NCBI GenBank assembly: GCA_003971905.1
Contig: RSEE01000065.1
Location: 62,001-126,000, forward strand
DNA from: Moniliella sp. 'wahieum'
Taxonomy: Eukaryota > Basidiomycota > Moniliellomycetes > Moniliellales > Moniliellaceae
Direction: 5' to 3'
Length of the DNA stretch: 64,000 nucleotides
Made by a program: the position numbers and the translations under genes. This document shows, in pieces, positions 1 through 64,000 of the stretch (its first letter is position 1; the number at the start of each line of letters is the position of its first letter). The notes under the pieces were generated by a model. That model saw only the letters and a list, made by a program, of their open reading frames with translations. It had not been told where the DNA came from and ran no database searches.

Positions 1-910
1 CCCAACGACCCCATCAGAAGAGTATAATCCGTGTACGAGGCGGTAACAAGGAGCAGGCAAAGTCGAAAAGACAGGTAGTCCTCATGGAAAGCTACTCATA
101 AGCGAACCTATTAAACCCAGCAGACAACCAAACAAACAACAACAGCAGAACCGAGAAAGGGGAGCTAAGCAGGAAGTGGAGGGTTCCCCAGACAGTCTCA
201 ACCCCAGTTGATGCGGTGAAATGGATCGGGAGTGTGGTAGGAATTGGTAAGAAGCCCGAGCACAGTAACAAGTACGGGGTAGGAGGTTGGGTGTTGTGCG
301 CGGTCACACAGTGCGCGAAAAGTCAATGCATTACTACCTACATCACCCTACTAATATGCTCTAGGGACGCTGTCCCCGCCTCTCCCTGTTCCTGTCCCCC
401 ACGGGCACTGGCACCTGCTGCAGAACTGAGATCTGATGTTTCCTGCTCATGCACTACATTCAAAAGATCAGTTTCGGTTTGGGTTGGAGAAGGGGTACTA
501 TTAGGGAGGAGTTCCATTGCCCTGTCGGGCACTAACATCGCTAGCCCAGTACACAGAGAAAGTGACGGCGCCCATCGCGTTTGGGGAAGAATCGCGATGG
601 GCGACGGAGGAGGGAAGAGGATAAAAGGGGAGGGGAGCACAAGGGAGAGAGGGGCAAGTCGAAACCAGTCGACAGGGAACCAAGGTCATCAAGACCATGG
701 CTGCCCTTGCCTCACCTCGTGCCCTAACCAACCATGGCAACATAGTTGGTGGGGGGGGTCTCGGGGCCCCTACCAGGGGGCCCGAACAGTACAAAAAAGA
801 GGGCTGTCTCAGGGTACGGACGTGTAGATAGGGCAGGAGGGTGGCGGCAAGGCACAAAGGGCAGAGAAGAGGGCAAATATGATATCGAGCGCATGCGTGT
901 TCTCCAAGTC
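1..910. other. Gene-free left edge
   Basis: No protein family is recognised on either strand. Several open frames of 70-200 codons exist, but they overlap each other on opposite strands and none has a domain, signal peptide or convincing start. A short Ser/Glu/Gln-rich frame on the minus strand (about 338-640) could be the tail of an unseen gene, with little support. Confidence 0.4.
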
Positions 911-2595
911 TTACGCCCACACAGCTTGGCGCGGGCGCATGTAGTTGGAGGAACGGTGGTGCGGCATGCGCTTCTTCAGTTGAGCTTCGATGTGCGCCTC
1001 GGTGCGTGCCTGAACGGCAGCGTTGCGTTCGGCCCGAGTGGAGCGACGGCGGCGGTCCGAGCCCGAGCCCGAGCCCGAGGTGGCAGAGGAAGAGTGCTTC
1101 GGCTTGCGGTGGCATTGCCCGCCCTTCTTGGAGGAAGTGGGGGCAGGCTTAACCAGCGAGCTGGACGAGGAGGCACTGGCGCTGACCGACGGGCGCGGCT
1201 TGCGGTGCGACGAAGAGGAAGAAGTGGGAGAAGCTTGGGCACCACTCTTGCTCTTGCTCTTGGACTTGGTGGACGCCGTAGCAGAGGTAGCCGACGAGCT
1301 CTTGCTCTTGGACGCACTCTTGGAGCTGGAGCTGGAACCGGAACCGGAACCGGCGGCCGACGAGCCAGCCGATCCCGAGCCCGAGCTCGGCGAGCTCGAG
1401 CCCGCGCTGGAACCCGCGCTGGAACCCGAGCCCGAGCCAGCAAACAGGGCAAAGTTCTTGTAGTACGTCTGAACGGCATTGGGGGTTGCCCACTCAGAGC
1501 CCGAGCCACCAAAGAAGGTGGTGAACATGATCTTGTCGACCCAGTTGTCCGACGAAGCACGGGGAGCGAGCGCGTGGCTCTCCCCCGCGTCCAGGGAGCG
1601 GCGCGACTGGCTCGAGCTGCCCGAACGGAAAACAATGTTGTTCAAGTGAATGCTGGGCTGGGCTTCGCCATTGAAAAAGAGCTCGACCAAGCCGTCGGCC
1701 TTGCCTTCCGAGTTGAGCTTGACGTGCAACGCCAGATCGTTCCATTTGCCCTTTTGGAACGAAAACGCACCGCGGCCGATCGAAGTGCCGTAGTCCGAGT
1801 TGCAGATCAACTTGGAGCCCTTGGCAGTCGACGAGGCGGCCGGACACAGGTGGTAGTCCGTGCCAGACAGGGTGGTGGGGATGTAAGCGTACACTTCCGC
1901 CTGGCCATCTTTACGCCACATGATACGCGTGGACCAGCACGTGGACCCCACCCCGCCCTCGGAGCCGCCTTCGCACCCCGACGTGTCGGCGTCGAGCGTG
2001 TTACCGCTGCTGGAACCGACAGAGGAGTAGAGACCGGGCAATTTGCCGCCCTGGACGAAGTCAAAGTCCTCGGGGAAGTAGACCGAGTACGACAGCAGCA
2101 GTTCCGGGCGCGATGCCGAGTTGGAACCGGCAGTGCGGGTAGAGGAGACAAAGGGTTGGACGACGCCGATCGAGCGCCACCCGACCCGAGGAAGGGCTGG
2201 GAGTAGAACGAAGTGCCGCCGGACGGGTCCGTGTGCAGGCCATACGACTTGGGCGCCGTACTTGACCGACAGCACTTGGCTCGAGCCGCCCGACGGGTCC
2301 GAGGTGAGCACCACATTGTCCGGGTTGGAGGAGATGCGGTTGTGGTAGAGATTGACATTGTTGGCCAACCAGCCTTGGGCAGGCTGGTCGCCGCGCTTGG
2401 AGTTGGAGCTGCTGGATCCGCCGCCGATTCCCCAGGACCAGCCTGTGGAGCCGACACCAGAGCCAACGGCGCTTGCCACAGTGTTGCCAACAGCCGAGGA
2501 AAGGGAGACGGCCTTGGAGGAGAAACTCGAGGCGGCCAGCGCACTCGTGGCACCCGCCAGGGCCAGCGTGTGGAGGTCGTGAACGTGAGACGCAT
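911..2595 (-). CDS. Secreted polysaccharide lyase family 14 (alginate-lyase-like) protein with Ser-rich C-terminus
   Basis: A catalytic module of about 230 residues (roughly 1450-2400) carries the fungal PL14 core: a YFPEDFDFVQGGKLPGLY block, a Cys-flanked Gly-rich loop, a CWSTRIMWRKDG strand, and a later FFGGSGSEWATP segment. Known PL14 enzymes cleave uronic-acid polysaccharides by beta-elimination outside the cell; the substrate cannot be read here. The ATG at 2595 opens an apparent signal peptide (MRLTFT, then an LALAGATSALAAS core) after a frame slip. The C-terminal third (about 930-1450) is Ser/Gly-rich low complexity ending in a basic tail, as in wall-associated secreted proteins. Two compensating frame slips lie near 2140 and 2265, where the expected HTDPSGGTSFYSQPF segment is in another frame. 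A 486-codon frame on the opposite strand (746-2206) is a shadow of this GC-rich coding sequence. Confidence 0.8.
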
Positions 2596-3581
2596 AGCAG
2601 AGAAGGTTGGTTGGAGAGGAAGTGGGGGGGAGGGAGACGATGGACAGCAGGGAGCAATTGGGAGGAGCAAGGAGCCAAACCGACCAGCGGCAGGAGAGCA
2701 GGAGAGGAAAGGAGAAGGAGGAGGAGGTGACGGTGGTGAGAGGGGGAGGGCGGGGCGAGGTCGCCGTGAGGGTGCCGGTATAAAACCGCGCAAGAGATGA
2801 TTTACCGCTGGCGCTGGCTTGCCCCAAGGGGAAAGAGCAGCACAGGGGCCGTGTGGGGGGGCCAGCACGACGCGCCACGAGGCGGCGTGGCGCCAGCGTG
2901 GCGCCCACTGCGGCCGCGTGTGCGTGGGGGAGTGTCCCTCAACCCTCCACGAGCACCTCAGACCGCCGCAGAGGGGCAGTGTGGCCTGCCGCGATCCTCG
3001 ACTGATCGTGATCTCATCTGCAGCACCGGACTCAGATGGTCGCCGCCGCAGCAGCAGCAGGGCCGTGTCCAGCCAGGCAGCGCATCCACACAGCCCTGGT
3101 GGCCGCCGCCACTTGCAGCCTCGGCGACATGTCGTTCCAGCATGGTTGGCAGGCCGCCGCGGCGGCAGTGTGGGCCATTGCACGTTGATCATTGCTCAAC
3201 ACAGGCGGTGTTCAACTGTTCAGTTGCACGCTGAACGTTGAATAGGGGAGTTGAACGTTCCCTTTTACAGCACCAGGTATACACATCTACTACCACGGCG
3301 GCGACGATGCTGTCTGTCTCTGGCGCCAACACACATTCCAACCCCAAGCTGGAGCGAGAGACACAGAAGCAGGAGGAAAGCGGGCGCATGCACCGCGCCA
3401 GCCGACGAGTTCCAATTGGAGTTGGGGGATGGAAGCGAAGAGGAGGACAAGGATATATTTACGTACGGGGTCCGGGCAGAGGCGCGCCGAGAGGCCAACC
3501 AGATGGTTTTTGCTTCAGGAGGAGCTGAGTTCCAGCGAGTACCACCACTGCTATGCATGTGTGCCGATCCCTGGTCAATCG
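2596..3581. other. Intergenic region upstream of the lyase
   Basis: The stretch holds the 5' flank of the PL14 gene on its left and the 3' flank of the MFS gene on its right. A GC-rich portion near 2800-3180 gives overlapping open frames on both strands without recognisable domains. Around 3205-3262 there are scattered GTTCAAC/GAACGTT words related to the heptamer repeats found elsewhere. No gene is supported. Confidence 0.4.
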
Positions 3582-5976
3582 TTAATCCTCATGGTCCCGC
3601 TCCTCGCCCTTGGGAATGCGCAAAAAGCCAATGCAGATCAGCAGCGAAAGGATGGCACCACCGAGGCAGAAGAGCCAGATGGCATGCAGCTTGTTGAGCG
3701 TGACCCCGTCCCCATGCACCACCCGCCCTCCCGGGCCGGTCCAGGTCGTGTTGAGGGGTCCGATCGTGCGGAATTGGGTGGGCACCGTGCGTACCACGTA
3801 GTGGTTCCGCTCCACCGCCGAGCCCACCGTCTCTGCCAGCGAAGTGAGCAGCGCCGAAGACAAGTTCTGCATCGTGATCAAGATGCTTGACGACACGCCT
3901 TGGTACCTGCGGGACACGGAGTTGCTGATGAAGAGCGAGCAGGCAGCGAACGCAAGGTCGGGCGAAAAGTGCTGAGGGCGATCCCCCACATGCTGAAGAG
4001 AAAGTAGTTGGAGTCTGGCCTGTTGAGCAGAAAGAAGAGCGGCATAAACATGGCTGCCAAGCAGCTGGCACCCAAAATGTAGTGGCCGGCCAAAACGTGG
4101 AACAGACGGGCGACCAAGAGCGCGGCCGTCAGACCAATTACGCATTGGGATCATCTGCAACGCGCTCGAGGCGCCTGTGCCTTGGATGTCCTGCCAAAAC
4201 CGGATGGCATACACTTGGCTCGCAGCAAAGCTGCCGTAGCACAGAAAGTAGGAACTGGCCACACTCGCAAACGACGGGATGCGCCAAAGGTGAGGCGGAA
4301 CGAGCGGGTTGGTCACCTTGGTCTCGACATAGACAAACAGCCCCAAAAAGCCCACGCCAGCAATGGCGGTGACATAGGTATAGGGTGCCCAGTTGACACT
4401 GCTCCCTTGGGTCACACCAAAGATGAAACCCCGATCCTATCACCGCCAGCGCCGCGCCTTTCCAATCAAACGTGCGCCGGGGGTGGGCCGGCGCGCCAGT
4501 CATGCGCTCAAAGCTTTTCATCGTGCGCTCCGTCGGGGCCGTTTTGAGCGCGGCAAAAAGAGGAGGAGGGTGACGATGGCCAAACTGCCAAAGATCCAAG
4601 AGATGGAATGCGACAGTGCTGCTCCGTGCAAGCCACCCGTCACGTATCCGATCGGGGCGATCGAGGCCATCGCGGAACACCAGGTTCCTCCGTACGCCTG
4701 GGCTGTACACTCTGCCCAGGTAGCTATTCATGGCACGTGGAATGGTTAGTCCATCACCCCGAGAAAAGGGAAAGGGGAAACGACATACCTGACGAACTGC
4801 TTGTGAGCCCACCTACTGCCAGGCCTTGCAGCGCTCGTACCACACAAAACGCCACTGGGTTGTGGCCCGCACATTGGGAAGCATCAAGATGGCCCCCAAC
4901 GCATTCGCCACCGTCAAAAAGGCCAAAGAAGAGACAATCACCACGCGAGCTCCGTAAATGTCAGCGAGGGAACCGGAGATGGTGACGCTCAACCCGTTAC
5001 TGAGGGAAACGCGCCGTTGAGCCAGGGCATTTGAGAGTTGCTCATGCCCAGCCGGTCAGTTAGAACGATGGTCATGACCACCACGTTTCCGAGCAGATGG
5101 CTGAACAACCCCTGTCCGCAGCTACAGACCATCACGAACAGCACCTCGTCCAAGGTGCTGGGCAGCATCGCTGGACGGCCTGACATGACAGTCGTCCGCG
5201 GCTCGTCTGCTTCGCTTGTCCCGCGCAGGGTCTTCATAGCCACCGCCTGTTGTCCTAGCGACGATTCGTCCGGCTCATTGGGGAGGAAGACGCGAGCTAG
5301 GGTGGCAGCCACGCGCTGAAAAAGGAAGGGGTATACGGGGGCAACCGAGAGGAGAAGGCAGAGGAACTAGGGGCGGGTGTTGTTGTGTACATGGATTGAC
5401 CGGCGCCAGCAGAAGAGCGCCGGCGGGAGAGGTGAGGGACGGTAAATGTGCCACTGGCATCACCGTCTTGGTGAAGGAGTGACTGGCCTGGGTAGCGAGG
5501 CGATGCTTGCGCGCTACCTCGTCCTCCTCATCCTCTTCATCGAAGGCCGAATCGAGTTGTTGGGAGGAGAGAAGTGGCGGAAGGCGCGAAGCGGAGGGGA
5601 CCGGGGTGATTTCTGGCCTGGCACCCTCACCCTGCTGGTGGGCGGGAGACTAGTGTCGGTGGAAATCAAGGGCTGGCGCATATTGCTTGTGGAGCTCTGC
5701 CGCGAGGGGGCGCGTGTACCGGGAGCAGATGGGGTTCCAGGCAGGGGAGACGGGTCGCCGGCCGAGCCAAAGTAATCCTTCATCCATCCCAACCCACGGG
5801 AGGGGTGGCTGTGCCCGGGGTCAAGGCGCCGCTGGAGGGCGCGGGAGAGCTGGGACGGGAGAGGGCGAGAAGACGGCGACACTGATGGTGCTGGACTTGC
5901 GGCTGGCGGGCGGGCGGCGGGGCAGGCCTGTGACGGGCGCGGGCAGGCCGGGATCGGCAGCACCGCCGCTGGACAT
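3582..5976 (-). CDS. MFS transporter, DHA2 (drug:H+ antiporter-2) type, frame-broken
   Basis: An N-terminal cytosolic extension rich in Ser/Pro (ATG at 5976) leads into an acidic stretch, LDSAFDEEDEEDE, near 5530. An intron probably ends at the TTTTTCAG near 5315. Membrane segments follow in several frames: the TM1 region with GNVVVMTIVLTDRLG (about 5080), TM2-TM3 with GSLADIYGARVV (about 4960), a central FDWKGAALAVIG block (about 4460), then FLGLFVYVETKVTNPLVPP (about 4310) and a final pair ending near 3590. The order and the TNPLVP loop fit 14-TM DHA2 exporters such as ATR1-like proteins. The likely role is proton-coupled efflux at the plasma or vacuolar membrane; the substrate is unknown. 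At least four frame slips are needed, so exon boundaries are approximate. The stop is TAA at about 3582. Confidence 0.7.
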
Positions 5977-6298
5977 GGTGGCGAGGGTGGTAGACCAGGT
6001 GGGGGCGGAGACAGAGTGCACGGTGTAGGATAAGAAAGCAGCAGCACGCAGAAAATATTTTTTTGGTGTTTAGCCCGACGTTTACCCGACCGGGGGAAAA
6101 GCCGGGGGGATGTGGCTGGTGGTGATGGCTGATGGCTGATGGGTGGTCGGTGGTCGATGAGGCAGGATGGATGCGGTCGAGGACAGGATGGGGCTAACCC
6201 TAGTGGTGGATTTGCTGGGTTTTGAAATGTGCCCTGTGGGACGCAGGCACGGCATGGCAGTGTGAGATGTGCGATGTGGCATCCGAAATGGAGGAGGA

Positions 6299-6334
6299 GG
6301 TGACCGGTGACCGGTGACCGGTGATGCATGATGG
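6299..6334. repeat. Heptamer array (ACCGGT-G)3 then ATGCAT-G
   Basis: Three exact 7-bp units of the palindrome ACCGGT plus G are followed in the same register by ATGCAT plus G. About 70 bp downstream (6399-6419) a second degenerate array runs CGATCT-G, AGATCT-G, AAGTCT-G. Both lie between the divergent MFS and IML2 genes. Confidence 0.85.
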
Positions 6335-6592
6335 AGGAGCGAGGATGTGTGCGATGTGCATGCGATCACGTGATCGAGCTGCGATCGGAATCTGAGCGAT
6401 CTGAGATCTGAAGTCTGAAGCCGCACGCGCATCTGACACGTGGCTGAAGGAGCCCAAGCGCCAGCCAGAGCACGACGGAACGAGAAGCGCTGGGCCGACG
6501 GGAGCTTCGTATACGCTCTGCCTGCCTGAGACTGCTGATCCGTGCAGCGAGTTAAAAGTGCTTCCCAGCCAGTGCTTCTGCTGTGGCTGCGC

Positions 6593-9320
6593 ATGCGCCC
6601 CCCCGCCAGCCCCACCTGCTCCGACGCGGCGCCCGCCGCTCCCTCTTCCCTGCCTTCTGTCCGCTCCGCCCGCCTCCGCTCCCTCTTCCGCCCGCCGCCC
6701 GTCCCCCTGCCCTCTTCCTCGCCCTCGCCTCCGTCCCCATCCCCATCCCCATCCCCATCCCCATCCCACACCAGCCGCCGCCGCTTGCGCCCCGCCGCCA
6801 GCGCCCCCGACTTCTCCCGCCCAACCCTCCGTCCGCCTCCCCGGTGGCCCCGCCAGACGAAGCGCTTGCCACTGCCGCCGCCCACGAGTCGGATGGGGAC
6901 GATTCGTCCGCATCCAGCTTTTCCGATGCACGCAGCCTTTCCGATGCACACAACCTCCTTGCGCCCCCGCACGCCCAAGGCCCGAGTCGGAACCGTGGTC
7001 ATCCCGCTGCCCCGTCCGCTCCGCTCTTCTCTCATTCCGTCGTTCCCGGCCTTGGCGGCAGCGCCGACCCAGGGCTGGCCACAAGCGAGACGAGTGCCGC
7101 TCTGTCGGGGTCAGTGACGCCGACAACCGAGTATGGCTTGTCCACCGTCTCCTCCGCCCGATCTGCCATGCCGATCCGGCGGGCGTCCTGTGCGCCTGCG
7201 TGCGCGCACACCAGCCAGCCAGCCTACCGCGACGCCAAGGCGGCTGCCGTAGCCAAGATGACGTGCGCCGATGTGCTCCAGTCGGACGCGGAGCTCAAGG
7301 CAGACATTGAGATGGCACGGAGGGCGGTGCACTTGTTTCTCAACTCGCAGATGGTCGCGGCAGAGCAGCTGATCCAGGCCAGCTCCGAGCGCTTGTACGT
7401 CAGTCTGGGCGCTGCCATCCTAGCCGTTTTTAAGGCGGTCATGGTGAGTCGACGACTAGCCCCCCGCCCCCCCCCCCCCCCCACTCACACACACACACAG
7501 ATAAAGAGAATCTGACCTTCGTACCGTTTCTTGTTTGGCAGACGTTTGACCATCAAGACCTGCTGACCGCTGCCTCGTACTGCAAAGACGCAATGCACAT
7601 TGCCTCGTTGCTGCGCAAACCGTCGAATCTGTTCAGTAACCTGGGGCGCTTTGTGCGTGGAACGGGGCAGTCGGCCGCGACGATGCACAGCATGACACTG
7701 GTCCAGCGACACGCCGAGCTCGTCTTTGCCGAGAGCATGATGCTAAAGGCCGTGATGGGCATCCTGTTGTCCGGGACCTGTTCGCCTTTGTCTCTGAGGC
7801 ACTGAACCTGCGCAGTGTGTATGGGATCTACCGTTCTCTTACCAAATACCTCGAGTGGCTCGACCAGTCATCTTCCAACCCCGCTGTCGTGGGCGAAGCG
7901 GACGACGATTTCCGCTCCGGCGTCCACCTGGGCAATGGGGCGATTAGTCTGGTGTTTGGGCTGCTGCCGGGCAAGGTGCTCAAGGTGGCGGAACTGTTTG
8001 GCTACACGGGCAACTGCGCCGACGGGCTGGCCATCCTAGCCAGATCCGGCGCTGGCACCCGCCTGATACTTCGACCGACACCCTTGCCTCTGCCCCTGCC
8101 GCTGCCCTCGTATCGGGCCTCTCTCCGGACCAAGAGGGCATCCGCCGCGCCGTGTGCGACCTGGCCATCCTCAGCTACCATCTTGTCATCTCGACCTTTA
8201 TGCCGGTCCAGGCCGTCAACATTCCTGCCGCCCAAAGTATACTCGACCACTACTTGGCCCGATACCCCCACTCCGTTTTTTTCTTCTACCTTTCCGGTCG
8301 TCTGCACAGCTGTCTAGCGCAGCCCGGTTTGGCCATCCAGCAATTCGCCCGCGCCCGCGACGTGCAACGCGACATTGTGCCTCTGCGCCACATTTGTATC
8401 TGGGACATGGCGCTCAGCAGCATGAGCCTGTGCGATTGGGCCAGTGCGGGGGGTGCTTTGAGACGCTGCTGGCTGCGTCCAGTTGGTCCCCGGCAGTGTA
8501 CTCGTATGGTCTTGGTGCAACGCTCTTCATGGCGCTAGAGGCACGGGAGAAAGGCGAGACGGTAGTGGAGGCGGATCTTGGGCCGGCGCACGATCCTGGC
8601 GTGCGAGAAGCTGCTGTCCTACCCGACGTGGACGAGCCATCTGTCCACGCGTCCTTGTTAGCGCGGGCCAACGAGTTGATGCTCCGTGCACCGTCGCGGA
8701 TGCAGCGCATTGCTGGCAAGTCGATTCCGCTGGAAAAGTTTGTGCAAAAGAAAGTGGCCAAGCTCGAGGCGCAAGGGTACCTGCTCCTTCCCGCGCTCGA
8801 GCTGAGCTACGTGCTTCATTGCTTGACCAATGCGCCCGCGCGTTCGCTCCTGGGCGCCCAGCTGGCCTTGCTCACAGCTACCTTGGCCCAGCTGCAGACC
8901 TATGCGTCCAATCCGGCCTCCTACCGATCCGGCGCGGCGGGCTACCGTGCCGACTGGTGCTTGGCCCACTTTCTTCACGGCGTTGTGCATCGGTACATTG
9001 CGCATCCGACCGCCCTGGCCGTGGGTACGACCACCTGCCAGCCCGAGTCGGACCAGGCGGCCGAGACGAGTTTGCAGCTGGTGGCGCACGACGGTGCGCA
9101 GTTGACCACCGACGCGTACCTAGTGTACTTTGCCCACTTGGAGCTGGGCCGTCTGTTTGCCGCCCGTGGCGCCTGGCACGACGCACGAACTCACTTCGAC
9201 TTGGTCCTGTCGGGCCAAACGCTGGACCGCGCGCCCCGCAAGGGCAAGTATGCGCTGCAAACCATCTGCTTACTCCAGGCGCACGGCGCACTCGGCTTAC
9301 TTCCCCCGCTGGCCACGTAA
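6593..9320 (+). CDS. IML2: IML2/TTC39-family protein (outer mitochondrial membrane / inclusion clearance)
   Basis: The conserved body starts near 7260 with an SDAELKADIEMARRAVHLF helix. It continues through FAFVSEALNLRSVYGIYRSL (about 7780-7850) and LGNGAISLVFGLLPGKVLKV (about 7930) to a C-terminal tetratricopeptide-like section ending LDRAPRKGKYALQTICLLQAHGALG. Fungal IML2 and animal TTC39 share this layout and length. Yeast Iml2 is reported in clearing protein inclusions linked to lipid droplets. A 98-nt intron (7444-7541, GTGAGT...GGCAG) contains a poly-C and CA run. Frame slips occur near 7775, 8050 and 8445. The N-terminal 220 residues are Pro/Ser/Ala low complexity in shifting frames; the ATG at 6593 is the best start seen but is uncertain. 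Confidence 0.75.
6733..6768 (+). repeat. CCCCAT hexanucleotide microsatellite in the IML2 N-terminus
   Basis: Five to six tandem CCCCAT units. In one frame they read as a Pro-Ile run and in another as Pro-Ser. Because the unit is six bases, length changes would keep frame. This is a likely length-polymorphic site in the disordered N-terminus. Confidence 0.8.
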
Positions 9321-9377
9321 GCCGCGTAGAAACCTGTGTACCGCGCACCGCGTACCGCATCTCCCCACTGACCAAGT

Positions 9378-9450
9378 GACTAGGGACTAGGGACTAGGGA
9401 CTAGGGACTAGGGACTAGGGACTAGGGACTAGGGACTAGGGACTAGGGAC
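9378..9450. repeat. GACTAGG heptamer satellite, about 10 units
   Basis: Ten nearly perfect copies of a 7-bp unit (GACTAGG) lie 57 bp downstream of the IML2 stop. The unit is a near-palindrome (ACTAGG+G), one base from the ACTAGT-G array at 33493. It resembles telomere repeats only superficially, because the period is 7 rather than 6. Confidence 0.95.
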
Positions 9451-9531
9451 CGTGACTGCGGCAAGAGGTTTGCCCTGCTTTGCGTTGCGGTGTGTTGTGC
9501 ATCGTCGGCCCCATCTACAGCCAAGGCGTAG

Positions 9532-9554
9532 AATGTTGAACGTTGAACGTTGAG
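9532..9554. repeat. AACGTT-G heptamer array
   Basis: AATGTT-G is followed by two AACGTT-G units in register. The same unit recurs at 27233-27273 and 27672-27698, so the motif is dispersed rather than local. Confidence 0.8.
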
Positions 9555-9881
9555 ACCACACCACCACTACCCTCACCGCCACATAACCTCTCTCTCTCTC
9601 GTCCCTGTTTCTTTTTTTGGCTTTTACCTCTCTCGGCCGTTTGTTAGGGAGAGGGAATGGATACCCCCTGCATCACCATCGCTTGCCCTAATATCCAGCT
9701 CTTTGGACAAGGTCAGTTGCTATAGCTCCTGCTGTCCAGGGGTGTCGGCTGGGATGGGTGGGGCTGTGCTGGCAATAGGCAACTACTTGCATAGCGCAAC
9801 ACGCGGCCTCGCAATCGCCCTACACGGGTACTGCATTCGATCGTCTTTGTCGGCAGGCAAAGCACGAAGCGGCCAAAAAAA

Positions 9882-9966
9882 CGCCCCACGTGGGACTCGA
9901 ACCCACAACCGTGAGATGGACCTCTGCAGTAAGAGTCTCAAATTCTACCGATTGAAATAGCGAGGC
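9882..9966 (-). tRNA. tRNA-Lys(CTT) with 12-nt intron
   Basis: On the minus strand the acceptor stem GCCTCGC pairs with GTGGGGC, with G73 as discriminator. The anticodon stem TGAGA/TCTCA encloses CTCTTA, a 12-nt intron (9918-9929) and A38, placing the anticodon CTT at 9933-9931 and the intron at the canonical position after base 37. The T-arm is GTGGG-TTCGAGT-CCCAC with a perfect B box. The spliced length is 73 nt. The D-stem is unusual: TTTC/GAAT instead of the common fungal GCTC/GAGC, with a T10-T25 mismatch. A run of seven T (9881-9875) forms the Pol III terminator. Confidence 0.93.
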
Positions 9967-9972
9967 TAGTTG

Positions 9973-10226
9973 TGCTAGAGTGCGACTTGGGAGCACTCGC
10001 GATCCTATGGATCAGCTGCAAAGCAGCCTTCAGACAAGGCGTGAAGGCAAAGTGGTGAGCCACAAGTCTTCAAGCAACGTCTGAAGGGAAGGAGAAAGGA
10101 GAGAGAGAAGGGAGATGGAGCGAGCAGGGCGTGCGCGGCCTGCGAGCGGAACGCTTCCGCTCGGCTAGGCGAGCGTCACCGATCCATGAGGGCCGTGCAG
10201 GAGAACCCTAGCAGTACCCTCTAACA
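9973..10226. mobile_element. Solo LTR (family B), TG...CA, with 5-bp target-site duplication
   Basis: The 254-bp element begins TGCTAGAGTGCG and ends CTCTAACA. It is flanked on both sides by AGTTG (9968-9972 and 10227-10231), a perfect 5-bp target duplication. It shares most of its length with a second copy at 13432-13719. There is no internal coding region, so it is a solo LTR left by recombination. It sits 6 bp from the 5' end of tRNA-Lys, on the upstream side relative to tRNA transcription, where Ty1- and Ty3-like integrases are known to insert. Confidence 0.88.
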
Positions 10227-10231
10227 AGTTG

Positions 10232-10673
10232 ATTACATGCAAGCCTATGCAAACCAGCCACGGCTTCAAGTCTCCGTCTGTCTCTAGGGGGGTGCGATAT
10301 GAGTTCAGCAGACAGCGTTTAGGAAAAGAGAGGGATACCAGCGTCATCAGCTATATACATCCTGAGCAGAGCAACAATGTCGAGCTGGACGCAAGAACCG
10401 AAGGAGAACCAATAAACTAAGAGAGGGGATCAAAACGCAAATCAGTCCTTGCGTGTGAGAGAGGGATGGTGGATACGCTCACAGGTAGCATTTCGTCACG
10501 CGCAGCACAGAGCAGCAAAACGTATGGTGGCTCGATAGGTAAAAATAGATAGAAACGGGTGGGGACATAACCCAATCGACCAAGCAAGAGAGGGGGAAGA
10601 GGGGGGGGAGGGTCAGGTCACTTGTACAGCCGGACCACAGTCGAGCCATTGATCGGCATTCCATCCTCCTCGC
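10232..10673. other. Gene-free spacer
   Basis: Nothing recognisable. Short open frames only, and a purine-rich patch near 10590-10615. Confidence 0.4.
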
Positions 10674-11940
10674 TCACCAGGGAAGGGGAAAGTGAGGAAC
10701 TGTGGGGCTCGAGGTCGGGGCGATGAAAATGGACTTGGCCGGAATACTCCAAGTCTTGGACAATGCTCTTGGCGCCGCCCAATCCAACGCCCCCACGGCG
10801 GTGGCCACATCGCGCGCGGGCAAACGGCCCTGGGTGGCAATCAACTCGGTCCTAGCCTTGCCTGGCCCATCGCTTGCGAAGCGGTCTGGACAAGACATAT
10901 GGTGCCATCCAACAAGGATTGGGTATCCAGGAAGGCCAGTGCCAAGCTGCCCGTGTGGGCATGCTGATGAACGGTGCGGACAATGGTCTCCATCTCCTTC
11001 ACTGCGTTTGGTGTTCGCGCAGCCGTGCCGAGCCAATGTATAAACACCGTCGGCATCATCCACTCCCGTGCACCTTCAAGCACAGCCCGGTGCAGCACGT
11101 CATACCCATCCATCTTGGCGGACGCCTCAGGAAGGACAAAGACGACGACGGTTTTGTGTTAAAGTGCTCCATCGGCGGCAACTTGGTACCGGTGGGGAAA
11201 GTAAGAACAGGATGCACCGACGCATTGCTCGTCACCGCCGCCAATTCGTCCGGCGCGGCATGGACGGAGCAGGACCATTTTTGCCGTGCGAGCGAAAGGA
11301 TCCTTCGTGGTTTCTTTGCGTCCTGCCTCGGGGAGCTACCGGGTGAAGTGGCAAGCGTATGCGGCGGTGAAGTGTACACGACCAAGACCGAGTGGTCGAT
11401 TCCCATGGACTTCAACCCATTCATCTGCCTCAGCACCTCCCGTGCCGGATACCCAAACGAAGCGCATAGATGCTCGGTCGAGCGAGTGGGGCTGTGGGGC
11501 CGGTCAACAAACACCAACGCAAGCGGCGCCGTATCCCGCTGCCATACGGAATGGGCGATCGCTTTGACAGTGTTGGCATCGCCGTCTTGTTCGTGCTGGG
11601 GGCAAAAAGAAACAGGCGGGGTCAGCTGCCTCGCATTCAATTCGGTCCAACCGGGACAAGTACCGTGTGCGAGTAACTAGTAACTCACCTCCCAAGGATG
11701 GAAGACAACCTGTGTCCCCAACTCGACCGCCGACTCGTTCATCGCGGTCTGGAGAGCGGCCTCGGTGGCCCGTCCCAAATGGCGGGTGAGAAAAAAGACC
11801 CACGTGTTGCGCTGCGCGCGTCGGCTGCCTGCCCCGTCGGGGGGAGGGACGATGCTGCGGGCAAGCCAGCTGGCTCGGCTGGATCGCCGGCGTGGCGGGC
11901 GAGGACAAAGCGGAGGCGGCGGACGGGGGGACAGGGGCAT
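10674..11940 (-). CDS. Hypothetical protein, unrecognised
   Basis: The ATG at 11940 starts a Pro/Arg-rich leader (MPLSPRPPPPLCPRPPRR). A conserved-looking segment, WVFFLTRHLGRATEAALQT, follows and then an intron (donor GTGAGTTACT near 11690, acceptor GCCCCCCAG near 11600). Exon 2 continues with HEQDGDANTVKAIAHSVWQR and LALVFVDRPHSPTRS, then further segments such as PTVFIHWLGTAARTPNAVKE and a C-terminus near 10674. Strong codon-like structure over 1.2 kb, an intron with good borders, and residues that read well across three frames support a real gene with two or three frame slips. There is no membrane segment or catalytic motif I can name. Function unknown. Confidence 0.5.
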
Positions 11941-14900
11941 GAACCGTGGCTAGTGACGGGGGGGAAGCAACCGGGGAGAAGCAACAAGCCCGCCCACCTC
12001 CCCTGGCGGGCCAGACGCCGAGATGGTGCGTTGGTCATGAAGGAAAAGGCCAGGTGCGGACGCAGGCTGTGATGCATCCCGACGGCCATTCTGCAGCGCT
12101 GCAGCGTCGGCCTACAGCACATGCAGGCACTAGCCCGCACTCCCGCCTGCGCCGAGCGGGCCAGGGTGTCGGGACGCGTGACAGTGACGCGTGCCGCGGG
12201 CCGCTGCCGACCGAGAGTGGTCACGCATCATGCACCGCATGGTGGTGTGACGATCGATCATCGCTCATTAAAATTTCGATCGATCGAACATATCATGCAA
12301 CATGTATCATGCACCGGCAGACCGAACCGGGGTAACCGGAAAGCCGTAAAGGAACACCATCATGATTGCATCTCCACCGAGCCTGTGCATGCCACATGTC
12401 ACACGTCCATCTGTGGCAGCTGCATTGCAGGCCCACGCGATGAGATCTGAGGGATCGGAGACCCGCTATCCGAGTATCCAACAGTATCCAATCCGACCGG
12501 TTCCCACCTCTTCTATCCAAGGGGGGGGGTACGGCTATTAGGGCATGCTACAGTAGTTGGCTATTCCTGGCTCTTCTTCCTGTTGTGGAAGCCGTTGGAA
12601 GCCCGACAAGCTGCATCTGGGCCCAGGAAGCGTGGGCGAACATGGACATGGCATGGCATGTGACATGCATGACATGTGACACTGTGATAGATATTGCGAG
12701 TGTGATGCATGTGATCTAAGACTCAGACCCATGGCGTTCGGGGGTTTCTGTTGGGTGTGGTGGCATGTGGCACCACTTGGTGTGATGGCGGATCGGCCAT
12801 GCGCTGGCAAGCGGAACTGGCTATAGAGCTCCGCAACTCGCGGCTCCGGATTGGTTACCGTCGCGCCCTCGTTCCCCTCCTTCTTCCCCTGTTGCACTGA
12901 AGGTTGGACTAGCGTCAGGAGCTTACAAGAAGCTATCTGACTGTTCCCACCCTGCACAGTGCAATCGTCCTTAGCTTGGTAGCGTATATAGCTACTTCTC
13001 AGTTAACGGACAACCGCCGGTTCGGGGCTCTCATTGTTGTGATCGATCATCGCGCTCACCTATTGATCGCCTAGTCTAGTGCTTCGCCCTAGCCCTAATC
13101 TTTCAGTTTCGGGTGAGGGCCTGCGGGAGCTATGTTGGTACGCGTTACGCCTTGAAACTGACCTTGTGAGTGCTGGGTGGCCGCCGGTGGAAGTCATTGA
13201 TCATTGGGTGCGTGGCTGGGCAACTGACTGGGCGCTGGGGAAGGGAACTGAAACGGGAACGGGAGCGGGAACGGGAAACACGGGAACGGGGGACAAAAAA
13301 TCCTAACTGCCACTGCATGTGATGCATGCATGTGACATGTCAGGGAGATGCGGTGTGTTGTGATGCGTGTGATGGGGGCTTTCCCTCGCTTCCCCAGCTT
13401 TCCCTCGTTTTCCCAGCTTTCCCCCCCTTCTTGCTAGAATGCGACTTGGGATCGCTCGTGAGCGCGCGTGAGCCTCGGTGGATCAGCAGCTGCAAAACAG
13501 CCTTCAAACAAGGCATGAATTAGGAAAAGTGGTGAGACGCAAAAGTCTTCAAGCAAAACGTCTGCAGGGAAAAGGAGACAGGAGAGAGAGGAGGGTGATG
13601 GAGCGAGCAGAGGGTGCGCAGCCAGCGAGGGGAACTCTCCCGCCCGGGTGGCGAGCATCGCCGAACAACAAAGGATAATAGCGGAGGGTCGTATCGACGG
13701 ATACCCTCTGATGTCAACACTCAACATACGGGATAAATATCATGTCCTTTTCATACAGTTGTTCAACACACTGATTCATCAATGCCTGTCCTCTCTCCGT
13801 TAAAAATCCTTGCATCCGTAACAGGATATGGAGAAGGGGGAAAGGATAAGGATCACATATTCATCGAGTGGAAACAGAGCGAGGTATATATGCCTCGGAG
13901 AAGAAATGAACATGCGAGCTATATCACACGGAGGGAAAGAGGGAGCACACTCCAAAGGGGGGAAACAGGGTCTAGAACAAATCAAGGGGCCAGACAACTT
14001 GGTGACAAAACGTGATCAAGTGAGTCTGATCCCGACAATCTGGACGGTCTCTTTTCTTTTGAGAATACATACCTCAGGTTCAATGAATCTCTCTATAGTC
14101 TACCCCCTCCGTACCTAAACATGTACCCTCCCCCCATTCACCACGGCGTCAGTAGTGCGGTGTCAGCTATGCGACGGATGCTTTGGGAGAGGCCGAAAGT
14201 GTGGAGCAGCGGTCGCGTAAGACTCCCTCCAGTCTCGGTGCTGCCAGCCACACTTGGCATATTGCCTTTAGTTCCTCGTAAAGGGTATAATCATAGCGCC
14301 ATATCAACATCTTCAGAATAATACATGGAGGAGACACTTGTCTTCCTTCCCACCAAACTATTGGGTTGCCGTCTATTGCTCTGTCTGTGCGCCACGTAGC
14401 ACTAGAGGAGGGAGAGGGAGGGGGATTGAGATAAAAGGGGGCCGAAAATTATGCTATCTCAGTTGGGAGAGAGGGAACATGTGCCTCCAGGTAAAAACGG
14501 ATTTTACCAACGGAGAAAACCTGTGCAGCCGTTATCCGTTTGGTGAATGGAAAAAGGATTTTCCCTTCGAACCTCAACCGTTACTTCCATGCCTGCCAGC
14601 ATAACAGAAGGAATTACCCTTGGACCAAGCCCACTCGATTCGTGCTTGTGGCAAAACAGATGCGAGGGTAAGAGCGTTGTGTTTCATGTATCCCTTCATG
14701 AGGAGGGAAAGACTAAAATGGTGTGCGCAACGTAAGAATGTTGTAGAATGCGGTTGTGGTTCACCGATTTGGATGCTTGTGGAGGGGATGTTCAGATGGA
14801 CGAACGACTCAGGAAAGATCAAACAAAACTATAGGGTAAGTGTGCGTATCTTAATGTCCTGCACCTTAGGGTTAAAAGAGAGAATTGGTGTAGACTGCCA

Positions 14901-15691
14901 GGGCCATTGCCGCATATGGAGTGCGGAAAAGTGGCAACGGAAAAGGGGGCATGAGGAGCGGTGGCACAAAAGGCACACCACGAGATTCACGCAGGTCTCA
15001 CACTGTCACGACTTTTTTATTCATCTTCGTGCATCGAACGGAAGTTCTTCCAAGGGCTGTTTTGGGATTTGCTCGAGTGTGTGGCACATGCTTCGACCGG
15101 TCGTGGACATTTTCTGCCTGGACCTCATAATTGGATCAAGACGTTGATGGGTGTTATGATATTGTGTGCGATGGAGACCCTATGAGGAGGGGCGCAGAAA
15201 GAGCGAGACAAGGTGAATATATATAGTCGAGAGAAGATGAGTCTTCGCGAAGGGATGACGAAAAGGAGACCTCAGCACCTTGTCGGCTGCAAAAGCTGGC
15301 ATTACAGCCTGGCACAATCCAACTGGAGAAGGGTCGCAGGATAGGCCCTGAGCAGGTTGATTGAGTACGCAGGGCTGTAGAAAGTGTCGGATAGAAAAGA
15401 AAGCAGATCTATGCTGCAACACACGGAGGTGCGCACGGGCCACGGTCTGCCATGGCGCAGGTCCGGGAGTGAACATTTCAGCTGCATTCAGGGGGTGGGT
15501 GCTATAACCACGGTAGGACATCGCCCCATTCCGCTCAGCTCTACCCCACCGCCTGGCCTAGGAGGAGCCACCACCGCCGACGCCACCACCACCACCACCT
15601 ACTCCTCCACCACACGCGCCCTCTCCCGCCCTCCCCGGGCGTCTTCCTCCCCGCCGCCCTGACAACCGCCCCGTCCCGCCTCCCTCGGCCG
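11941..15691. other. Long gene-poor stretch with an LTR relic
   Basis: Apart from the family-B LTR at 13432-13719, no protein or RNA gene is recognised. Degenerate heptamer words (GCATGT-G, ACATGT-G) cluster at 12650-12690 and 13318-13345, and a GGGAAC-type hexamer run sits at 13247-13285. The 13.7-15.2 kb part has short open frames on both strands with no known domains; a decayed mobile element is possible but not shown. Confidence 0.4.
13432..13719. mobile_element. LTR copy, family B, no target duplication found
   Basis: It begins TGCTAGAATGCGACTTGGGA and matches the copy at 9973-10226 through the AGCTGCAAA, AAGTCTTCAAGCAA and GGAGCGAGCAG segments to a TACCCTCTG end. About 288 bp long. Flanks do not show a matching 5-bp duplication, and no primer-binding site or polypurine tract adjoins it, so it is read as an old solo LTR. 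The exact 3' end (13719 or 13726) is uncertain. Confidence 0.72.
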
Positions 15692-18600
15692 ATGCAGCCA
15701 CCGGCCGGGACGTGCGCCATGAAGGGGCTGTGCGGCAAGACGGGCCTGTTTGCGCCCGAGATCCCCTGTGCCGTCGACCATGCTCCGGCAGACGAGGTGC
15801 GTGTCTGGAGGGCGTACGCTGCGGATGTGGTCCTGCGGAAGTACTGACCCCCGCTCCCGCTCCATCTGATGGTCGCCAGCCAGACCCTGCCTTTCGCTCC
15901 CTGCTGCTGGATGTGTGCGGCGCCGAGTTTGCATCGGGTCCCGTGTGCTGTGAGCCAGGCCAGGTCGAAATCCTGGCTGGCAACCTGGACCAAGCGTCGC
16001 CGCTCATTTCCTCGTGCCCGGCCTGCAGCAACAACTTCCGCCACTTTTGGTGCTCCTTCACCTGCTCCCCTGCCCAATCCCAGTTCCTCGAAGTAGCCCA
16101 GACACAAACGATCGACGGAAAGGAGGCTGTCAAGCAGGTCAACTACTTTGTCTCGAACCAGTTCCGCCAAGGGTTTTACGATTCTTGCAAGAACGTCCAG
16201 TTTGGTGCGACGAATGGGTTTGCGATGGACCTGATTGGCGGTGGCGCACGCAACGCCGATGACTTTCTGTCGTACATGGGCCAGGAGCGGCCGCTGCTCG
16301 GCTCTCCGTTCCAAATTGACTTTCCTCCTCCCCCTTGCCCACAGTGGCGGGACAACTCAACCGCACTTCTCCTCTTGCTTTTTCCAAGCCTCTTCCTACA
16401 CCGTTTGATCCGCCAGCTCGCAACTGCTCCGGGGCGGATCTGGGGTCGCGTTGTGCGTGTATTGATTGCCCGACGTCTGCACCTCGCTCCCTGATGTTCC
16501 GGCACCATCGGAGCAGCAAGAGTGCAAGCTGTTTGCTTGGCCTTGCAACCAGCTGGTTATCACCATGTTGTACTTTTTCGTGCTGTTCCTCTTCTGGGCT
16601 GGATTCCTGTGGAAACGCTCTGCCCATCGGCCTCCAAGAATCCAAACCGACGCCACACCGTGCCTGTGTCAGCGCCCGTACCGAGACAGACCGACCCAGT
16701 TTTCGCCCAGACGAAGGTACTGTACCTTCCTCCCACGCCGGGGTGCCGGAGCCACAGGCGGACCCATCTGGGTACGACAGGGAAGCGCACACGCCCGCAC
16801 CTGCGTCCCAGCAGCCTGGGGCGCATGCGATCCAACGTTGGCTGTCCCGCAGTATGTACCAGCTGGGCTCATGTCGGCGCGCAACCCGTGGCAAACCTGT
16901 TCGCTGGCTGCGCTCTTGCTTGGCGTAGCCAACCTTGGCTGGATCTGGTTCCGGGTCGAAACCGATCCGGTCCGGCTCTGGGTCGCGCCCAACTCGACGG
17001 CCAAGAACGAGAAGGATTTTTTCGATCGCCAGTTTGGTCCGTTTTACAAGACGGAGCAACTGTTTGTTACCGACCGAGCTGCCGCTGGGTTTTACCGCCA
17101 CCGCGACCCGTTGGATCATGACAATGCGATTGAGGACTTACCTCCCGTGTTGACCTGGCCGCGGCTGCAGTGGTGGGCTGATGTTGAGGCTGAGATCCGC
17201 GCGCTGAAGGCTGGGCCGAACCAAACGTCGTTCCAAGATGTGTGTTTTGCCCCCGGTGGACCTGGGGGTGCCTGTGTGGTGGAGAGCATCATGGGTTACT
17301 TCTCTGACGACCTGGTGCGTGCCGGGGTCACCAAGCACAATTGGCGCAGCAGCCTGAACCAGTGCGCGGCGCGCCCGGCCGAGTGTCTACCGCTGTTTGG
17401 TCAACCGCTGAAACCGAATTTGATTCTGGGTGGGATTCCGATCGATGCGCCTCCGGCCGACGCACGTGCGTTGGTGGGGACCTGGGTGGTGGAGAGAACA
17501 GTCTCGACAAGCGCAAGCTCGCCCGTGCCGAGGCATGGGAGCGCGTGCTGCAGACGTTTTGCTGGATTTGGCGGGAAAGGCGCCCACGGGGAGCAAGCGC
17601 CATCCTTGGCTCTCCGTGCCAAGCAACTCGGATTGCACGTCTCCTTTAGCACCGGTGTCAGTTTGGAGGAGGAGATTTCGTCCAGCACCAATACCGACAC
17701 GGGCATCGTGGCGCTGAGTTATCTTCTCATGCTTCTGTACGCATCCTGGCCTTGGGCGGCGGCTACGTTCCCGCACGTAGGGTGGACGCCCAGGGCCAGG
17801 TTGTGCATTCTACGTTCTGGGGGACGTGAAGACGTGAAGACGGCGCTATCTTGCCGCCCGAGAGGCACATTGCCGGACGACATGCTGGATGAGCAAGATG
17901 CGCGGGCGAACGCCGTTCCCGCCTCATTGCCGGCTTCTTTGTCCGTTCCAAGGTCACCCTCGGTCTGTTCGGCATCTTGATTGTTATGGTAGCCATCTCA
18001 TCGGCGGTGGGGATTTGGTCGGCGCTGGGAGTGCGGGTGACTCTGGTGATTGCCGAAGTCATTCCCTTTCTCGTGCTGGCTGTCGGGGTCGACAACATTT
18101 TCCTCCTTAGCAACGAGATGGACCGTCAAAACCCCTTTGCAGCACCAGCAACCCGTACTATGATACCCGTGACGACGACGTCCACGCAAGTTCCCTGGGC
18201 GAGAACAACGAGGTGGATGCGATGCAGGCTGGCCATCGGCCACAGAGTCCATGCCAGCCTTCCACCTCTCTGCAGAGGAGAGGGCGGCAAGAGCGTTGGC
18301 GCGCATTGGGCCGTCAATTGTGCTGAGTGTGTCGATTCAAGTCAGCGCCTTCTTACTGGGCGCGCTGGTTCCCATGCCGGCCGTGCGCAACTTTACGCTG
18401 TACGCGCGGGGAGCATGGCGATTGCCGCCCTGTTGCACTGCACCGTCTTTGTCGCTGCGCTTGCGATTGACGCCGACGGAACGAAGCGAACGGATCGACT
18501 GTTTCCCCTGTGTCCGAGCCCGCAAGCCTGCCCACCTGCGGTCCAAGCGCTCTCGGTAAGCTCTAATACGGACCTGGTCCTGGAGAGCTGGCTAGCCAAA

Positions 18601-20152
18601 TTTATGCGGGAAACGTACGCTGGCTTCATTGTCCGGCCGAACGTCAAGCGTGCTGCTCTGGCTCTCTTTGTGTGTTGGGTGCCAGGTCCATTATGCTTAC
18701 TCACCAGATCCACATGGGCCTCGACCAGCGTCTCGCCCTTCCGCCGCACTCGTACTTGCGGGGGTACTTTGACGCTGTCGATACTTGGCTCGATGTAGGC
18801 CACCAGTGTACTTTGTCGAGTGGAGGGCGGATACCAAGTTCCGCTATCCAGCGGCAGCTGTGCGCACGCTTCACCACCTGTGCGCCTTTTTCGGTGGCAA
18901 ACACGTTGGAAGGCGAGCGCAAGCGCCCCGCATCGTCCTACATCATCGAGCCTGCCGCCAGCTGGATCGATGACTTTTTCCAATGGCTCAACCCAGCCAT
19001 CGACAGCTGCTGCCGCGTGCGGATCAACGACCCGTCCAAATTCTGTGCGCCGCGCGATTCCGAGTTCTCGTGCCGGCCCTGCTTTGAAGGGAGAGAATAC
19101 AACACCACGCTCCAAGGCTTGCCGGAAGGGGACGAGTTTATGATGTTTCTGCGCCAGTGGCTCAAGAGCCCGACGACGGCCGAATGCCCCCTGGGCGGTG
19201 CAGCGTCCTACTCGTCGGCCCTTAGCCTCAAGCGCACCAAACTGAACGCCAAAGAACCCCTCTTGGACTTGGCCTTAAAAAGACCGAGGCCGAGATGGGC
19301 CTTACAATGTGGCAGGGCCCCGCCCGGATCGGGAGGACCGCAAGATGAACGTGTTTGCCTCTCACTTCCGTACCTCGCACGTCCCCCTTCGCTCGCAAGC
19401 CGACTTTATCAATGCACTCAAGGCAGCCGCCGCATTGCCAAGGAGACGAGCGAGCGGTCGGGAGTGAGATTGTTTGCCTACTCTCTCTTCTACCCTTTCT
19501 TTGACCAGTATCTCCACTTGCCCGCGCTGGCGGTGCAAGTGCTTGGATCGGCAGCTGTGGCCATCTTTGGGATCAGTTATGTGGTGCTGGGCTGCTGGAC
19601 CGCAGGAGTAATCTTGGTGTGCGTCGCATCAACGTTGCTCGGCGTGGTTGGCTCGATGGGCCGATCGGAATCGAGTTCAACGCGCTGACGCTGGTCAACT
19701 TGTCGGTGTGCGCGGCAATCGGGGTGGAGTTCTGTGTGCACGTTGCCAAGGCGTTTATGCGTGCGCCCGGCGACGGCGGGGCAAGCGGGGCGAGGAGCGC
19801 ATCGCTGGCGCAGAAGGAGCGCGACCGGCGGGTGCAGGCGGCGGTCGGGGATGTGGGTGCGTCGGTGCTGACAGGCATCACGGGGACCAAGCTGGTGGGG
19901 CTGTCGGTGCTGGGGTGGACAAAGTCGGAGCTACTGAAACTGTACTATGCCAAGATGTGGATGGCGCTCATCCAGCTGGCGTCCTGCATGGCCTCGTGCT
20001 CCTGCCTGTTCTCCTCTCCTTCTATGGCGGGCCCAGCAATGCCGGACCGGAGGACGAGAGCGAGGCACGCCGCCGTCTGCTGCGGGCAGGACAGCAATGC
20101 GAGCCGCCCCTTCGCCCCCACCGGTGCAGAGGGCGACGAGGACGAGGCGTGA
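15692..20152 (+). CDS. NCR1: NPC1/Ncr1-type sterol transporter, multiply frame-broken
   Basis: The N-terminal luminal sterol-binding domain opens with GTCAMKGLCGKTG and runs through LDVCGAEFASGPVCCEPGQV, CPACSNNFRHFWCSFTCSP and a Cys-rich CIDCPTSAP loop (to about 16500). TM1 (ITMLYFFVLFLFWAG) is near 16570. The hallmark ETDPVRLWVAPNS and KDFFDRQFGPFYKTEQLF follow at 16960-17070. The sterol-sensing domain with VIPFLVLAVGVDNIFLL is at 18050-18110. The C-terminal RND half ends with TGITGTKLVGLSVLGW and a final membrane segment near 20000. The family moves sterol out of the vacuole/lysosome membrane system. At about 1,400 residues the length fits. I count at least eight frame changes, some perhaps introns. 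The start ATG at 15692 lacks a clean upstream signal peptide in frame; the stop at 20152 assumes the tail frame ending GDEDEA. Confidence 0.85.
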
Positions 20153-20767
20153 GATCCGAGAAGACAGGGCCGCGCAGGCAGGGCAGCGAGCGGAGTTCGG
20201 TCGGCACACTGCCCGCCACACCAATGGATTCGCTTCTGAAGCTTGAATCATTCCCACTACATACTCTGCACATGTAGTCAGCTAGTGTATATTCGACGAC
20301 AGTCGATGCGCTCCGTGCCACATCCTCACCAACACCGCCTGGGACGGGTGGTGCTTCACCGCAGAGCGTCCTTCGCTTCCCGCAGCCTCGTTCAGGACGT
20401 TCAGGCCGCGTTGAGCGTGCCCGAGGTGATTCTCTCAACCCCGCTGATCATCGACCAATGCATTACGTTCCGGGGCGATGGTGCAGGCGCGGAACGAGTG
20501 TGATGGGGGGAGGCAGTGCGTAGTATGACTTTCCTCGTATATATTGCGCACCACAGCGGGGCTGCGGCCAATGATAATGAGGCCAACGGCTATCTTATTA
20601 CCGCTTCTTTTGTTGTCCCCTTGGAAGTACCAGACTGTGCTTGCTACGGCATACAAAATGAGACACCAAAATGAGGGGGGCAGGGAGCAAGTAGGATTCG
20701 ATGAAAGAGACCAGATAAGTGTTACATGACAGTGCGTGCAGCCCAACTGCGCGGAAAGCGCCTTTTC
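20153..20767. other. Convergent 3' intergenic region (NCR1 / NOP7)
   Basis: This lies between the stops of two convergent genes. No domain is recognised. Short frames on both strands are not supported as genes. Confidence 0.45.
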
Positions 20768-22736
20768 TTACTGGCGCTTGGCTTGCTTGGCCAAACGCTT
20801 TCTTGTCGGCCAAGACCTTGGCCTCCTCCGAGCGCCGCTCTGCTTTGCGCTGGACAGAGGCGTGGATCTTGCGCTGCTTGTTGGACAAGAGCATGGTCGA
20901 CATCTTTTGTGCTTCCGCTCATCTGCCGCCTCCTGCTCCGCCACACTCTTCTTCTTGTTCGCCCCCTTGTTCTTCTTGGCCTCCGCCAGGGCAATCTTAC
21001 GCGCTGCCTGGTACGCCTTGCGCAACGTCTCCACCCCGCCTCGCCACCGACGGCCTCGGCCTCGAGCTCGGCCTCGTCCAACAAGCTCTCCTCCAGCGGG
21101 TTGGCCAGAGCGCTTTCCGTGCGGGCCGGTTGATTGCGACCTGCTTGTCTGCCGCCTGCTCTTCGTCGGACGCTCGGACTCGGACTCGGACTCGGATTCG
21201 GACTCGGGATTCGGATCGGACTCTGCTTGGGCCTCGGCCTGGTCCAGGCCGCCTCGGCGGGCACGTACCCGCCCGCGCGCGGACCGCCTCGTTGTCTACA
21301 AACGGCGACAAGTGGGGCGGCAAGGCCTTGCCCGGCGCGTACGGCTCGGTGGGGAGCAAGGTGCGCGCGTTGGCCGAGTCAATGAGCCATTGGGGTTGAA
21401 CAAAGGTACGTGCGCCGCCGTACCGGGCCGGGTCGTAGGGGTTGGTGCCCTTGGCTGGGACGGGGCGATCGATAATGTGGTGGGTGATCCGCGGGTCCGT
21501 CTCGCTCAATGCCGAGCCGGCGCCGACGACCGCGTCCCACCCAATGTGGGATGCGTCGGCGCCAAAGCAGCGGGACAAATTCCAGCAGCGCACGCGGCGT
21601 CTCGCGAGAAAGGTAAAAGTAGTAAGGCTGGAACACGTTCAAGCTCTTTTCCTCCTTGGAGTTCTGCGCCTCGAGCTGGGCCAGGGTGGTGAGCTGCGCC
21701 GGGTCAGCGCGCGGCGGCCCGTGTCCAACTTGGAAGGGTGAGCAACAAATTCCTCGTCTTCGTCCTTGTTCTGACCAGCCGTGGCAGCCTCGACCATGGC
21801 CTCGTCCTCGTCCGTCTCGACATTGGCCTTGTTATGGCTTGGATCTCCTTTTCAACGTCCTTGGCCGACACGCTGGACTTGGCCGCTCGGGTGGAAGCGG
21901 CAGGCTTGGGGCCCTGAGCACCTGCGCATTCTTCTCGGTGAGCATGGAACCCATGCCAGCACCAGCGTCCTCCTTGGCCTTGTCCAGCGGCGGCGGGTAC
22001 ACCAGGTTCTCATCCTTGTACAGCTTGAACAGAACAAAGCCCGACAAGGTCTGGTACAGGTCGAGGAAGGTGACCATGATGCGGAAGTCGACATCGTCTG
22101 GTACATTTTGAGTAAAGGTAAGGGACAAGCCAGGTGACCAGTTGGCCCTTGACCTCCGCTTGCAGATAAACACCCTTGATGGACAGGAAGACCTTGCGAA
22201 GCGCATGCGCATGCATGCACCACACCTGCCACTCGGTCATGAGGCGCGAGCACCGCTCAATCAGCTTGTGGTTCACAATGCGCCCGCCCTCGGCGCCGGG
22301 GTGAGCGGGGAGGTGAGAAAGAGACTGAGCATCGACAGGGCATCGTCCATGTCGTGCAGCGCCTCGGTAAAGCTGGGGTAGCGCTCGCGGATGAGGTGGT
22401 CGAGCTTGATGACGGCCGCTCGAGCTGGTCGATGGACTGGGCCAGAGCATAGTTCTGCCGGCCAATGGCGCGCGAGAGACGCTTGGCAAAGGCCTTGTGG
22501 TCGCGTAGGTGCTGGAGCACAGGCTCGTGGAGAGGAACTGGATGTCCTTGGCGTAGTAGAAGGTGGCCTGCTGGCGGCCGCACGCTTGGCGTGGCGGGGC
22601 TGGCGGGGAAGACGCCCTTGAGGATGCACAGCCGGCGGAAGTCCGAGAGGCTCACCTGGAGCTTCTTGAGAGCGGCGTTGCGCGTGACGTAGTTCTTGGT
22701 CGCGCCGACCTTTCCGCGCTTCTGCATCGACCCCAT
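20768..22736 (-). CDS. NOP7: Pescadillo homologue (NOP7), ribosome biogenesis factor
   Basis: The ATG at 22736 is followed by the Pescadillo N-terminal signature [20 protein letters not shown] and [11 protein letters not shown]. Further blocks are [56 protein letters not shown] (22000-22100), and a BRCT domain around 21300-21600 with [16 protein letters not shown] and [14 protein letters not shown]. An acidic Glu/Ser linker (GAGTCC repeat near 21175-21215) precedes a Lys-rich coiled tail ending [10 protein letters not shown]. In yeast and animals Nop7/Pes1 forms the PeBoW complex needed for 27S pre-rRNA processing and 60S assembly in the nucleolus. Several frame slips (e.g. near 22600, 22430, 21040, 20900) break the frame, and an intron is likely near 22110. 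It is divergent from fumarase. Confidence 0.9.
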
Positions 22737-23257
22737 CGTGCAAACGGAGCTGGGGGGGTGGTGGGGGCTGGGGGGCCGCGGCCGCCGGCAGAGCAGGCGT
22801 GTTGGCCAGAGAAAAAAATTGGAGGGCGGAACGGGGCACGCCCCGCGCGGCTGTTCCGCCCGGCGTGGGCGTCGCGGGTTGCACCGATACGCCATGGCCG
22901 AGGCGCCCATGACACATGGCATGCATGACACATGGCGCATGACATAAGGGCTGCGCGTGCGGATCGGTGCAAGCGCCGCTGGGTCGGGTGCGGTTGCCTG
23001 TGAGAGCCAGGTGGCTGCTCGGCCAGCTGGCACACGCACACCCGGCCCCGCACCCCGCAGCACCTCTGCCTTCTGCCCGCCGGGAACATCCGGAACGGCA
23101 GCCCACGTGTGCTGCGCCCCCGCTCCCATGTCACAGTGGCTGGTCGCTGGCCAGCTGGCCATCCACCGGGCGTCGGCTTGTGTTGCGTTCGCTCGGTGCC
23201 GCCCTGCGTCTGCTTCTGCTTCCCACCACCCCAGCCCTCCCCCCCGTGTTGTCCGCC
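22737..23257. promoter_or_regulatory. Shared divergent promoter region, NOP7 / FUM1
   Basis: The 521 bp between the two start codons must contain both promoters. No TATA box is convincing. A GGGGG/CCGCGG-rich part lies next to NOP7, and repeated CATGACACATGGC-like words occur at 22905-22945. Regulatory sites beyond this cannot be named. Confidence 0.5.
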
Positions 23258-24821
23258 ATGGTCCGCATGCTCCTCCGCCCGGCTCTTGCCACTGCCTCCA
23301 AGGTGCGTACCGAGCCCCCCGCTTCCCCCCCCCCCACGCACCACTCGCTCCCTCGCAGGCCCGCCTGCCCGCCGCTCGCACCGCCGCCCTGGCCCGCCCG
23401 CTTGCGGTGCGTGGCCTGGCCACGTCCGCCCCTGCGCTGGCGGTGCGTGTGGAGAAGGACACGTTCGGCCCGCTCGAGGTGGCCTGCCGACAAGTACTGG
23501 GGTGCCCAGACGCAGCGCTCGCTGCAGAACTTTGACATTGGCGGCGAGCGCGAACGGATGCCTGTGCCACTGATCAAGGCGTTTGGCGTGCTGAAGAAGG
23601 CGGCGGCGCATGTCAACAAGACCTACGGTCTGGATCCGAAGATTGCGATGCCATCTCGGCGCGGCGCGAGGTGATCTCGGGCAAGTTGGTGGACAACTTC
23701 CCCCTTTGTCTTCCAGACCGGCTCGGGCACCCAGACCAACATGAACACCAACGAGGTCATTGCCAACCGTGCGATCGAGCTGTTGGGCGGCCAGTTGGGC
23801 TCCAAGACGCCCGTGCACCCCAACGACCACGTCAACATGTCCAGTCTTCCAACGACACCTTCCCCACTGCGATGCACGTGTCGGCGTGGTGCTGGAGATC
23901 ACGCAGGAACTGCTCCTTCTCGATGAAGGAGCTGCACCAGGCCTCCACGCCAAGGCGGAATCGTTCAAGGACATTATCAAGATTGGCCGCACGCACTTGC
24001 AAGACGCAACGCCCTCACGCTTGGCCAGGAATTTTCCGGATACGTTCAGCAAGGGAGAATGGCATTGCCCGCGTCGAGGCGTCCCTTCCTCCTCCGCCAG
24101 CTCGCTCAGGGAGGCACCGCGGTCGGACGGGGCTGAACACGTTCAAGGGCTTTGCTTTGATGTGGCTGTTGCTGCTGAGATCTCCAAGCTGACCGGCGAG
24201 CACTTTGAGACGGCACCCAACAAGTTTGAGGCGCTGGCGGCGCACGATGCCGTGGTCGCAGCGTCGGGTGCGCTCAACACGGTGGCTGTGTCGCTGATGA
24301 AGATTGCCAACGACAGTTATCTCGGCTCGGGCCCTCGCTGCGGCCTGGGCGAACTGCACCTGCCCGAGAACGAGCCCGGGTCGTCGATCATGCCGGGTAA
24401 GGTCACCCCGAGACGCAGTGAGAGGCGCTGACCATGGTCGCGGCCCAGGTGATGGCAACCACACGGCCATCACCGTCGCCGGTTCGTACGGCCAGTTTGA
24501 GCTGAATGTGTTCAAGCCGGTGCTGATCCGAAACCTGTTCGTCGGTGCGCTGCTTCGGACGGTGCTCGCTCCTTCACCAAGAACTGTGTGGGGGCATTGA
24601 GGCAACAAGAAGCGCATCGACACGCTCCTCCACGAGTCGCTGATGCTTGCCATCCTCAACTCGACGGGGTTACGACAATGTGGCCCAAGGCAGCCAAGAA
24701 GGCGCACGCGGAAGACCTGACGCTGAAGCAGTCGGTCGTCGAGCTTGGTTGCTCACCCGGAGCAGTTGAAGACAAGGTGCGCCCCGAGCTCATGATTGGC
24801 CCCAAGGACGTGCCCAAGTAA
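23258..24821 (+). CDS. FUM1: Fumarate hydratase, class II, mitochondrial
   Basis: The ATG at 23258 starts a basic, Ala/Arg/Ser mitochondrial presequence ([15 protein letters not shown]). It is cut by a 56-nt intron (23303-23358, GTGCGT...CTCGCAG) that rejoins in frame. The mature part has [53 protein letters not shown] and [13 protein letters not shown], and the superfamily signature GSSIMPGKV near 24385, all blocks of tetrameric fumarases. The enzyme hydrates fumarate to malate in the TCA cycle; one fungal gene often serves matrix and cytosol. The signature continues as TP instead of NP and is followed by an indel, and about eight 1-nt slips are scattered through the gene. The stop is TAA at 24821. 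The enzyme's central role argues that the breaks are sequence errors. Confidence 0.93.
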
Positions 24822-25680
24822 ACCTGCTCGGGCAAGCATCCGGTGGGCGCCTGCTCGTGTGGCCACCCCCTTGGGTTTAGGAGGGAATGGACGGAGAGCA
24901 GCTCGTTTGCAATTCTATACTGCGTCCTACCTACTCCCACAATGGCATCAATGACGAGCATCGGGCAGCCATAGAGGTACTCCAGGCACCTAACGAAGAT
25001 GTGAGCGCACGTGATGTGCACGTGACCCGCACGTGTGCTTGCTTGGCGCATGCTCCGCACGTAAGGCCTTGGCCTAAGGCCGAAGGCCTAAGGTTGCACC
25101 GACTGAGCACTAAGCCTTGGAGCTTAGGCTTAGCGCTAAGCTTAGCAGCGTCGGGTGAGCGCTCAGGCTGAGCTCAGCGTGCCCAGCGCCAAGCGCCAAG
25201 CGGTGGTACAGCAAACGCTTCTGCGCCCTCGAGCGTCGCTTCCTCGTGTCACCGTGACATCTGTCACGCATCACATGCCACATGTCGCTGTGACGTCGAG
25301 GGGGATTGGCCCAGGCTGCCGCTGTGCGCCGCCACGCGCAACGGCCGCAACGCACTGGGGTATTGCCGGATGCCTCGTCTCGCGTCTTGCCTGGTACGGC
25401 GGGCCGCAGTCGCCGTTTTCTGTGTTGTGTCCGTCCCTGTCACGACCATTACTCATCGCAGTCCTAGTCATCGTTTGCTCTTCGCTCCACTCGGTCCTGC
25501 CGTAAGTGTTGGGGACTATCGGTTATCGATTATCGGCCTTGCCACTCTCGACGTCTGCTCTGGTACCATCTTACTAGTTCCTCGGCTCTGCTCAGGCAGA
25601 GCGATCAGGGCCTCAGGCTGGTCGGGAGTTCCAGGTGTGCGTTCTAGTCCCCATCTCTTCCCTGCTGGTGTTTTGAGGCG

Positions 25681-25700
25681 TGTCACATGTCACATGTCAT
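25681..25700. repeat. ACATGT-C heptamer array
   Basis: Two exact ACATGT-C units with partial units on each side. It fits the same palindrome-plus-one rule as the other heptamers. Confidence 0.7.
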
Positions 25701-25792
25701 GGCAAGTTCGCTGCGTCCAACCCGATGTACCGGTCTGCAAGAGAAATGAAATTTGGGGCAAGAAGAATTGAGAGAAGAGAGGAGATCGTCAA

Positions 25793-25972
25793 GCGGATGG
25801 GAGGAGGAGGCGGAACAAGGGGAAGGAGAAGGGGAAGAGGAAGGGGAAGGGGAAGAGGAAGGGGAAGGGGAAGAGGAAGAGGGAAAGAGGAAGAGGAAGG
25901 GAAGGGGAAGGGAAGAGAGAGGAAGGGGAAGAGGGGAGGGGAAGGGGAAGGGGAAGGGGAAGGGGTGAGGGC
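25793..25972 (+). repeat. Polypurine tract of GGGGAA/GAGGAA units, about 180 bp
   Basis: The plus strand is almost wholly A and G, built of GGGGAA and GAGGAA hexamers and with mirror symmetry in places. Such homopurine mirror repeats can form intramolecular triplexes. The tract lies downstream of fumarase and about 330 bp past the 3' end of the Rac gene, in transcription terms. Confidence 0.9.
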
Positions 25973-26300
25973 GGGGATCTCGGCAGGGACGAATCAAGTC
26001 GAGTGCGGAGAAGAACGAGAACAGCGATACAGACGAGACGGGGCATAGACTGGGCGCATCCGACGATGACGCTAGTTGAGGCAGTGGCAGGGCCGCTATT
26101 GGTCCAATCATCCTCAGTCCCCGTACGCCTTTCGAAAGGAAACAAAATCTTAGGAGAGGCGGTGGAGCAAGGGTGGGTGGCAAGGGGGGGTAGGGCTAGG
26201 CACCGAAGGGGTAGATGATGCGGTGCCTTCTAGCTAGGTGAGAAGGGTGTGGGTAAGGCAAGGGACAGCAAAGGCCGGAACGAGAAGGGAGGGGGGGGTA

Positions 26301-26942
26301 TCATAGAATGCGGCAATGTTCTTATTCTTTGCTTTCGCGGAGCCGGAGCGAGCACGGAGCGGATGGCCTCATCAAACACTCCCTGAGTCCTTTGGGTCAA
26401 CGCCGAACATTCCATGTATTGATGGCACCAATCTCACGCGCCAGCGCGATCCCTGGGCAAAAGTAAGAGGTGCCATGCGGCGCTCACGCAGCTGGCATTC
26501 CATTCGTCTCGGGGTCGTCGCGCAAGTCGAGCTTGGTGCCCACAAGCACGGCGGGGGACCTGGGGCGCATGGTGGGTAATTTCAGGCCACCACTTGGTCT
26601 TGACATTCTCAAACGACGGAGGCGACACGAGACTGAAGCAGATCAAAAAGACATCAGTCTGGGGGGTAGTAAGCGGGCGCAGGCGATCGTAATCTCTTGA
26701 CCGGCCGTATCCCACAGGCCAAGCACGACGGGTTTGCCGTCGACCATGACGAGCGAATAGTTTCAAAAATGGTGGAAGATATTCGCTGGGGAAAGCATTG
26801 GTCGTATAGGAGATGAGCAGCATGTCTTTCCGACCGCACCATCGCCAACGACGACACCTTGGGAGGCGGAGGGAAGGCGGGGGCGGGGTCAGCAGCAGGG
26901 CAGCAACGGCAATAGGAAAGACGCACACTTGATGGTCTGCAT
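26301..26942 (-). CDS. RAC1: Rac-type Rho-family small GTPase
   Basis: The ATG at 26942 gives MQTIK. An intron of about 70 nt (GTGCGT at about 26927 to CCCAAG at about 26858) leads to a P-loop GDGAVGKT, switch I region [13 protein letters not shown], the DYDRLRPL switch II end, and [20 protein letters not shown], which matches Rac rather than Cdc42. The tail has MECSALTQR and [23 protein letters not shown] box CRIL followed directly by TGA (26301-26315) lies one frame away from the preceding coding frame, so the true protein very probably ends in prenylated CRIL. Rac GTPases control polarised growth and hyphal morphology through PAK kinases at the plasma membrane. Other slips occur after GKTC and around switch I. 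Confidence 0.87.
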
Positions 26943-27232
26943 CGTGGGCAGAAGAGGTTGCTTTGCGGCTGAGGTGTGTGTGTGGAGGGGGGGGGGGGGT
27001 GGCAGAAGCAGGAGCAGAAGAAGCGAGGGCGAGCTGGGAAGGTGGATGGCAAGGTGGGGGTAGAGAAAGGAGCCAAAACTGAAGGCGAAGCTTGGCGGGA
27101 GCATAGGTGAAGTGTGATGGTGGACACATGTGAGCGCGGGATGCATGATGGGTGGTGAGCGAGTGCATGGTTGCGTGGTTGCATGATGATAACTGTTTAA
27201 ACTTTCATAATTACACACCGTGTCAACGTCGA

Positions 27233-27273
27233 GTTCAAGTTGAACGTTGAACATTGAATATTGAACGTTGAGA
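27233..27273. repeat. Mixed heptamer array AACGTT-G / AACATT-G / AATATT-G
   Basis: Successive 7-bp units are AACGTT-G, AACATT-G, AATATT-G and AACGTT-G. The register holds while the central tetramer changes, and two different palindromes (ACGT and ATAT cores) occur in one array. Confidence 0.85.
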
Positions 27274-27671
27274 CTGAGTTCAATATCAAATGGGGGTACT
27301 GAGGTACTGAGTGCTGCGAGGCACAGGTGAGCCGGTGAGGCTGGTGCTGGGTTCCGTTCGAGCTGGGTACTCGGGTACTCGACGCGGTGGGTTACTCTGA
27401 GATCCGACTGCTGGGGATCGTCACGGGTCGGCCGGTGCTGGCGAGGTGCGGGCAAGGGCGGTGGGGATGTGCGGGCCACCAGGCTGGCGCGGTTGCCTCG
27501 GCGCGGGCAGCCCCCGCTCGCGCCCAGAGTGGCGGGGCGGACACAGGCCGTGTGCCGGCTTGACGAGCTCCACAATGCACAATGAGAAAGGATGCATGAT
27601 GTACGCATGGTGTCGATCAGTCATCGATCATATCACCGGTCACCAGTCGCCACTGCCTGGCCGTGTTAAGT

Positions 27672-27698
27672 CAAACGTTGAACGTTGAACGTTTGAAC
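27672..27698. repeat. AACGTT-G heptamer array
   Basis: Three AACGTT palindromes at exact 7-bp spacing, 400 bp from the preceding array. Confidence 0.85.
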
Positions 27699-29927
27699 TC
27701 AACCGGCCTCTATCAGGGAGTCGATAGGCGCTAGGCAAACTATCGTGCGAACAACGGATCGGGCACCAACTTCTCTCTCACATGTCACAGCCGCACCCCA
27801 CCAATCTCCCTCTTCGACTGGATGAACATCGACATCTTACCGCCATCGCTGTCGTCTGTAGGTGGAAAAATAATCCACCATACAGCGGTCGTGTTCGCAC
27901 TCACCACGCAACACCCCTCCTTCGCCACTCTGTTCTATCTGACATCCCTTTTACACAGGCTGATTCTTCTTTCCCTGTGTGGACGGGCTTCCTCTCTACA
28001 TGGAACCTTCCCGCTTCCTCTCCTCTTCTCCCGCCCGAGATCTGGCGAAGTCAGGCAATGAAAGAAGGGGTGAATTCTCTATCATCCATATTATACCCTC
28101 GTCAACGCCTATTGTTTCTTCGCGTGCCCCATCCTTCACCTGTATATCCACATGCTTCCAAAACTGCGACGCCATACGTTATACCAAAACCACCACGGCC
28201 ACTTCACCGTGGTAGAGACGACATCTGATGATCAAGTCCCTACTATTCAAAGGCGCTGCTACTGCTACTGCTATAACTTAACCCATACGATACTGTAAAA
28301 ACCATCCCGGGACAGCCGAGCTTTGGCGCGGAGAGCATGTCAGTTCAAAGCATCCATGAAGAGCCACTGACGGTGCGGTCGGGCACCCATTAGTATAGAA
28401 ACTAAACAACGTAGTGGTGAGCAACACACACACGCCAGAGAAGTGAGGAAAGGCATCGTGAAACACCACACAAGTCGGACCGTCGGTTAGTACAAAACAC
28501 CCAATTTCGCCCACGTCCTCATTCACATATCATATTAGCACCATGTGCCGTCATTTGTCTCCTGTGAGAACAATGGCCACGGACGCTCTTTCGGTATATA
28601 CCAGATGCTTCCTTGTATATGTTTTTGCGGGAAACGTATCACACAGCTGCATGTCACCATTCGAGCGAGAAAAACGATGAAGAGTGACCAGATCGTCAAT
28701 CTTCTTGGCTCATACGCCATGCCGCTTCCCCATCATCTTATCAGTTGAAGTTGTTTGGTGCAACTGGCTAATAACGGCAATTATATCATGACTCTCAGCC
28801 CTGGAACACACTGAAGTGCTGCATGAGATGTTTCCGTCGTTCGACCTACCTACACCCCTTTCGTTGATCCCGGGCAATGTGGAACTCGTGAAAACAAGGA
28901 TCGGCAGGTGTGGCGGCCTCACATATATCTTACATTGGGGTTGTTGAGACGACCTCAAATTCATCTTTTTTATATCAGAGGTCGAATGGAAAAGCCCCAA
29001 ATGTGGACTCCAAGTTGTGTCGCTGTATGGCGGTCTGTTCGGGTCTATACCCGTCGCTCGTCAGCATATGTTCCCCTCAATCACATTTGATGCCCACATC
29101 GGACGGCACTCATGGACATTTTTCAGTCATGTCGTAAAGCCAAACATATGCCTCCAGTCCCAGTGATGAGAGTGTGGCGAAGTGATTATCCATGCCCTAA
29201 AACGCTGAAAACAGCATTCCACACAGTCTGGAAAGGTCTTCCTGGTCCCGGGCATAAAGCAGTGCCATGTGCCTTAGAGCTAACACTACAAGTTAATAAC
29301 AGCTTTCTCTTTTTTGCCGTTTAGGTACCGAATCCTTCTAGTCCATTTAAGCAGTTGCGTATGGATCCGTATAAAACTTATCCTCTCACTATGCCACTTG
29401 GGCCCGGTTGGCTCAGTTCGTAGGTAATATAAGTATGTCACTCGATCAGAACGAACGTGGGGGGACAACATCACAGTGAGAGGTGGACACAGGATCTCCG
29501 ACTGATAGGAAGCCACAGTAAGAGGCTCATAGGGGACTAGCTGGCCAAAATTCCCCCCCTATACACTGGGATCTAAACTCTCTGGCCGGAAATACGTTTG
29601 TATGACACCGTCGACTTGCTAAGAAAATGTGTGTTCGAGAGGCAAGGGACTTTTGGTGATGTGCTCGGAGGTCCGCGGCATGTTTTGAGAGCTTGACTGT
29701 GAATGATGTATACGGACACCCTCACAAAACAACATCCCCTCGTGCGAGAACACCACAAAACCCCTTTTTGTTCACAGCCTACCATACTATACATTGACCG
29801 TATCATCAAAGTTTATCGTCATGGAACCTCCCAGTGCAAAAAGCCTTGTTATGCGGATGGACTGCGTGCTTCACTACAGGCGAGTAGGGTGGAACTTCAT
29901 AGCAAGGTTCCGTTGTCTTCTTCTTCT

Positions 29928-29983
29928 TTTCTTCTTATTCTTCTTCTTCTTCTTCTTTTTTTCTTCTCTTCTTCTTTTCTCCC
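29928..29983 (+). repeat. TTC pyrimidine microsatellite
   Basis: An imperfect (TTC)n tract, all C and T on the plus strand. It is not part of any recognised gene. Confidence 0.85.
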
Positions 29984-30527
29984 TTGTCTGTATGCATGGG
30001 CGCATAGTATGGCACTCAGGAGCTAGAGGTAAACGCTATGACATTTCCACATTGCCCCACGCCACAACATTCCCATCAGTTCATTCTACTTGATAAAAAA
30101 CATGGGAAAACGCCTCTGACACACTATTGACGCAGCCAGCCCGCTTGGGCAATATATAATTTCGCCTCTCCAATGTGTGTGGAACGACGCCGGAACGGTT
30201 TGACGAAGGTGGCGACGGTGGAAGGAAAGGTGGTAAAGTGTCGACACAAAACAGGGCTATAGGGCCGATGGTCTCCTAATAGTTGCTGTATAACTGTAGA
30301 ATCTACTACGGTAGGCAAGATGACGGGGCAATGTAATTTCTGCAGTAAGATCTCAGAAAAAGAGGTAGGCCACATCCTCAGGGATTGGATACAAAAATGC
30401 TACAAGAACGCCAAGTACAGGGGCGCACTCAAGAGCGTTTTTCCCCCTGGGTTGACGATGCTACGACACCAAGACAGCGGGCAAGATGTTTGCAATTGGA
30501 AGGATTTGGCTACTCAGTCCCAATTTC

Positions 30528-30760
30528 ATGGAAATGGTTCCTCGCTCGGATGTCAATAACCATGTTCATCGTGTCCACACGCGCTTCTAGGGTACAGGAC
30601 CGGATGGCCAGAACCAGAGGGTCCTGATATCTAGCGATCCCCCTTTTTGTCCTTAACCTTGGTGGCGCTTCCAAGTAACCCCTGCAAGATGAACGGTTCG
30701 GTTTAGATGTCGGTTTCCCCTGTCCCAACCGTAAGCTCTATCAATGGTATGATGTAGAGT
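30528..30760 (+). repeat. Dispersed repeat A, copy 1
   Basis: About 230 bp matching copies at 47722-47955 and 56518-56745: shared blocks include CGCTCGGAT, TCCACACGCGC, CGGATGG, CAGAGGGTCCTGAT and a TCAATG.TATGATG end. It is the most diverged of the three plus-orientation copies. Not an LTR by its ends, and no coding function is recognised. Confidence 0.75.
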
Positions 30761-31988
30761 AAAAAGGGGCCAAGTTACTTATCGGAAGGTGGTAGATGGG
30801 TAATGCCGGTAAGGCTAGTGGAACGCCGATTGCAAGAAGGAGCATAGGCCGTTGTTGAGCCAGGGGAATGCAACAGCGAAGCAAAGTACCATAGGGGGAA
30901 TCTGGAGCCATTATTCCCATGGCCACGACGGCACGCGGGTACTAGTGCCACGATTGAGTAACCAAAAGATTTTGGTCACTGGAACGAGCTTACTTTGCTG
31001 GCGAGGGCTCTAACTGTGGAGAAGGTCTGTCGGGATGACCACTGGTCACTGTTGATCACAAGTGATTCTTGGTCCTGATTTGTTTAGACTACCTCGTTTC
31101 CCCCCTTTGTTTATGCCCCCTTCTTCCTCCGTGTGACTTACTCACATGTTCTTCTTCTCCGAGATGATATAGACCTCGCCTCTTTCACTCGATGATATGA
31201 TCCTCATCCTTTCCCCCATCTCCATCTCTGTTAGGTTCATCTAGTGGCATGCCGACCACGCTCAGCACTCAATTCCACTTTCGTATCCTCAGCGCTAGTA
31301 TATTCTGTGATTTGGAAGGACATGACGGGAGCTAGAGGGTCCTGTGAGATCACACCTGTGGAGAGAAAACACTAACTGATCTCTAATTGCGTTTTTGCAC
31401 GAACTGTCACAGCATCCGCCACGGATGAGCGAGAGCATATTGATGGCGCGCTGCGTTTTCCCTCAAGTTTCGCAATGCTATATGTATTCAGGAGCTATAT
31501 ACTCTCCGTCTGTTTTTCTTCTTTTTGCTGTGAAGAAAAAGCGCTGGACTGATTCATTTATGGACGGATCGGAGATGTACGTACCAGAGAAGGAGACGTA
31601 TAGCGACGTCTTGATCCACCTGGTTATGGAGACCGCAAAATGGATGCTGAAGCTGAAGCGTATAGGACAGTATAGCGTAGGCGATCAATTGCGGGAGAGA
31701 TAGGCATTGGTGGTAGGAAGCAGGACGAGGGTTAGCGTAAGGCTTAGCGCTAAAAAGCTAACAGGAGAAAAAGCCGCTAGTCGCTGGTTGATTATCGTGG
31801 TTAGGCCCTGCGGCCGGAAGTGCCCCCCACGATCGGGGAAGCCACAGCCCCCGTAGCTGCGGATGCTGCAATGGGCGCAAGTGTATGGGATACAGTCGCG
31901 TGGCGATCGTTTGGGTGTGAGATAATACTACCATAGGCTCTTTTGGCCCGCCTGCCCCACCGGGACTTGTGGATCGAACGCAAGGCGC

Positions 31989-32012
31989 AACGCGTAACGC
32001 GTGACGCGTAAA
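31989..32012. repeat. ACGCGT-A/G heptamer array
   Basis: Three ACGCGT palindromes separated by A, G and A in exact 7-bp register. Confidence 0.85.
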
Positions 32013-32545
32013 GCGGGTGGGTATCGTGTAAGAACGCTTATTTTTTGCGCTGCTGTTGCGTCTGCCTTCGCCTGGCTGTGCATGTGAAGCTCTAGTTCAA
32101 CTCGAAGTTTCAAATGTCAAAGTCCAATGCCAGTCTGATCCGAACAGCGTATCCATACACCCACAGGGCTCTGCTATAGAAGCTGTGCGAGTTTGACTAT
32201 GTACCCGCCTCCGCCCTGGGCCGATCCCGTCCGATCCGGGCAGACCTATGTCAGGTCGGATGTCGCGCCGACTTTCGGCGTTGCGGCTCCTCTGGTCGCT
32301 GCCGCCCATCTCCGATGCTGAGGCGCGCGGGCGGCAGCCTATCATATCTCGACTTCACATCGATCTCACACGCCACGACTCTCCTCGATCCTAAGGAACT
32401 CGGGTCAGATCCCGCATCTTGAAGGTTGAACGTTGAACTAGAGGCAAAAGCCTGAGCCTGAGGGAGGCCAAGGGAGGCTTCAGTATACCAGTCTATCACT
32501 CTCAGCCGGAGGCGCCGCCTGAGGGAGGTCTGAGGATCTGAGGGG

Positions 32546-32630
32546 GCTTGAAGGGCTTGAAGGGCTTGAAGGGCTTAAAGCTTGAAGCTTGAAGCTTGAA
32601 GCTTGAAGCTTGACGCTTGACGCTTGAGGA
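32546..32630. repeat. GGGCTTGAA nonamer run passing into AAGCTT-G heptamers
   Basis: Three 9-bp GGGCTTGAA units change into about five AAGCTT-G heptamers, then two degenerate GACGCTT units. The array shows a shift in unit length within one tract. Confidence 0.9.
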
Positions 32631-32726
32631 GCTTGAAATCGTTCAACGTCCAACGTTCATTATCATTCCTTTCTCAAAGAAGCCTGGTCTGTGCTCGGGA
32701 TCTTCCCGGTTCCCATGGAGTCAAAG

Positions 32727-32778
32727 GCGTGACGGGTGACGGGTGACGGGTAACTAGGTAACCGGTAACCGGTAACTG
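32727..32778. repeat. GGGTGAC run passing into ACCGGT-A heptamers
   Basis: GTGACGG units (three, period 7) give way through a TAACTAG unit to two ACCGGT-A units, all in one 7-bp register. Confidence 0.85.
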
Positions 32779-33145
32779 TTTAATCAATCACCGATCATCG
32801 GATGTACACCGTCACGCGTCACACGTCAGAGAGCCTCAAGACCTCGATCAGTGTCTGGAGAGCAGGGTAGCCGGTAGGGCAGGGTTTGCTGTCGCATTAG
32901 GCCTTTGGCCCTACTTAGGGGCCTTGGTTCAAAAGGGTCACCTGGTCACCCGCACGCTTCAACCTTAGTTGTCCCCCAATTTCCCCACTCAGAAGCTCAG
33001 GCACACCCTGGCACAACGTGTAGCGTTTAATTTTTGTGTCTTTGTTACCAGCCACTATGCCCTACCTCTCTCCCGGACATGCGACCGGCAACTAGAGCGA
33101 CCTCCTGCAAGCCACATTTACTGTCTTTGCAGCTTGAGTACTTGG

Positions 33146-33345
33146 TACTTCAAGCTTCAAGCTTCATGCACTTGAGTGCATTGAATCAAATTGAGAAGAG
33201 TCTTGAAGCTTGAAGCTTGAAGCTTGAAGCTTGAAGCAGGAGTAGCATGGATAGGTAGCATCTTGAATGAGCTTGAGCTTGAGCGCTTGAGCAGGCTTGA
33301 AGCTTGACGCTCAGCTGAGCGCTGAGCGCTGAGGGCTTGAGGCCT
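33146..33345. repeat. Cluster of AAGCTT-C/G and AGCGCT-G heptamers
   Basis: AAGCTT-C units (33150-33170) are followed by AAGCTT-G units in the same strand register (33200-33238), CTTGAG-type words, and two AGCGCT-G units (33317-33332). Confidence 0.85.
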
Positions 33346-33454
33346 GGGGATCTGAGGCTGGCGTTCGCAGACCATATGGCCAGGCTCTTGGTATCTATAC
33401 TCGGGACTGTGAAAGAATCAACAGCTCAGCACTATGATGCATGGTACAACCCTG

Positions 33455-33625
33455 CACATGATGCATGATGCATGTGACGTGTGACGTAGTGACACTAGTG
33501 ACTAGTGACTAGTGACTAGTTCTAGTGATATAGCGGCACTCCCCTATGGGTGATGCATGATGCATGATGTGAGATGCGTGAGATGGGTAATCGATAATCG
33601 ATAATCTCGATTAATCGATAATAGG
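33455..33625. repeat. Cluster of ATGCAT-G, ACTAGT-G and ATCGAT-A heptamers
   Basis: Four separate arrays occur in 170 bp: ATGCAT-G x2 (33460-33474), ACTAGT-G x4 (33493-33520), ATGCAT-G x2 (33552-33567), and ATCGAT-A with reversed partial units (33589-33623). Three different palindromic cores share the same 7-bp rule side by side. Confidence 0.92.
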
Positions 33626-34705
33626 CAATGCGTAGCGCATCATAATGGGGGCGTGTTTACTTTATGTAGTAGCACAAGTAGGGACTCTGATGTATGATGT
33701 ATGAGTATGATACAGATGCGTGATGGGCTACCAGCACGCCAGAGCACGCCGACCATCTGCTGCGTTGTTGCCACTGTTGCAACGCCACGACGCTGCCAGG
33801 GTACTGTTGTTTCACTCCGCCCAGGCAGCCACTTGCAGATGGGATCTACATAATGCAGAGCGTTGTGAAAACTGGTGCTGGAGCACACTTATCGGTAGTA
33901 CTCTGTACCATGTACCCAGGCTGCCAGTACATTTGAGCATGTGAGTACAGCGTACAGAATGCTGAGACTGAGCACGCACCAAGTCCTCCATCCGGTTTCT
34001 ATAGCCGGAACGGATACAGCCTGTGGCCGGTTGCCTGAGGCACAGGCCTGACTGACCTGAAGGCCTGAGATCTGAGACCCGATACAGCTTAATTACCGTC
34101 TAATATTTGATGCAATGTTAGTGATCGAAATGATCAGCGACTGAGCCGCAGTGCCTCCGCAGCGGTCTCCAACTGCTAAGCTGTCTCAACAGCACAAGCA
34201 AACTGGTAGCCGGTAAACGTTAAACTTAACGTTACCCGCGCTCAGCACTTTCCTAAGTACTAAACGTACTAACTCCTAAAAGCGTCCTTGCTTCCATGTA
34301 CGTTAGGCGTGGTAAACGTTAAACATCACGCGGCACGTGTCACACCCGGCTTGTTCGCTCTCGGAGCACTCGTCCCACGTTCCTGTGTCTGCTGGCGGGC
34401 TTGGCTCTGTTTGGCTTGGTTTTGGGCCCTACCATCAGGATGTGCATCATGCATCAACGGTTCGCCTTCACCTTCGCCTTCAAGCTTCAAGCTTCAGCTT
34501 CAGCTTCACCCGCGCGCCCTCGACGCCTCAACAATCTTGTTCCAACAAGCTTTTGGCCCACCACCGGTTTTCCGCCCCTGCGCCTCAGCTTGTCAGCCCC
34601 GCCCGCTGTCTGTTTCCACCATCTTTGAACCTCTTCTTGCTTGCGGCCTCTCGCTCCAACCGCTGGCTTACTCGCCCACCACATACACACGTTACGACGT
34701 GTCCG

Positions 34706-36003
34706 ATGTTCTACCAAGATGCAGCTGGCTGTGGGCTCTCGGCACCTTCTCCTCCCCAGCCTCGCCCTGAGCTCCCGCTGCCCGACATCTTGACCCTCGA
34801 CACACTCTCTCAACCCTTGCCCTCTCAGCCCCTGGTGACCGTTGGCCAAGCGCCATTCCCACCCTTCGATGGCCCGCATCATGGGGAGTCCCCCGCCTTC
34901 CCCACACCACATCCACACGCGCCAGCTTCGAATCCGCTTCCCCCCCTGGCGCTTCCATCCTCGGACTCGACCAGCACCCTGTGCCTTACCCGCTAACGAG
35001 CCCCCAATCGCCCTTTGGCCTGGGGGTCTACAGGCACAGTCTCGTGTCCCGTGGCCTGGATCGAGTGAATAGCGTTGACACACCCCCTCCAACTACGGGC
35101 ACCTGGTCCCATTCATCAACCCCAGCACAGCTGGGGGCGCACCTCTTCTTCCGCTATCGCCTGCCGGAGATAGTGCGGACACTCCTGTCTGGACTGCAGC
35201 GGAAACCAATTGGGCGCATACGGATATGGCCTTTGGAGTACCTCCCTCTCTGGAGGTAGAGCCACTGGGAACCAACCTGCTTGGCCTTCAGCTTCGGGAT
35301 CAGTCGTACTTTTGTGGTCCCTTCTCTGTCCCCCCGACAACTCAGGTACGGTCTTTCCCCCGTTCTCTTGACCTGGTTTTGGAGATGCTGGACTGACCCT
35401 CCTTGACACTCAGCTTGCTACGACTGCTGCACTCTCCCCCTTCTCAAGCCAAGGGCCTTCGACGGACAGGAGTAGTATATCGTCTTCTACCAATATGTTA
35501 ACCTTTTCAGTCCTGAAGCAGGAGACTCCCACCTCCTGCATTCTCCTGGCCTGAACAGTTACACACCAGGAAGGAGGGTCACTCTCCCAAGCCTTCCTGT
35601 CCCTTACGACTATCCACCACGTCCCGTGCCGACACCTATCACTTACTCTTTCTTGTCCCGGCCATATGACTGGGGGAGTCTTGAGACAACCAAGAATCCC
35701 GTCCCTATCCAGCGGCGTAAATTCAAGAGGAGCAAGACAGGCTGCCTTGTGTGCCGGAGACGGAAAGTTCGCTGCTCTCAGGACGGTCTTCCCTGCCGAC
35801 AATGCAAGATTGGCAAGCGGGAGTGCCATTATAGGAAGCCACCCCAAGACGATTCTTCATCCCATCAACAAGAGGATGCTAGTGCCAACGCGTCGCCCTC
35901 CGGTACCCCTGACTACCTACCTGTACCTTTGCTCAAGGAGACCCTGAATGATCCAAGTTGCCTGCGCGGTCGGCGTCATTCGGGATGTGACCTTCCCTAC
36001 TGA
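34706..36003 (+). CDS. Zn(II)2Cys6 binuclear-cluster protein with the cluster near the C-terminus
   Basis: The cluster CLVCRRRKVRCSQDGLPCRQ, completed by CKIGKRECHY (about 35742-35830), has all six cysteines and the basic loop of fungal Gal4-type DNA-binding domains. Upstream, a Pro/Ser-rich region starts at the ATG at 34706 (MFYQDAAG) and passes through shifted frames. A 68-nt intron (35346-35413, GTACGG...CTCAG) precedes LATTAALSPFSSQG. A slip near 35555 joins into the zinc-cluster frame. After the cluster only about 55 residues follow before the stop, so there is no middle homology domain. This inverted layout is known in some fungal regulators but could also mean a truncated gene. Likely a nuclear transcription factor; targets unknown. 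Confidence 0.75.
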
Positions 36004-36490
36004 TCTAGCCACATTTCATCCTGACGAAATTTTCCAAGTGCCCTTGACCAAGGTCTGCTCTGTTTTGAATTTGCCCACGACCTGTACCATCTTCTGGCCT
36101 ATCCCACTTCCCGGCCAATTTCCTTTTGCCTCTTTCGTTTTTCGCACAAGATGAACTCAACTCTCTATATCCTAGATGAATTACTGTGCATGGTGTTCAT
36201 CTGTGATGCAGTGTGCGAGACGGTAATTGCATGCCCATATATACAGTAAAGCAGGGCATACGCCTGGTCCGGAAAATGCACGACACGAACACCTACGATG
36301 GTGTGGAAAGGGCATGTTTCTTTGACATATAGACTGCTCCAATAACTGGGAACGATCAGTTGTGACGCTCCGGATTGCTACGCACCCCGGTGTTCCAATC
36401 AAGCGCATCGCGCCGACCCCGAGACATTGTTGTGTCTCTACACAAACGTATGCCCACCAGAACCGCCTGGAAACGTAGTGACCAAGTAAT
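36004..36490. other. Spacer between Zn2Cys6 gene and EF-G remnant
   Basis: The missing C-terminal domains of EF-G would be expected here on the minus strand, but none of the frames shows them. No other feature is recognised. Confidence 0.5.
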
Positions 36491-38363
36491 TTATCTTCTA
36501 AAAAGGAAAGCATTCCCAGTGCCCCCCATACACCGAAAAATTACCCCTGGCGTCGTCTCACAGAAGGCGATATGAGACCTGCTCGTCGTGCATCCCACGC
36601 CGTACTCACGGCGCATGCGCTCCACGTAAATGTCCAAGTGAAGTTCTCCCGTACTGCTGATAATTGTCTCCTTCGAGTCGCAGTCCACAAGGACGCGGAA
36701 AGTGGGGTCCTCTTTCTGGAAGCTGCGATTCAAAGCGCGGCTAAGTTGGCACACCCAACACGTCCTTGGAGTCTGGGGTAATCGAGAGCGAAATGACACG
36801 CTCCGGCACAAACATCTCTGTCATAGTGAGCTCGGTCTTACCGTCGGTGACTGTCGCCCCCCGAGGAACACGCGACGCCAAACATGGCACAAATCTCATC
36901 GGGACCCACCTTGTCCACCTCCTTGTCCATTTCGTCGGAGTGCAGGCGAACCAAGCGGGGGACCTTGATGCACTTTCCAAGGCGAATATATGATCTGGTT
37001 GTCACGCTTGAGCATATGCCTTGGTACATACGCATGTACGTCAGTTGTCCATACCGCCCTTCTTCCAGTTAAAACGCCAAACCAACTATAGGCGCCATAG
37101 CTGCAGTTGCAAGCTCGACACAGGGCACCGTGGCGGCTTGACGAGCCGCTTCAATCTCATCCTCGTCCTCCAATCCCTCAATAGCATTGGCCACGGCAAC
37201 CTTCATGACCGCAGGGCTGACACCAGAGGCCTCAGCCGTGACCTCCTCTGGATTGGGAAGGTAGTTGCAGACACCATGATCTATAGCATGGACTTCACGC
37301 CACGCCCTTGTTTTTAATGGCTGACCCCATAAAGGCGGGAGTGAACTTGCAGGCAATGGTGGCGCGACGGGCTCATCCAGCTCCTTGCGAGATGGGTCCT
37401 TTTCCTCCATGACCAACTTGGCCGTGCCGTCATCCACATTAGCCAAGACCTCAATGAATTCTTGGCGTTTCTCATTTGCAAAGTCGATCAAGTCAGCCGG
37501 AATCTCGGCCGATTCCTTCACTATGACGGTTTCGAAATGGCAAAGTTACCCCAATTCCAAATCAGCAGAAGGAGAGTAACTAACGTACTCCTTGGTACCC
37601 TTGTTGTACGCTGCCTTCCAGCGGAACAAGTCGACAATCGCGTTGAACTCCTCGTCGCGCTCAATGGGAATCTGGACAGCAGCAGCATGAAGCTTCAGCT
37701 TTGCCTTGGCGGTCCATCTTATTGATGAAGGAGATGCGTGGTACCGCTTCATCTGCCGATCGACCGTGATCGTCTGTGACTGCCCGCCTGACACTGCACA
37801 CAAGACCAGAACCGCACCATCCAGCACACGGAGCGCACGTTCCACCTCAATGGTAACGTCGACGTGGCCCGGAGTGTCAACGATGTTGCTCTTGAACTCC
37901 TCCTTACCCTCACCCTCGGCGAGCATGGCCGTGTCGCCCGATACGCTGGCCTCTCCCAAGGCGGAGTGGCCCACCAAGAGCCTTATGTGGTGGCCGACTG
38001 GATGGTAATTCCCTTCTCGGGTGCAAACTCCACATGTGGTCCATCTTGGCGCCAACATTGTCCTTGTCACGGACTTCGTGGATGTCCTTGATACGGCAAG
38101 TGTAAAAGAGCACGCGCGCCGTCAACGTTGTCGTTCCAGAGTCGATGTGAGCGGAAATACCGATATTGCGCTGGCGCAGCAGCGTGGGCAACGGCCGCTG
38201 CCGAAAAGAGCCGGACGATCTGACCAGCCGTAGCCGCCTGAGCGGAGGATGTGTTGGTGGATGAGGCGAGAGACACACGAGAAGCAACGATAGGAGCAGA
38301 GGCGCGGATGGATACGCGGGCCAGTAGCGGCGAGGAGCACGCAAGAAGCGCCCGCGAAGCCAT
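36491..38363 (-). pseudogene. MEF1: Mitochondrial elongation factor G1, truncated and lacking the P-loop lysine
   Basis: The ATG at 38363 begins a typical presequence ([20 protein letters not shown]). The GTPase domain follows with [54 protein letters not shown] and [11 protein letters not shown]. Domain II-III blocks include EIPADLIDFANEKRQEFIEV, then [11 protein letters not shown] and [20 protein letters not shown]. The sequence ends just after AFCETTPG, the start of domain IV; the rest of domain IV and domain V, needed for translocation on the ribosome, are absent downstream. The P-loop reads [11 protein letters not shown] where all active factors have GKTTLT (AAG to ACG). Several frame slips occur. 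Slips alone could be sequencing error; the missing third and the lost lysine together favour a decayed or truncated copy. Confidence 0.75.
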
Positions 38364-38952
38364 CGCGGCCAACACAATGTGGGACAAGTCGGCTTGTAGC
38401 GCCACAGGCAGAGCTCAGGATCTCCAAAATCCTTTCGGCCGAGCAGCGGATTCCACGCTATCACTCCTGCGCTGAGGCTCAGCGGCTCAGCGCGCGCTCA
38501 GCTGGCTTTTTTTTGTCCTAAGCAAGGACGCGGGGCCAGCAGCAGCCACTTGCACTACTCGGGTGGTCGCTTTAAACGCCATGGTGGAGTATAATAGCAA
38601 AGTCACCTATGCCAAGCGCTTTTACAAAATCCCTTGTAGGGGACCAGTCCCACGGAAGAGCACCGCTAATGGCGCTAATGGGCGTCCTCAGCATGAACGA
38701 TACAATGGCTGCGTGGGCCCACTCACTGGGATGGAGGATGCGATGATGCTACGGGCATATGTGTAGTTTACCCGATAAACTGAATCCAGCTGGGAAGGGG
38801 GGAGGGCAGTAGCAGTGCGCCCTTGGCTGTGTAGGCGCCGTCGTAGTGTCCACCCGCCCACGCCTTGATCTGGGTCGTAGAGAGCACGCGCCAGTAGATT
38901 GACAGGGTTGCATTGGGGTTATCATTGCAGAGACCAGTCCATTTTTTGCGCC
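38364..38952. other. Spacer upstream of EF-G remnant
   Basis: No gene is recognised. A 67-codon plus-strand frame at 38563-38766 has no known domain. Confidence 0.4.
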
Positions 38953-39486
38953 TCAGAGCGCTACACACCACACACACAAGTTAGTCAATGCGATCCACCA
39001 CCAACCAAAGCAGTCCGCATACATACCCTGGGGTACTGATTCGACGTAGTCAATCATGTCCTTGACCGTCTCAATCATTAACACATCTTCGTCTTCCATA
39101 GCAAGGTCAAACTCGAACTCCATCTCCATAATGACGTCGATCACATCGAGGCTGTCGAGACCCAGGTCAGCCTCGAGGTACGATTCGGGCGCAATCTTGG
39201 TCTGATCCGCCTTCTCGAAGCCCTTAAAAATGTTGAAGACACGCTCGGTAATCTGCTCGCGCGAGGGAGGGCCGGCATCGCTATAGCAGCGCACAGACGC
39301 TGGAGCGGACAAGGGTGGTGGGAGAGTGGCACGCGCCGAGGCGAACAGCATCGGCCGGGCCAGGGCCATGGAAGCGGCCGCCACCGACACACGGGCGGCA
39401 GGGCGACATGCAGCCATGGGTGCGCGAGCAGCAACACTGCGCAGGGCGCCCGTGCAGGATCGGGCAACAGACACGGTCGGCAGCAT
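38953..39486 (-). CDS. ACP1: Mitochondrial acyl carrier protein
   Basis: The ATG at 39486 opens an Ala/Arg/Ser-rich presequence of about 70 residues, followed by a CYSDAGPPS processing region. The carrier domain has ITERVFNIFKGFEKADQTKI and then DLGLDSLDVIDVIMEME, whose DSL serine takes the 4'-phosphopantetheine arm. It closes with ETVKDMIDYVESVPQ. A 66-nt intron (38961-39026) separates the last exon, which supplies only the end of Ala, then Leu and TGA. The protein carries acyl chains in mitochondrial type II fatty acid synthesis and is a structural partner of complex I and of LYR proteins in Fe-S assembly. This is one of the few genes here whose frame is unbroken. Confidence 0.93.
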   Translation of the reverse strand: MLPTVSVARSCTGALRSVAARAPMAACRPAARVSVAAASMALARPMLFASARATLPPPLSAPASVRCYSDAGPPSREQITERVFNIFKGFEKADQTKIAPESYLEADLGLDSLDVIDVIMEMEFEFDLAMEDEDVLMIETVKDMIDYVESVPQGMYADCFGWWWIALTNLCVWCVAL

Positions 39487-40415
39487 GGCGGAGACGGCGA
39501 GGCGGACGAGCGAGCAGTGGACTTGGCGGTGGCAGAGCAGCTCGAGCCGCTGGCCTCACGCGACGAGGGCGCATGGGCGAGGCACCCCAGGGCACCCCCA
39601 CTGCCCCAATTATTAATCCCGCTGCCCCGTCTTTCCGCCGCTGCAGTTCCGCCTCCGATTTTGCGAAGGCAGCCTGACCCTGAAGCCTCCCGCTCCCAAG
39701 CTGCAGCCTGCCGGCCGCCTACGAGCCCATCGCGAGGGACACACAGACCCAACGAGTCCGGATCTTGCAAGAGCAAAGCCCTGCGTCGAGCTTCGTCGAG
39801 GGGGAAACGAACTTGCAGTTCATTAGTGAGTCCCCAAGGACACCCTGCTCGACGCAAAGAAGCCCCACAGAATGAAATGACCAGACGCGGCTGTTGCTGC
39901 TATCATTTGGTATGGAGAGGGCGCGCGGCCAGTGTACTACTGAATGACCAACATTGCCCTGTAAAGGTGTCCAAGTGGTAGCAACGTCGTAAACATTGGA
40001 GAAACCCGCAAGACCCAAGAGGCCGCAGTTGAAATGAGAGCCTTCCCTTGTTCCTATGCCCATGTGTTGCTAGTAGACAGTAAATGGAGGGCCTTGCACA
40101 CATCGCGAAAAATACACATCTACTCTACGACAGATCACAGCTGTGGGGTTTGCAGGAGTATGCACTGAACCACAAAAGACAAGGGACGACTTGCCCTGGC
40201 CTCTTTCATAACGAGCATAAAAGGCAACCAACAGAGCCAAATCAAATCCGACTAGTCGAGGAACAGTATGTGCCGTGCCAGAGAGGTACGGCATTTGAGT
40301 TTTTGGGAAGGGTAAAAGTGCTGCGACGAGCAGCGCATAGAGGAGACTACGGGAAAACAACGCAATGCCAGCATTGATCCCGGTAGCCTCGGGCGGAAAG
40401 AGACCCTTGGACAAT
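39487..40415. other. Intergenic region, nothing recognised
   Basis: It contains the promoter of the acyl carrier protein gene and the 3' flank of RPL18. Frames on both strands at 39500-39980 are Ala/Arg/Pro shadows with no domain. Confidence 0.4.
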
Positions 40416-41080
40416 TTACACCTTGAAGCCACGGGACTTACGGCGGCCACGGGCCATCTCGCGTTTGCGCGACTTGCCGTTCCCGCGCACGTAGGGCTTG
40501 GCGTTCGAGTGGGGGCCCATGCCAAAGTGCTTCACAGCCTCGCGAGCATTCTTAGGACCACGGATGAGCACCACGTTCTTACCCGTAGGGGCACGGAGGG
40601 CAAGCTGGTCGAAAGTCAGAGCCTCACCGCCAGCAGCAAGAATGCGGGCGCGGGCAGTCTTGGTGAAACGCAGGGCGGCAACCGAGACGGGGGACCTCCA
40701 GGAGACGGTTGTCATCGGTGATGGTACCCACCACAGCAACAGTCTTAGCATCAGCACCAGTCGTACCAGCGTTGCGCGTCAGGTAAATCAGACGCGAGAG
40801 CGACACAGGCGGGCGGTTGACCTTGCTCATATAAAGGCGCTTGAGGATGGCCTTGTTGAACTTGCTGCCAGAGCGGCGGGCAAGGTAGCGGTAGAGCTTA
40901 ACCAGGAGAAGGAGGTAAGGGTCCTCCGACTTGGGGGCCGTACGGTTGCCCTTTTTAACGTGCTTCTTGGCAATGTCCACACCCTAGTAGGCCAGCATGT
41001 TAGTTCCACTCTTTTCTGCATCCGGACATGACGATGAAGCACGCAGTCCTGACGCTCATCATCAAGTAAGTAACTCACAT
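40416..41080 (-). CDS. RPL18: 60S ribosomal protein eL18
   Basis: Exon 2 begins with G-V-D-I-A-K-K-H and continues [54 protein letters not shown] and [13 protein letters not shown]. After one slip in a C-run near 40690 it reads [39 protein letters not shown] and [11 protein letters not shown], the universal eL18 end. Exon 1 is only the start codon at 41080-41078, typical of fungal ribosomal protein genes, with an intron to an acceptor at 40984. As written, the donor is one G short for both a GT donor and an in-frame join, pointing to a lost base. eL18 is a structural component of the large subunit. Confidence 0.93.
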
Positions 41081-42027
41081 CTTAACGGTTGGTGGTGAAC
41101 AACCGCAATGATGGTTCTCCGAGGGACAGTTTGGGGCAGGAGGCCGCAGAGTAGGGTTGCCGTCAGGCTGCGGCATACACTAGCATGGTGCCCTGTTGAT
41201 GGAGCCTTTTTTAACTTCGACTCGCGGCGAACAATATTTAGGGTTCGCTAATTGTAACTTGCAATTGAGAGTTGACAATTGAGAGGCGGGAGTGTGCCAG
41301 AACCGTTGAAGTCAATCAACTACAACGATACAGCTGCAACGCTCTTGGACTCTTTCTCCTTGCTCTTCTGCTGTATCAATTAGGTCTTCTTCACATCTTC
41401 AGGTCCAGTATGGCAACAATGAGACGGCACAAGTACCCATTGTCCCCTCTCTTTTGTTGGGACTTACAGCTGACATCATGCACATCATGGTAGAACTATA
41501 GTAACTACTACTAAAAAGTCGTATATAAAAGGCGCTTCTGTCACATGTCACGGTTGAACGCTCACAGAACAGAGAGGATATATGGTAGCCGTCACGCGCG
41601 TCACGGAAGCACTGAACAGCTCTTTGGAAAAAAAGTGCTTTGCCTCTGCTCCAACCGCATTATCGAATCTGAGCTTTCTGCTGGCCGTAAAAAAGGTAGA
41701 GGGCACGGAGATTCGCCATGACACAAGGTGGGCACACCTCAGACTTCGCAGGACTATTGAAGAACAGATGAGAGAGACGTGAAACGTTGATTTTTCCGTG
41801 ATGGTAACAAGTACATATACAGGTAAAGAGGGGTGGGGGGGGGGTTAGAGGGAAGGGTAAAGTGGGGTCTTCCAAGCAGAAGGGTCAGTGCAGTTGTGCT
41901 GACCGGGCAACCCTGTTGTTGTAACCCAAGCACGGCAAAGATCGGTTTTAACGAGAATAGATGACGGATGGGGAAAGATGCGTGGGGCCGAGGGGGAGGG
42001 GTGGCATCGTGTCTCCAAAATGACCTT
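41081..42027. other. Intergenic region between RPL18 and PTR2
   Basis: It contains the RPL18 5' flank (left) and PTR2 3' flank (right). CAATTG words repeat near 41262-41282. No gene is recognised. Confidence 0.45.
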
Positions 42028-44012
42028 TTACTTTGCTGGCTCGTCGGGGTTGTATGTAGCAGTCGCTTCCAGGGCAGCGTGGTGTGGCTCGATATGCTGA
42101 GTGACGCGTTCCGCATCGCGATCGAGGTTGTTGAGGTTCTCCTCCTGGCGGTCGAGCTTGTAGAACACTGCGCACGAGCGAAAGAGAAAGGTCAGTTTTC
42201 ACCATAACCAAAAAAAGGTAGAGACCACAACGTACGCAACCAGAACACAATACCACCACCGCAGCACAAGCCACTGACGATCGCGTAGTTCTCCACCAGC
42301 TTGGGGTCCTGGCTGATGGGGTTGAAGGCCTCGCCCAGCGCAGAGCTGACGGCCGACATGAACAGTTGGACGGCCATCACAAAGGACTTCATGTTCTTGG
42401 GGGCCTTGTTGAATGCGTACTCGTACGATGGCACGTTGACCAGCAGCTCCGAGGTGGCAATCAGAATGTAAGCACCGGCCTGCTGCCATACATTGATGGG
42501 CGCCTTGGTGTCGCATGTGCCGGCGTAGTAGCCGCAAGCCGACTTCTTGTAGATAAAGTGTTGCGTCACCGCAGCGTAGACCATGGCCAGCGAAGCGACC
42601 TGGAACCCAACCGCGATACGCTGCAGGGCCGAGATGCGGAAGCCCATCCGACGAAGCATCGGGTACAGACCATAGTCGAGGATGGGAACCAAAATCAAAA
42701 TGGCAAGACTGTCCAAGTTTTGGACGATGGAGTTGGGCACACCGTGCAGCTCCATAGTGGCCGCTTGGGAAAGGAGGTTGGACGTCATCTGGTTGTACGC
42801 CAGTTGGTAGATGGGCAGGAGACAGAACACTTGGCAAGCCTTGTACGCCCGGCGCACTTCCAGCACCCATACATCGTCAAACGTCATCCACTTCGGACGC
42901 GTCTCGGGGGTGAAGCGGCTGGGAAGGGCGGAGTCCCAGAAATCATCCGCCTTCATGTTCTTGTACATCCGAACAGGGTTCCACGAGAAGCACGGCTTGG
43001 TGCAGAACCAAAGAATGCGCACGGCCGAAGGCATGAGCGAGCCAGCGGGAGGAGTACGCACATACTTGTTCCTCCACAGCAGCAAGATCGGGAAGCAACT
43101 GAGGAACACGATGGTGGGCAACGTGTACTCGAGCCAGAAACGACATACTTTTCCGAGTAGGCCATGCCAATCTGGCCGACAAGAGCGCCAATGTTGATGA
43201 ACAAGTAAAAGTACATGAAGAGACGGCCGAGCGTCAGGTTGGGTCAATGATGACGCGCTCGCCCGTCTTGGGAATAGTAGTGACCTGCATTTGGTAGCCG
43301 TAACCTGCTCGGCGATCAGGGGACTAACAGATGACTTGAACCAGCCTGTACCCATACCAAACACAATGATGGCAATGACAAGGCAGGCGTAGGCACCGTT
43401 GGGGTTGTCCATGACGGGAGGCAGAGCGCTGACTAAAAGCAAACATGAATGTCAGTCCATGTCCATCGTGAAGCCGAGGCAAACAATGCATACCAATTAG
43501 GATAATATGACCAACCGTCGCAATGCAGAGAGCGATGATGGTGTGTTGAAACGGCCCCAGTACGAGTCGGCAAGGTAAGCACCAAGAAGGGCATGCAGTA
43601 GACCCAGAACGAGTTGAAGGTGGTGATACAAATGCAGCTGTTGACCTTTGCCCAGAGCACCGGACACCGTTCGAAGTGCGGTTGGCACCAGTGCGGCCAC
43701 CGACGCTGTAGGCGGGACGCGGCTTGCTGGATGAGTTGGTAAATGCGTTGGACACACCGTAGTAAGAGAACGCTCAGCCAGCTCGCACATGGCGACACCA
43801 TACGCGCGCCAAGGGACAGGGGCAGGCAGGCGGCGAAGAGTGTCGATCTCCTCCAATGTGGGCTGTGGCGCCTTTTCATCATCCTCGCGCAGAATAATCG
43901 ACAGCAGAGGCCTCTTGGTCAGTGGGAAGGCCCTTCTTCTCGTCAAGAGGGAAGTCCTCGTGGGAGAGGGAGCAACGGCGACATCGTCGGTGTGAGGAAG
44001 GATGGGCGCCAC
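42028..44012 (-). CDS. PTR2: PTR2-type proton-coupled oligopeptide transporter (POT family)
   Basis: An N-terminal acidic leader with QPTLEEIDTLRRLPAPVPWR precedes CELAERS, the start of the first POT motif. Later blocks are VFGMGTGWFKSSVSPLIAEQ, the TM segments WLEYTLPTIVFLSCFPILLL and KACQVFCLLPIYQLAYNQMT, and ending with KAPKNMKSFVMAVQLFMSAV and ENYAIVSGLCCGGG. A 68-nt intron (42168-42235, GTACGT...GCGCAG) joins in frame to a 46-codon last exon beginning FYKLDRQEENLNNLDRD. Members import di- and tripeptides across the plasma membrane using the proton gradient. Slips around 43240, 43500 and 43740 break the frame. The start is unclear: the first in-frame codon at 44012 is GTG, so the true ATG lies upstream, possibly beyond an intron. 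Confidence 0.88.
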
Positions 44013-45360
44013 TGGGCGTACGCCAGCTGGTCGTCAGCAGCCACTGTATGGGGGGGGAGTCAGCTCAGAGTCGATTAAAGGAAGGGGGAGGATGGAGCGT
44101 ACGGTCGGTGTTGGGCATCGTGGTGGGGAGGAGGGAGACAAAGAGGGAAGTGAGCAAGATTTCCGGGGGCTTTGTATGGTACCCTGGTTGGTCTGATGAT
44201 CTGGACAACTCAATTACTGGCAGCTGGCCGAGCGAAGCAGCAGCGAGTGGATGCACCGCATAAGGAGAGCGCTGCGGCTTGCCGCCTGGGCGATACACTG
44301 AGGATATGAGCACTGGCAGCACGCGACAACGCTCCTAGTCGAACATGTGGTTTTCGCGCGGGGAGATAGCGGGCTGTCTTCCATCCACATCCGCACAGCG
44401 CTAGCCTTGCCCCCATCATTACCTGGGGAGCTTCTTCCGTATCGAGGGACGCCTAACACAGGAACGAGCGATAGGAGCACGACTGGCCCCCCTGCCGCCT
44501 ATTGCCCGGTGTATGTCCCCCGGCAGAGTGGTGGGATCCACAGGGGCGTCGTTCATGCAGCGGCTGAGCGCTGAAGCTCTGAGGCCCGAGGCTCAGGCGT
44601 GCTCGCTTCAGGCAATCGCGTGCAACACTGCGCCTATGCCTGCAACCGACAGAGGCTGGGCGCGCTTCCAGCTTCAGGGACCGTAGGGGACACTCGGCCT
44701 TCGCGAGTTCGGACAGGGTACTGCAAACACAGTGCCCCTGGCGGCCTTTGTGCCGATTCAGCCGCTGAGCTCTGCTGAGCTGAGCGCTGCGATATCTGAG
44801 GCAGCCCAAGCCCAGAAAAAACGGCATAGCAAATCGTTCCTGCCCGCCACCTCCCGGAGGCACGGCGCCGCTCTCGAGCCGAGTGGGTCTTGCGGGGCGA
44901 GCCCGGCGAAATGGCGGCGATTGCCCGGTGGGCTATGATAGAGCTGCCACAGGCTGCCACCTAGTGCGGGTCGTCTGGGCTAAGCGCTTAAACCCTTGGA
45001 CGTGCTGTGGATAGCTGCCAGAGCGTGCCTGAACGCTCATCAGCGGCTGGGCCTCAGGCCCCGAGCCCTCAGCGCCTCTGCGCTCAGCCAGGGCAGTGGA
45101 TGGCTGTTACATGTGGCACTATGGATGTGCGATGCCAAGAACGTGTCGGACTCAGATGGGATGTGTTCGTTCAGCCGGTATCAAGGCAGTGTCAGCCATG
45201 TCAGCACACTCAGCTATTTAGCCGTCCATCCGGGCTATATGTAGCCTGTGCCCTCGTGCCGGACCATTACATGCCGTCGATAAGAACCGACGCGGGAGTG
45301 TGCGGCTTCGCAGCACGCCAGTTGGCGCCACCAGCCGCAATCAGTGTTAAGTACTAAGTG

Positions 45361-45535
45361 CGTTGCATGCACTGTAGAGTACTGAGTGGCTGAGGGCTGA
45401 GTACTGAGACAAAGGCACGGACGGTACTGATGATCTATGAGTTTGATCAGTAAACCTCAGCGCTGAGCCGCACTGAGTACTGAGTGAGTACTTCGTACTC
45501 AGCCTGAGTATTGAGTCAGTACTGAGCTGCCCAGG
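45361..45535. repeat. AGTACT-G heptamer words, scattered
   Basis: GAGTACTGAG words recur at least six times, sometimes in 7- or 11-bp spacing, with inverted partners such as the word GTACTCAG near 45492-45500. It is a degenerate array with core GTAC. Confidence 0.7.
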
Positions 45536-45794
45536 CAGACCAGGCAGACCCACTGCTGGTCCACAGGCTGGCTTCTTCTAGCCCACCGCCACCACTGCCG
45601 CCGAAAGCCCCGTCGGGCCAAACTAGTGGCACCGACATGCGCGTTTGTTAATAGCTCCAAACAGTTTGCTATTTAGTCAGGCTAGAACTGCAACACGGAA
45701 CTACCCGCACCTAACCGGCGCTTCGGCCGGTCCGACAAACTCGACTTGGGCACACCAGGGCACTCCGCACTACGCCCTGCGTTTTTACGCTTTG

Positions 45795-45835
45795 AGCTTG
45801 ACTTGAAGCTTGAAGCTAGCTTGATAAGCTTGATA
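45795..45835. repeat. AAGCTT-G heptamer cluster
   Basis: Two AAGCTT-G words, an AGCTAGCT palindrome, and a further AAGCTT-G followed by ATATC-TG. Core AGCT in degenerate 7-bp order. Confidence 0.7.
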
Positions 45836-47721
45836 TCTGACACAGTCACTGTCACAGATAGAGCCAGGCACGGTCGACTGCGAATAGCTACGAGTGAATT
45901 ACTTGAACGTATGAACAGCCTAGCCAGCTGATGAATGGTTCGACCAAGTCAACTGTTGGCTTCATCGACTTCAAGCTTCATCGACTTCATCGCGCAACAG
46001 AGGGGCAAGAAATCTGTCTTGTACTAAATGGTGAGGGCCCTCTCCGCCGTCCACATCAACCTTCTGGCACACAATATACAGGTTTGGGCTCTGTCGGACC
46101 ATGCGGAGCGTCCAACAACCATTCAGATATTCAGAGCCTCTTCAACCTCTCTTACGTGTGCCAGATCGTCTTGTGTCTCTCAACCGCTTCAATGATAAGA
46201 AAACAAGATACAGGGCACACATTCGGGTTTTGTACCTGTGTGGGGTTTTGAAGATGAGAGGCGAAAGAACCGGTTAGTCCCGGTAATAACCAGCTATAGC
46301 CTGTAAGTAACTGGCTAATTCCCGGTAACCAGCTTAACCTGAGGTAAGACTCGTGAGGCTTTTGAAGGTTGAAGCTTGGGTTGAAGCTGAGGCTTGTGAG
46401 ACAGTTGAGACCAGAGGAGGCGTTACTAGTTACTCGATACCTACCGCGGCCTCACAGGCCTGTGAGTGAGGCCTCAAATGATATCTAAAAGCGAGAACTC
46501 ATCGAGCTCATTGTCCCCAAGGGATAGCCACAGATTTTTCGTGTCACCTCTCTTCAACAGCTAGCATACACTTCTCATCTATCTCGTCGGGAGACAGCAG
46601 AACGGAGCATAGGTAGGCCAAAGCACCTTAGTAGTACCGCTCTTTGTCACTCTCGCTCACCTCCAAAGCTTATACGTGTAGACTGCACTGGCTTGTTTGG
46701 ACCCGGCTCTCTCCTGTGGGGAGGCGTTACATATAGGATCAGAGACTTGAACCTGACAGGCCTCTCCACCACATATTAGCCTCAACGTTCAACTGCATCT
46801 ACAACTACACTCGCATCTCCAGAGGTTCTCCACCACGGTTTTCCTGTGCACTTTCACCGTGGCTTTCCAGCGTTTTGTATATAGTTTGGAGCGTGAAGAA
46901 CAGTATAGTGCGTGAGCACTGAGCGTGTGTGGTCCCCATGTCCCTTGATGCGTTGACGGCTTGATAATACACGGTTTAGCGCGTTTCTCCAAATCACGCA
47001 GTGCATCCCAGAGCTTCAGGGTCCCAGAACGTGTGCGACGGCGTGATTGTTGTGTATTCCAGCAGGGGACTTATTGATGATGACTCTCCACGTACTGACC
47101 TCAGGATTAGATTGGCACGAATTATTAGCGGCATGCACCTAATGAGCGAGCCTAGTCAAGGATCAAGGCGTATAGCGTTTCTTGATACAAATGAACGTGT
47201 AGCAGTATAGATACTAATGTGGTGAGCGATGAACGGTGAACCGTTTCACAACAGTTATCGCGGCTCCTCTCTCAGTGTTATATCCATAGTGCTCATCAAA
47301 CATCGTGTTGGCCATCGTTTTGGTGGCAGAATGTGCGAAAAAGACCAAAGGAACCTCAGGATTTGGGTGGAGAAACCCTATGGAGAAGGCAATGCCATGG
47401 CGATTGTGGTGGGTTTTTGGGGTGAAGCATGGCTCATCAGTTCATGATGATCCTCATGCCACACCTGGAAGAGAAAGGGGCTTGAACAAGGGCAGGGGTA
47501 TACACGTCTATAGACTTCGGGGGTCAGCAAAACGAAGAACAAAAAAGAAAGGTAGGTTGACAAAAAGCGAGCCTTTTGGCCTGCGAAGGTATGTTATGCG
47601 GGGCCACAGAGGGTCCCAACACTTTCGGTCATGCTGTGCGTATACTGATGGCACTGAGCGCCCTGGCCTAGAGAGTATAGTACTAGGAAGAAATGATGTG
47701 ACTACTACTGACTCTCAATGG

Positions 47722-47955
47722 AGATGGTTCACCGCTCGGATATCTACCACATTCATCCGTATCCACACGCGCATCCTCGGATATAGGAACGGATGGCGAG
47801 CGGTACCAGAGGGTCCTGATCTCCTGACGATTCCCCTGGTTTCATAGGCGGGGTTGGCGCTACCAAGCAGCACATTGCGCAAGACGAACGGGTCGTTTAG
47901 GCGTAGCATTTCTTTTTGTCCCACGCCTTAAGCTTTGTCAATGATATGGATGCTG
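47722..47955 (+). repeat. Dispersed repeat A, copy 2
   Basis: The best match to the copy at 56518-56745, sharing GATGGTTCACCGCTCGGAT, ATCC.TATCCACACGCGC, GGAACGGATGGCGAGC, CAGAGGGTCCTGAT, GCTACCAAGCAGCACA and a GTCAATGAT end. On the minus strand both copies read VWIRxNVVDIRAVNH in an open frame, which may hint at former coding capacity. Confidence 0.82.
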
Positions 47956-49313
47956 TAGAGGAAGAAAATTCGGGCGGGAAAAACTCAGCCATCGCGAAAG
48001 GCCGACAAAGAGAGGAGAGGGGGGAGGCGCTGCTGTTGCAGTGCGTGGTTTGCTTACACCAATAACCGGCCCACAAAAGGCGGGACTATAGAATGGGGGT
48101 TATGTGACAGTAACACCCTCTTTGGAGAGGGAGATGGTATGCTCTTGGCTTATTGAACAGAGAATCCCTGCTGTGGATCCACCCGCACAGGCCTTCTTCG
48201 CCCTTCTCCGCACCTCGGTCCTCCGACGCCGCAGCTGTCGGCTGCGGCCGGCGCATTCGCATGCACAGCTGTGCGGCGCAGCCCACGCCCATAGCCCAGC
48301 AGTAACAATAAGCGCCGCCCCAGCACACGCTCTGTTTTCCCACGCCCACCCGACCCATTAGGGTTGGAAGTTGAAAGTTGAAGCTTGAAGGAATGGAGGC
48401 GACACTCCTCTCTGGCCACTGAACCTCAAAAACGACGTCCAACAACCCGCACACCACACACCCACCTCCGAAAGGACCATAGTCCACACCCTCACAGACT
48501 TCTATATTCGACACCATCCCCCAGTATAGTCTTCCGAGAGCAACTTTTCTCTGGAACAATATTGGCTTTGTTCTCATCTTCTGTCGCACCGCAATAACCC
48601 AACACTTTTTCATATAGCGCGACCGCATTCATCTTCTTCGAGACCTCTCTCGGGATCCCGTGGCTTATTAGCTCCGTGATGATCACGCGAGACGCGGCCA
48701 CATGTGCTGGGTTTCCGCGTGTTGCTGCGGTTCCCATCCGTGACCTTTGCCCTAGAGGAGATGCCCGTATACCTCGCGCCCAAAGCCGAGAATCATGTTG
48801 GTGGACAGCCGCAGCAGATTTTCGGGCGTCGGCGTCGCGGTCGTTTCTCTTTTGTTGCTACTATATGGTTCCACACACTAGTATATACGGCGGTGTGGGA
48901 GGCGACTGGGCGGCAGGCGACTGTGCGGGAGAGCGTGTCGTGCGACATCATGCATTAATGCCTCACAACTCAAACTGTTCCTTGCATCTCTGCCCAAGCG
49001 GTCCTGTACTGGCCACGGTATGGGAAGGCCCGGTTCTATAGGAGGCTTCTACAGGGAGAGAAAAGAGAGCGAAGGTGAAGCTGGCATATTTGAGGCCACC
49101 GTATATATAGTTCAGAATCCTGGAAGGTCTCCATCTTCTTTCCACCACACCACTCCACATTTCTCCCGTCCTCTCTCCTCTATACGCAACCAACTCACAC
49201 TCTCCCATTCCACTCCTATACATCCCAGTGCGTCTCATTCCTCCCTGTTTCTTCCTAACTACTCTGCTTTTTCTCGAAACTGATGAATCCGTATTCTCTC
49301 TGGACACAGCATC

Positions 49314-49639
49314 ATGCTCGCTCGTACTGGTTTGTTCGCTACTGCCCTTGCTCTTGCCTTCTCGGGCATGGCTGCAGCCAGCGTGATCACGGTTACTACC
49401 GTTGGGGTTCAGCGCCGCGCCAAGGTGCGTCGGTGCAGTGCAATGCCTGCGGAGGCGCCCCTGGAACCACCTCGCTTACCGTCGATGGTTCGGGCGGATC
49501 AACCTGCATGCTCGCTTACTACAGCGATGACGCTTGCCAGGACGACATTGGCGCCGTTCCGGGCCCTACCACCGTCACTGGCAACATCAACTCTTACATG
49601 GCCATTAGCACTGATCCGAACGAGGCGTGCCAATGCTAA
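49314..49639 (+). CDS. Small secreted cysteine-rich protein
   Basis: The ATG at 49314 gives a clear signal peptide, MLARTGLFATALALAFSGMA followed by AAS. After a frame slip between about 49404 and 49440 the mature part reads CNACGG, a Gly/Thr/Ser-rich stretch, TCMLAYYSDDACQDD and a terminal NEACQC, with six cysteines in about 75 residues before the stop at 49639. A TATATA box (49100) and long pyrimidine-rich leader (49130-49280) sit upstream. Size, secretion signal and Cys content fit fungal small secreted proteins, some of which act as effectors; no specific family is recognised. Confidence 0.6.
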
Positions 49640-50600
49640 AGCATCATATAGGTACCTCTCACAAGCCCCAACGGTATCATTGCTCTCTGGTGTTCTGTCG
49701 GGGGGGTCTGAAGCAAGCAACTTGTTTCCCTCCCATGGACCATTTTGATTTCATCCGTCCTTCTCCTCCGTATCTCTGTTTGCGTTTTTTACGCTCGACA
49801 AGAGTTTTGGTGTGGCTTACGGTTTGAGGCAGCTCGTACTCTCTGTGGCTGTTTCTCCCGTTTCGCTACAAATGATTCTTTCTACCATTGTAGGACGTCG
49901 TGTGTACTAATAGATGACATAAAATGTGGGTCTTTATCCTTTACTGTCATGTATCGACGACTGGAGAGGTGCATCCTCTCTTTGTCATTCTTAACAAAAA
50001 ACACACATAGTGAGCTTTGGTCGTGTGAGCTTTTTGCGCCGCGGTATAAAGACGCGTCTAGATCGGTTATGCGATTGGTTCAAGATGTGCATCAGAACGG
50101 TCTTTTTGAGCTTGATCTTCCAAATTCCGTTTCATATAATGACGCTGAAGAGAGCTCTCACAAAGACACGCTTTGGGGGGAAGATCATACGGTTTTGGCT
50201 TTTAAGGGTTGGAACCCGCCAAGGCTGCAACACATATGATCATTATCCCTGTGTCTTCGTGGGCCTGCTGGTCATTTTGCGCTCAAGGCGATGGTTGCCT
50301 TAAGTCCAGAGACTTGATAGGTTTTGTGCGCTCGTGTTTTCATATTTGCCTCTCACCGTCTTCTTTGTTGGTTGTAGTTGCTATCGTGTTCCTTCTTCCG
50401 GTTTCCATTTGTTGTTTGGTCTTCTCCGCGTTTTGTCTGGTGCCGTACTGGGGGTAATGTGGTTTCCTTTCATCCTTTGTGTCTCATCGGCAATCCTGGG
50501 CGATATCTCCCACTCCTCCTTCCACGGTTATGTGGTTTCTCACGGTTGCTCTTTTTTGTGGCTAATAAATGGCATGCTTCCGGAGGCAGATGAATGACCT

Positions 50601-50800
50601 TGTGGCGCCGGTAGCCCAAGCCCGAATCTTTCCGTTGCATTCCTCCCAGGATTCCTTCCTGAATGATGACAGGAATATTTTCTAGCCTCTGTAGCTCATG
50701 TGCAATGCAATGCACCACCAGCGGCCTGTGCGCTCGGGCCTTCTCTGCAGGTTATCGAGCCAGTTTTTTTTCGCCTGAACGCCGGTTTATGAACAATGTC
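50601..50800 (+). mobile_element. Truncated copia LTR plus primer-binding site
   Basis: About 149 bp (50601-50749), from TGTGGCGCCGGTAGCCCAAG to TTCTCTGCA, matches the 5' LTR of the element at 58885. It is followed at once by the same GGTTATCGAGCCAG primer-site sequence, a T-run and a leader reaching an ATG. After that the similarity stops, so this is a 5' end of a related, truncated or diverged element. Confidence 0.82.
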
Positions 50801-51137
50801 GTTCTCAAGGACCACAGTTCACATTAGCACCTCAAGCGACTAACGTCGGCGTGCCCCAAGAGCAGGAGGCCCAATGCTGGGCAACGGTGCTACTATAAAC
50901 ATTGGCCCGGCACCCTCGCTGGACACCGCCCACTCCGGCGCCACTGCACTGTTGTGCCGGGCACGAGCCGTGTCGCTGCACTCCATTCGGATGCTGCGTA
51001 TCACAGCACGTCCGCTGCTGTTCCTACCCTCAGAGGGGAAACAAGCCCCCTGGCGCAGACGCCGACGTAGAATCGGATGAAGCAGCGATAGTATTGTTGG
51101 CGGTACCGCTGCTGCAAAACAGGACCGGGTACATCAA

Positions 51138-51213
51138 ACTCTCCTCTCTAACTCTCTCCTCACTAACTCTCTCCTCACTAACTCTCTCCTCACTAACTCT
51201 CTCCTCACTAACT
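51138..51213 (+). repeat. 15-bp tandem repeat CTAACTCTCTCCTCA, about 5 units
   Basis: Near-identical 15-mers, all pyrimidine except the A residues. Being a multiple of three, the array keeps an LTLSS-like frame open, which should not be read as a gene. Confidence 0.92.
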
Positions 51214-52339
51214 CCCCACTAATACCCCGAATTGGGATCAACCTGTGGAGGACTTGGCCCAGCTTTTGTGCGTTCTCGTCCGAGATGAAATAAGATATCT
51301 TCATTGTCCTTGCGGCAATTGCTGTGCCCGGGCATTGCGTCATGGGTTTGTCCATGGCGACTAGGGAGAAAGCGGCATCTTTCCGTGTCATCGCACCGTT
51401 TTTGGCATCTCTCGCCCCCCAACATTCAAGGCATAGGATTGGCGTCCAGAGCTTTTCCGGAAATCTAAGACAGTTTCCGTCCTGGATAGTGTGCAATCGC
51501 CCTTCTTATTTAGTAGCTAGGAAAGCTGTAGCCATATACGGTCCCGGGTAAACCAGTAAACGTCAAATCGGGTATACCGGTAAATGTCAACTGACAGTCG
51601 CGGTTCAGGCTGTCGACACGGTGCTCGAATACTCTTCGTCCAGGCACATCCATAGCTCGTCTCCTCTGCAGGTACATTTCTTATCACCCTTTTTCAGGTG
51701 GCCACAGAAGGGACGCTGCGAAACCAGCACTAATACACTGGCTCACTAAGCTGTGGCATAGAGAGAGGCTGTCTAACGATCAACTCCAGATCCTTGAACG
51801 ACCTGGACCTTGCCACACACACGAGAGGGTGGCAAATGAATCCTTACATACAAAGGACCCTCAGCCGTGCTTCACGCCGTCACGCGTCCCGAGAGAATTT
51901 CATGTTCGGCATATGGACACAGACCTGCTGTGCAACCAGTTTGTCTAAGCCGCTAGTTCAAAAGACCTTCATCTCCGGCTAGGCACTCAGGCTGAGTCCT
52001 CTATACGGGGCCTCAGCGCCTTTTCGGAAGATCGGAAGGCATCATGCATCAGGCCTCAGGGCCTCAGGTTGCTCCTACAGCCTCTAATCAGAGAGACCAG
52101 CTTATTATAGACTTTCCCCACCATGACACAGGGTTATTGCCTCTGTGCCCAATTGCCTCTCCTCTAAACGACACAGTTAGGCTCTTTCCTCAATGTCGTC
52201 AACCTTATTCTCACCACATCCCCCCTTGTTAGGCCTCGCATTCAGGTGGCTGGAAGATGGAAAATGCAGGTTCATGAACGTTGGGGTTTTTGTCATGTAT
52301 ACAGTCAAAAGAGAGAAAGGAGAGACGCGATGAGCCCTA

Positions 52340-52460
52340 TACTGCACCATATCATTGACAGAGCTTAAGGCTGTGGGACAAAGAAACGATGTGCCTAAAC
52401 CGACCCGTTCATCCTGCATGTGCTGCATGTTAGCGCCACCCTGCTCAAGGAACCAGGGGA
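52340..52460 (-). repeat. Dispersed repeat A, inverted partial copy
   Basis: The plus strand here (CATATCATTGACAGAGCTTA ... TAAACCGACCCGTTCATCCT ... CAAGGAACCAGGGGA) matches the minus strand of the A copies, covering only about half their length. The shared CATATCATTGACAG end is kept and the other half is missing. Confidence 0.75.
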
Positions 52461-53661
52461 TATAGCCATTTGACTGACTATTGCCCTACTCACTCGTTTC
52501 TCATTCATTCTATCAGCAAAGTGCTTCTTGATTCATGAAGATCGCTGATCAGCTTGAAGCTTATACGAAACGGTTGAGATCGATGGGTATACACGTTTTG
52601 AGTTGGGGAGATCTCTGTATACACACTCACTGTGGCCTCTGTCTATATTATGCCAAGAATTAAACGCGAAAGGTCCGATCAAAAAAGAGCGTATGTGGGT
52701 GTTGGGCCGCGGGAAAAGAGGCTAATGCTTTCGGTGTGCCGCCCCCTTGTTCGCTGTGCTGTTCTCGGTGCGTGTCGGGGGCCTGGGGAGATGCCTTTTG
52801 AATATACCCGCTTGAAAGAGCTCATCAGACCCACCAGGCCAGAGGTAGGACCCCTTTGGCATGCCCCAACAGGGATGAGACGGATGCACGCGTGGACCGT
52901 GGACCGAGCGCAACAGCTCTGGAGACGATGGTGGGGCTGGGCGCAAAGAATGAGGTACGAGATACGAGAACTGTGAGATAGGAAAGTGGATGAGCGGTTC
53001 ACCGGTGCAACGGCGGAGCAGCTTCAGTACGCGACAGGATCCGCAAGCAAGGAGAGCAAGACACACCGCGTGGCGGTGGGAGGTTTTGTGTGATAATGCC
53101 GAAATGTCCGGAGCTGATGTGTGGGTGTGCGTGTGGGGCGAGGCGCGGGGCATGTGCGGGGTCGGGCGTGGTGGGGCACTCGAACGAGCGCGCTGTCCCC
53201 CCAGACACGGGCACTGTGTCGCAGCCGCCCCACGGCAGCGCAAGCATTGCGGGCTGCCATCTTCCGACGCCGTGCGACGCCGCCTGGGCCAACAGATTTG
53301 CCGCGCAGACAGCCGCTGCGGTGCCTGCCCCCCGGCCCCCGCACACCCGAGGCCGCCGCACTGGCGCTCTTGCAGCCTGCCGGGGTTAAGCACGGCTGGG
53401 GGCGCCGATCGATCGCTGCCAGCGCAACACTGCCCCCCGCTGCCCTCCCCTGCTTTGCCGGCGGGATTAACGAGTGCGTTTAGCGATTGCCTGCTATCTA
53501 AAAACCGGTGCTGCCTTCCGCCTCGCCCGTGCGACGCGCATGCAGGCACATATATACCAGCGCCGCATTGGTGCTCTTCGGTCGGGCCAGGTGCCTGTTT
53601 GGGTACTCGGTCCGCATCCTTCGCCCCCGCCACCATCGCCGCCCTCCCCGTCCCGCCCAGC

Positions 53662-55801
53662 ATGGGTTCCCCTCCCCTTGTCGTCTCGCGCCGGCCTGTG
53701 CCGGCCACTGCCTCCGCTCCCGAGGACGACCCGGCCAGCAAGAAGAGCGATGGCATCGTCTACGATAACATCTCTTCCTACGAGCCCTCGGTCGCCGATC
53801 CGCACGCGAACGAAAAGCAGTTGGCCTCCCATCCTCCCCCCACCGGCGCCGAGTATCCGCCCATGACGCCTGAAGAGGAGCGCCGCTTGCTATGGAAGAT
53901 CGATCTGCGCATGCTTCCTTTCCTCTCGCTTCTCTATTTCTTCAGCTTCCTCGATCGGTACGTCATGGGCTTCCTTGTTCTCCCACTCTACCCCGGCCTG
54001 CCTCGCCTAGCCATCGCTAGTTGCTAATTGATTTTGCCATTCCAGGGCCGTCATCGGCAACGCTTCCAACTACGGCATGGCCCGATACATTGGTGCTAAC
54101 CCCTCGCAATTCTCTCTGGCCGTGTCCCTCTTTTACATCACGTATGGAGCTTGCGAGAGTGTAACCAACATTGGTGTCAAGATTTTTCGGCCGTCCCGGT
54201 GGCTTTCTTCAATAACAATCCTCGTTGGGTGTTGCATGCTTTCTCAAGGCACAGTAGTCAACCCGGGGGGCCTGCTGGCGGCACGGGTATGCCTCGGCAT
54301 AGCAGAGTGTATGTTGGTACTGACAGCCTTTCTGTGTTTCGTGTCTTTTCTTTTGAAGGGTTATTAACTTTCTCCCCTACCTCTTATTGTACAGCATCCC
54401 TGTTTCCTGGTGTAAATTACACACTTTCTGCATATTACAAGCGCAGCGAATTCGGAATCCGCTCGGCCATCTTTTTTGCTGCGGCTAGCATCGCCGGGGC
54501 CTTTGGGGGCTGCCTCGCCGCTGCTTTGCACGATATCCGAGTCGGGTCGGGAAACTACAGCCAGGGATGGCGTTGGATCTTTATCGTCATTGGGATGGGT
54601 ACCGCTGTGGTGGGCGCAATTGGATTCTGGCTGGTGCCAGACTTTCCTCAAGAGTGTCGCTGGCTCTCGCCTCGCGAGTTGGCTGCAGTGGAACGTCGTC
54701 TCTCAGAGGACCAAATCGAGGGTGGTAAGAGCGAAAGGACTGACGAAGAAACGCCAAATTATCAAGGCTTTCCTGGATCCTAAAACCTATGTTTCGATTG
54801 GGATGTACTGTTGCATGAACCCCCCGCTGTACTCGTTTGCTACATTTGCCTCGTCGGTTATCAAGGCAGCCTTCCCGCACCGCGGGCCGACTGAGGCCAA
54901 CTTATTGTCCACCCCCATTTTTGCCTTTGCCTGTTTGGTTGTGATTTTGACCGGCTTTTTCACTTCCAAGTACCAGCGCCGGGTGATGGTTCAGATCTTC
55001 TTCCTGTGTGTGGGTGTGATCGGATACTTTCATCTCGGTCCGATCCCCAGTGGCACGCTACGTTTTTCTTTTGCTGCTGCACTGGGTTCGTTCCCGTTGG
55101 TCCCCAACACAATCACCCTCTGTTCTCAGATCCCCATTAGCCTTACGAGGGGGGTCACCATCGGCATCTTCACGGCTTGTGGCAACATTCTCGGGGCTGG
55201 GGCGACTGCAGCGTACAAGCTGCCGGGTAAGGACGGCATGTACCGTACCGGTCATGGAGCTTGCTTGGCGTTCTACCTGACGGGCATTCCAATGACTCTG
55301 CTCTACTTTTACCTCTGCAAGAGGACCAACCGATTGCACCAGTCTAGCGCTGAGACCGAGACGATCTTGTCCGAGGTCGACTATCCTGACTACCAGGACA
55401 GGCTCCGTATTGCCGAGGAGGCCCACCAAAAGCGCATAGAGGATATTGCCTCGGACTCCTCTTTGAACCGAGTTACGCGTTTCTTCAAGCTAGCTCGGGC
55501 CAGGTGTCATTCGCTGCCGGGAGGCGTGTATGCCAGTGTGGAGCACGCCCGTCTGCTCAAGGGCGCCGATTGGTCGGGACACATTTCCAGACGTGAAGAG
55601 CGTCATGACGATCCTGGAGTTTTTTCTTCTCGCCACTCTTCCGTATGGTCTCTCCTTCCTATACGTTTTTGTACTTTCATGACCGCCTCCATCCATTCCC
55701 CATCTACCCATGTGCATAAGTCTGTTACTGCCCACACACCCCTCTTTCTCCAGGTGATCACCCACGGCCATGCAACCAGTTTGCCCGGCCTTAAATACTA
55801 A
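53662..55801 (+). CDS. MFS transporter, anion:cation symporter (Dal5/allantoate permease-like) family
   Basis: The ATG at 53662 begins a soluble N-terminus ending MTPEEERRLLWKIDLRMLPF and TM1 LLYFFSFLDR, the usual ACS opening. Intron 1 (53958-54045, GTACGT...TTCCAG) rejoins as RAVIGNASNYG. Intron 2 (54309-54394, GTATGT...TACAG) rejoins as SSLFPGVNYTLSAYYKRSEF, the family hallmark. Then come GWRWIFIVIGMGTAVVGAIG, WLVPDFPQECRWLSPREL, one slip near 54725, AFLDPKTYVSIGMYC, and a final segment GACLAFYLTGIPMTLLYFYL. The family imports organic anions, vitamins or small nitrogen compounds across the plasma membrane; the substrate cannot be told. The C-terminus beyond about 55480 is uncertain and may contain another intron. 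Confidence 0.87.
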
Positions 55802-55989
55802 GTCCCGGTCGCTCACGAATGCCACGGATTGGTTGACTGGTTGGTTCGCACATCTGCCACATATCTTATCTTACCAAACAAGTGCGAGTATACAGAAGGA
55901 GGCAATCTCTCGAAATGCTATAGATGAAAGAAGAGGTAGGTGGAGGAGGGGGTTAGCATGGTGCTTTGTATCGCACACGTCTGTAACCA

Positions 55990-56520
55990 TTAGGCAAAAG
56001 TAAGCATGGGGCGGAGCAGACGCGAGATGAAAGGAGAGCCGGGCGAGGTTTGAAGCCTGCTCGGCCATCTCCTCCGCCTTGGCAGTAACATCCTCGATGA
56101 AGCGCACCATGTAGAAGACATCCTCGGGGTTGTCGTCGTGAAGGCCAGGGAGGATCTGCTTGCAAGCCTTGATGGTGTCCAGCAGGCACCAGTTTACCCT
56201 CGACACCAGTGAAGACCTGGGCCACAGCAAAGGGCTGCGACATGAAGCGCTGCATCTTCCGTACCCACTCGGGGGTAAGTTTGTCGGCATCGGACAGCTC
56301 TTCCATGCCCAATATGACAACGGTGTCCTGCAGCGACGTGCAATCTAGTCCTGCATCAACTTCTGCACGCCGTTGGCCGTGCCATGGTGCTCATTGCCGA
56401 CAATGGGGGTCGAGCATACGCGACTTGGACGCCAGGGGGTCGAAGGCCGGGGTAAGATGCCGAGCTCGGCAATGGTGGGCGCCAGGACAGTGGTGGCGTC
56501 CAACTGGGCCAACGTGGATG
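55990..56520 (-). pseudogene. ATP2: ATP synthase F1 beta subunit, C-terminal fragment only
   Basis: Minus-strand frames give LAQLDATTVLAPTIAELGIL, then [56 protein letters not shown] and a [20 protein letters not shown] tail. This is the last third of the mitochondrial beta subunit. The sequence stops at the codons for PSTLAQLD, and repeat A begins immediately at 56518; the nucleotide-binding domain (P-loop, Walker B) is nowhere upstream in the window. Frame slips also occur near 56150 and 56330. As it stands the fragment cannot make a functional subunit. It is a truncated duplicate, a gene split by rearrangement, or an assembly join. Confidence 0.85.
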
Positions 56521-56745
56521 GTTCACCGCTCGGATGTCCACCACGTTGATCCGGATCCACACGCGCTTCCTCGGGTATGGGAACGGATGGCGAGCATCAG
56601 AGGGTCCTGATCCCCTGGTGATTCCCCTGGTTCCTTAAGCGGGGTTGGTGCTACCAAGCAGCACACGCAAGGTGAATGGGTCGGTTTAGGCGTAGCGCGT
56701 CTTTGTCCCAGCCTTACGATCTGTCAATGATGTGGTTGCAGAATC
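56518..56745 (+). repeat. Dispersed repeat A, copy 3, abutting the ATP2 fragment
   Basis: It matches the copy at 47722-47955 from GATGGTTCACCGCTCGGAT to TGTCAATGAT. Its left edge is also the break point of the ATP synthase beta coding sequence, so insertion or repeat-mediated recombination cut the gene here. Confidence 0.85.
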
Positions 56746-57002
56746 AAGATAACTGAACAACTGGTAACGCGTAGCGGCCCCAGACAGGCGGGGGCTGCAT
56801 TAGATCAGCAGTAAATTCTGGCAGGTGTGCTCCTCTTGCAATTTCAAAAGCGCCTTGCATCCGCTCCGCTCCACAGCCGGCCGCCCGCCAAGGCCGGCGA
56901 CGTCCACCACCCGTCTCTCGGCGCCTGCGTCGCTCGTATCCAGCGTCTCGCGCTTCCTGTGCCCAGCGTCCTGCGCGTCGTCCTGGATTCGAATCCTTCG
57001 CA

Positions 57003-58365
57003 TGCCGCGCCCTGACTCCCACTCTGCCCGCCCGCCATGTGGCGGACGCAATCGGACCAGCGCCTTTGTCCAGCACCTCCAGCACGCCCGCCGCGGCTCG
57101 CCCTCGCCTACGCCTGCTTCGCCACGCCCCACCTTGTACACACTCTACGCCCACACCCCACGCCAACAGGCCTTGCTTGCCCAGCGCGCCACGGCCGACG
57201 CCCAATGGTCTGCCGAGGCCACGCGAGTGCGCGAAGCGATCATCTCCCTTACTGAACTGCTGATCGCCGTGCGGAGACCCTACCTGGCCCCGCCGGCGCC
57301 AAGCTCTGCTCGCCGCGCGGTACCTACCAAGGATGATGGCTTAGCGGATGCCCGTGCTCGCTGGGGTGTGGCAGATCGCTTGTCGGATGCAGACCGCGAC
57401 CAGGTCGATACGCATGTCCGTCTCACCATCAAAAAGACTATGGACCGCATCCAAGAGCTCGAGACGGCCGAACGCTTACGCCAGCGCTCCTGGATCTCCT
57501 CTGGCGACCATGGCTTGCTCTCCTTCTTTTCCAAGACTACCTCGTCGCAGTCTTCCGGCGACTCGGGACCGTTCTCAGACGCCTATTCGCACCAACTCTC
57601 CGAACTCCGGTTTGCCATATGTGCTTCCCTCTCGGAAGCACTTGCTGCAACAGGAAACCGGCAGCGAAACTTGCAAGAACAGCGCCTTGTCACGCAACAG
57701 AAACGCTTGGCTCTCTCCAATGCGGCTGCTACCTCCTCCTCCCTATCCTCTCGCACTACCTCTTCTACCGCCCCAGCTGCCCCCATTAAGGGTACGACCA
57801 GGACACTCAAAACCGCTGTTGCAACTTCTTCTCGTCCCCCCGACGAGGGCAGGAAGAAGGGGGATCTTCTGGTAGTGGCGCACTGGCGGATACGGTCTCC
57901 TCGGAACAGGCATTGTTGTTTGACAGCGAGAATGCAGCGTTGCTCAGTTCCCTTCAATCCGACTTGGCGGCCGTCGAGGCGGCAGAGCAGAAGCTTCGCA
58001 GTATCTCGGAACTCCAAACCCAACTGATTCAACATCTGGGGCAACAGAACGAGATGACGAATATGCTCCTGGACGACTCCCAGGCCCATACGCTCGAGGT
58101 CACCAGGGGCAACACCCAGCTCTCTCAAGCGCAAAAGTCCAGTCGACAGGCAACCAAACTGCTCTGTGCATTCCTGATTGGATCAGGATGTTCGCTCCTC
58201 TTCCTGCATTGTGCGTACCCTTGCTTGCCCTACACCTACGCCTGCGTCCAGTCCAGCTCGCTAACCCGGTTGTTTCTGCTTATCCCTAGGGGTGGGGTAG
58301 TTGAGAAAAGGGTGAGGTGGATAGCGCGAATGGCACCCACTGATGAGGTTACTTCTTATGGCTAG
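57003..58365 (+). CDS. UFE1: Syntaxin-18/Ufe1-type endoplasmic reticulum Qa-SNARE
   Basis: The ATG at 57003 gives MPRPDSHSARPP leading into DRTSAFVQHL-like residues (here NRTSAFVQHL), the syntaxin-18 N-terminal start. A helical N-terminal domain (57180-57660) contains RLSDADRDQVDTHVRLTIKK and ELETAERLRQ. After one slip near 57865, LFDSENAALLSSLQSDLAAV leads into the SNARE heptad region ISELQTQLIQHLGQQNEMTN and a C-terminal membrane anchor LLCAFLIGSGCSLLFLHC. Ufe1 is the target SNARE for Golgi-to-ER retrograde vesicles and ER membrane fusion. A possible small intron (GTGCGT at about 58209 to CCCTAG at about 58291) follows the anchor; both spliced and unspliced readings end at 58365. Confidence 0.85.
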
Positions 58366-58501
58366 CATGGGGGGTCGGTTGATGGCTGTAGTAGGTATGC
58401 AGTTGGTACTGCCAGTCGATGACACAGGTGGGGTCTCCAAGGTTGCAAGCTGAGAGCAAGAGGCAGCTGCTCTTGCTTCCGACCCAACGCCGAGCATATA
58501 A

Positions 58502-58573
58502 GCCTCTTTGGCTCAATGGTAAGGCGTCGCACTCGTAATGCGAAGATTAGTCGTTCGATTCGGCTAGGAGGCA
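58502..58573 (+). tRNA. tRNA-Thr(CGT), no intron
   Basis: The acceptor GCCTCTT pairs with AGGAGGC, and A73 follows. The A box is TGGCTCAATGG. The anticodon stem TCGCA/TGCGA holds loop CTCGTAA, anticodon CGT. The T-arm AGTCG-TTCGATT-CGGCT contains the B box. The length is 72 nt. Confidence 0.95.
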
Positions 58574-58574
58574 A

Positions 58575-58580
58575 TTTTTT
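58575..58580 (+). terminator. Pol III terminator of tRNA-Thr
   Basis: A run of six T starts two bases after the tRNA 3' end, with a second T-run at 58585-58591 as a likely backup. Confidence 0.85.
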
Positions 58581-58884
58581 CTTAATTTTTTTCTCTCAAT
58601 CGCAACGTGAACACAGTAATAGACTCCTGAATGATTCATCGATCATGTCGATCATGGCAGCTCGTGTTGCTGCGGTATAGGCTGGTAAGCATAGTTCTTT
58701 GGGGTACACTGTCAAATATAAGGTGTGCAACCTGACTTCCCCGGACCCTTCCCGCCTCCCGCCATATCTTATCGCCTAGTGTGGGGCGCCAAAAGCGCTG
58801 CGGTCGGGCACCTGCACATCTTCGCATCTTCGTGAAAAAGACTGCTGAGTTGCAGTGCGTCAGCACGTTGTGACGCCACACTGG

Positions 58885-59029
58885 TGTAGTGGCGCCGGTA
58901 GCCCAAGTCCGGAACCTTCTGGTTTGTTCCGTGCAATATTCCTTCCTGGCTGGCAGGAATATTCTCTAGCCTCTGTAGTTCATGTGCAATGCAATTTAGG
59001 ACCAACTGCCTGTCCTCTGGTCTTTTACA
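58885..59029 (+). repeat. 5' LTR of the copia element
   Basis: It begins TGTAGTGGCGCC and ends TCTTTTACA (TG...CA), about 145 bp. The end is fixed by the adjacent primer-binding site and by alignment with the relic at 50601-50749. The start is less certain because the 3' LTR is not available. Confidence 0.75.
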
Positions 59030-59043
59030 GGTTATCGAGCCAG
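59030..59043 (+). other. Putative primer-binding site GGTTATCGAGCCAG
   Basis: This directly follows the LTR end, and the relic at 50750-50763 has the identical 14 bases. It resembles both the plant-type initiator-Met 3'-end site (GGTATCAGAGCCAG) and the half-tRNA sites of copia and Ty5 (GGTTATGGGCCCAG), with mismatches to each. The tRNA primer is therefore unresolved. Confidence 0.6.
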
Positions 59044-59066
59044 TTTTTTTGCCTGAGCCTCTGTGT

Positions 59067-60480
59067 ATGGTCACTACCCGTGCACAAGGTCCTGCGGAGT
59101 ATCCAGCAAGCTACTACTTCGCACCACCCCGTCCTGCCAAGAGCGCGATGGGATCCAACCAGAATCCTGGGCAGTTTATGCCGGGTGCTGCTGTCAGCGG
59201 TGGCCTGGCCACACCTCTCGGTGCACTCACCGAACAGGGGCGTCACGGCGTCCCCACTCCGATTTCTTCGGGCATTCAGGCCTCTACGGGGGCCTATGAT
59301 GAATTGGACGATGCGTCCACAATTCATGATGGCGATTCAGTCGTCCCTCGGCTGGGGCAAGACCCGGCTGAAGTCGCTGCTAAGGCGACACCTACGACCA
59401 GCACTCCCCCCTTGTGGGGGACTGACCAAGTCGAACTCATGGTCCGCGCCATCCAACACGGCGGGGTTCCGGGAGGAATCGCATGCGCTCAAGCGCTCCT
59501 TCCTCAAGCATGGGGTGATCTATTGAATGTGGCTTTGGCTGCCGCTAAAACCTCTGCTCCTACTACGCAAGCGCCCAGTGTTACTACGACGGCTATACCG
59601 CAGCTTGTCACTCCAACGAAAACGTGGAGATCTGTTGCTGAAAGCGCTATTAGAGTCAATGGAGGGCCTGCCAAGGTGGCCCAGATTACCTTAACGGACA
59701 AGGCGTCAACGTATCGCAAGTGGGCCCAGTTTGTCACAGATGTGCTCGTGTACATGGACCTCGATTCGGAGACTCTTCAAGGGAAGGCGTCATGCCTGAT
59801 CGAACCCAATGCAACTGAACACGTGGATTATAACGCGGACCTGGATGTTATTATGGGTGCTGTTCTTTTGTCGTTCATCTCTCGCGAAGACGCTAGCTCC
59901 CCTGGAGCTGAGATCGAACGAGTGTTTGCGGCACCCGGCGCGCTTCTGACATCTGGCAATACCTGGAATCGCGTCGGCGTCGCACCGATGACCTCCGATA
60001 CGCAATGACCGACCCTCCCCCGCACCGTCAGTACTGCAGTGGAGCAGAATACACGCGCCAGTTCGATGCATGGCGCGAACGCTTCACTCTTTGCTTTAAC
60101 GAGAAGCTGCCGGACAGGATCTGGGAGTACCTGTACCTCAGTGGACTCGGTCAGGAGTACCTTGGAAATGTAACGTTCCCAGACCGTTTGGCTGACCTCA
60201 GTGGCAGTGCTCTCCGGGATCGTGTCCGTGAAGTGCCTGCACGCAAGTGTGGCAAGTGCGGTGGCTCTGGTCATAACCCGATGACGTGTCGCAAAGGGGG
60301 GTCGGCCGCGTCGCGTGCAACCAGCAGCCATACTACTCCTGCAGTTTCCACTGCGGGTCGTGGCAATGGCGGTAGCAAGACCACTGCGCGCAACCACGCT
60401 TCGGCTGCATCTACTTCCACTGGCGCGGACGTTGGATCGCTGCGGACAAATAGGAACTCGGGGCTGCCCCGCAGCCCACC
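59067..60480 (+). CDS. Copia gag (capsid and nucleocapsid)
   Basis: The ATG at 59067 gives MVTTRAQGPAEYPASYYFAP, a Pro/Ala/Gly-rich N-terminus, then a capsid-like region with KVAQITLTDKASTYRKWAQF and a second part with FDAWRERFTLCFNEKLPDRI. A CCHC zinc knuckle, CGKCGGSGHNPMTC (about 60250-60292), binds element RNA. One frame change near 59970-60005 splits the protein: the first frame stops at 60008 while the continuing frame overlaps it. The slip is inside gag, not at the gag-pol boundary, so it looks like damage or error rather than programmed recoding. Confidence 0.85.
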
Positions 60481-63400
60481 CCCGGATCTTTGCCGCCAAT
60501 GCTACTGGACTCTGGAGCGGACCCTACTTTGGTCCCGCTCGGATGGCCGGTGGAGAATGTGCGGCCCACGCGGGAAAGGGTGGAGCTGGCAAATGGTGAA
60601 CATGTGCTGTGCAACCACATCGGTGATGTTCGCGTCTCGGTACGCGCCGTAAACGATGAAGTTGTATCCCTTTACCTGCCAGAGTGCCGTCTAGTGGAAG
60701 GGTTGGTAGACCCGCTTCTGTCGAGCGATCACTTGGCGAGGCAAGGCATAGCAGTGACATTGCTAGCAGAAGGAGGTCAACCCAGTGGTGCGCTCCTCCC
60801 ACCGATCCGCCCGTCCGGCAGCTCGCATTGCCGGCCGCGCACGCAACTGGTTGCACGTCGACCAGTGTGAAACTTTGAAACCCGTCCGGCCAGCGCAACC
60901 CAAACCGCCCGACTTTTCGGCTTTTACCGCGCTGCCCCCGACGCCACCACCTACCACGACCGCTCCAAGCGTGTTGGCCTGCCGTGGGAACCCGACCCGC
61001 CCACGGCGGCGATGCGCACCTTACATCAGCACACGCCGCCGCCAGCCAAAGTCGTGCTCGACCCCCACTTTGCCACCTCGCGTTTGGGCCCCAACCGCCC
61101 ACAAGTGTTGGCCCCCAAACCAATCGCGGCAACGGCAAGCGCATTTCCTGCAAGGGCCACACCCTCGAAGGACGATCTTGAGCGCGTTATGAACGCTCAT
61201 CGGCGCTTAGGGCATATGGGACTTGGCCGCCTGGCTGAATCCTCCAAGGGACACAGTTTTGAGGTACCAGTCGCAGTTGTCCGCCGCGCGGAAAGCAAAT
61301 GGTTCTGTACCGTGTGTGCCACCGAGAAAGCTCGCCACGCTCCCATCATCGGGCAGCCGCACCCGTGACTTCCCCTCAACCGCTCTACAAGCTCCATGTT
61401 GACGTGGTGACAACGTTCCCCTTGTCAGATGTTTTTGGCGCCACTGTCATGCTCACGATCCTGGACGATCACACCAGGTACTGCTCCGTTATCCTGCGAC
61501 GGGAAAGGACAAGGTTGCTACCCTCCTCCGGAATCATATCGTCCAAGAGGAGCGACGCTTCCAGCACAAGGGGTACAAGGTATCTATCGTCCATTCGGAC
61601 CAAGGTACTGAATTTGCCCCTCTTGCTTCCTTCTTTGCTGAAATGGGGATTCGACACATCCAGACGGTGCGTAATGCTAGCGCCAGCAATGGCAAAGTGG
61701 AGCGTGTCCAACAAGACCTTGTCACGACTACGCGAGCCCTTCTAGAGATGGCGGCATGATGAACATGTGGATCTTTGGCCGCTCCATCGAGGCTGCAGCG
61801 TATCTACACAACATGAGTATCGGCAAGCTTGGCCCTCCCAATCCGGCCACGCGTTACCTGGAGAAACCGGTTGCGCCCGGGTACCTTCATCGTTTTGGTG
61901 CAGTGGCCTATACTCTCGTGAACGAAGAGGACCGGGAGAGTCGATTGTCGTCTCGTGGTGCTCCCCGGGCTCTCCTGGGATACGACGTGGGGCAAAGCAA
62001 GTGGCTAGTGGGCGAGTGGGAAGGATCGCAGTGGCGGCTCACCTGGGTAAGGGATGTGTTGCGATGGGATGATGACACCAACTACCTGGACCTGGGCCCC
62101 AGGCGCGCGTTGGTTCCGTCAGCCACGATTGTGGAGTTGGAGCCGATTACGCCGGATGCTGCGGTACCAGACCACCATGAGCGTCCGCGACGGCAGGCGG
62201 CCCAGCAGGCTGATTTGCGCAATCAGTCGTTGGTCCAAACTTTTGGGCCCTATCAGGGCAAAACGCGGGACGAATCGTATCAACCGTCCCATCCCACTGC
62301 CGCGGCTGCGACCCCAGTGGGAAATGGTGGGGACAATGGTGGGGATGTTCCTCCTCTGTGGGTGGATCCCCGCAATGAGTACGAAGCCCGGCGGGAGGAT
62401 GCAAGCGAGTGGGAGCAGGCCTTCCGGGATGAGGTGAGTGAGAATCTGGAAGACCGTGGGGTCTGGGAGAGTGTGCAGCGGCCGGCGAAGGGAGGAGTGA
62501 TGCCACGTGTGTTGAGAGGCCGCTTTGTCTGCCATTACAAAACCGAGGCCGGTCGACTAGTTCGGCGGCGAGCTCGGTGGGTAGGCCAGGGTTTCCGTCA
62601 ACGCCCAGGCCTTGATTATGATCCAGCTACGTTATCTGCCCCCACTGTACGCTTCATGGTATTGCTAACTGTCATCGTTCTTGCTCTGCGTCTTGATTGG
62701 CCCGTTTTCACTTGTGATGTCGTGTCCGCTTTTCTTTATGCCGACCTTCAGCCAAGCGAATACGTGTACATGGAACCGCCAAAGGGTTTCGGCGGGGAAG
62801 ATGGTAAGGTGTGGCTACTCAAGAAAGCCCTGTATGGCCTCAAGCAGAGCTCACGGCGATGGTATGAGAAACTTACCAAGCTGCTCCAACTCATCGGCTG
62901 CACCTATACTGTCGCCGACCCGTGCGTGTTTACCCGTGTACGCGGAGAAGACGTAGTCATCCTCTGTATATGGGTGGATGATGCTTGCGTCGCTGCCTCA
63001 TCTGCTGAGGCATACTACAACTTCTTACGGGACCTACGTCAACATGTGGATGTCAAGGACGGCGGTCCGTTAGCATACTTTCTGGGTGTGCGTTTCGTCT
63101 TTCGACCTGGAGAGTGCCATGTCTCTCAGGAGGACTATATTAAGGCGAGCATGCGCCGATTTGGACGTGAGGACGAGCCACCTCATCGTCAGCCCCTTCC
63201 TACGGGAACTCAACTTGTCCCCCGCGCTGAAGGCGAGCGACAGGGTCCAGAGGAGGGAGACACATCGCTTCGCCAGTGAGGTGGGAACACTTGGATGGAT
63301 CGCATCCTGCACTCGCCTGACATTGCTTTTGCTGTGCGCTCACTTGGACAATTCTGCGCTGACCCTGGTCCCCAACACTGGACGGCTTTGGCTGGGTATG

Positions 63401-63953
63401 GGGCTACCTGGGTCACATGCTGTCTAGCGCTGACTCCATCCTACCGTTGGCCCACCGCTGGAACTTTACACCGACAGCAGCTACAACGAAAGGTGGGACA
63501 GCAAGGCCACCTCTGGCTTGGCAATCTACGTTTTTGGTGCCTTGGTTGGCTGGCGCTCGGCCAAACAGCGCGTGGTGGGACGCAGCACTGGTGACTCCGA
63601 GTATGTGGCAGCGAGTGAGGGTGTCGCTCATTCTATGGCGCTGCGTGAACTGTTGGTGGAGCTTGGTGCTTTTCCAGCAGGTGTTCCCTTCGCGCTTCGG
63701 TGCGACTCATCCGTGGCAGTCGGTGTGCCAATAATTGGGGCTCTGCCAAAGGGACGCGGCACCTTGCTCGCTCCTACCACTATATTCGGGAGAGCAACCG
63801 CGCAGGGCTTGTCACTCTGTGTCCATCAAAGGTGTGGACAACGTCTCCGATCTCCACACCAAGAGCTTGGCCTACAGGGTCATGGAACCGCTGCGTGACC
63901 GCGACATGGGTCCTATTCCTGATCTCCCCCCACCTGGCCACTCCGGTGCCTAG
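60481..63953 (+). CDS. Copia pol: protease, integrase, reverse transcriptase, RNase H (frame-broken)
   Basis: The protease motif MLLDSGADPTLVPLG is at about 60495. The GAG-pre-integrase zinc site HRRLGHMGLGRL...CTVCATEK is at 61200-61325. The integrase core has LHVDVVTTFPLSD, then TILDDHTRYC, VHSDQGTEFAPL-like residues and NGKVERVQ (61390-61740). The RT (61756-63279 is one open frame) has GRFVCHYKTEAGRLVRRRAR, FTCDVVSAFLYADLQ, ALYGLKQSSRRWYEKL and the catalytic box IWVDDACVA. RNase H carries YTDSSYNERWDSKATSG, STGDSEYVAASEG and the end DLHTKSLA. RT is intact across 500 codons; breaks cluster in integrase and RNase H. Confidence 0.88.
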
Positions 63954-64000
63954 GTTTTGGTGGGGATTGAGCTCAAGAGCTTGAGGAAAACCGTCGGTAC

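Follow-up and report, generated by a model that had tools for sequence, protein, structure and literature searches.

Palindromic period-7 arrays in a fungal genome point to 7-bp insertions at TNA that mirror-copy adjacent bases

CNG triplets and other microsatellites grow by slippage and have near-self-complementary units; the cyanobacterial STRR are heptamer repeats of fixed sequence, and RAG breaks give P-nucleotides. Ac/Ds reportedly leaves palindromic P-nucleotide footprints from hairpin opening in Candida (PMC5873905), Kat1 of Kluyveromyces lactis has hairpin-capped ends and the hAT target duplication measures 8 bp (PMC4763223), rad27 yeast carries small inverted triplications of ~150 bp with 6-bp junctions, modelled as 3′ flaps that anneal or fold back (PMC13334657), and Beggiatoaceae contain the fixed heptamer repeat TAACTGA (PMC4679880). 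The arrays analysed here point to very many tiny 7-base insertions at TNA, each mirror-copying two adjacent bases, and to a sequence-specific mutational process unmatched to a described one.

The window (the whole analysed stretch of 64,000 nucleotides) holds 25 runs with an exact period of 7 and a length of 15 bp or more; 15 are self-complementary at six of seven positions, where letter-shuffled units would give 5.2. In 200 kb of this genome sampled without regard to repeats (L009-L028), the figure was 47 of 86 runs against 16.2 expected, bearing out the earlier note's claim of a single rule with A/T-bounded palindromic cores in otherwise free sequence. No comparable excess was seen in this sample at periods 2-6 or 8-20, nor anything comparable for outer base pairs of the palindromic hexamer other than A...T; period-7 repeats of any kind were also in excess. 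As previously tallied, the cores of the 47 window chains with at least one palindromic core cover 13 of 16 possible tetramers, and the reported core switches without loss of register are seen at three arrays (6301-6331, 27241-27271 and 52042-52058). Two assignments fell: the supposed CTAG near-match at 9378 is GACTAGG x10.4 (9378-9450), the window's longest period-7 array and off-rule, and at 34061, given as GGCC, there is no clean unit, the rule site being GATC at 34066-34075. The spacer, described as usually G or A, can be any of the four bases and is almost always identical on both core sides; the stated bias is partly one of strand choice. Arrays follow a grammar in which each block is templated by the flank on its own side, left by left and right by right. 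The chains, none assigned a strand, are:

427-436: TGA-GATC-TGA, single core, untemplated flanks
3232-3241: TGA-ACGT-TGA, single core
6299-6333: GG-TGA-[CCGG TGA]x3-[TGCA TGA]-TG, two blocks, GG templating the left and TG the right; GGTGATG on collapse
6400-6418: TC-TGA-GATC-TGA-agtc-TGA
9535-9553: GT-TGA-[ACGT TGA]x2, left-templated
11672-11685: AG-TAA-CTAG-TAA-CT
12441-12450: TGA-GATC-TGA
12670-12681: TGA-CATG-TGA-CA, right-templated
20237-20246: TGA-AGCT-TGA
25523-25534: TTA-TCGA-TTA-TC, right-templated
25681-25699: TG-TCA-[CATG TCA]x2, left-templated
27239-27271: GT-TGA-ACGT-TGA-acat-TGA-ATAT-TGA-ACGT-TGA, an altered half (AT), then the matching palindrome (ATAT)
27621-27630: TCA-TCGA-TCA
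27633-27644: TCA-CCGG-TCA-CC, right-templated
27677-27690: GT-TGA-ACGT-TGA-AC
27778-27789: TCA-CATG-TCA-CA, right-templated
32420-32438: TGA-aggt-TGA-ACGT-TGA-AC
32581-32627: CT-TGA-[AGCT TGA]x4-[cgct TGA]x2
32757-32775: GG-TAA-[CCGG TAA]x2, left-templated
32810-32828: CG-TCA-CGCG-TCA-cacg-TCA
33148-33166: CT-TCA-[AGCT TCA]x2, left-templated
33202-33236: CT-TGA-[AGCT TGA]x4-AG; computed fold a hairpin with a TGA triloop
33296-33307: CT-TGA-AGCT-TGA, left-templated
33314-33332: GC-TGA-[GCGC TGA]x2, left-templated
33457-33470: CA-TGA-TGCA-TGA-TG
33497-33517: AG-TGA-[CTAG TGA]x2-CT
33551-33569: TGA-[TGCA TGA]x2-TG, right-templated
33588-33606: TAA-[TCGA TAA]x2-TC, right-templated
33612-33621: TAA-TCGA-TAA
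34066-34077: TGA-GATC-TGA-GA, right-templated
34214-34225: TAA-ACGT-TAA-AC, right-templated
34254-34263: TAA-GTAC-TAA
34313-34324: TAA-ACGT-TAA-AC, right-templated
34445-34456: CA-TCA-TGCA-TCA, left-templated
34478-34496: CT-TCA-[AGCT TCA]x2, left-templated
41539-41550: TG-TCA-CATG-TCA, left-templated
44563-44574: GC-TGA-GCGC-TGA, left-templated
45348-45359: TAA-GTAC-TAA-GT, right-templated
45391-45407: TGA-gggc-TGA-GTAC-TGA
45472-45485: AC-TGA-GTAC-TGA-GT
45802-45815: CT-TGA-AGCT-TGA-AG
45969-45980: CT-TCA-AGCT-TCA, left-templated
46423-46434: TTA-CTAG-TTA-CT, right-templated
46782-46793: TCA-ACGT-TCA-AC, right-templated
48372-48390: TGA-aagt-TGA-AGCT-TGA-AG
52040-52060: CA-TCA-TGCA-TCA-GGCC-TCA-GG, two blocks, reducing to one TCA
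58636-58645: TCA-TCGA-TCA

The elementary unit is a scar of 12 bp that reads TNA-n1n2-n2'n1'-TNA-n1n2 or, in mirror form, m2m1-TNA-m1'm2'-m2m1-TNA; a 5-bp duplication and a 2-nt inverted copy together add a net 7 bp. Across 334 kb, these forms number 194 and 171 at TNA (0.9 and 0.8 expected), compared with 0 and 1 at ANT (0.4, 0.9), 3 and 3 at CNG (2.4, 2.0), and 1 and 6 at GNC (2.4, 2.0). The preference is incomplete, with 104 rule 12-mers at other triplets against 25 expected; 72 of these are free of TNA units and scattered over many triplets. Duplication without filler (TNAnnTNAnn, 5 bp) was not enriched (11 vs 11.5 expected), and the 2-nt filler predominates, a 1-nt filler being found 20 times against 4.0 expected, in similar ratio at CNG and GNC. 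Between TNA anchors sharing the same middle base x, 319 of 583 4-bp gaps are palindromic (10.0 expected), while gaps of 3, 5, and 6 bp give 76, 28, and 11 against 36.8, 10.8, and 2.9, a 2- to 4-fold excess. The flanks of 77 single-unit sites hold no conserved base, in keeping with the earlier view that the arrays are not copies of one mobile element. Genome-wide, TGACCGGTGACC has 1,328 matches (reversed control, 51) and the filler-swapped TGACCCCTGACC 16 (reversed control, 28). The earlier observation of period-7 palindromic arrays is confirmed and holds throughout the genome.

The counts strongly support an insertion grammar: arrays are stacks of one elementary 7-bp insertion. A site m2m1-TxA-n1n2 (x any base) would gain 7 bp to become m2m1-TxA-n1n2-n2'n1'-TxA-n1n2 or m2m1-TxA-m1'm2'-m2m1-TxA-n1n2, the duplicated segment being 5 bp and the two bases at its non-TxA end being reverse-complemented between the copies. 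Repeated events at one TxA would yield m2m1-TxA-[m1'm2'm2m1-TxA]a-[n1n2n2'n1'-TxA]b-n1n2, and such stacking accounts for an x that is constant within an array, cores that are palindromic yet free, in-register core changes, and two-core arrays that reflect two flanks. When chains were collapsed, reduction as the grammar predicts was seen in 120 of 159 with one core, 28 of 53 with two and 9 of 27 longer ones, where random flanks would give 20.4, 3.3 and 0.7; 39, 25, and 18, respectively, did not reduce. Loci outside rule discovery (L001-L003, the tail of L004, L005, L006, and L008) gave 30 of 50 against 4.74 expected, with 20 of 50 failing, and all-palindromic arrays with two core types reduced to a single TNA in 9 of 11 cases (0.045 expected). 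L003:1843-1880 (CGCG CGCG CATG CGCG catt) is among the arrays that violate the strict grammar. Of 338 chains with two anchors, 159 are palindromic, this single-core form being the commonest, and the lengths of period-7 runs containing a rule core show maxima at 12 bp (80 runs) and 19 bp (17 runs). Multi-unit arrays make up 80 of 239 chains, more than independent events would produce, so re-targeting or slippage is required.

Paralogous sites offer one clean before-and-after case. The empty site, TTCTGTTGA joined directly to TGCCTG (L019), has the joint GTTGA/TG and no earlier palindrome; its filled counterpart reads TTCTGTTGA-ACGTTGA-TGCCTG (L009). Among eight distinct 7-bp indels that separate paralogues, only two fit the rule exactly; both belong to this pair, and only one of the two has a closely matching empty site. 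A further paralogue indel (L038, TGTCC-CA-TGTCC) contains the inverted dinucleotide, but TCC in place of TNA.

As to the source of the insertions, repair of a hairpin-capped break is a proposal to which we give roughly even chances. A staggered break centred on TNA would have its ends capped as hairpins; opening 2 nt off the tip would leave self-complementary 4-nt 3′ overhangs, one retained and filled and the other trimmed before end joining. The chemistry would be that of P-nucleotide footprints at hAT (Ac/Ds, Kat1) or RAG breaks, with a putative TNA-specific enzyme, and slippage could lengthen arrays afterwards. DRMBL, the SNM1/Pso2/Artemis domain, has one match in the genome (27.7 bits). 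Searching L001-L039 and the window (<1% of the genome) for inverted repeats returned array hits and scattered pairs and no transposon with a matching duplication; whole-genome Pfam searches for hAT, PIF-Harbinger, MULE, and P-element transposases gave no match, two of the four lacking a positive control.

Stacked insertions combined with repair of a hairpin-capped TNA break are, by a modest preference, our best explanation overall. Hairpin slippage, the generator favoured in the earlier note, holds that slipped strands of self-complementary heptamers fold and arrays expand. The arrays do fold as that note supposed—four rule arrays out-fold dinucleotide shuffles (z -2.9 to -4.7)—and the longest pure rule run in the 334 kb measures 50 bp. 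Yet single units already obey the rule, the palindrome is absent from the clean empty site, so that in this one case the unit did not pre-exist, and period-6 palindromic hexamers show no enrichment in the sample (2 vs 2.1 expected), although they ought to fold better. Moreover, slippage does not account for the TNA preference, cores agree with the flanking dinucleotides, and array ends fall at preferred phases, two of 49 possible start/end pairs—(5,2) with 45 and (0,4) with 41—taking 86 of 256 runs. These results contradict slippage as the origin, making it improbable, though arrays may later have grown by it; the earlier interpretation as a whole is thus partly supported. A stronger but still unlikely rival is that the template is switched twice at a fork, as in a miniature form of the small inverted triplication: once synthesis has gone through TNA-n1n2, it reverses for 2 nt (n2'n1'), re-enters the original template at T and copies TNA-n1n2 a second time. 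This would give the observed DUP/IN/DUP order without a break, but leaves TNA unexplained, as CNG, GNC, and ANT permit the same return yet show 0-6 occurrences. A longer reverse copy would also bear the complement of x, whereas 5 inverted-x products were counted (1.0 expected), compared with 194 of the rule form, a shortfall that mismatch repair could mask. By far the most turns are of 2 nt.

Selection for sites of a dimeric protein reading A....T hexamers, to which most scars lying outside long ORFs might lend some credence, seems very unlikely: the core is free, following whatever adjoins TNA, nothing is conserved beyond the 12-mer, and it is not obvious why a binding protein would retain arbitrary complementary dinucleotides. 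Hardly credible, even though a single assembly was used, is an assembly or sequencing artefact, given that the CCGG 21-mer has 79 copies over many contigs and that scars per TNA are 4- to 12-fold rarer inside long ORFs (at least 300 codons; 13 of 2,489 TNA, compared with 258 of 10,153 outside), a depletion expected of purifying selection but not of an artefact.

Tentatively, and somewhat short of even odds, we suggest that chromosomes in this fungal lineage are broken genome-wide by an active enzyme specific for TNA, either a cryptic or domesticated transposase or some other hairpin-forming nuclease, and that repair with fixed 2-nt hairpin opening wrote on the order of 50,000 (extrapolated) self-templated 7-bp scars, a tandem-repeat class composed from its own flanks rather than copied from a motif. 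If true, this tandem-repeat class would be defined by a generative grammar instead of a motif, its mutational signature (TNA, 5+2 bp) would be specific enough for a direct enzyme search, and each scar would log a past event and the flank copied, making the genome a dense break record. The scars also offer a route by which palindromic microsatellites could originate without slippage, and the birth of new ones becomes testable in this genome.

Compared with the known systems, the scars resemble hAT and RAG P-nucleotide footprints in that the joint contains a few bases of the broken end in inverted orientation, although hairpin-capped ends are known there and inferred here. Target duplication with an inverted end copy is seen in the rule 12-mers and the clean empty site; the duplication spans 5 bp, one end of it being TNA, rather than 8 bp, P-nucleotide length is mostly 2 nt rather than variable as at Ac/Ds, the predominant 2-nt filler leaving no pattern of variable lengths with small deletions, and repeated events build arrays at a great many sites, with no transposon recognised in the inverted-repeat and Pfam searches above. 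The small inverted triplications of rad27 (FEN1) share the DUP/IN/DUP order but span ~150 bp against 5/2/5 bp here, and our scars prefer TNA and almost lack inverted x, the sign of an inverted copy that extends through TNA and bears its complement. Like CNG and other slippage microsatellites, the arrays have a near-self-complementary unit and fold as hairpins; here, however, the unit is not fixed but matches the flanking dinucleotides, single units predominate and array ends fall in preferred, not arbitrary, phase; in the one clean empty site no unit was present before expansion. With the heptamers of STRR and of Beggiatoaceae they share direct 7-bp repeats at many intergenic sites; the motif is fixed there, whereas the constants here are just TNA and the palindrome rule.

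In the window, 15 of 25 exact period-7 runs ≥15 bp long were self-complementary at six of seven positions (5.2 expected from shuffled units), as were 47 of 86 such runs in a further 200 kb of the same genome (L009–L028; 16.2 expected), bearing out the palindromic excess that the earlier note had described for these arrays. No comparable excess was seen at periods 2–6 or 8–20 in the window and L009–L028. Our main sample of 334 kb was made up of the 64-kb window (C65:62001–126000) and 27 further 10-kb stretches at round coordinates (L009–L028, L029–L033, and L034–L035), about 0.5% of one genome having been read (assembly of 69,493,810 bases in 223 contigs); the null model consisted of order-3 Markov resamples of each sequence.

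The outer pair around the palindromic tetramers is A–T, and the tetramers were flanked by TGA (138), TCA (133), TAA (34), or TTA (14), against 4.8, 6.0, 0.0, and 0.4 expected, and in no case by AGT. The next-ranked flanks, ATG (29), CAT (24), and ATC (17; 4.6, 4.4, and 2.4 expected), overlapped TNA units in 17, 18, and nine cases. We hence refer to TNA as the anchor, to the tetramer between two anchors as the core, and to anchors spaced by 4-bp cores as a chain. The middle base of paired TxA anchors was the same in 319 instances, complementary in 26, and other in 40 (10.0, 10.4, and 12.3 expected), and other gaps were enriched a few-fold at most (gap 3, 76 versus 36.8; gap 5, 28 versus 10.8; gap 6, 11 versus 2.9), except for gap 11, which represents two units. 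The window's longest exact array with a 7-bp period (GACTAGG, 10.4 copies; 9378–9450) breaks the TNA-palindrome rule, being either an ordinary heptamer array or the result of a different process; an AAGGGG array (24 copies, 81% match) occupies 25817–25965.

Of 338 chains with exactly two anchors, 159 had a palindromic core, where 149.8 chains of any core were expected. For 158 of these palindromic single-core sites with sufficient flanking sequence, we scored whether the two bases beyond each anchor extend the repeat: 28 were complete on the left with no match on the right, 33 showed the reverse, 22 were complete on either side, 72 were partial, and three matched at neither base of either flank. 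Since this continuation is often one-sided, the typical object is a 12-bp scar in two mirror forms, TNA-n1n2-n2'n1'-TNA-n1n2 and m2m1-TNA-m1'm2'-m2m1-TNA, corresponding to a 5-bp duplication plus a 2-nt inverted copy (the filler). Period-7 runs with a rule core peaked at 12 bp (80 runs) and 19 bp (17), with seven at 26–28 bp, and their commonest start and end phases were exactly those of the two forms (45 and 41 of 256 runs). In the 334 kb, the two forms occurred 194 and 171 times at TNA (0.9 and 0.8 expected), 0 and 1 times at ANT, 3 and 3 at CNG, 1 and 6 at GNC, and 100 and 104 at non-symmetric triplets (20 and 24 expected). Right-hand 12-mers at all non-TNA triplets numbered 104, and 72 of them lay clear of TNA units, spread over many triplets with at most eight each; the preference for TNA is thus very strong, yet a weaker general period-7 excess is present. 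The flanks of 77 single sites showed no conserved base, so the scars did not arise by copying of a mobile element, which upholds the view of the arrays as independent tracts.

The inverted copy belongs to the TNA event, because a plain 5-bp TNANN duplication stood at expectation (11 versus 11.5) and a one-base filler exceeded it at TNA (20 versus 4.0) by a ratio similar to that at CNG (53 versus 8.4) and GNC (49 versus 10.2). Duplications around TNA also occurred at periods 8 (53) and 9 (89) against 9 expected in 334 kb, partly with an inverted dinucleotide. In part, the 9-bp form can be explained as duplication of 7 bp with the 2-nt filler (12 and 19 versus 0.0), and we give it no weight since other anchors show the same (28 and 23). 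Period 11, with both fillers kept, was found once at TNA in 334 kb.

If every insertion takes up a flanking dinucleotide, arrays have to read m2m1-TNA-[m1'm2'm2m1-TNA]a-[n1n2n2'n1'-TNA]b-n1n2 and collapse to one TNA with its own flanking dinucleotides. Chains that do so numbered 120 of 159 with one core (20.4 expected from random flanks), 28 of 53 with two (3.3), and 9 of 27 with more (0.7). Core changes within one array, which the earlier note had pointed to, are present: 11 all-palindromic arrays carry more than one core kind, each exactly two, and nine of them collapse (0.045 expected). Two arrays of the window illustrate changes of core:

Window 6299–6333: GG-TGA-CCGG-TGA-CCGG-TGA-CCGG-TGA-TGCA-TGA-TG, a two-kind array that collapses to GGTGATG
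Window 27239–27271: core ACAT followed by ATAT, the palindrome matching the changed half

We read the latter as a point change that was later copied. Loci that had played no part in deriving the rule (L001–L003, L005, L006, L008, and the tail of L004; 18,659 bases, fetched for their CCGG arrays) yielded 30 collapsing chains out of 50 (4.74 expected), with clear exceptions, e.g., L003:1843–1880. Of the 39 non-collapsing single-core sites, 36 still have a match at one flank base of the two, on one side or on both, as decay of the pattern would give. Chains with more than one core (80 of 239) exceed what independent hits at ~2% of TNA sites (271 scar-bearing of 12,642) would produce, so re-targeting or slippage adds to arrays.

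The 7-bp insertion was caught directly in L009 and L019, diverged paralogues with about 67% identity over 640 bases. The empty site in L019, TTCTGTTGATGCCTG, had no palindrome before insertion, and the filled site in L009 reads TTCTGTTGA-ACGTTGA-TGCCTG, i.e., GTTGA + AC + GTTGA. The 224 alignments between paralogues covered 28,053 aligned bases, the duplicates L004 and L007 being excluded, and contained eight distinct 7-bp indels: two fit the rule exactly, both in L009/L019 (the empty site of the second is more diverged); another (L013 versus L032) fits, in our reading, if one base changed later; one in L038, from the automatic comparison, has the inverted dinucleotide at TCC instead of TNA; and four do not fit. 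By eye, no rule event was seen among 11 aligned sequences of a 250-bp dispersed family, three of whose four fetched copies had been picked for length; the L037 copy has one 9-bp duplication around TCA that could be a plain tandem duplication. The window harbors a member of a dispersed family at 47710–47960 (489 first-look candidates genome-wide, 40 scored), and copies often differ in length by three bases, as if coding.

Genome-wide, TGACCGGTGACC gave 680 + 648 matches (reversed control, 25 + 26), its counterpart with the filler not inverted, TGACCCCTGACC, 10 + 6 (16 + 12), and the 21-mer ACCGGTGACCGGTGACCGGTG 42 + 37 (reversed pattern, 0). Extrapolation from 271 positions in 334 kb, with positions in long arrays counted repeatedly, provides an estimate of the order of 50,000 scars in the genome. 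Scars per 1,000 TNA were 7.0 within and 30.6 outside open frames of at least 200 codons, 5.2 and 25.4 at a threshold of 300, and 1.9 and 23.2 at 400. TGA and TCA were hit at about twice the rate of TAA and TTA, and, by n1n2, sites with AG (24.3 per 1,000) or TG (23.2) had the highest rates and those with AA (0.8), AT (2.7), or TA (0.0) the lowest.

Inverted-repeat searches of the stretches and the window, together with four transposase-family profile searches (two without a positive control), found no TNA-recognising enzyme or element. One inverted-repeat search used exact 11-bp arms (L001–L035 and window) and recognised no element with a TNA-type duplication; nor did the other, among the matches listed, for duplications of 6–9 bp with 8–10 bp arms and of 4 or 5 bp with the longer of these arms (L001–L039 and window). 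The full list of 5-bp duplications with 9-bp arms has 17 entries, of which seven are the window's own AGCTT arrays and two begin with TNA. LTR-like elements had 5-bp duplications (AGTTG, TCTAG, and ACCAC, by eye) that are not TNA. The candidates and LTR-related features are:

L028:1983–6033: 9-bp inverted ends, TGAGG duplication beginning with TNA; may be chance
L033:1436–1718: 9-bp inverted ends, TGAGC duplication beginning with TNA; may be chance
L021:1295–4940: a 3.6-kb stretch with 13-bp inverted ends, perhaps with a TTGGA duplication; a candidate DNA transposon of non-TNA type
Window 9972–10226, L023:6099–6354, and L021:7588–7824: repeat of ~255 bp with TG...CA ends
Window 61756–63279: open reading frame of a Copia-type reverse transcriptase (RVT_2, E 5.6e-42)

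The ~255-bp repeats look like solo LTRs; two copies have 5-bp duplications by eye (AGTTG, TCTAG), and the window copy adjoins a tRNA match (9882–9966). Chitin_synth_2 had 87 matches on many contigs (best E 1.2e-211; the family also matches in 4 of 14 control genomes), several with in-frame stops on read-through that may be introns or pseudogenes. These and the window's matches to NPC1, Pescadillo, and Iml2/TPR39 indicate that the source organism is probably a fungus. DRMBL, the domain of SNM1/Pso2/Artemis, had one match in the genome (27.7 bits).

We recognised no description of the TNA-palindrome rule in searches of an open-access library. Hairpin slippage, the generating mechanism proposed in the earlier note, has to be rejected as the origin, given that single units already follow the rule, end phases are preferred, cores match their flanks, and the one clean empty site is free of a palindrome. 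A rival explanation is that the template is switched twice, as for small inverted triplications (PMC13334657). Against template switching stand the strong TNA preference and the near absence of products with inverted x (5, 1.0 expected, versus 194 with the same x), and for these reasons we favor a TNA-recognising enzyme.

Such an enzyme might cut NNTNANN with a stagger of 7 nt and leave hairpin-capped ends, each of which would then be opened 2 nt away from its tip. If one of the resulting 4-nt 3′ overhangs were retained and its partner trimmed, the two 12-mer forms would arise with equal chance. Alternatively, a 5-nt stagger (TNANN) plus one P addition would leave identical letters. Opening a hairpin-capped end away from its tip creates P-nucleotides, which have the form of the 12-mer's 2-base inverted copy. 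Ac/Ds is reported to leave palindromic P-nucleotide insertions in Candida albicans (PMC5873905), and Kat1, a domesticated hAT transposase, is reported to form hairpin-capped ends (PMC4763223).
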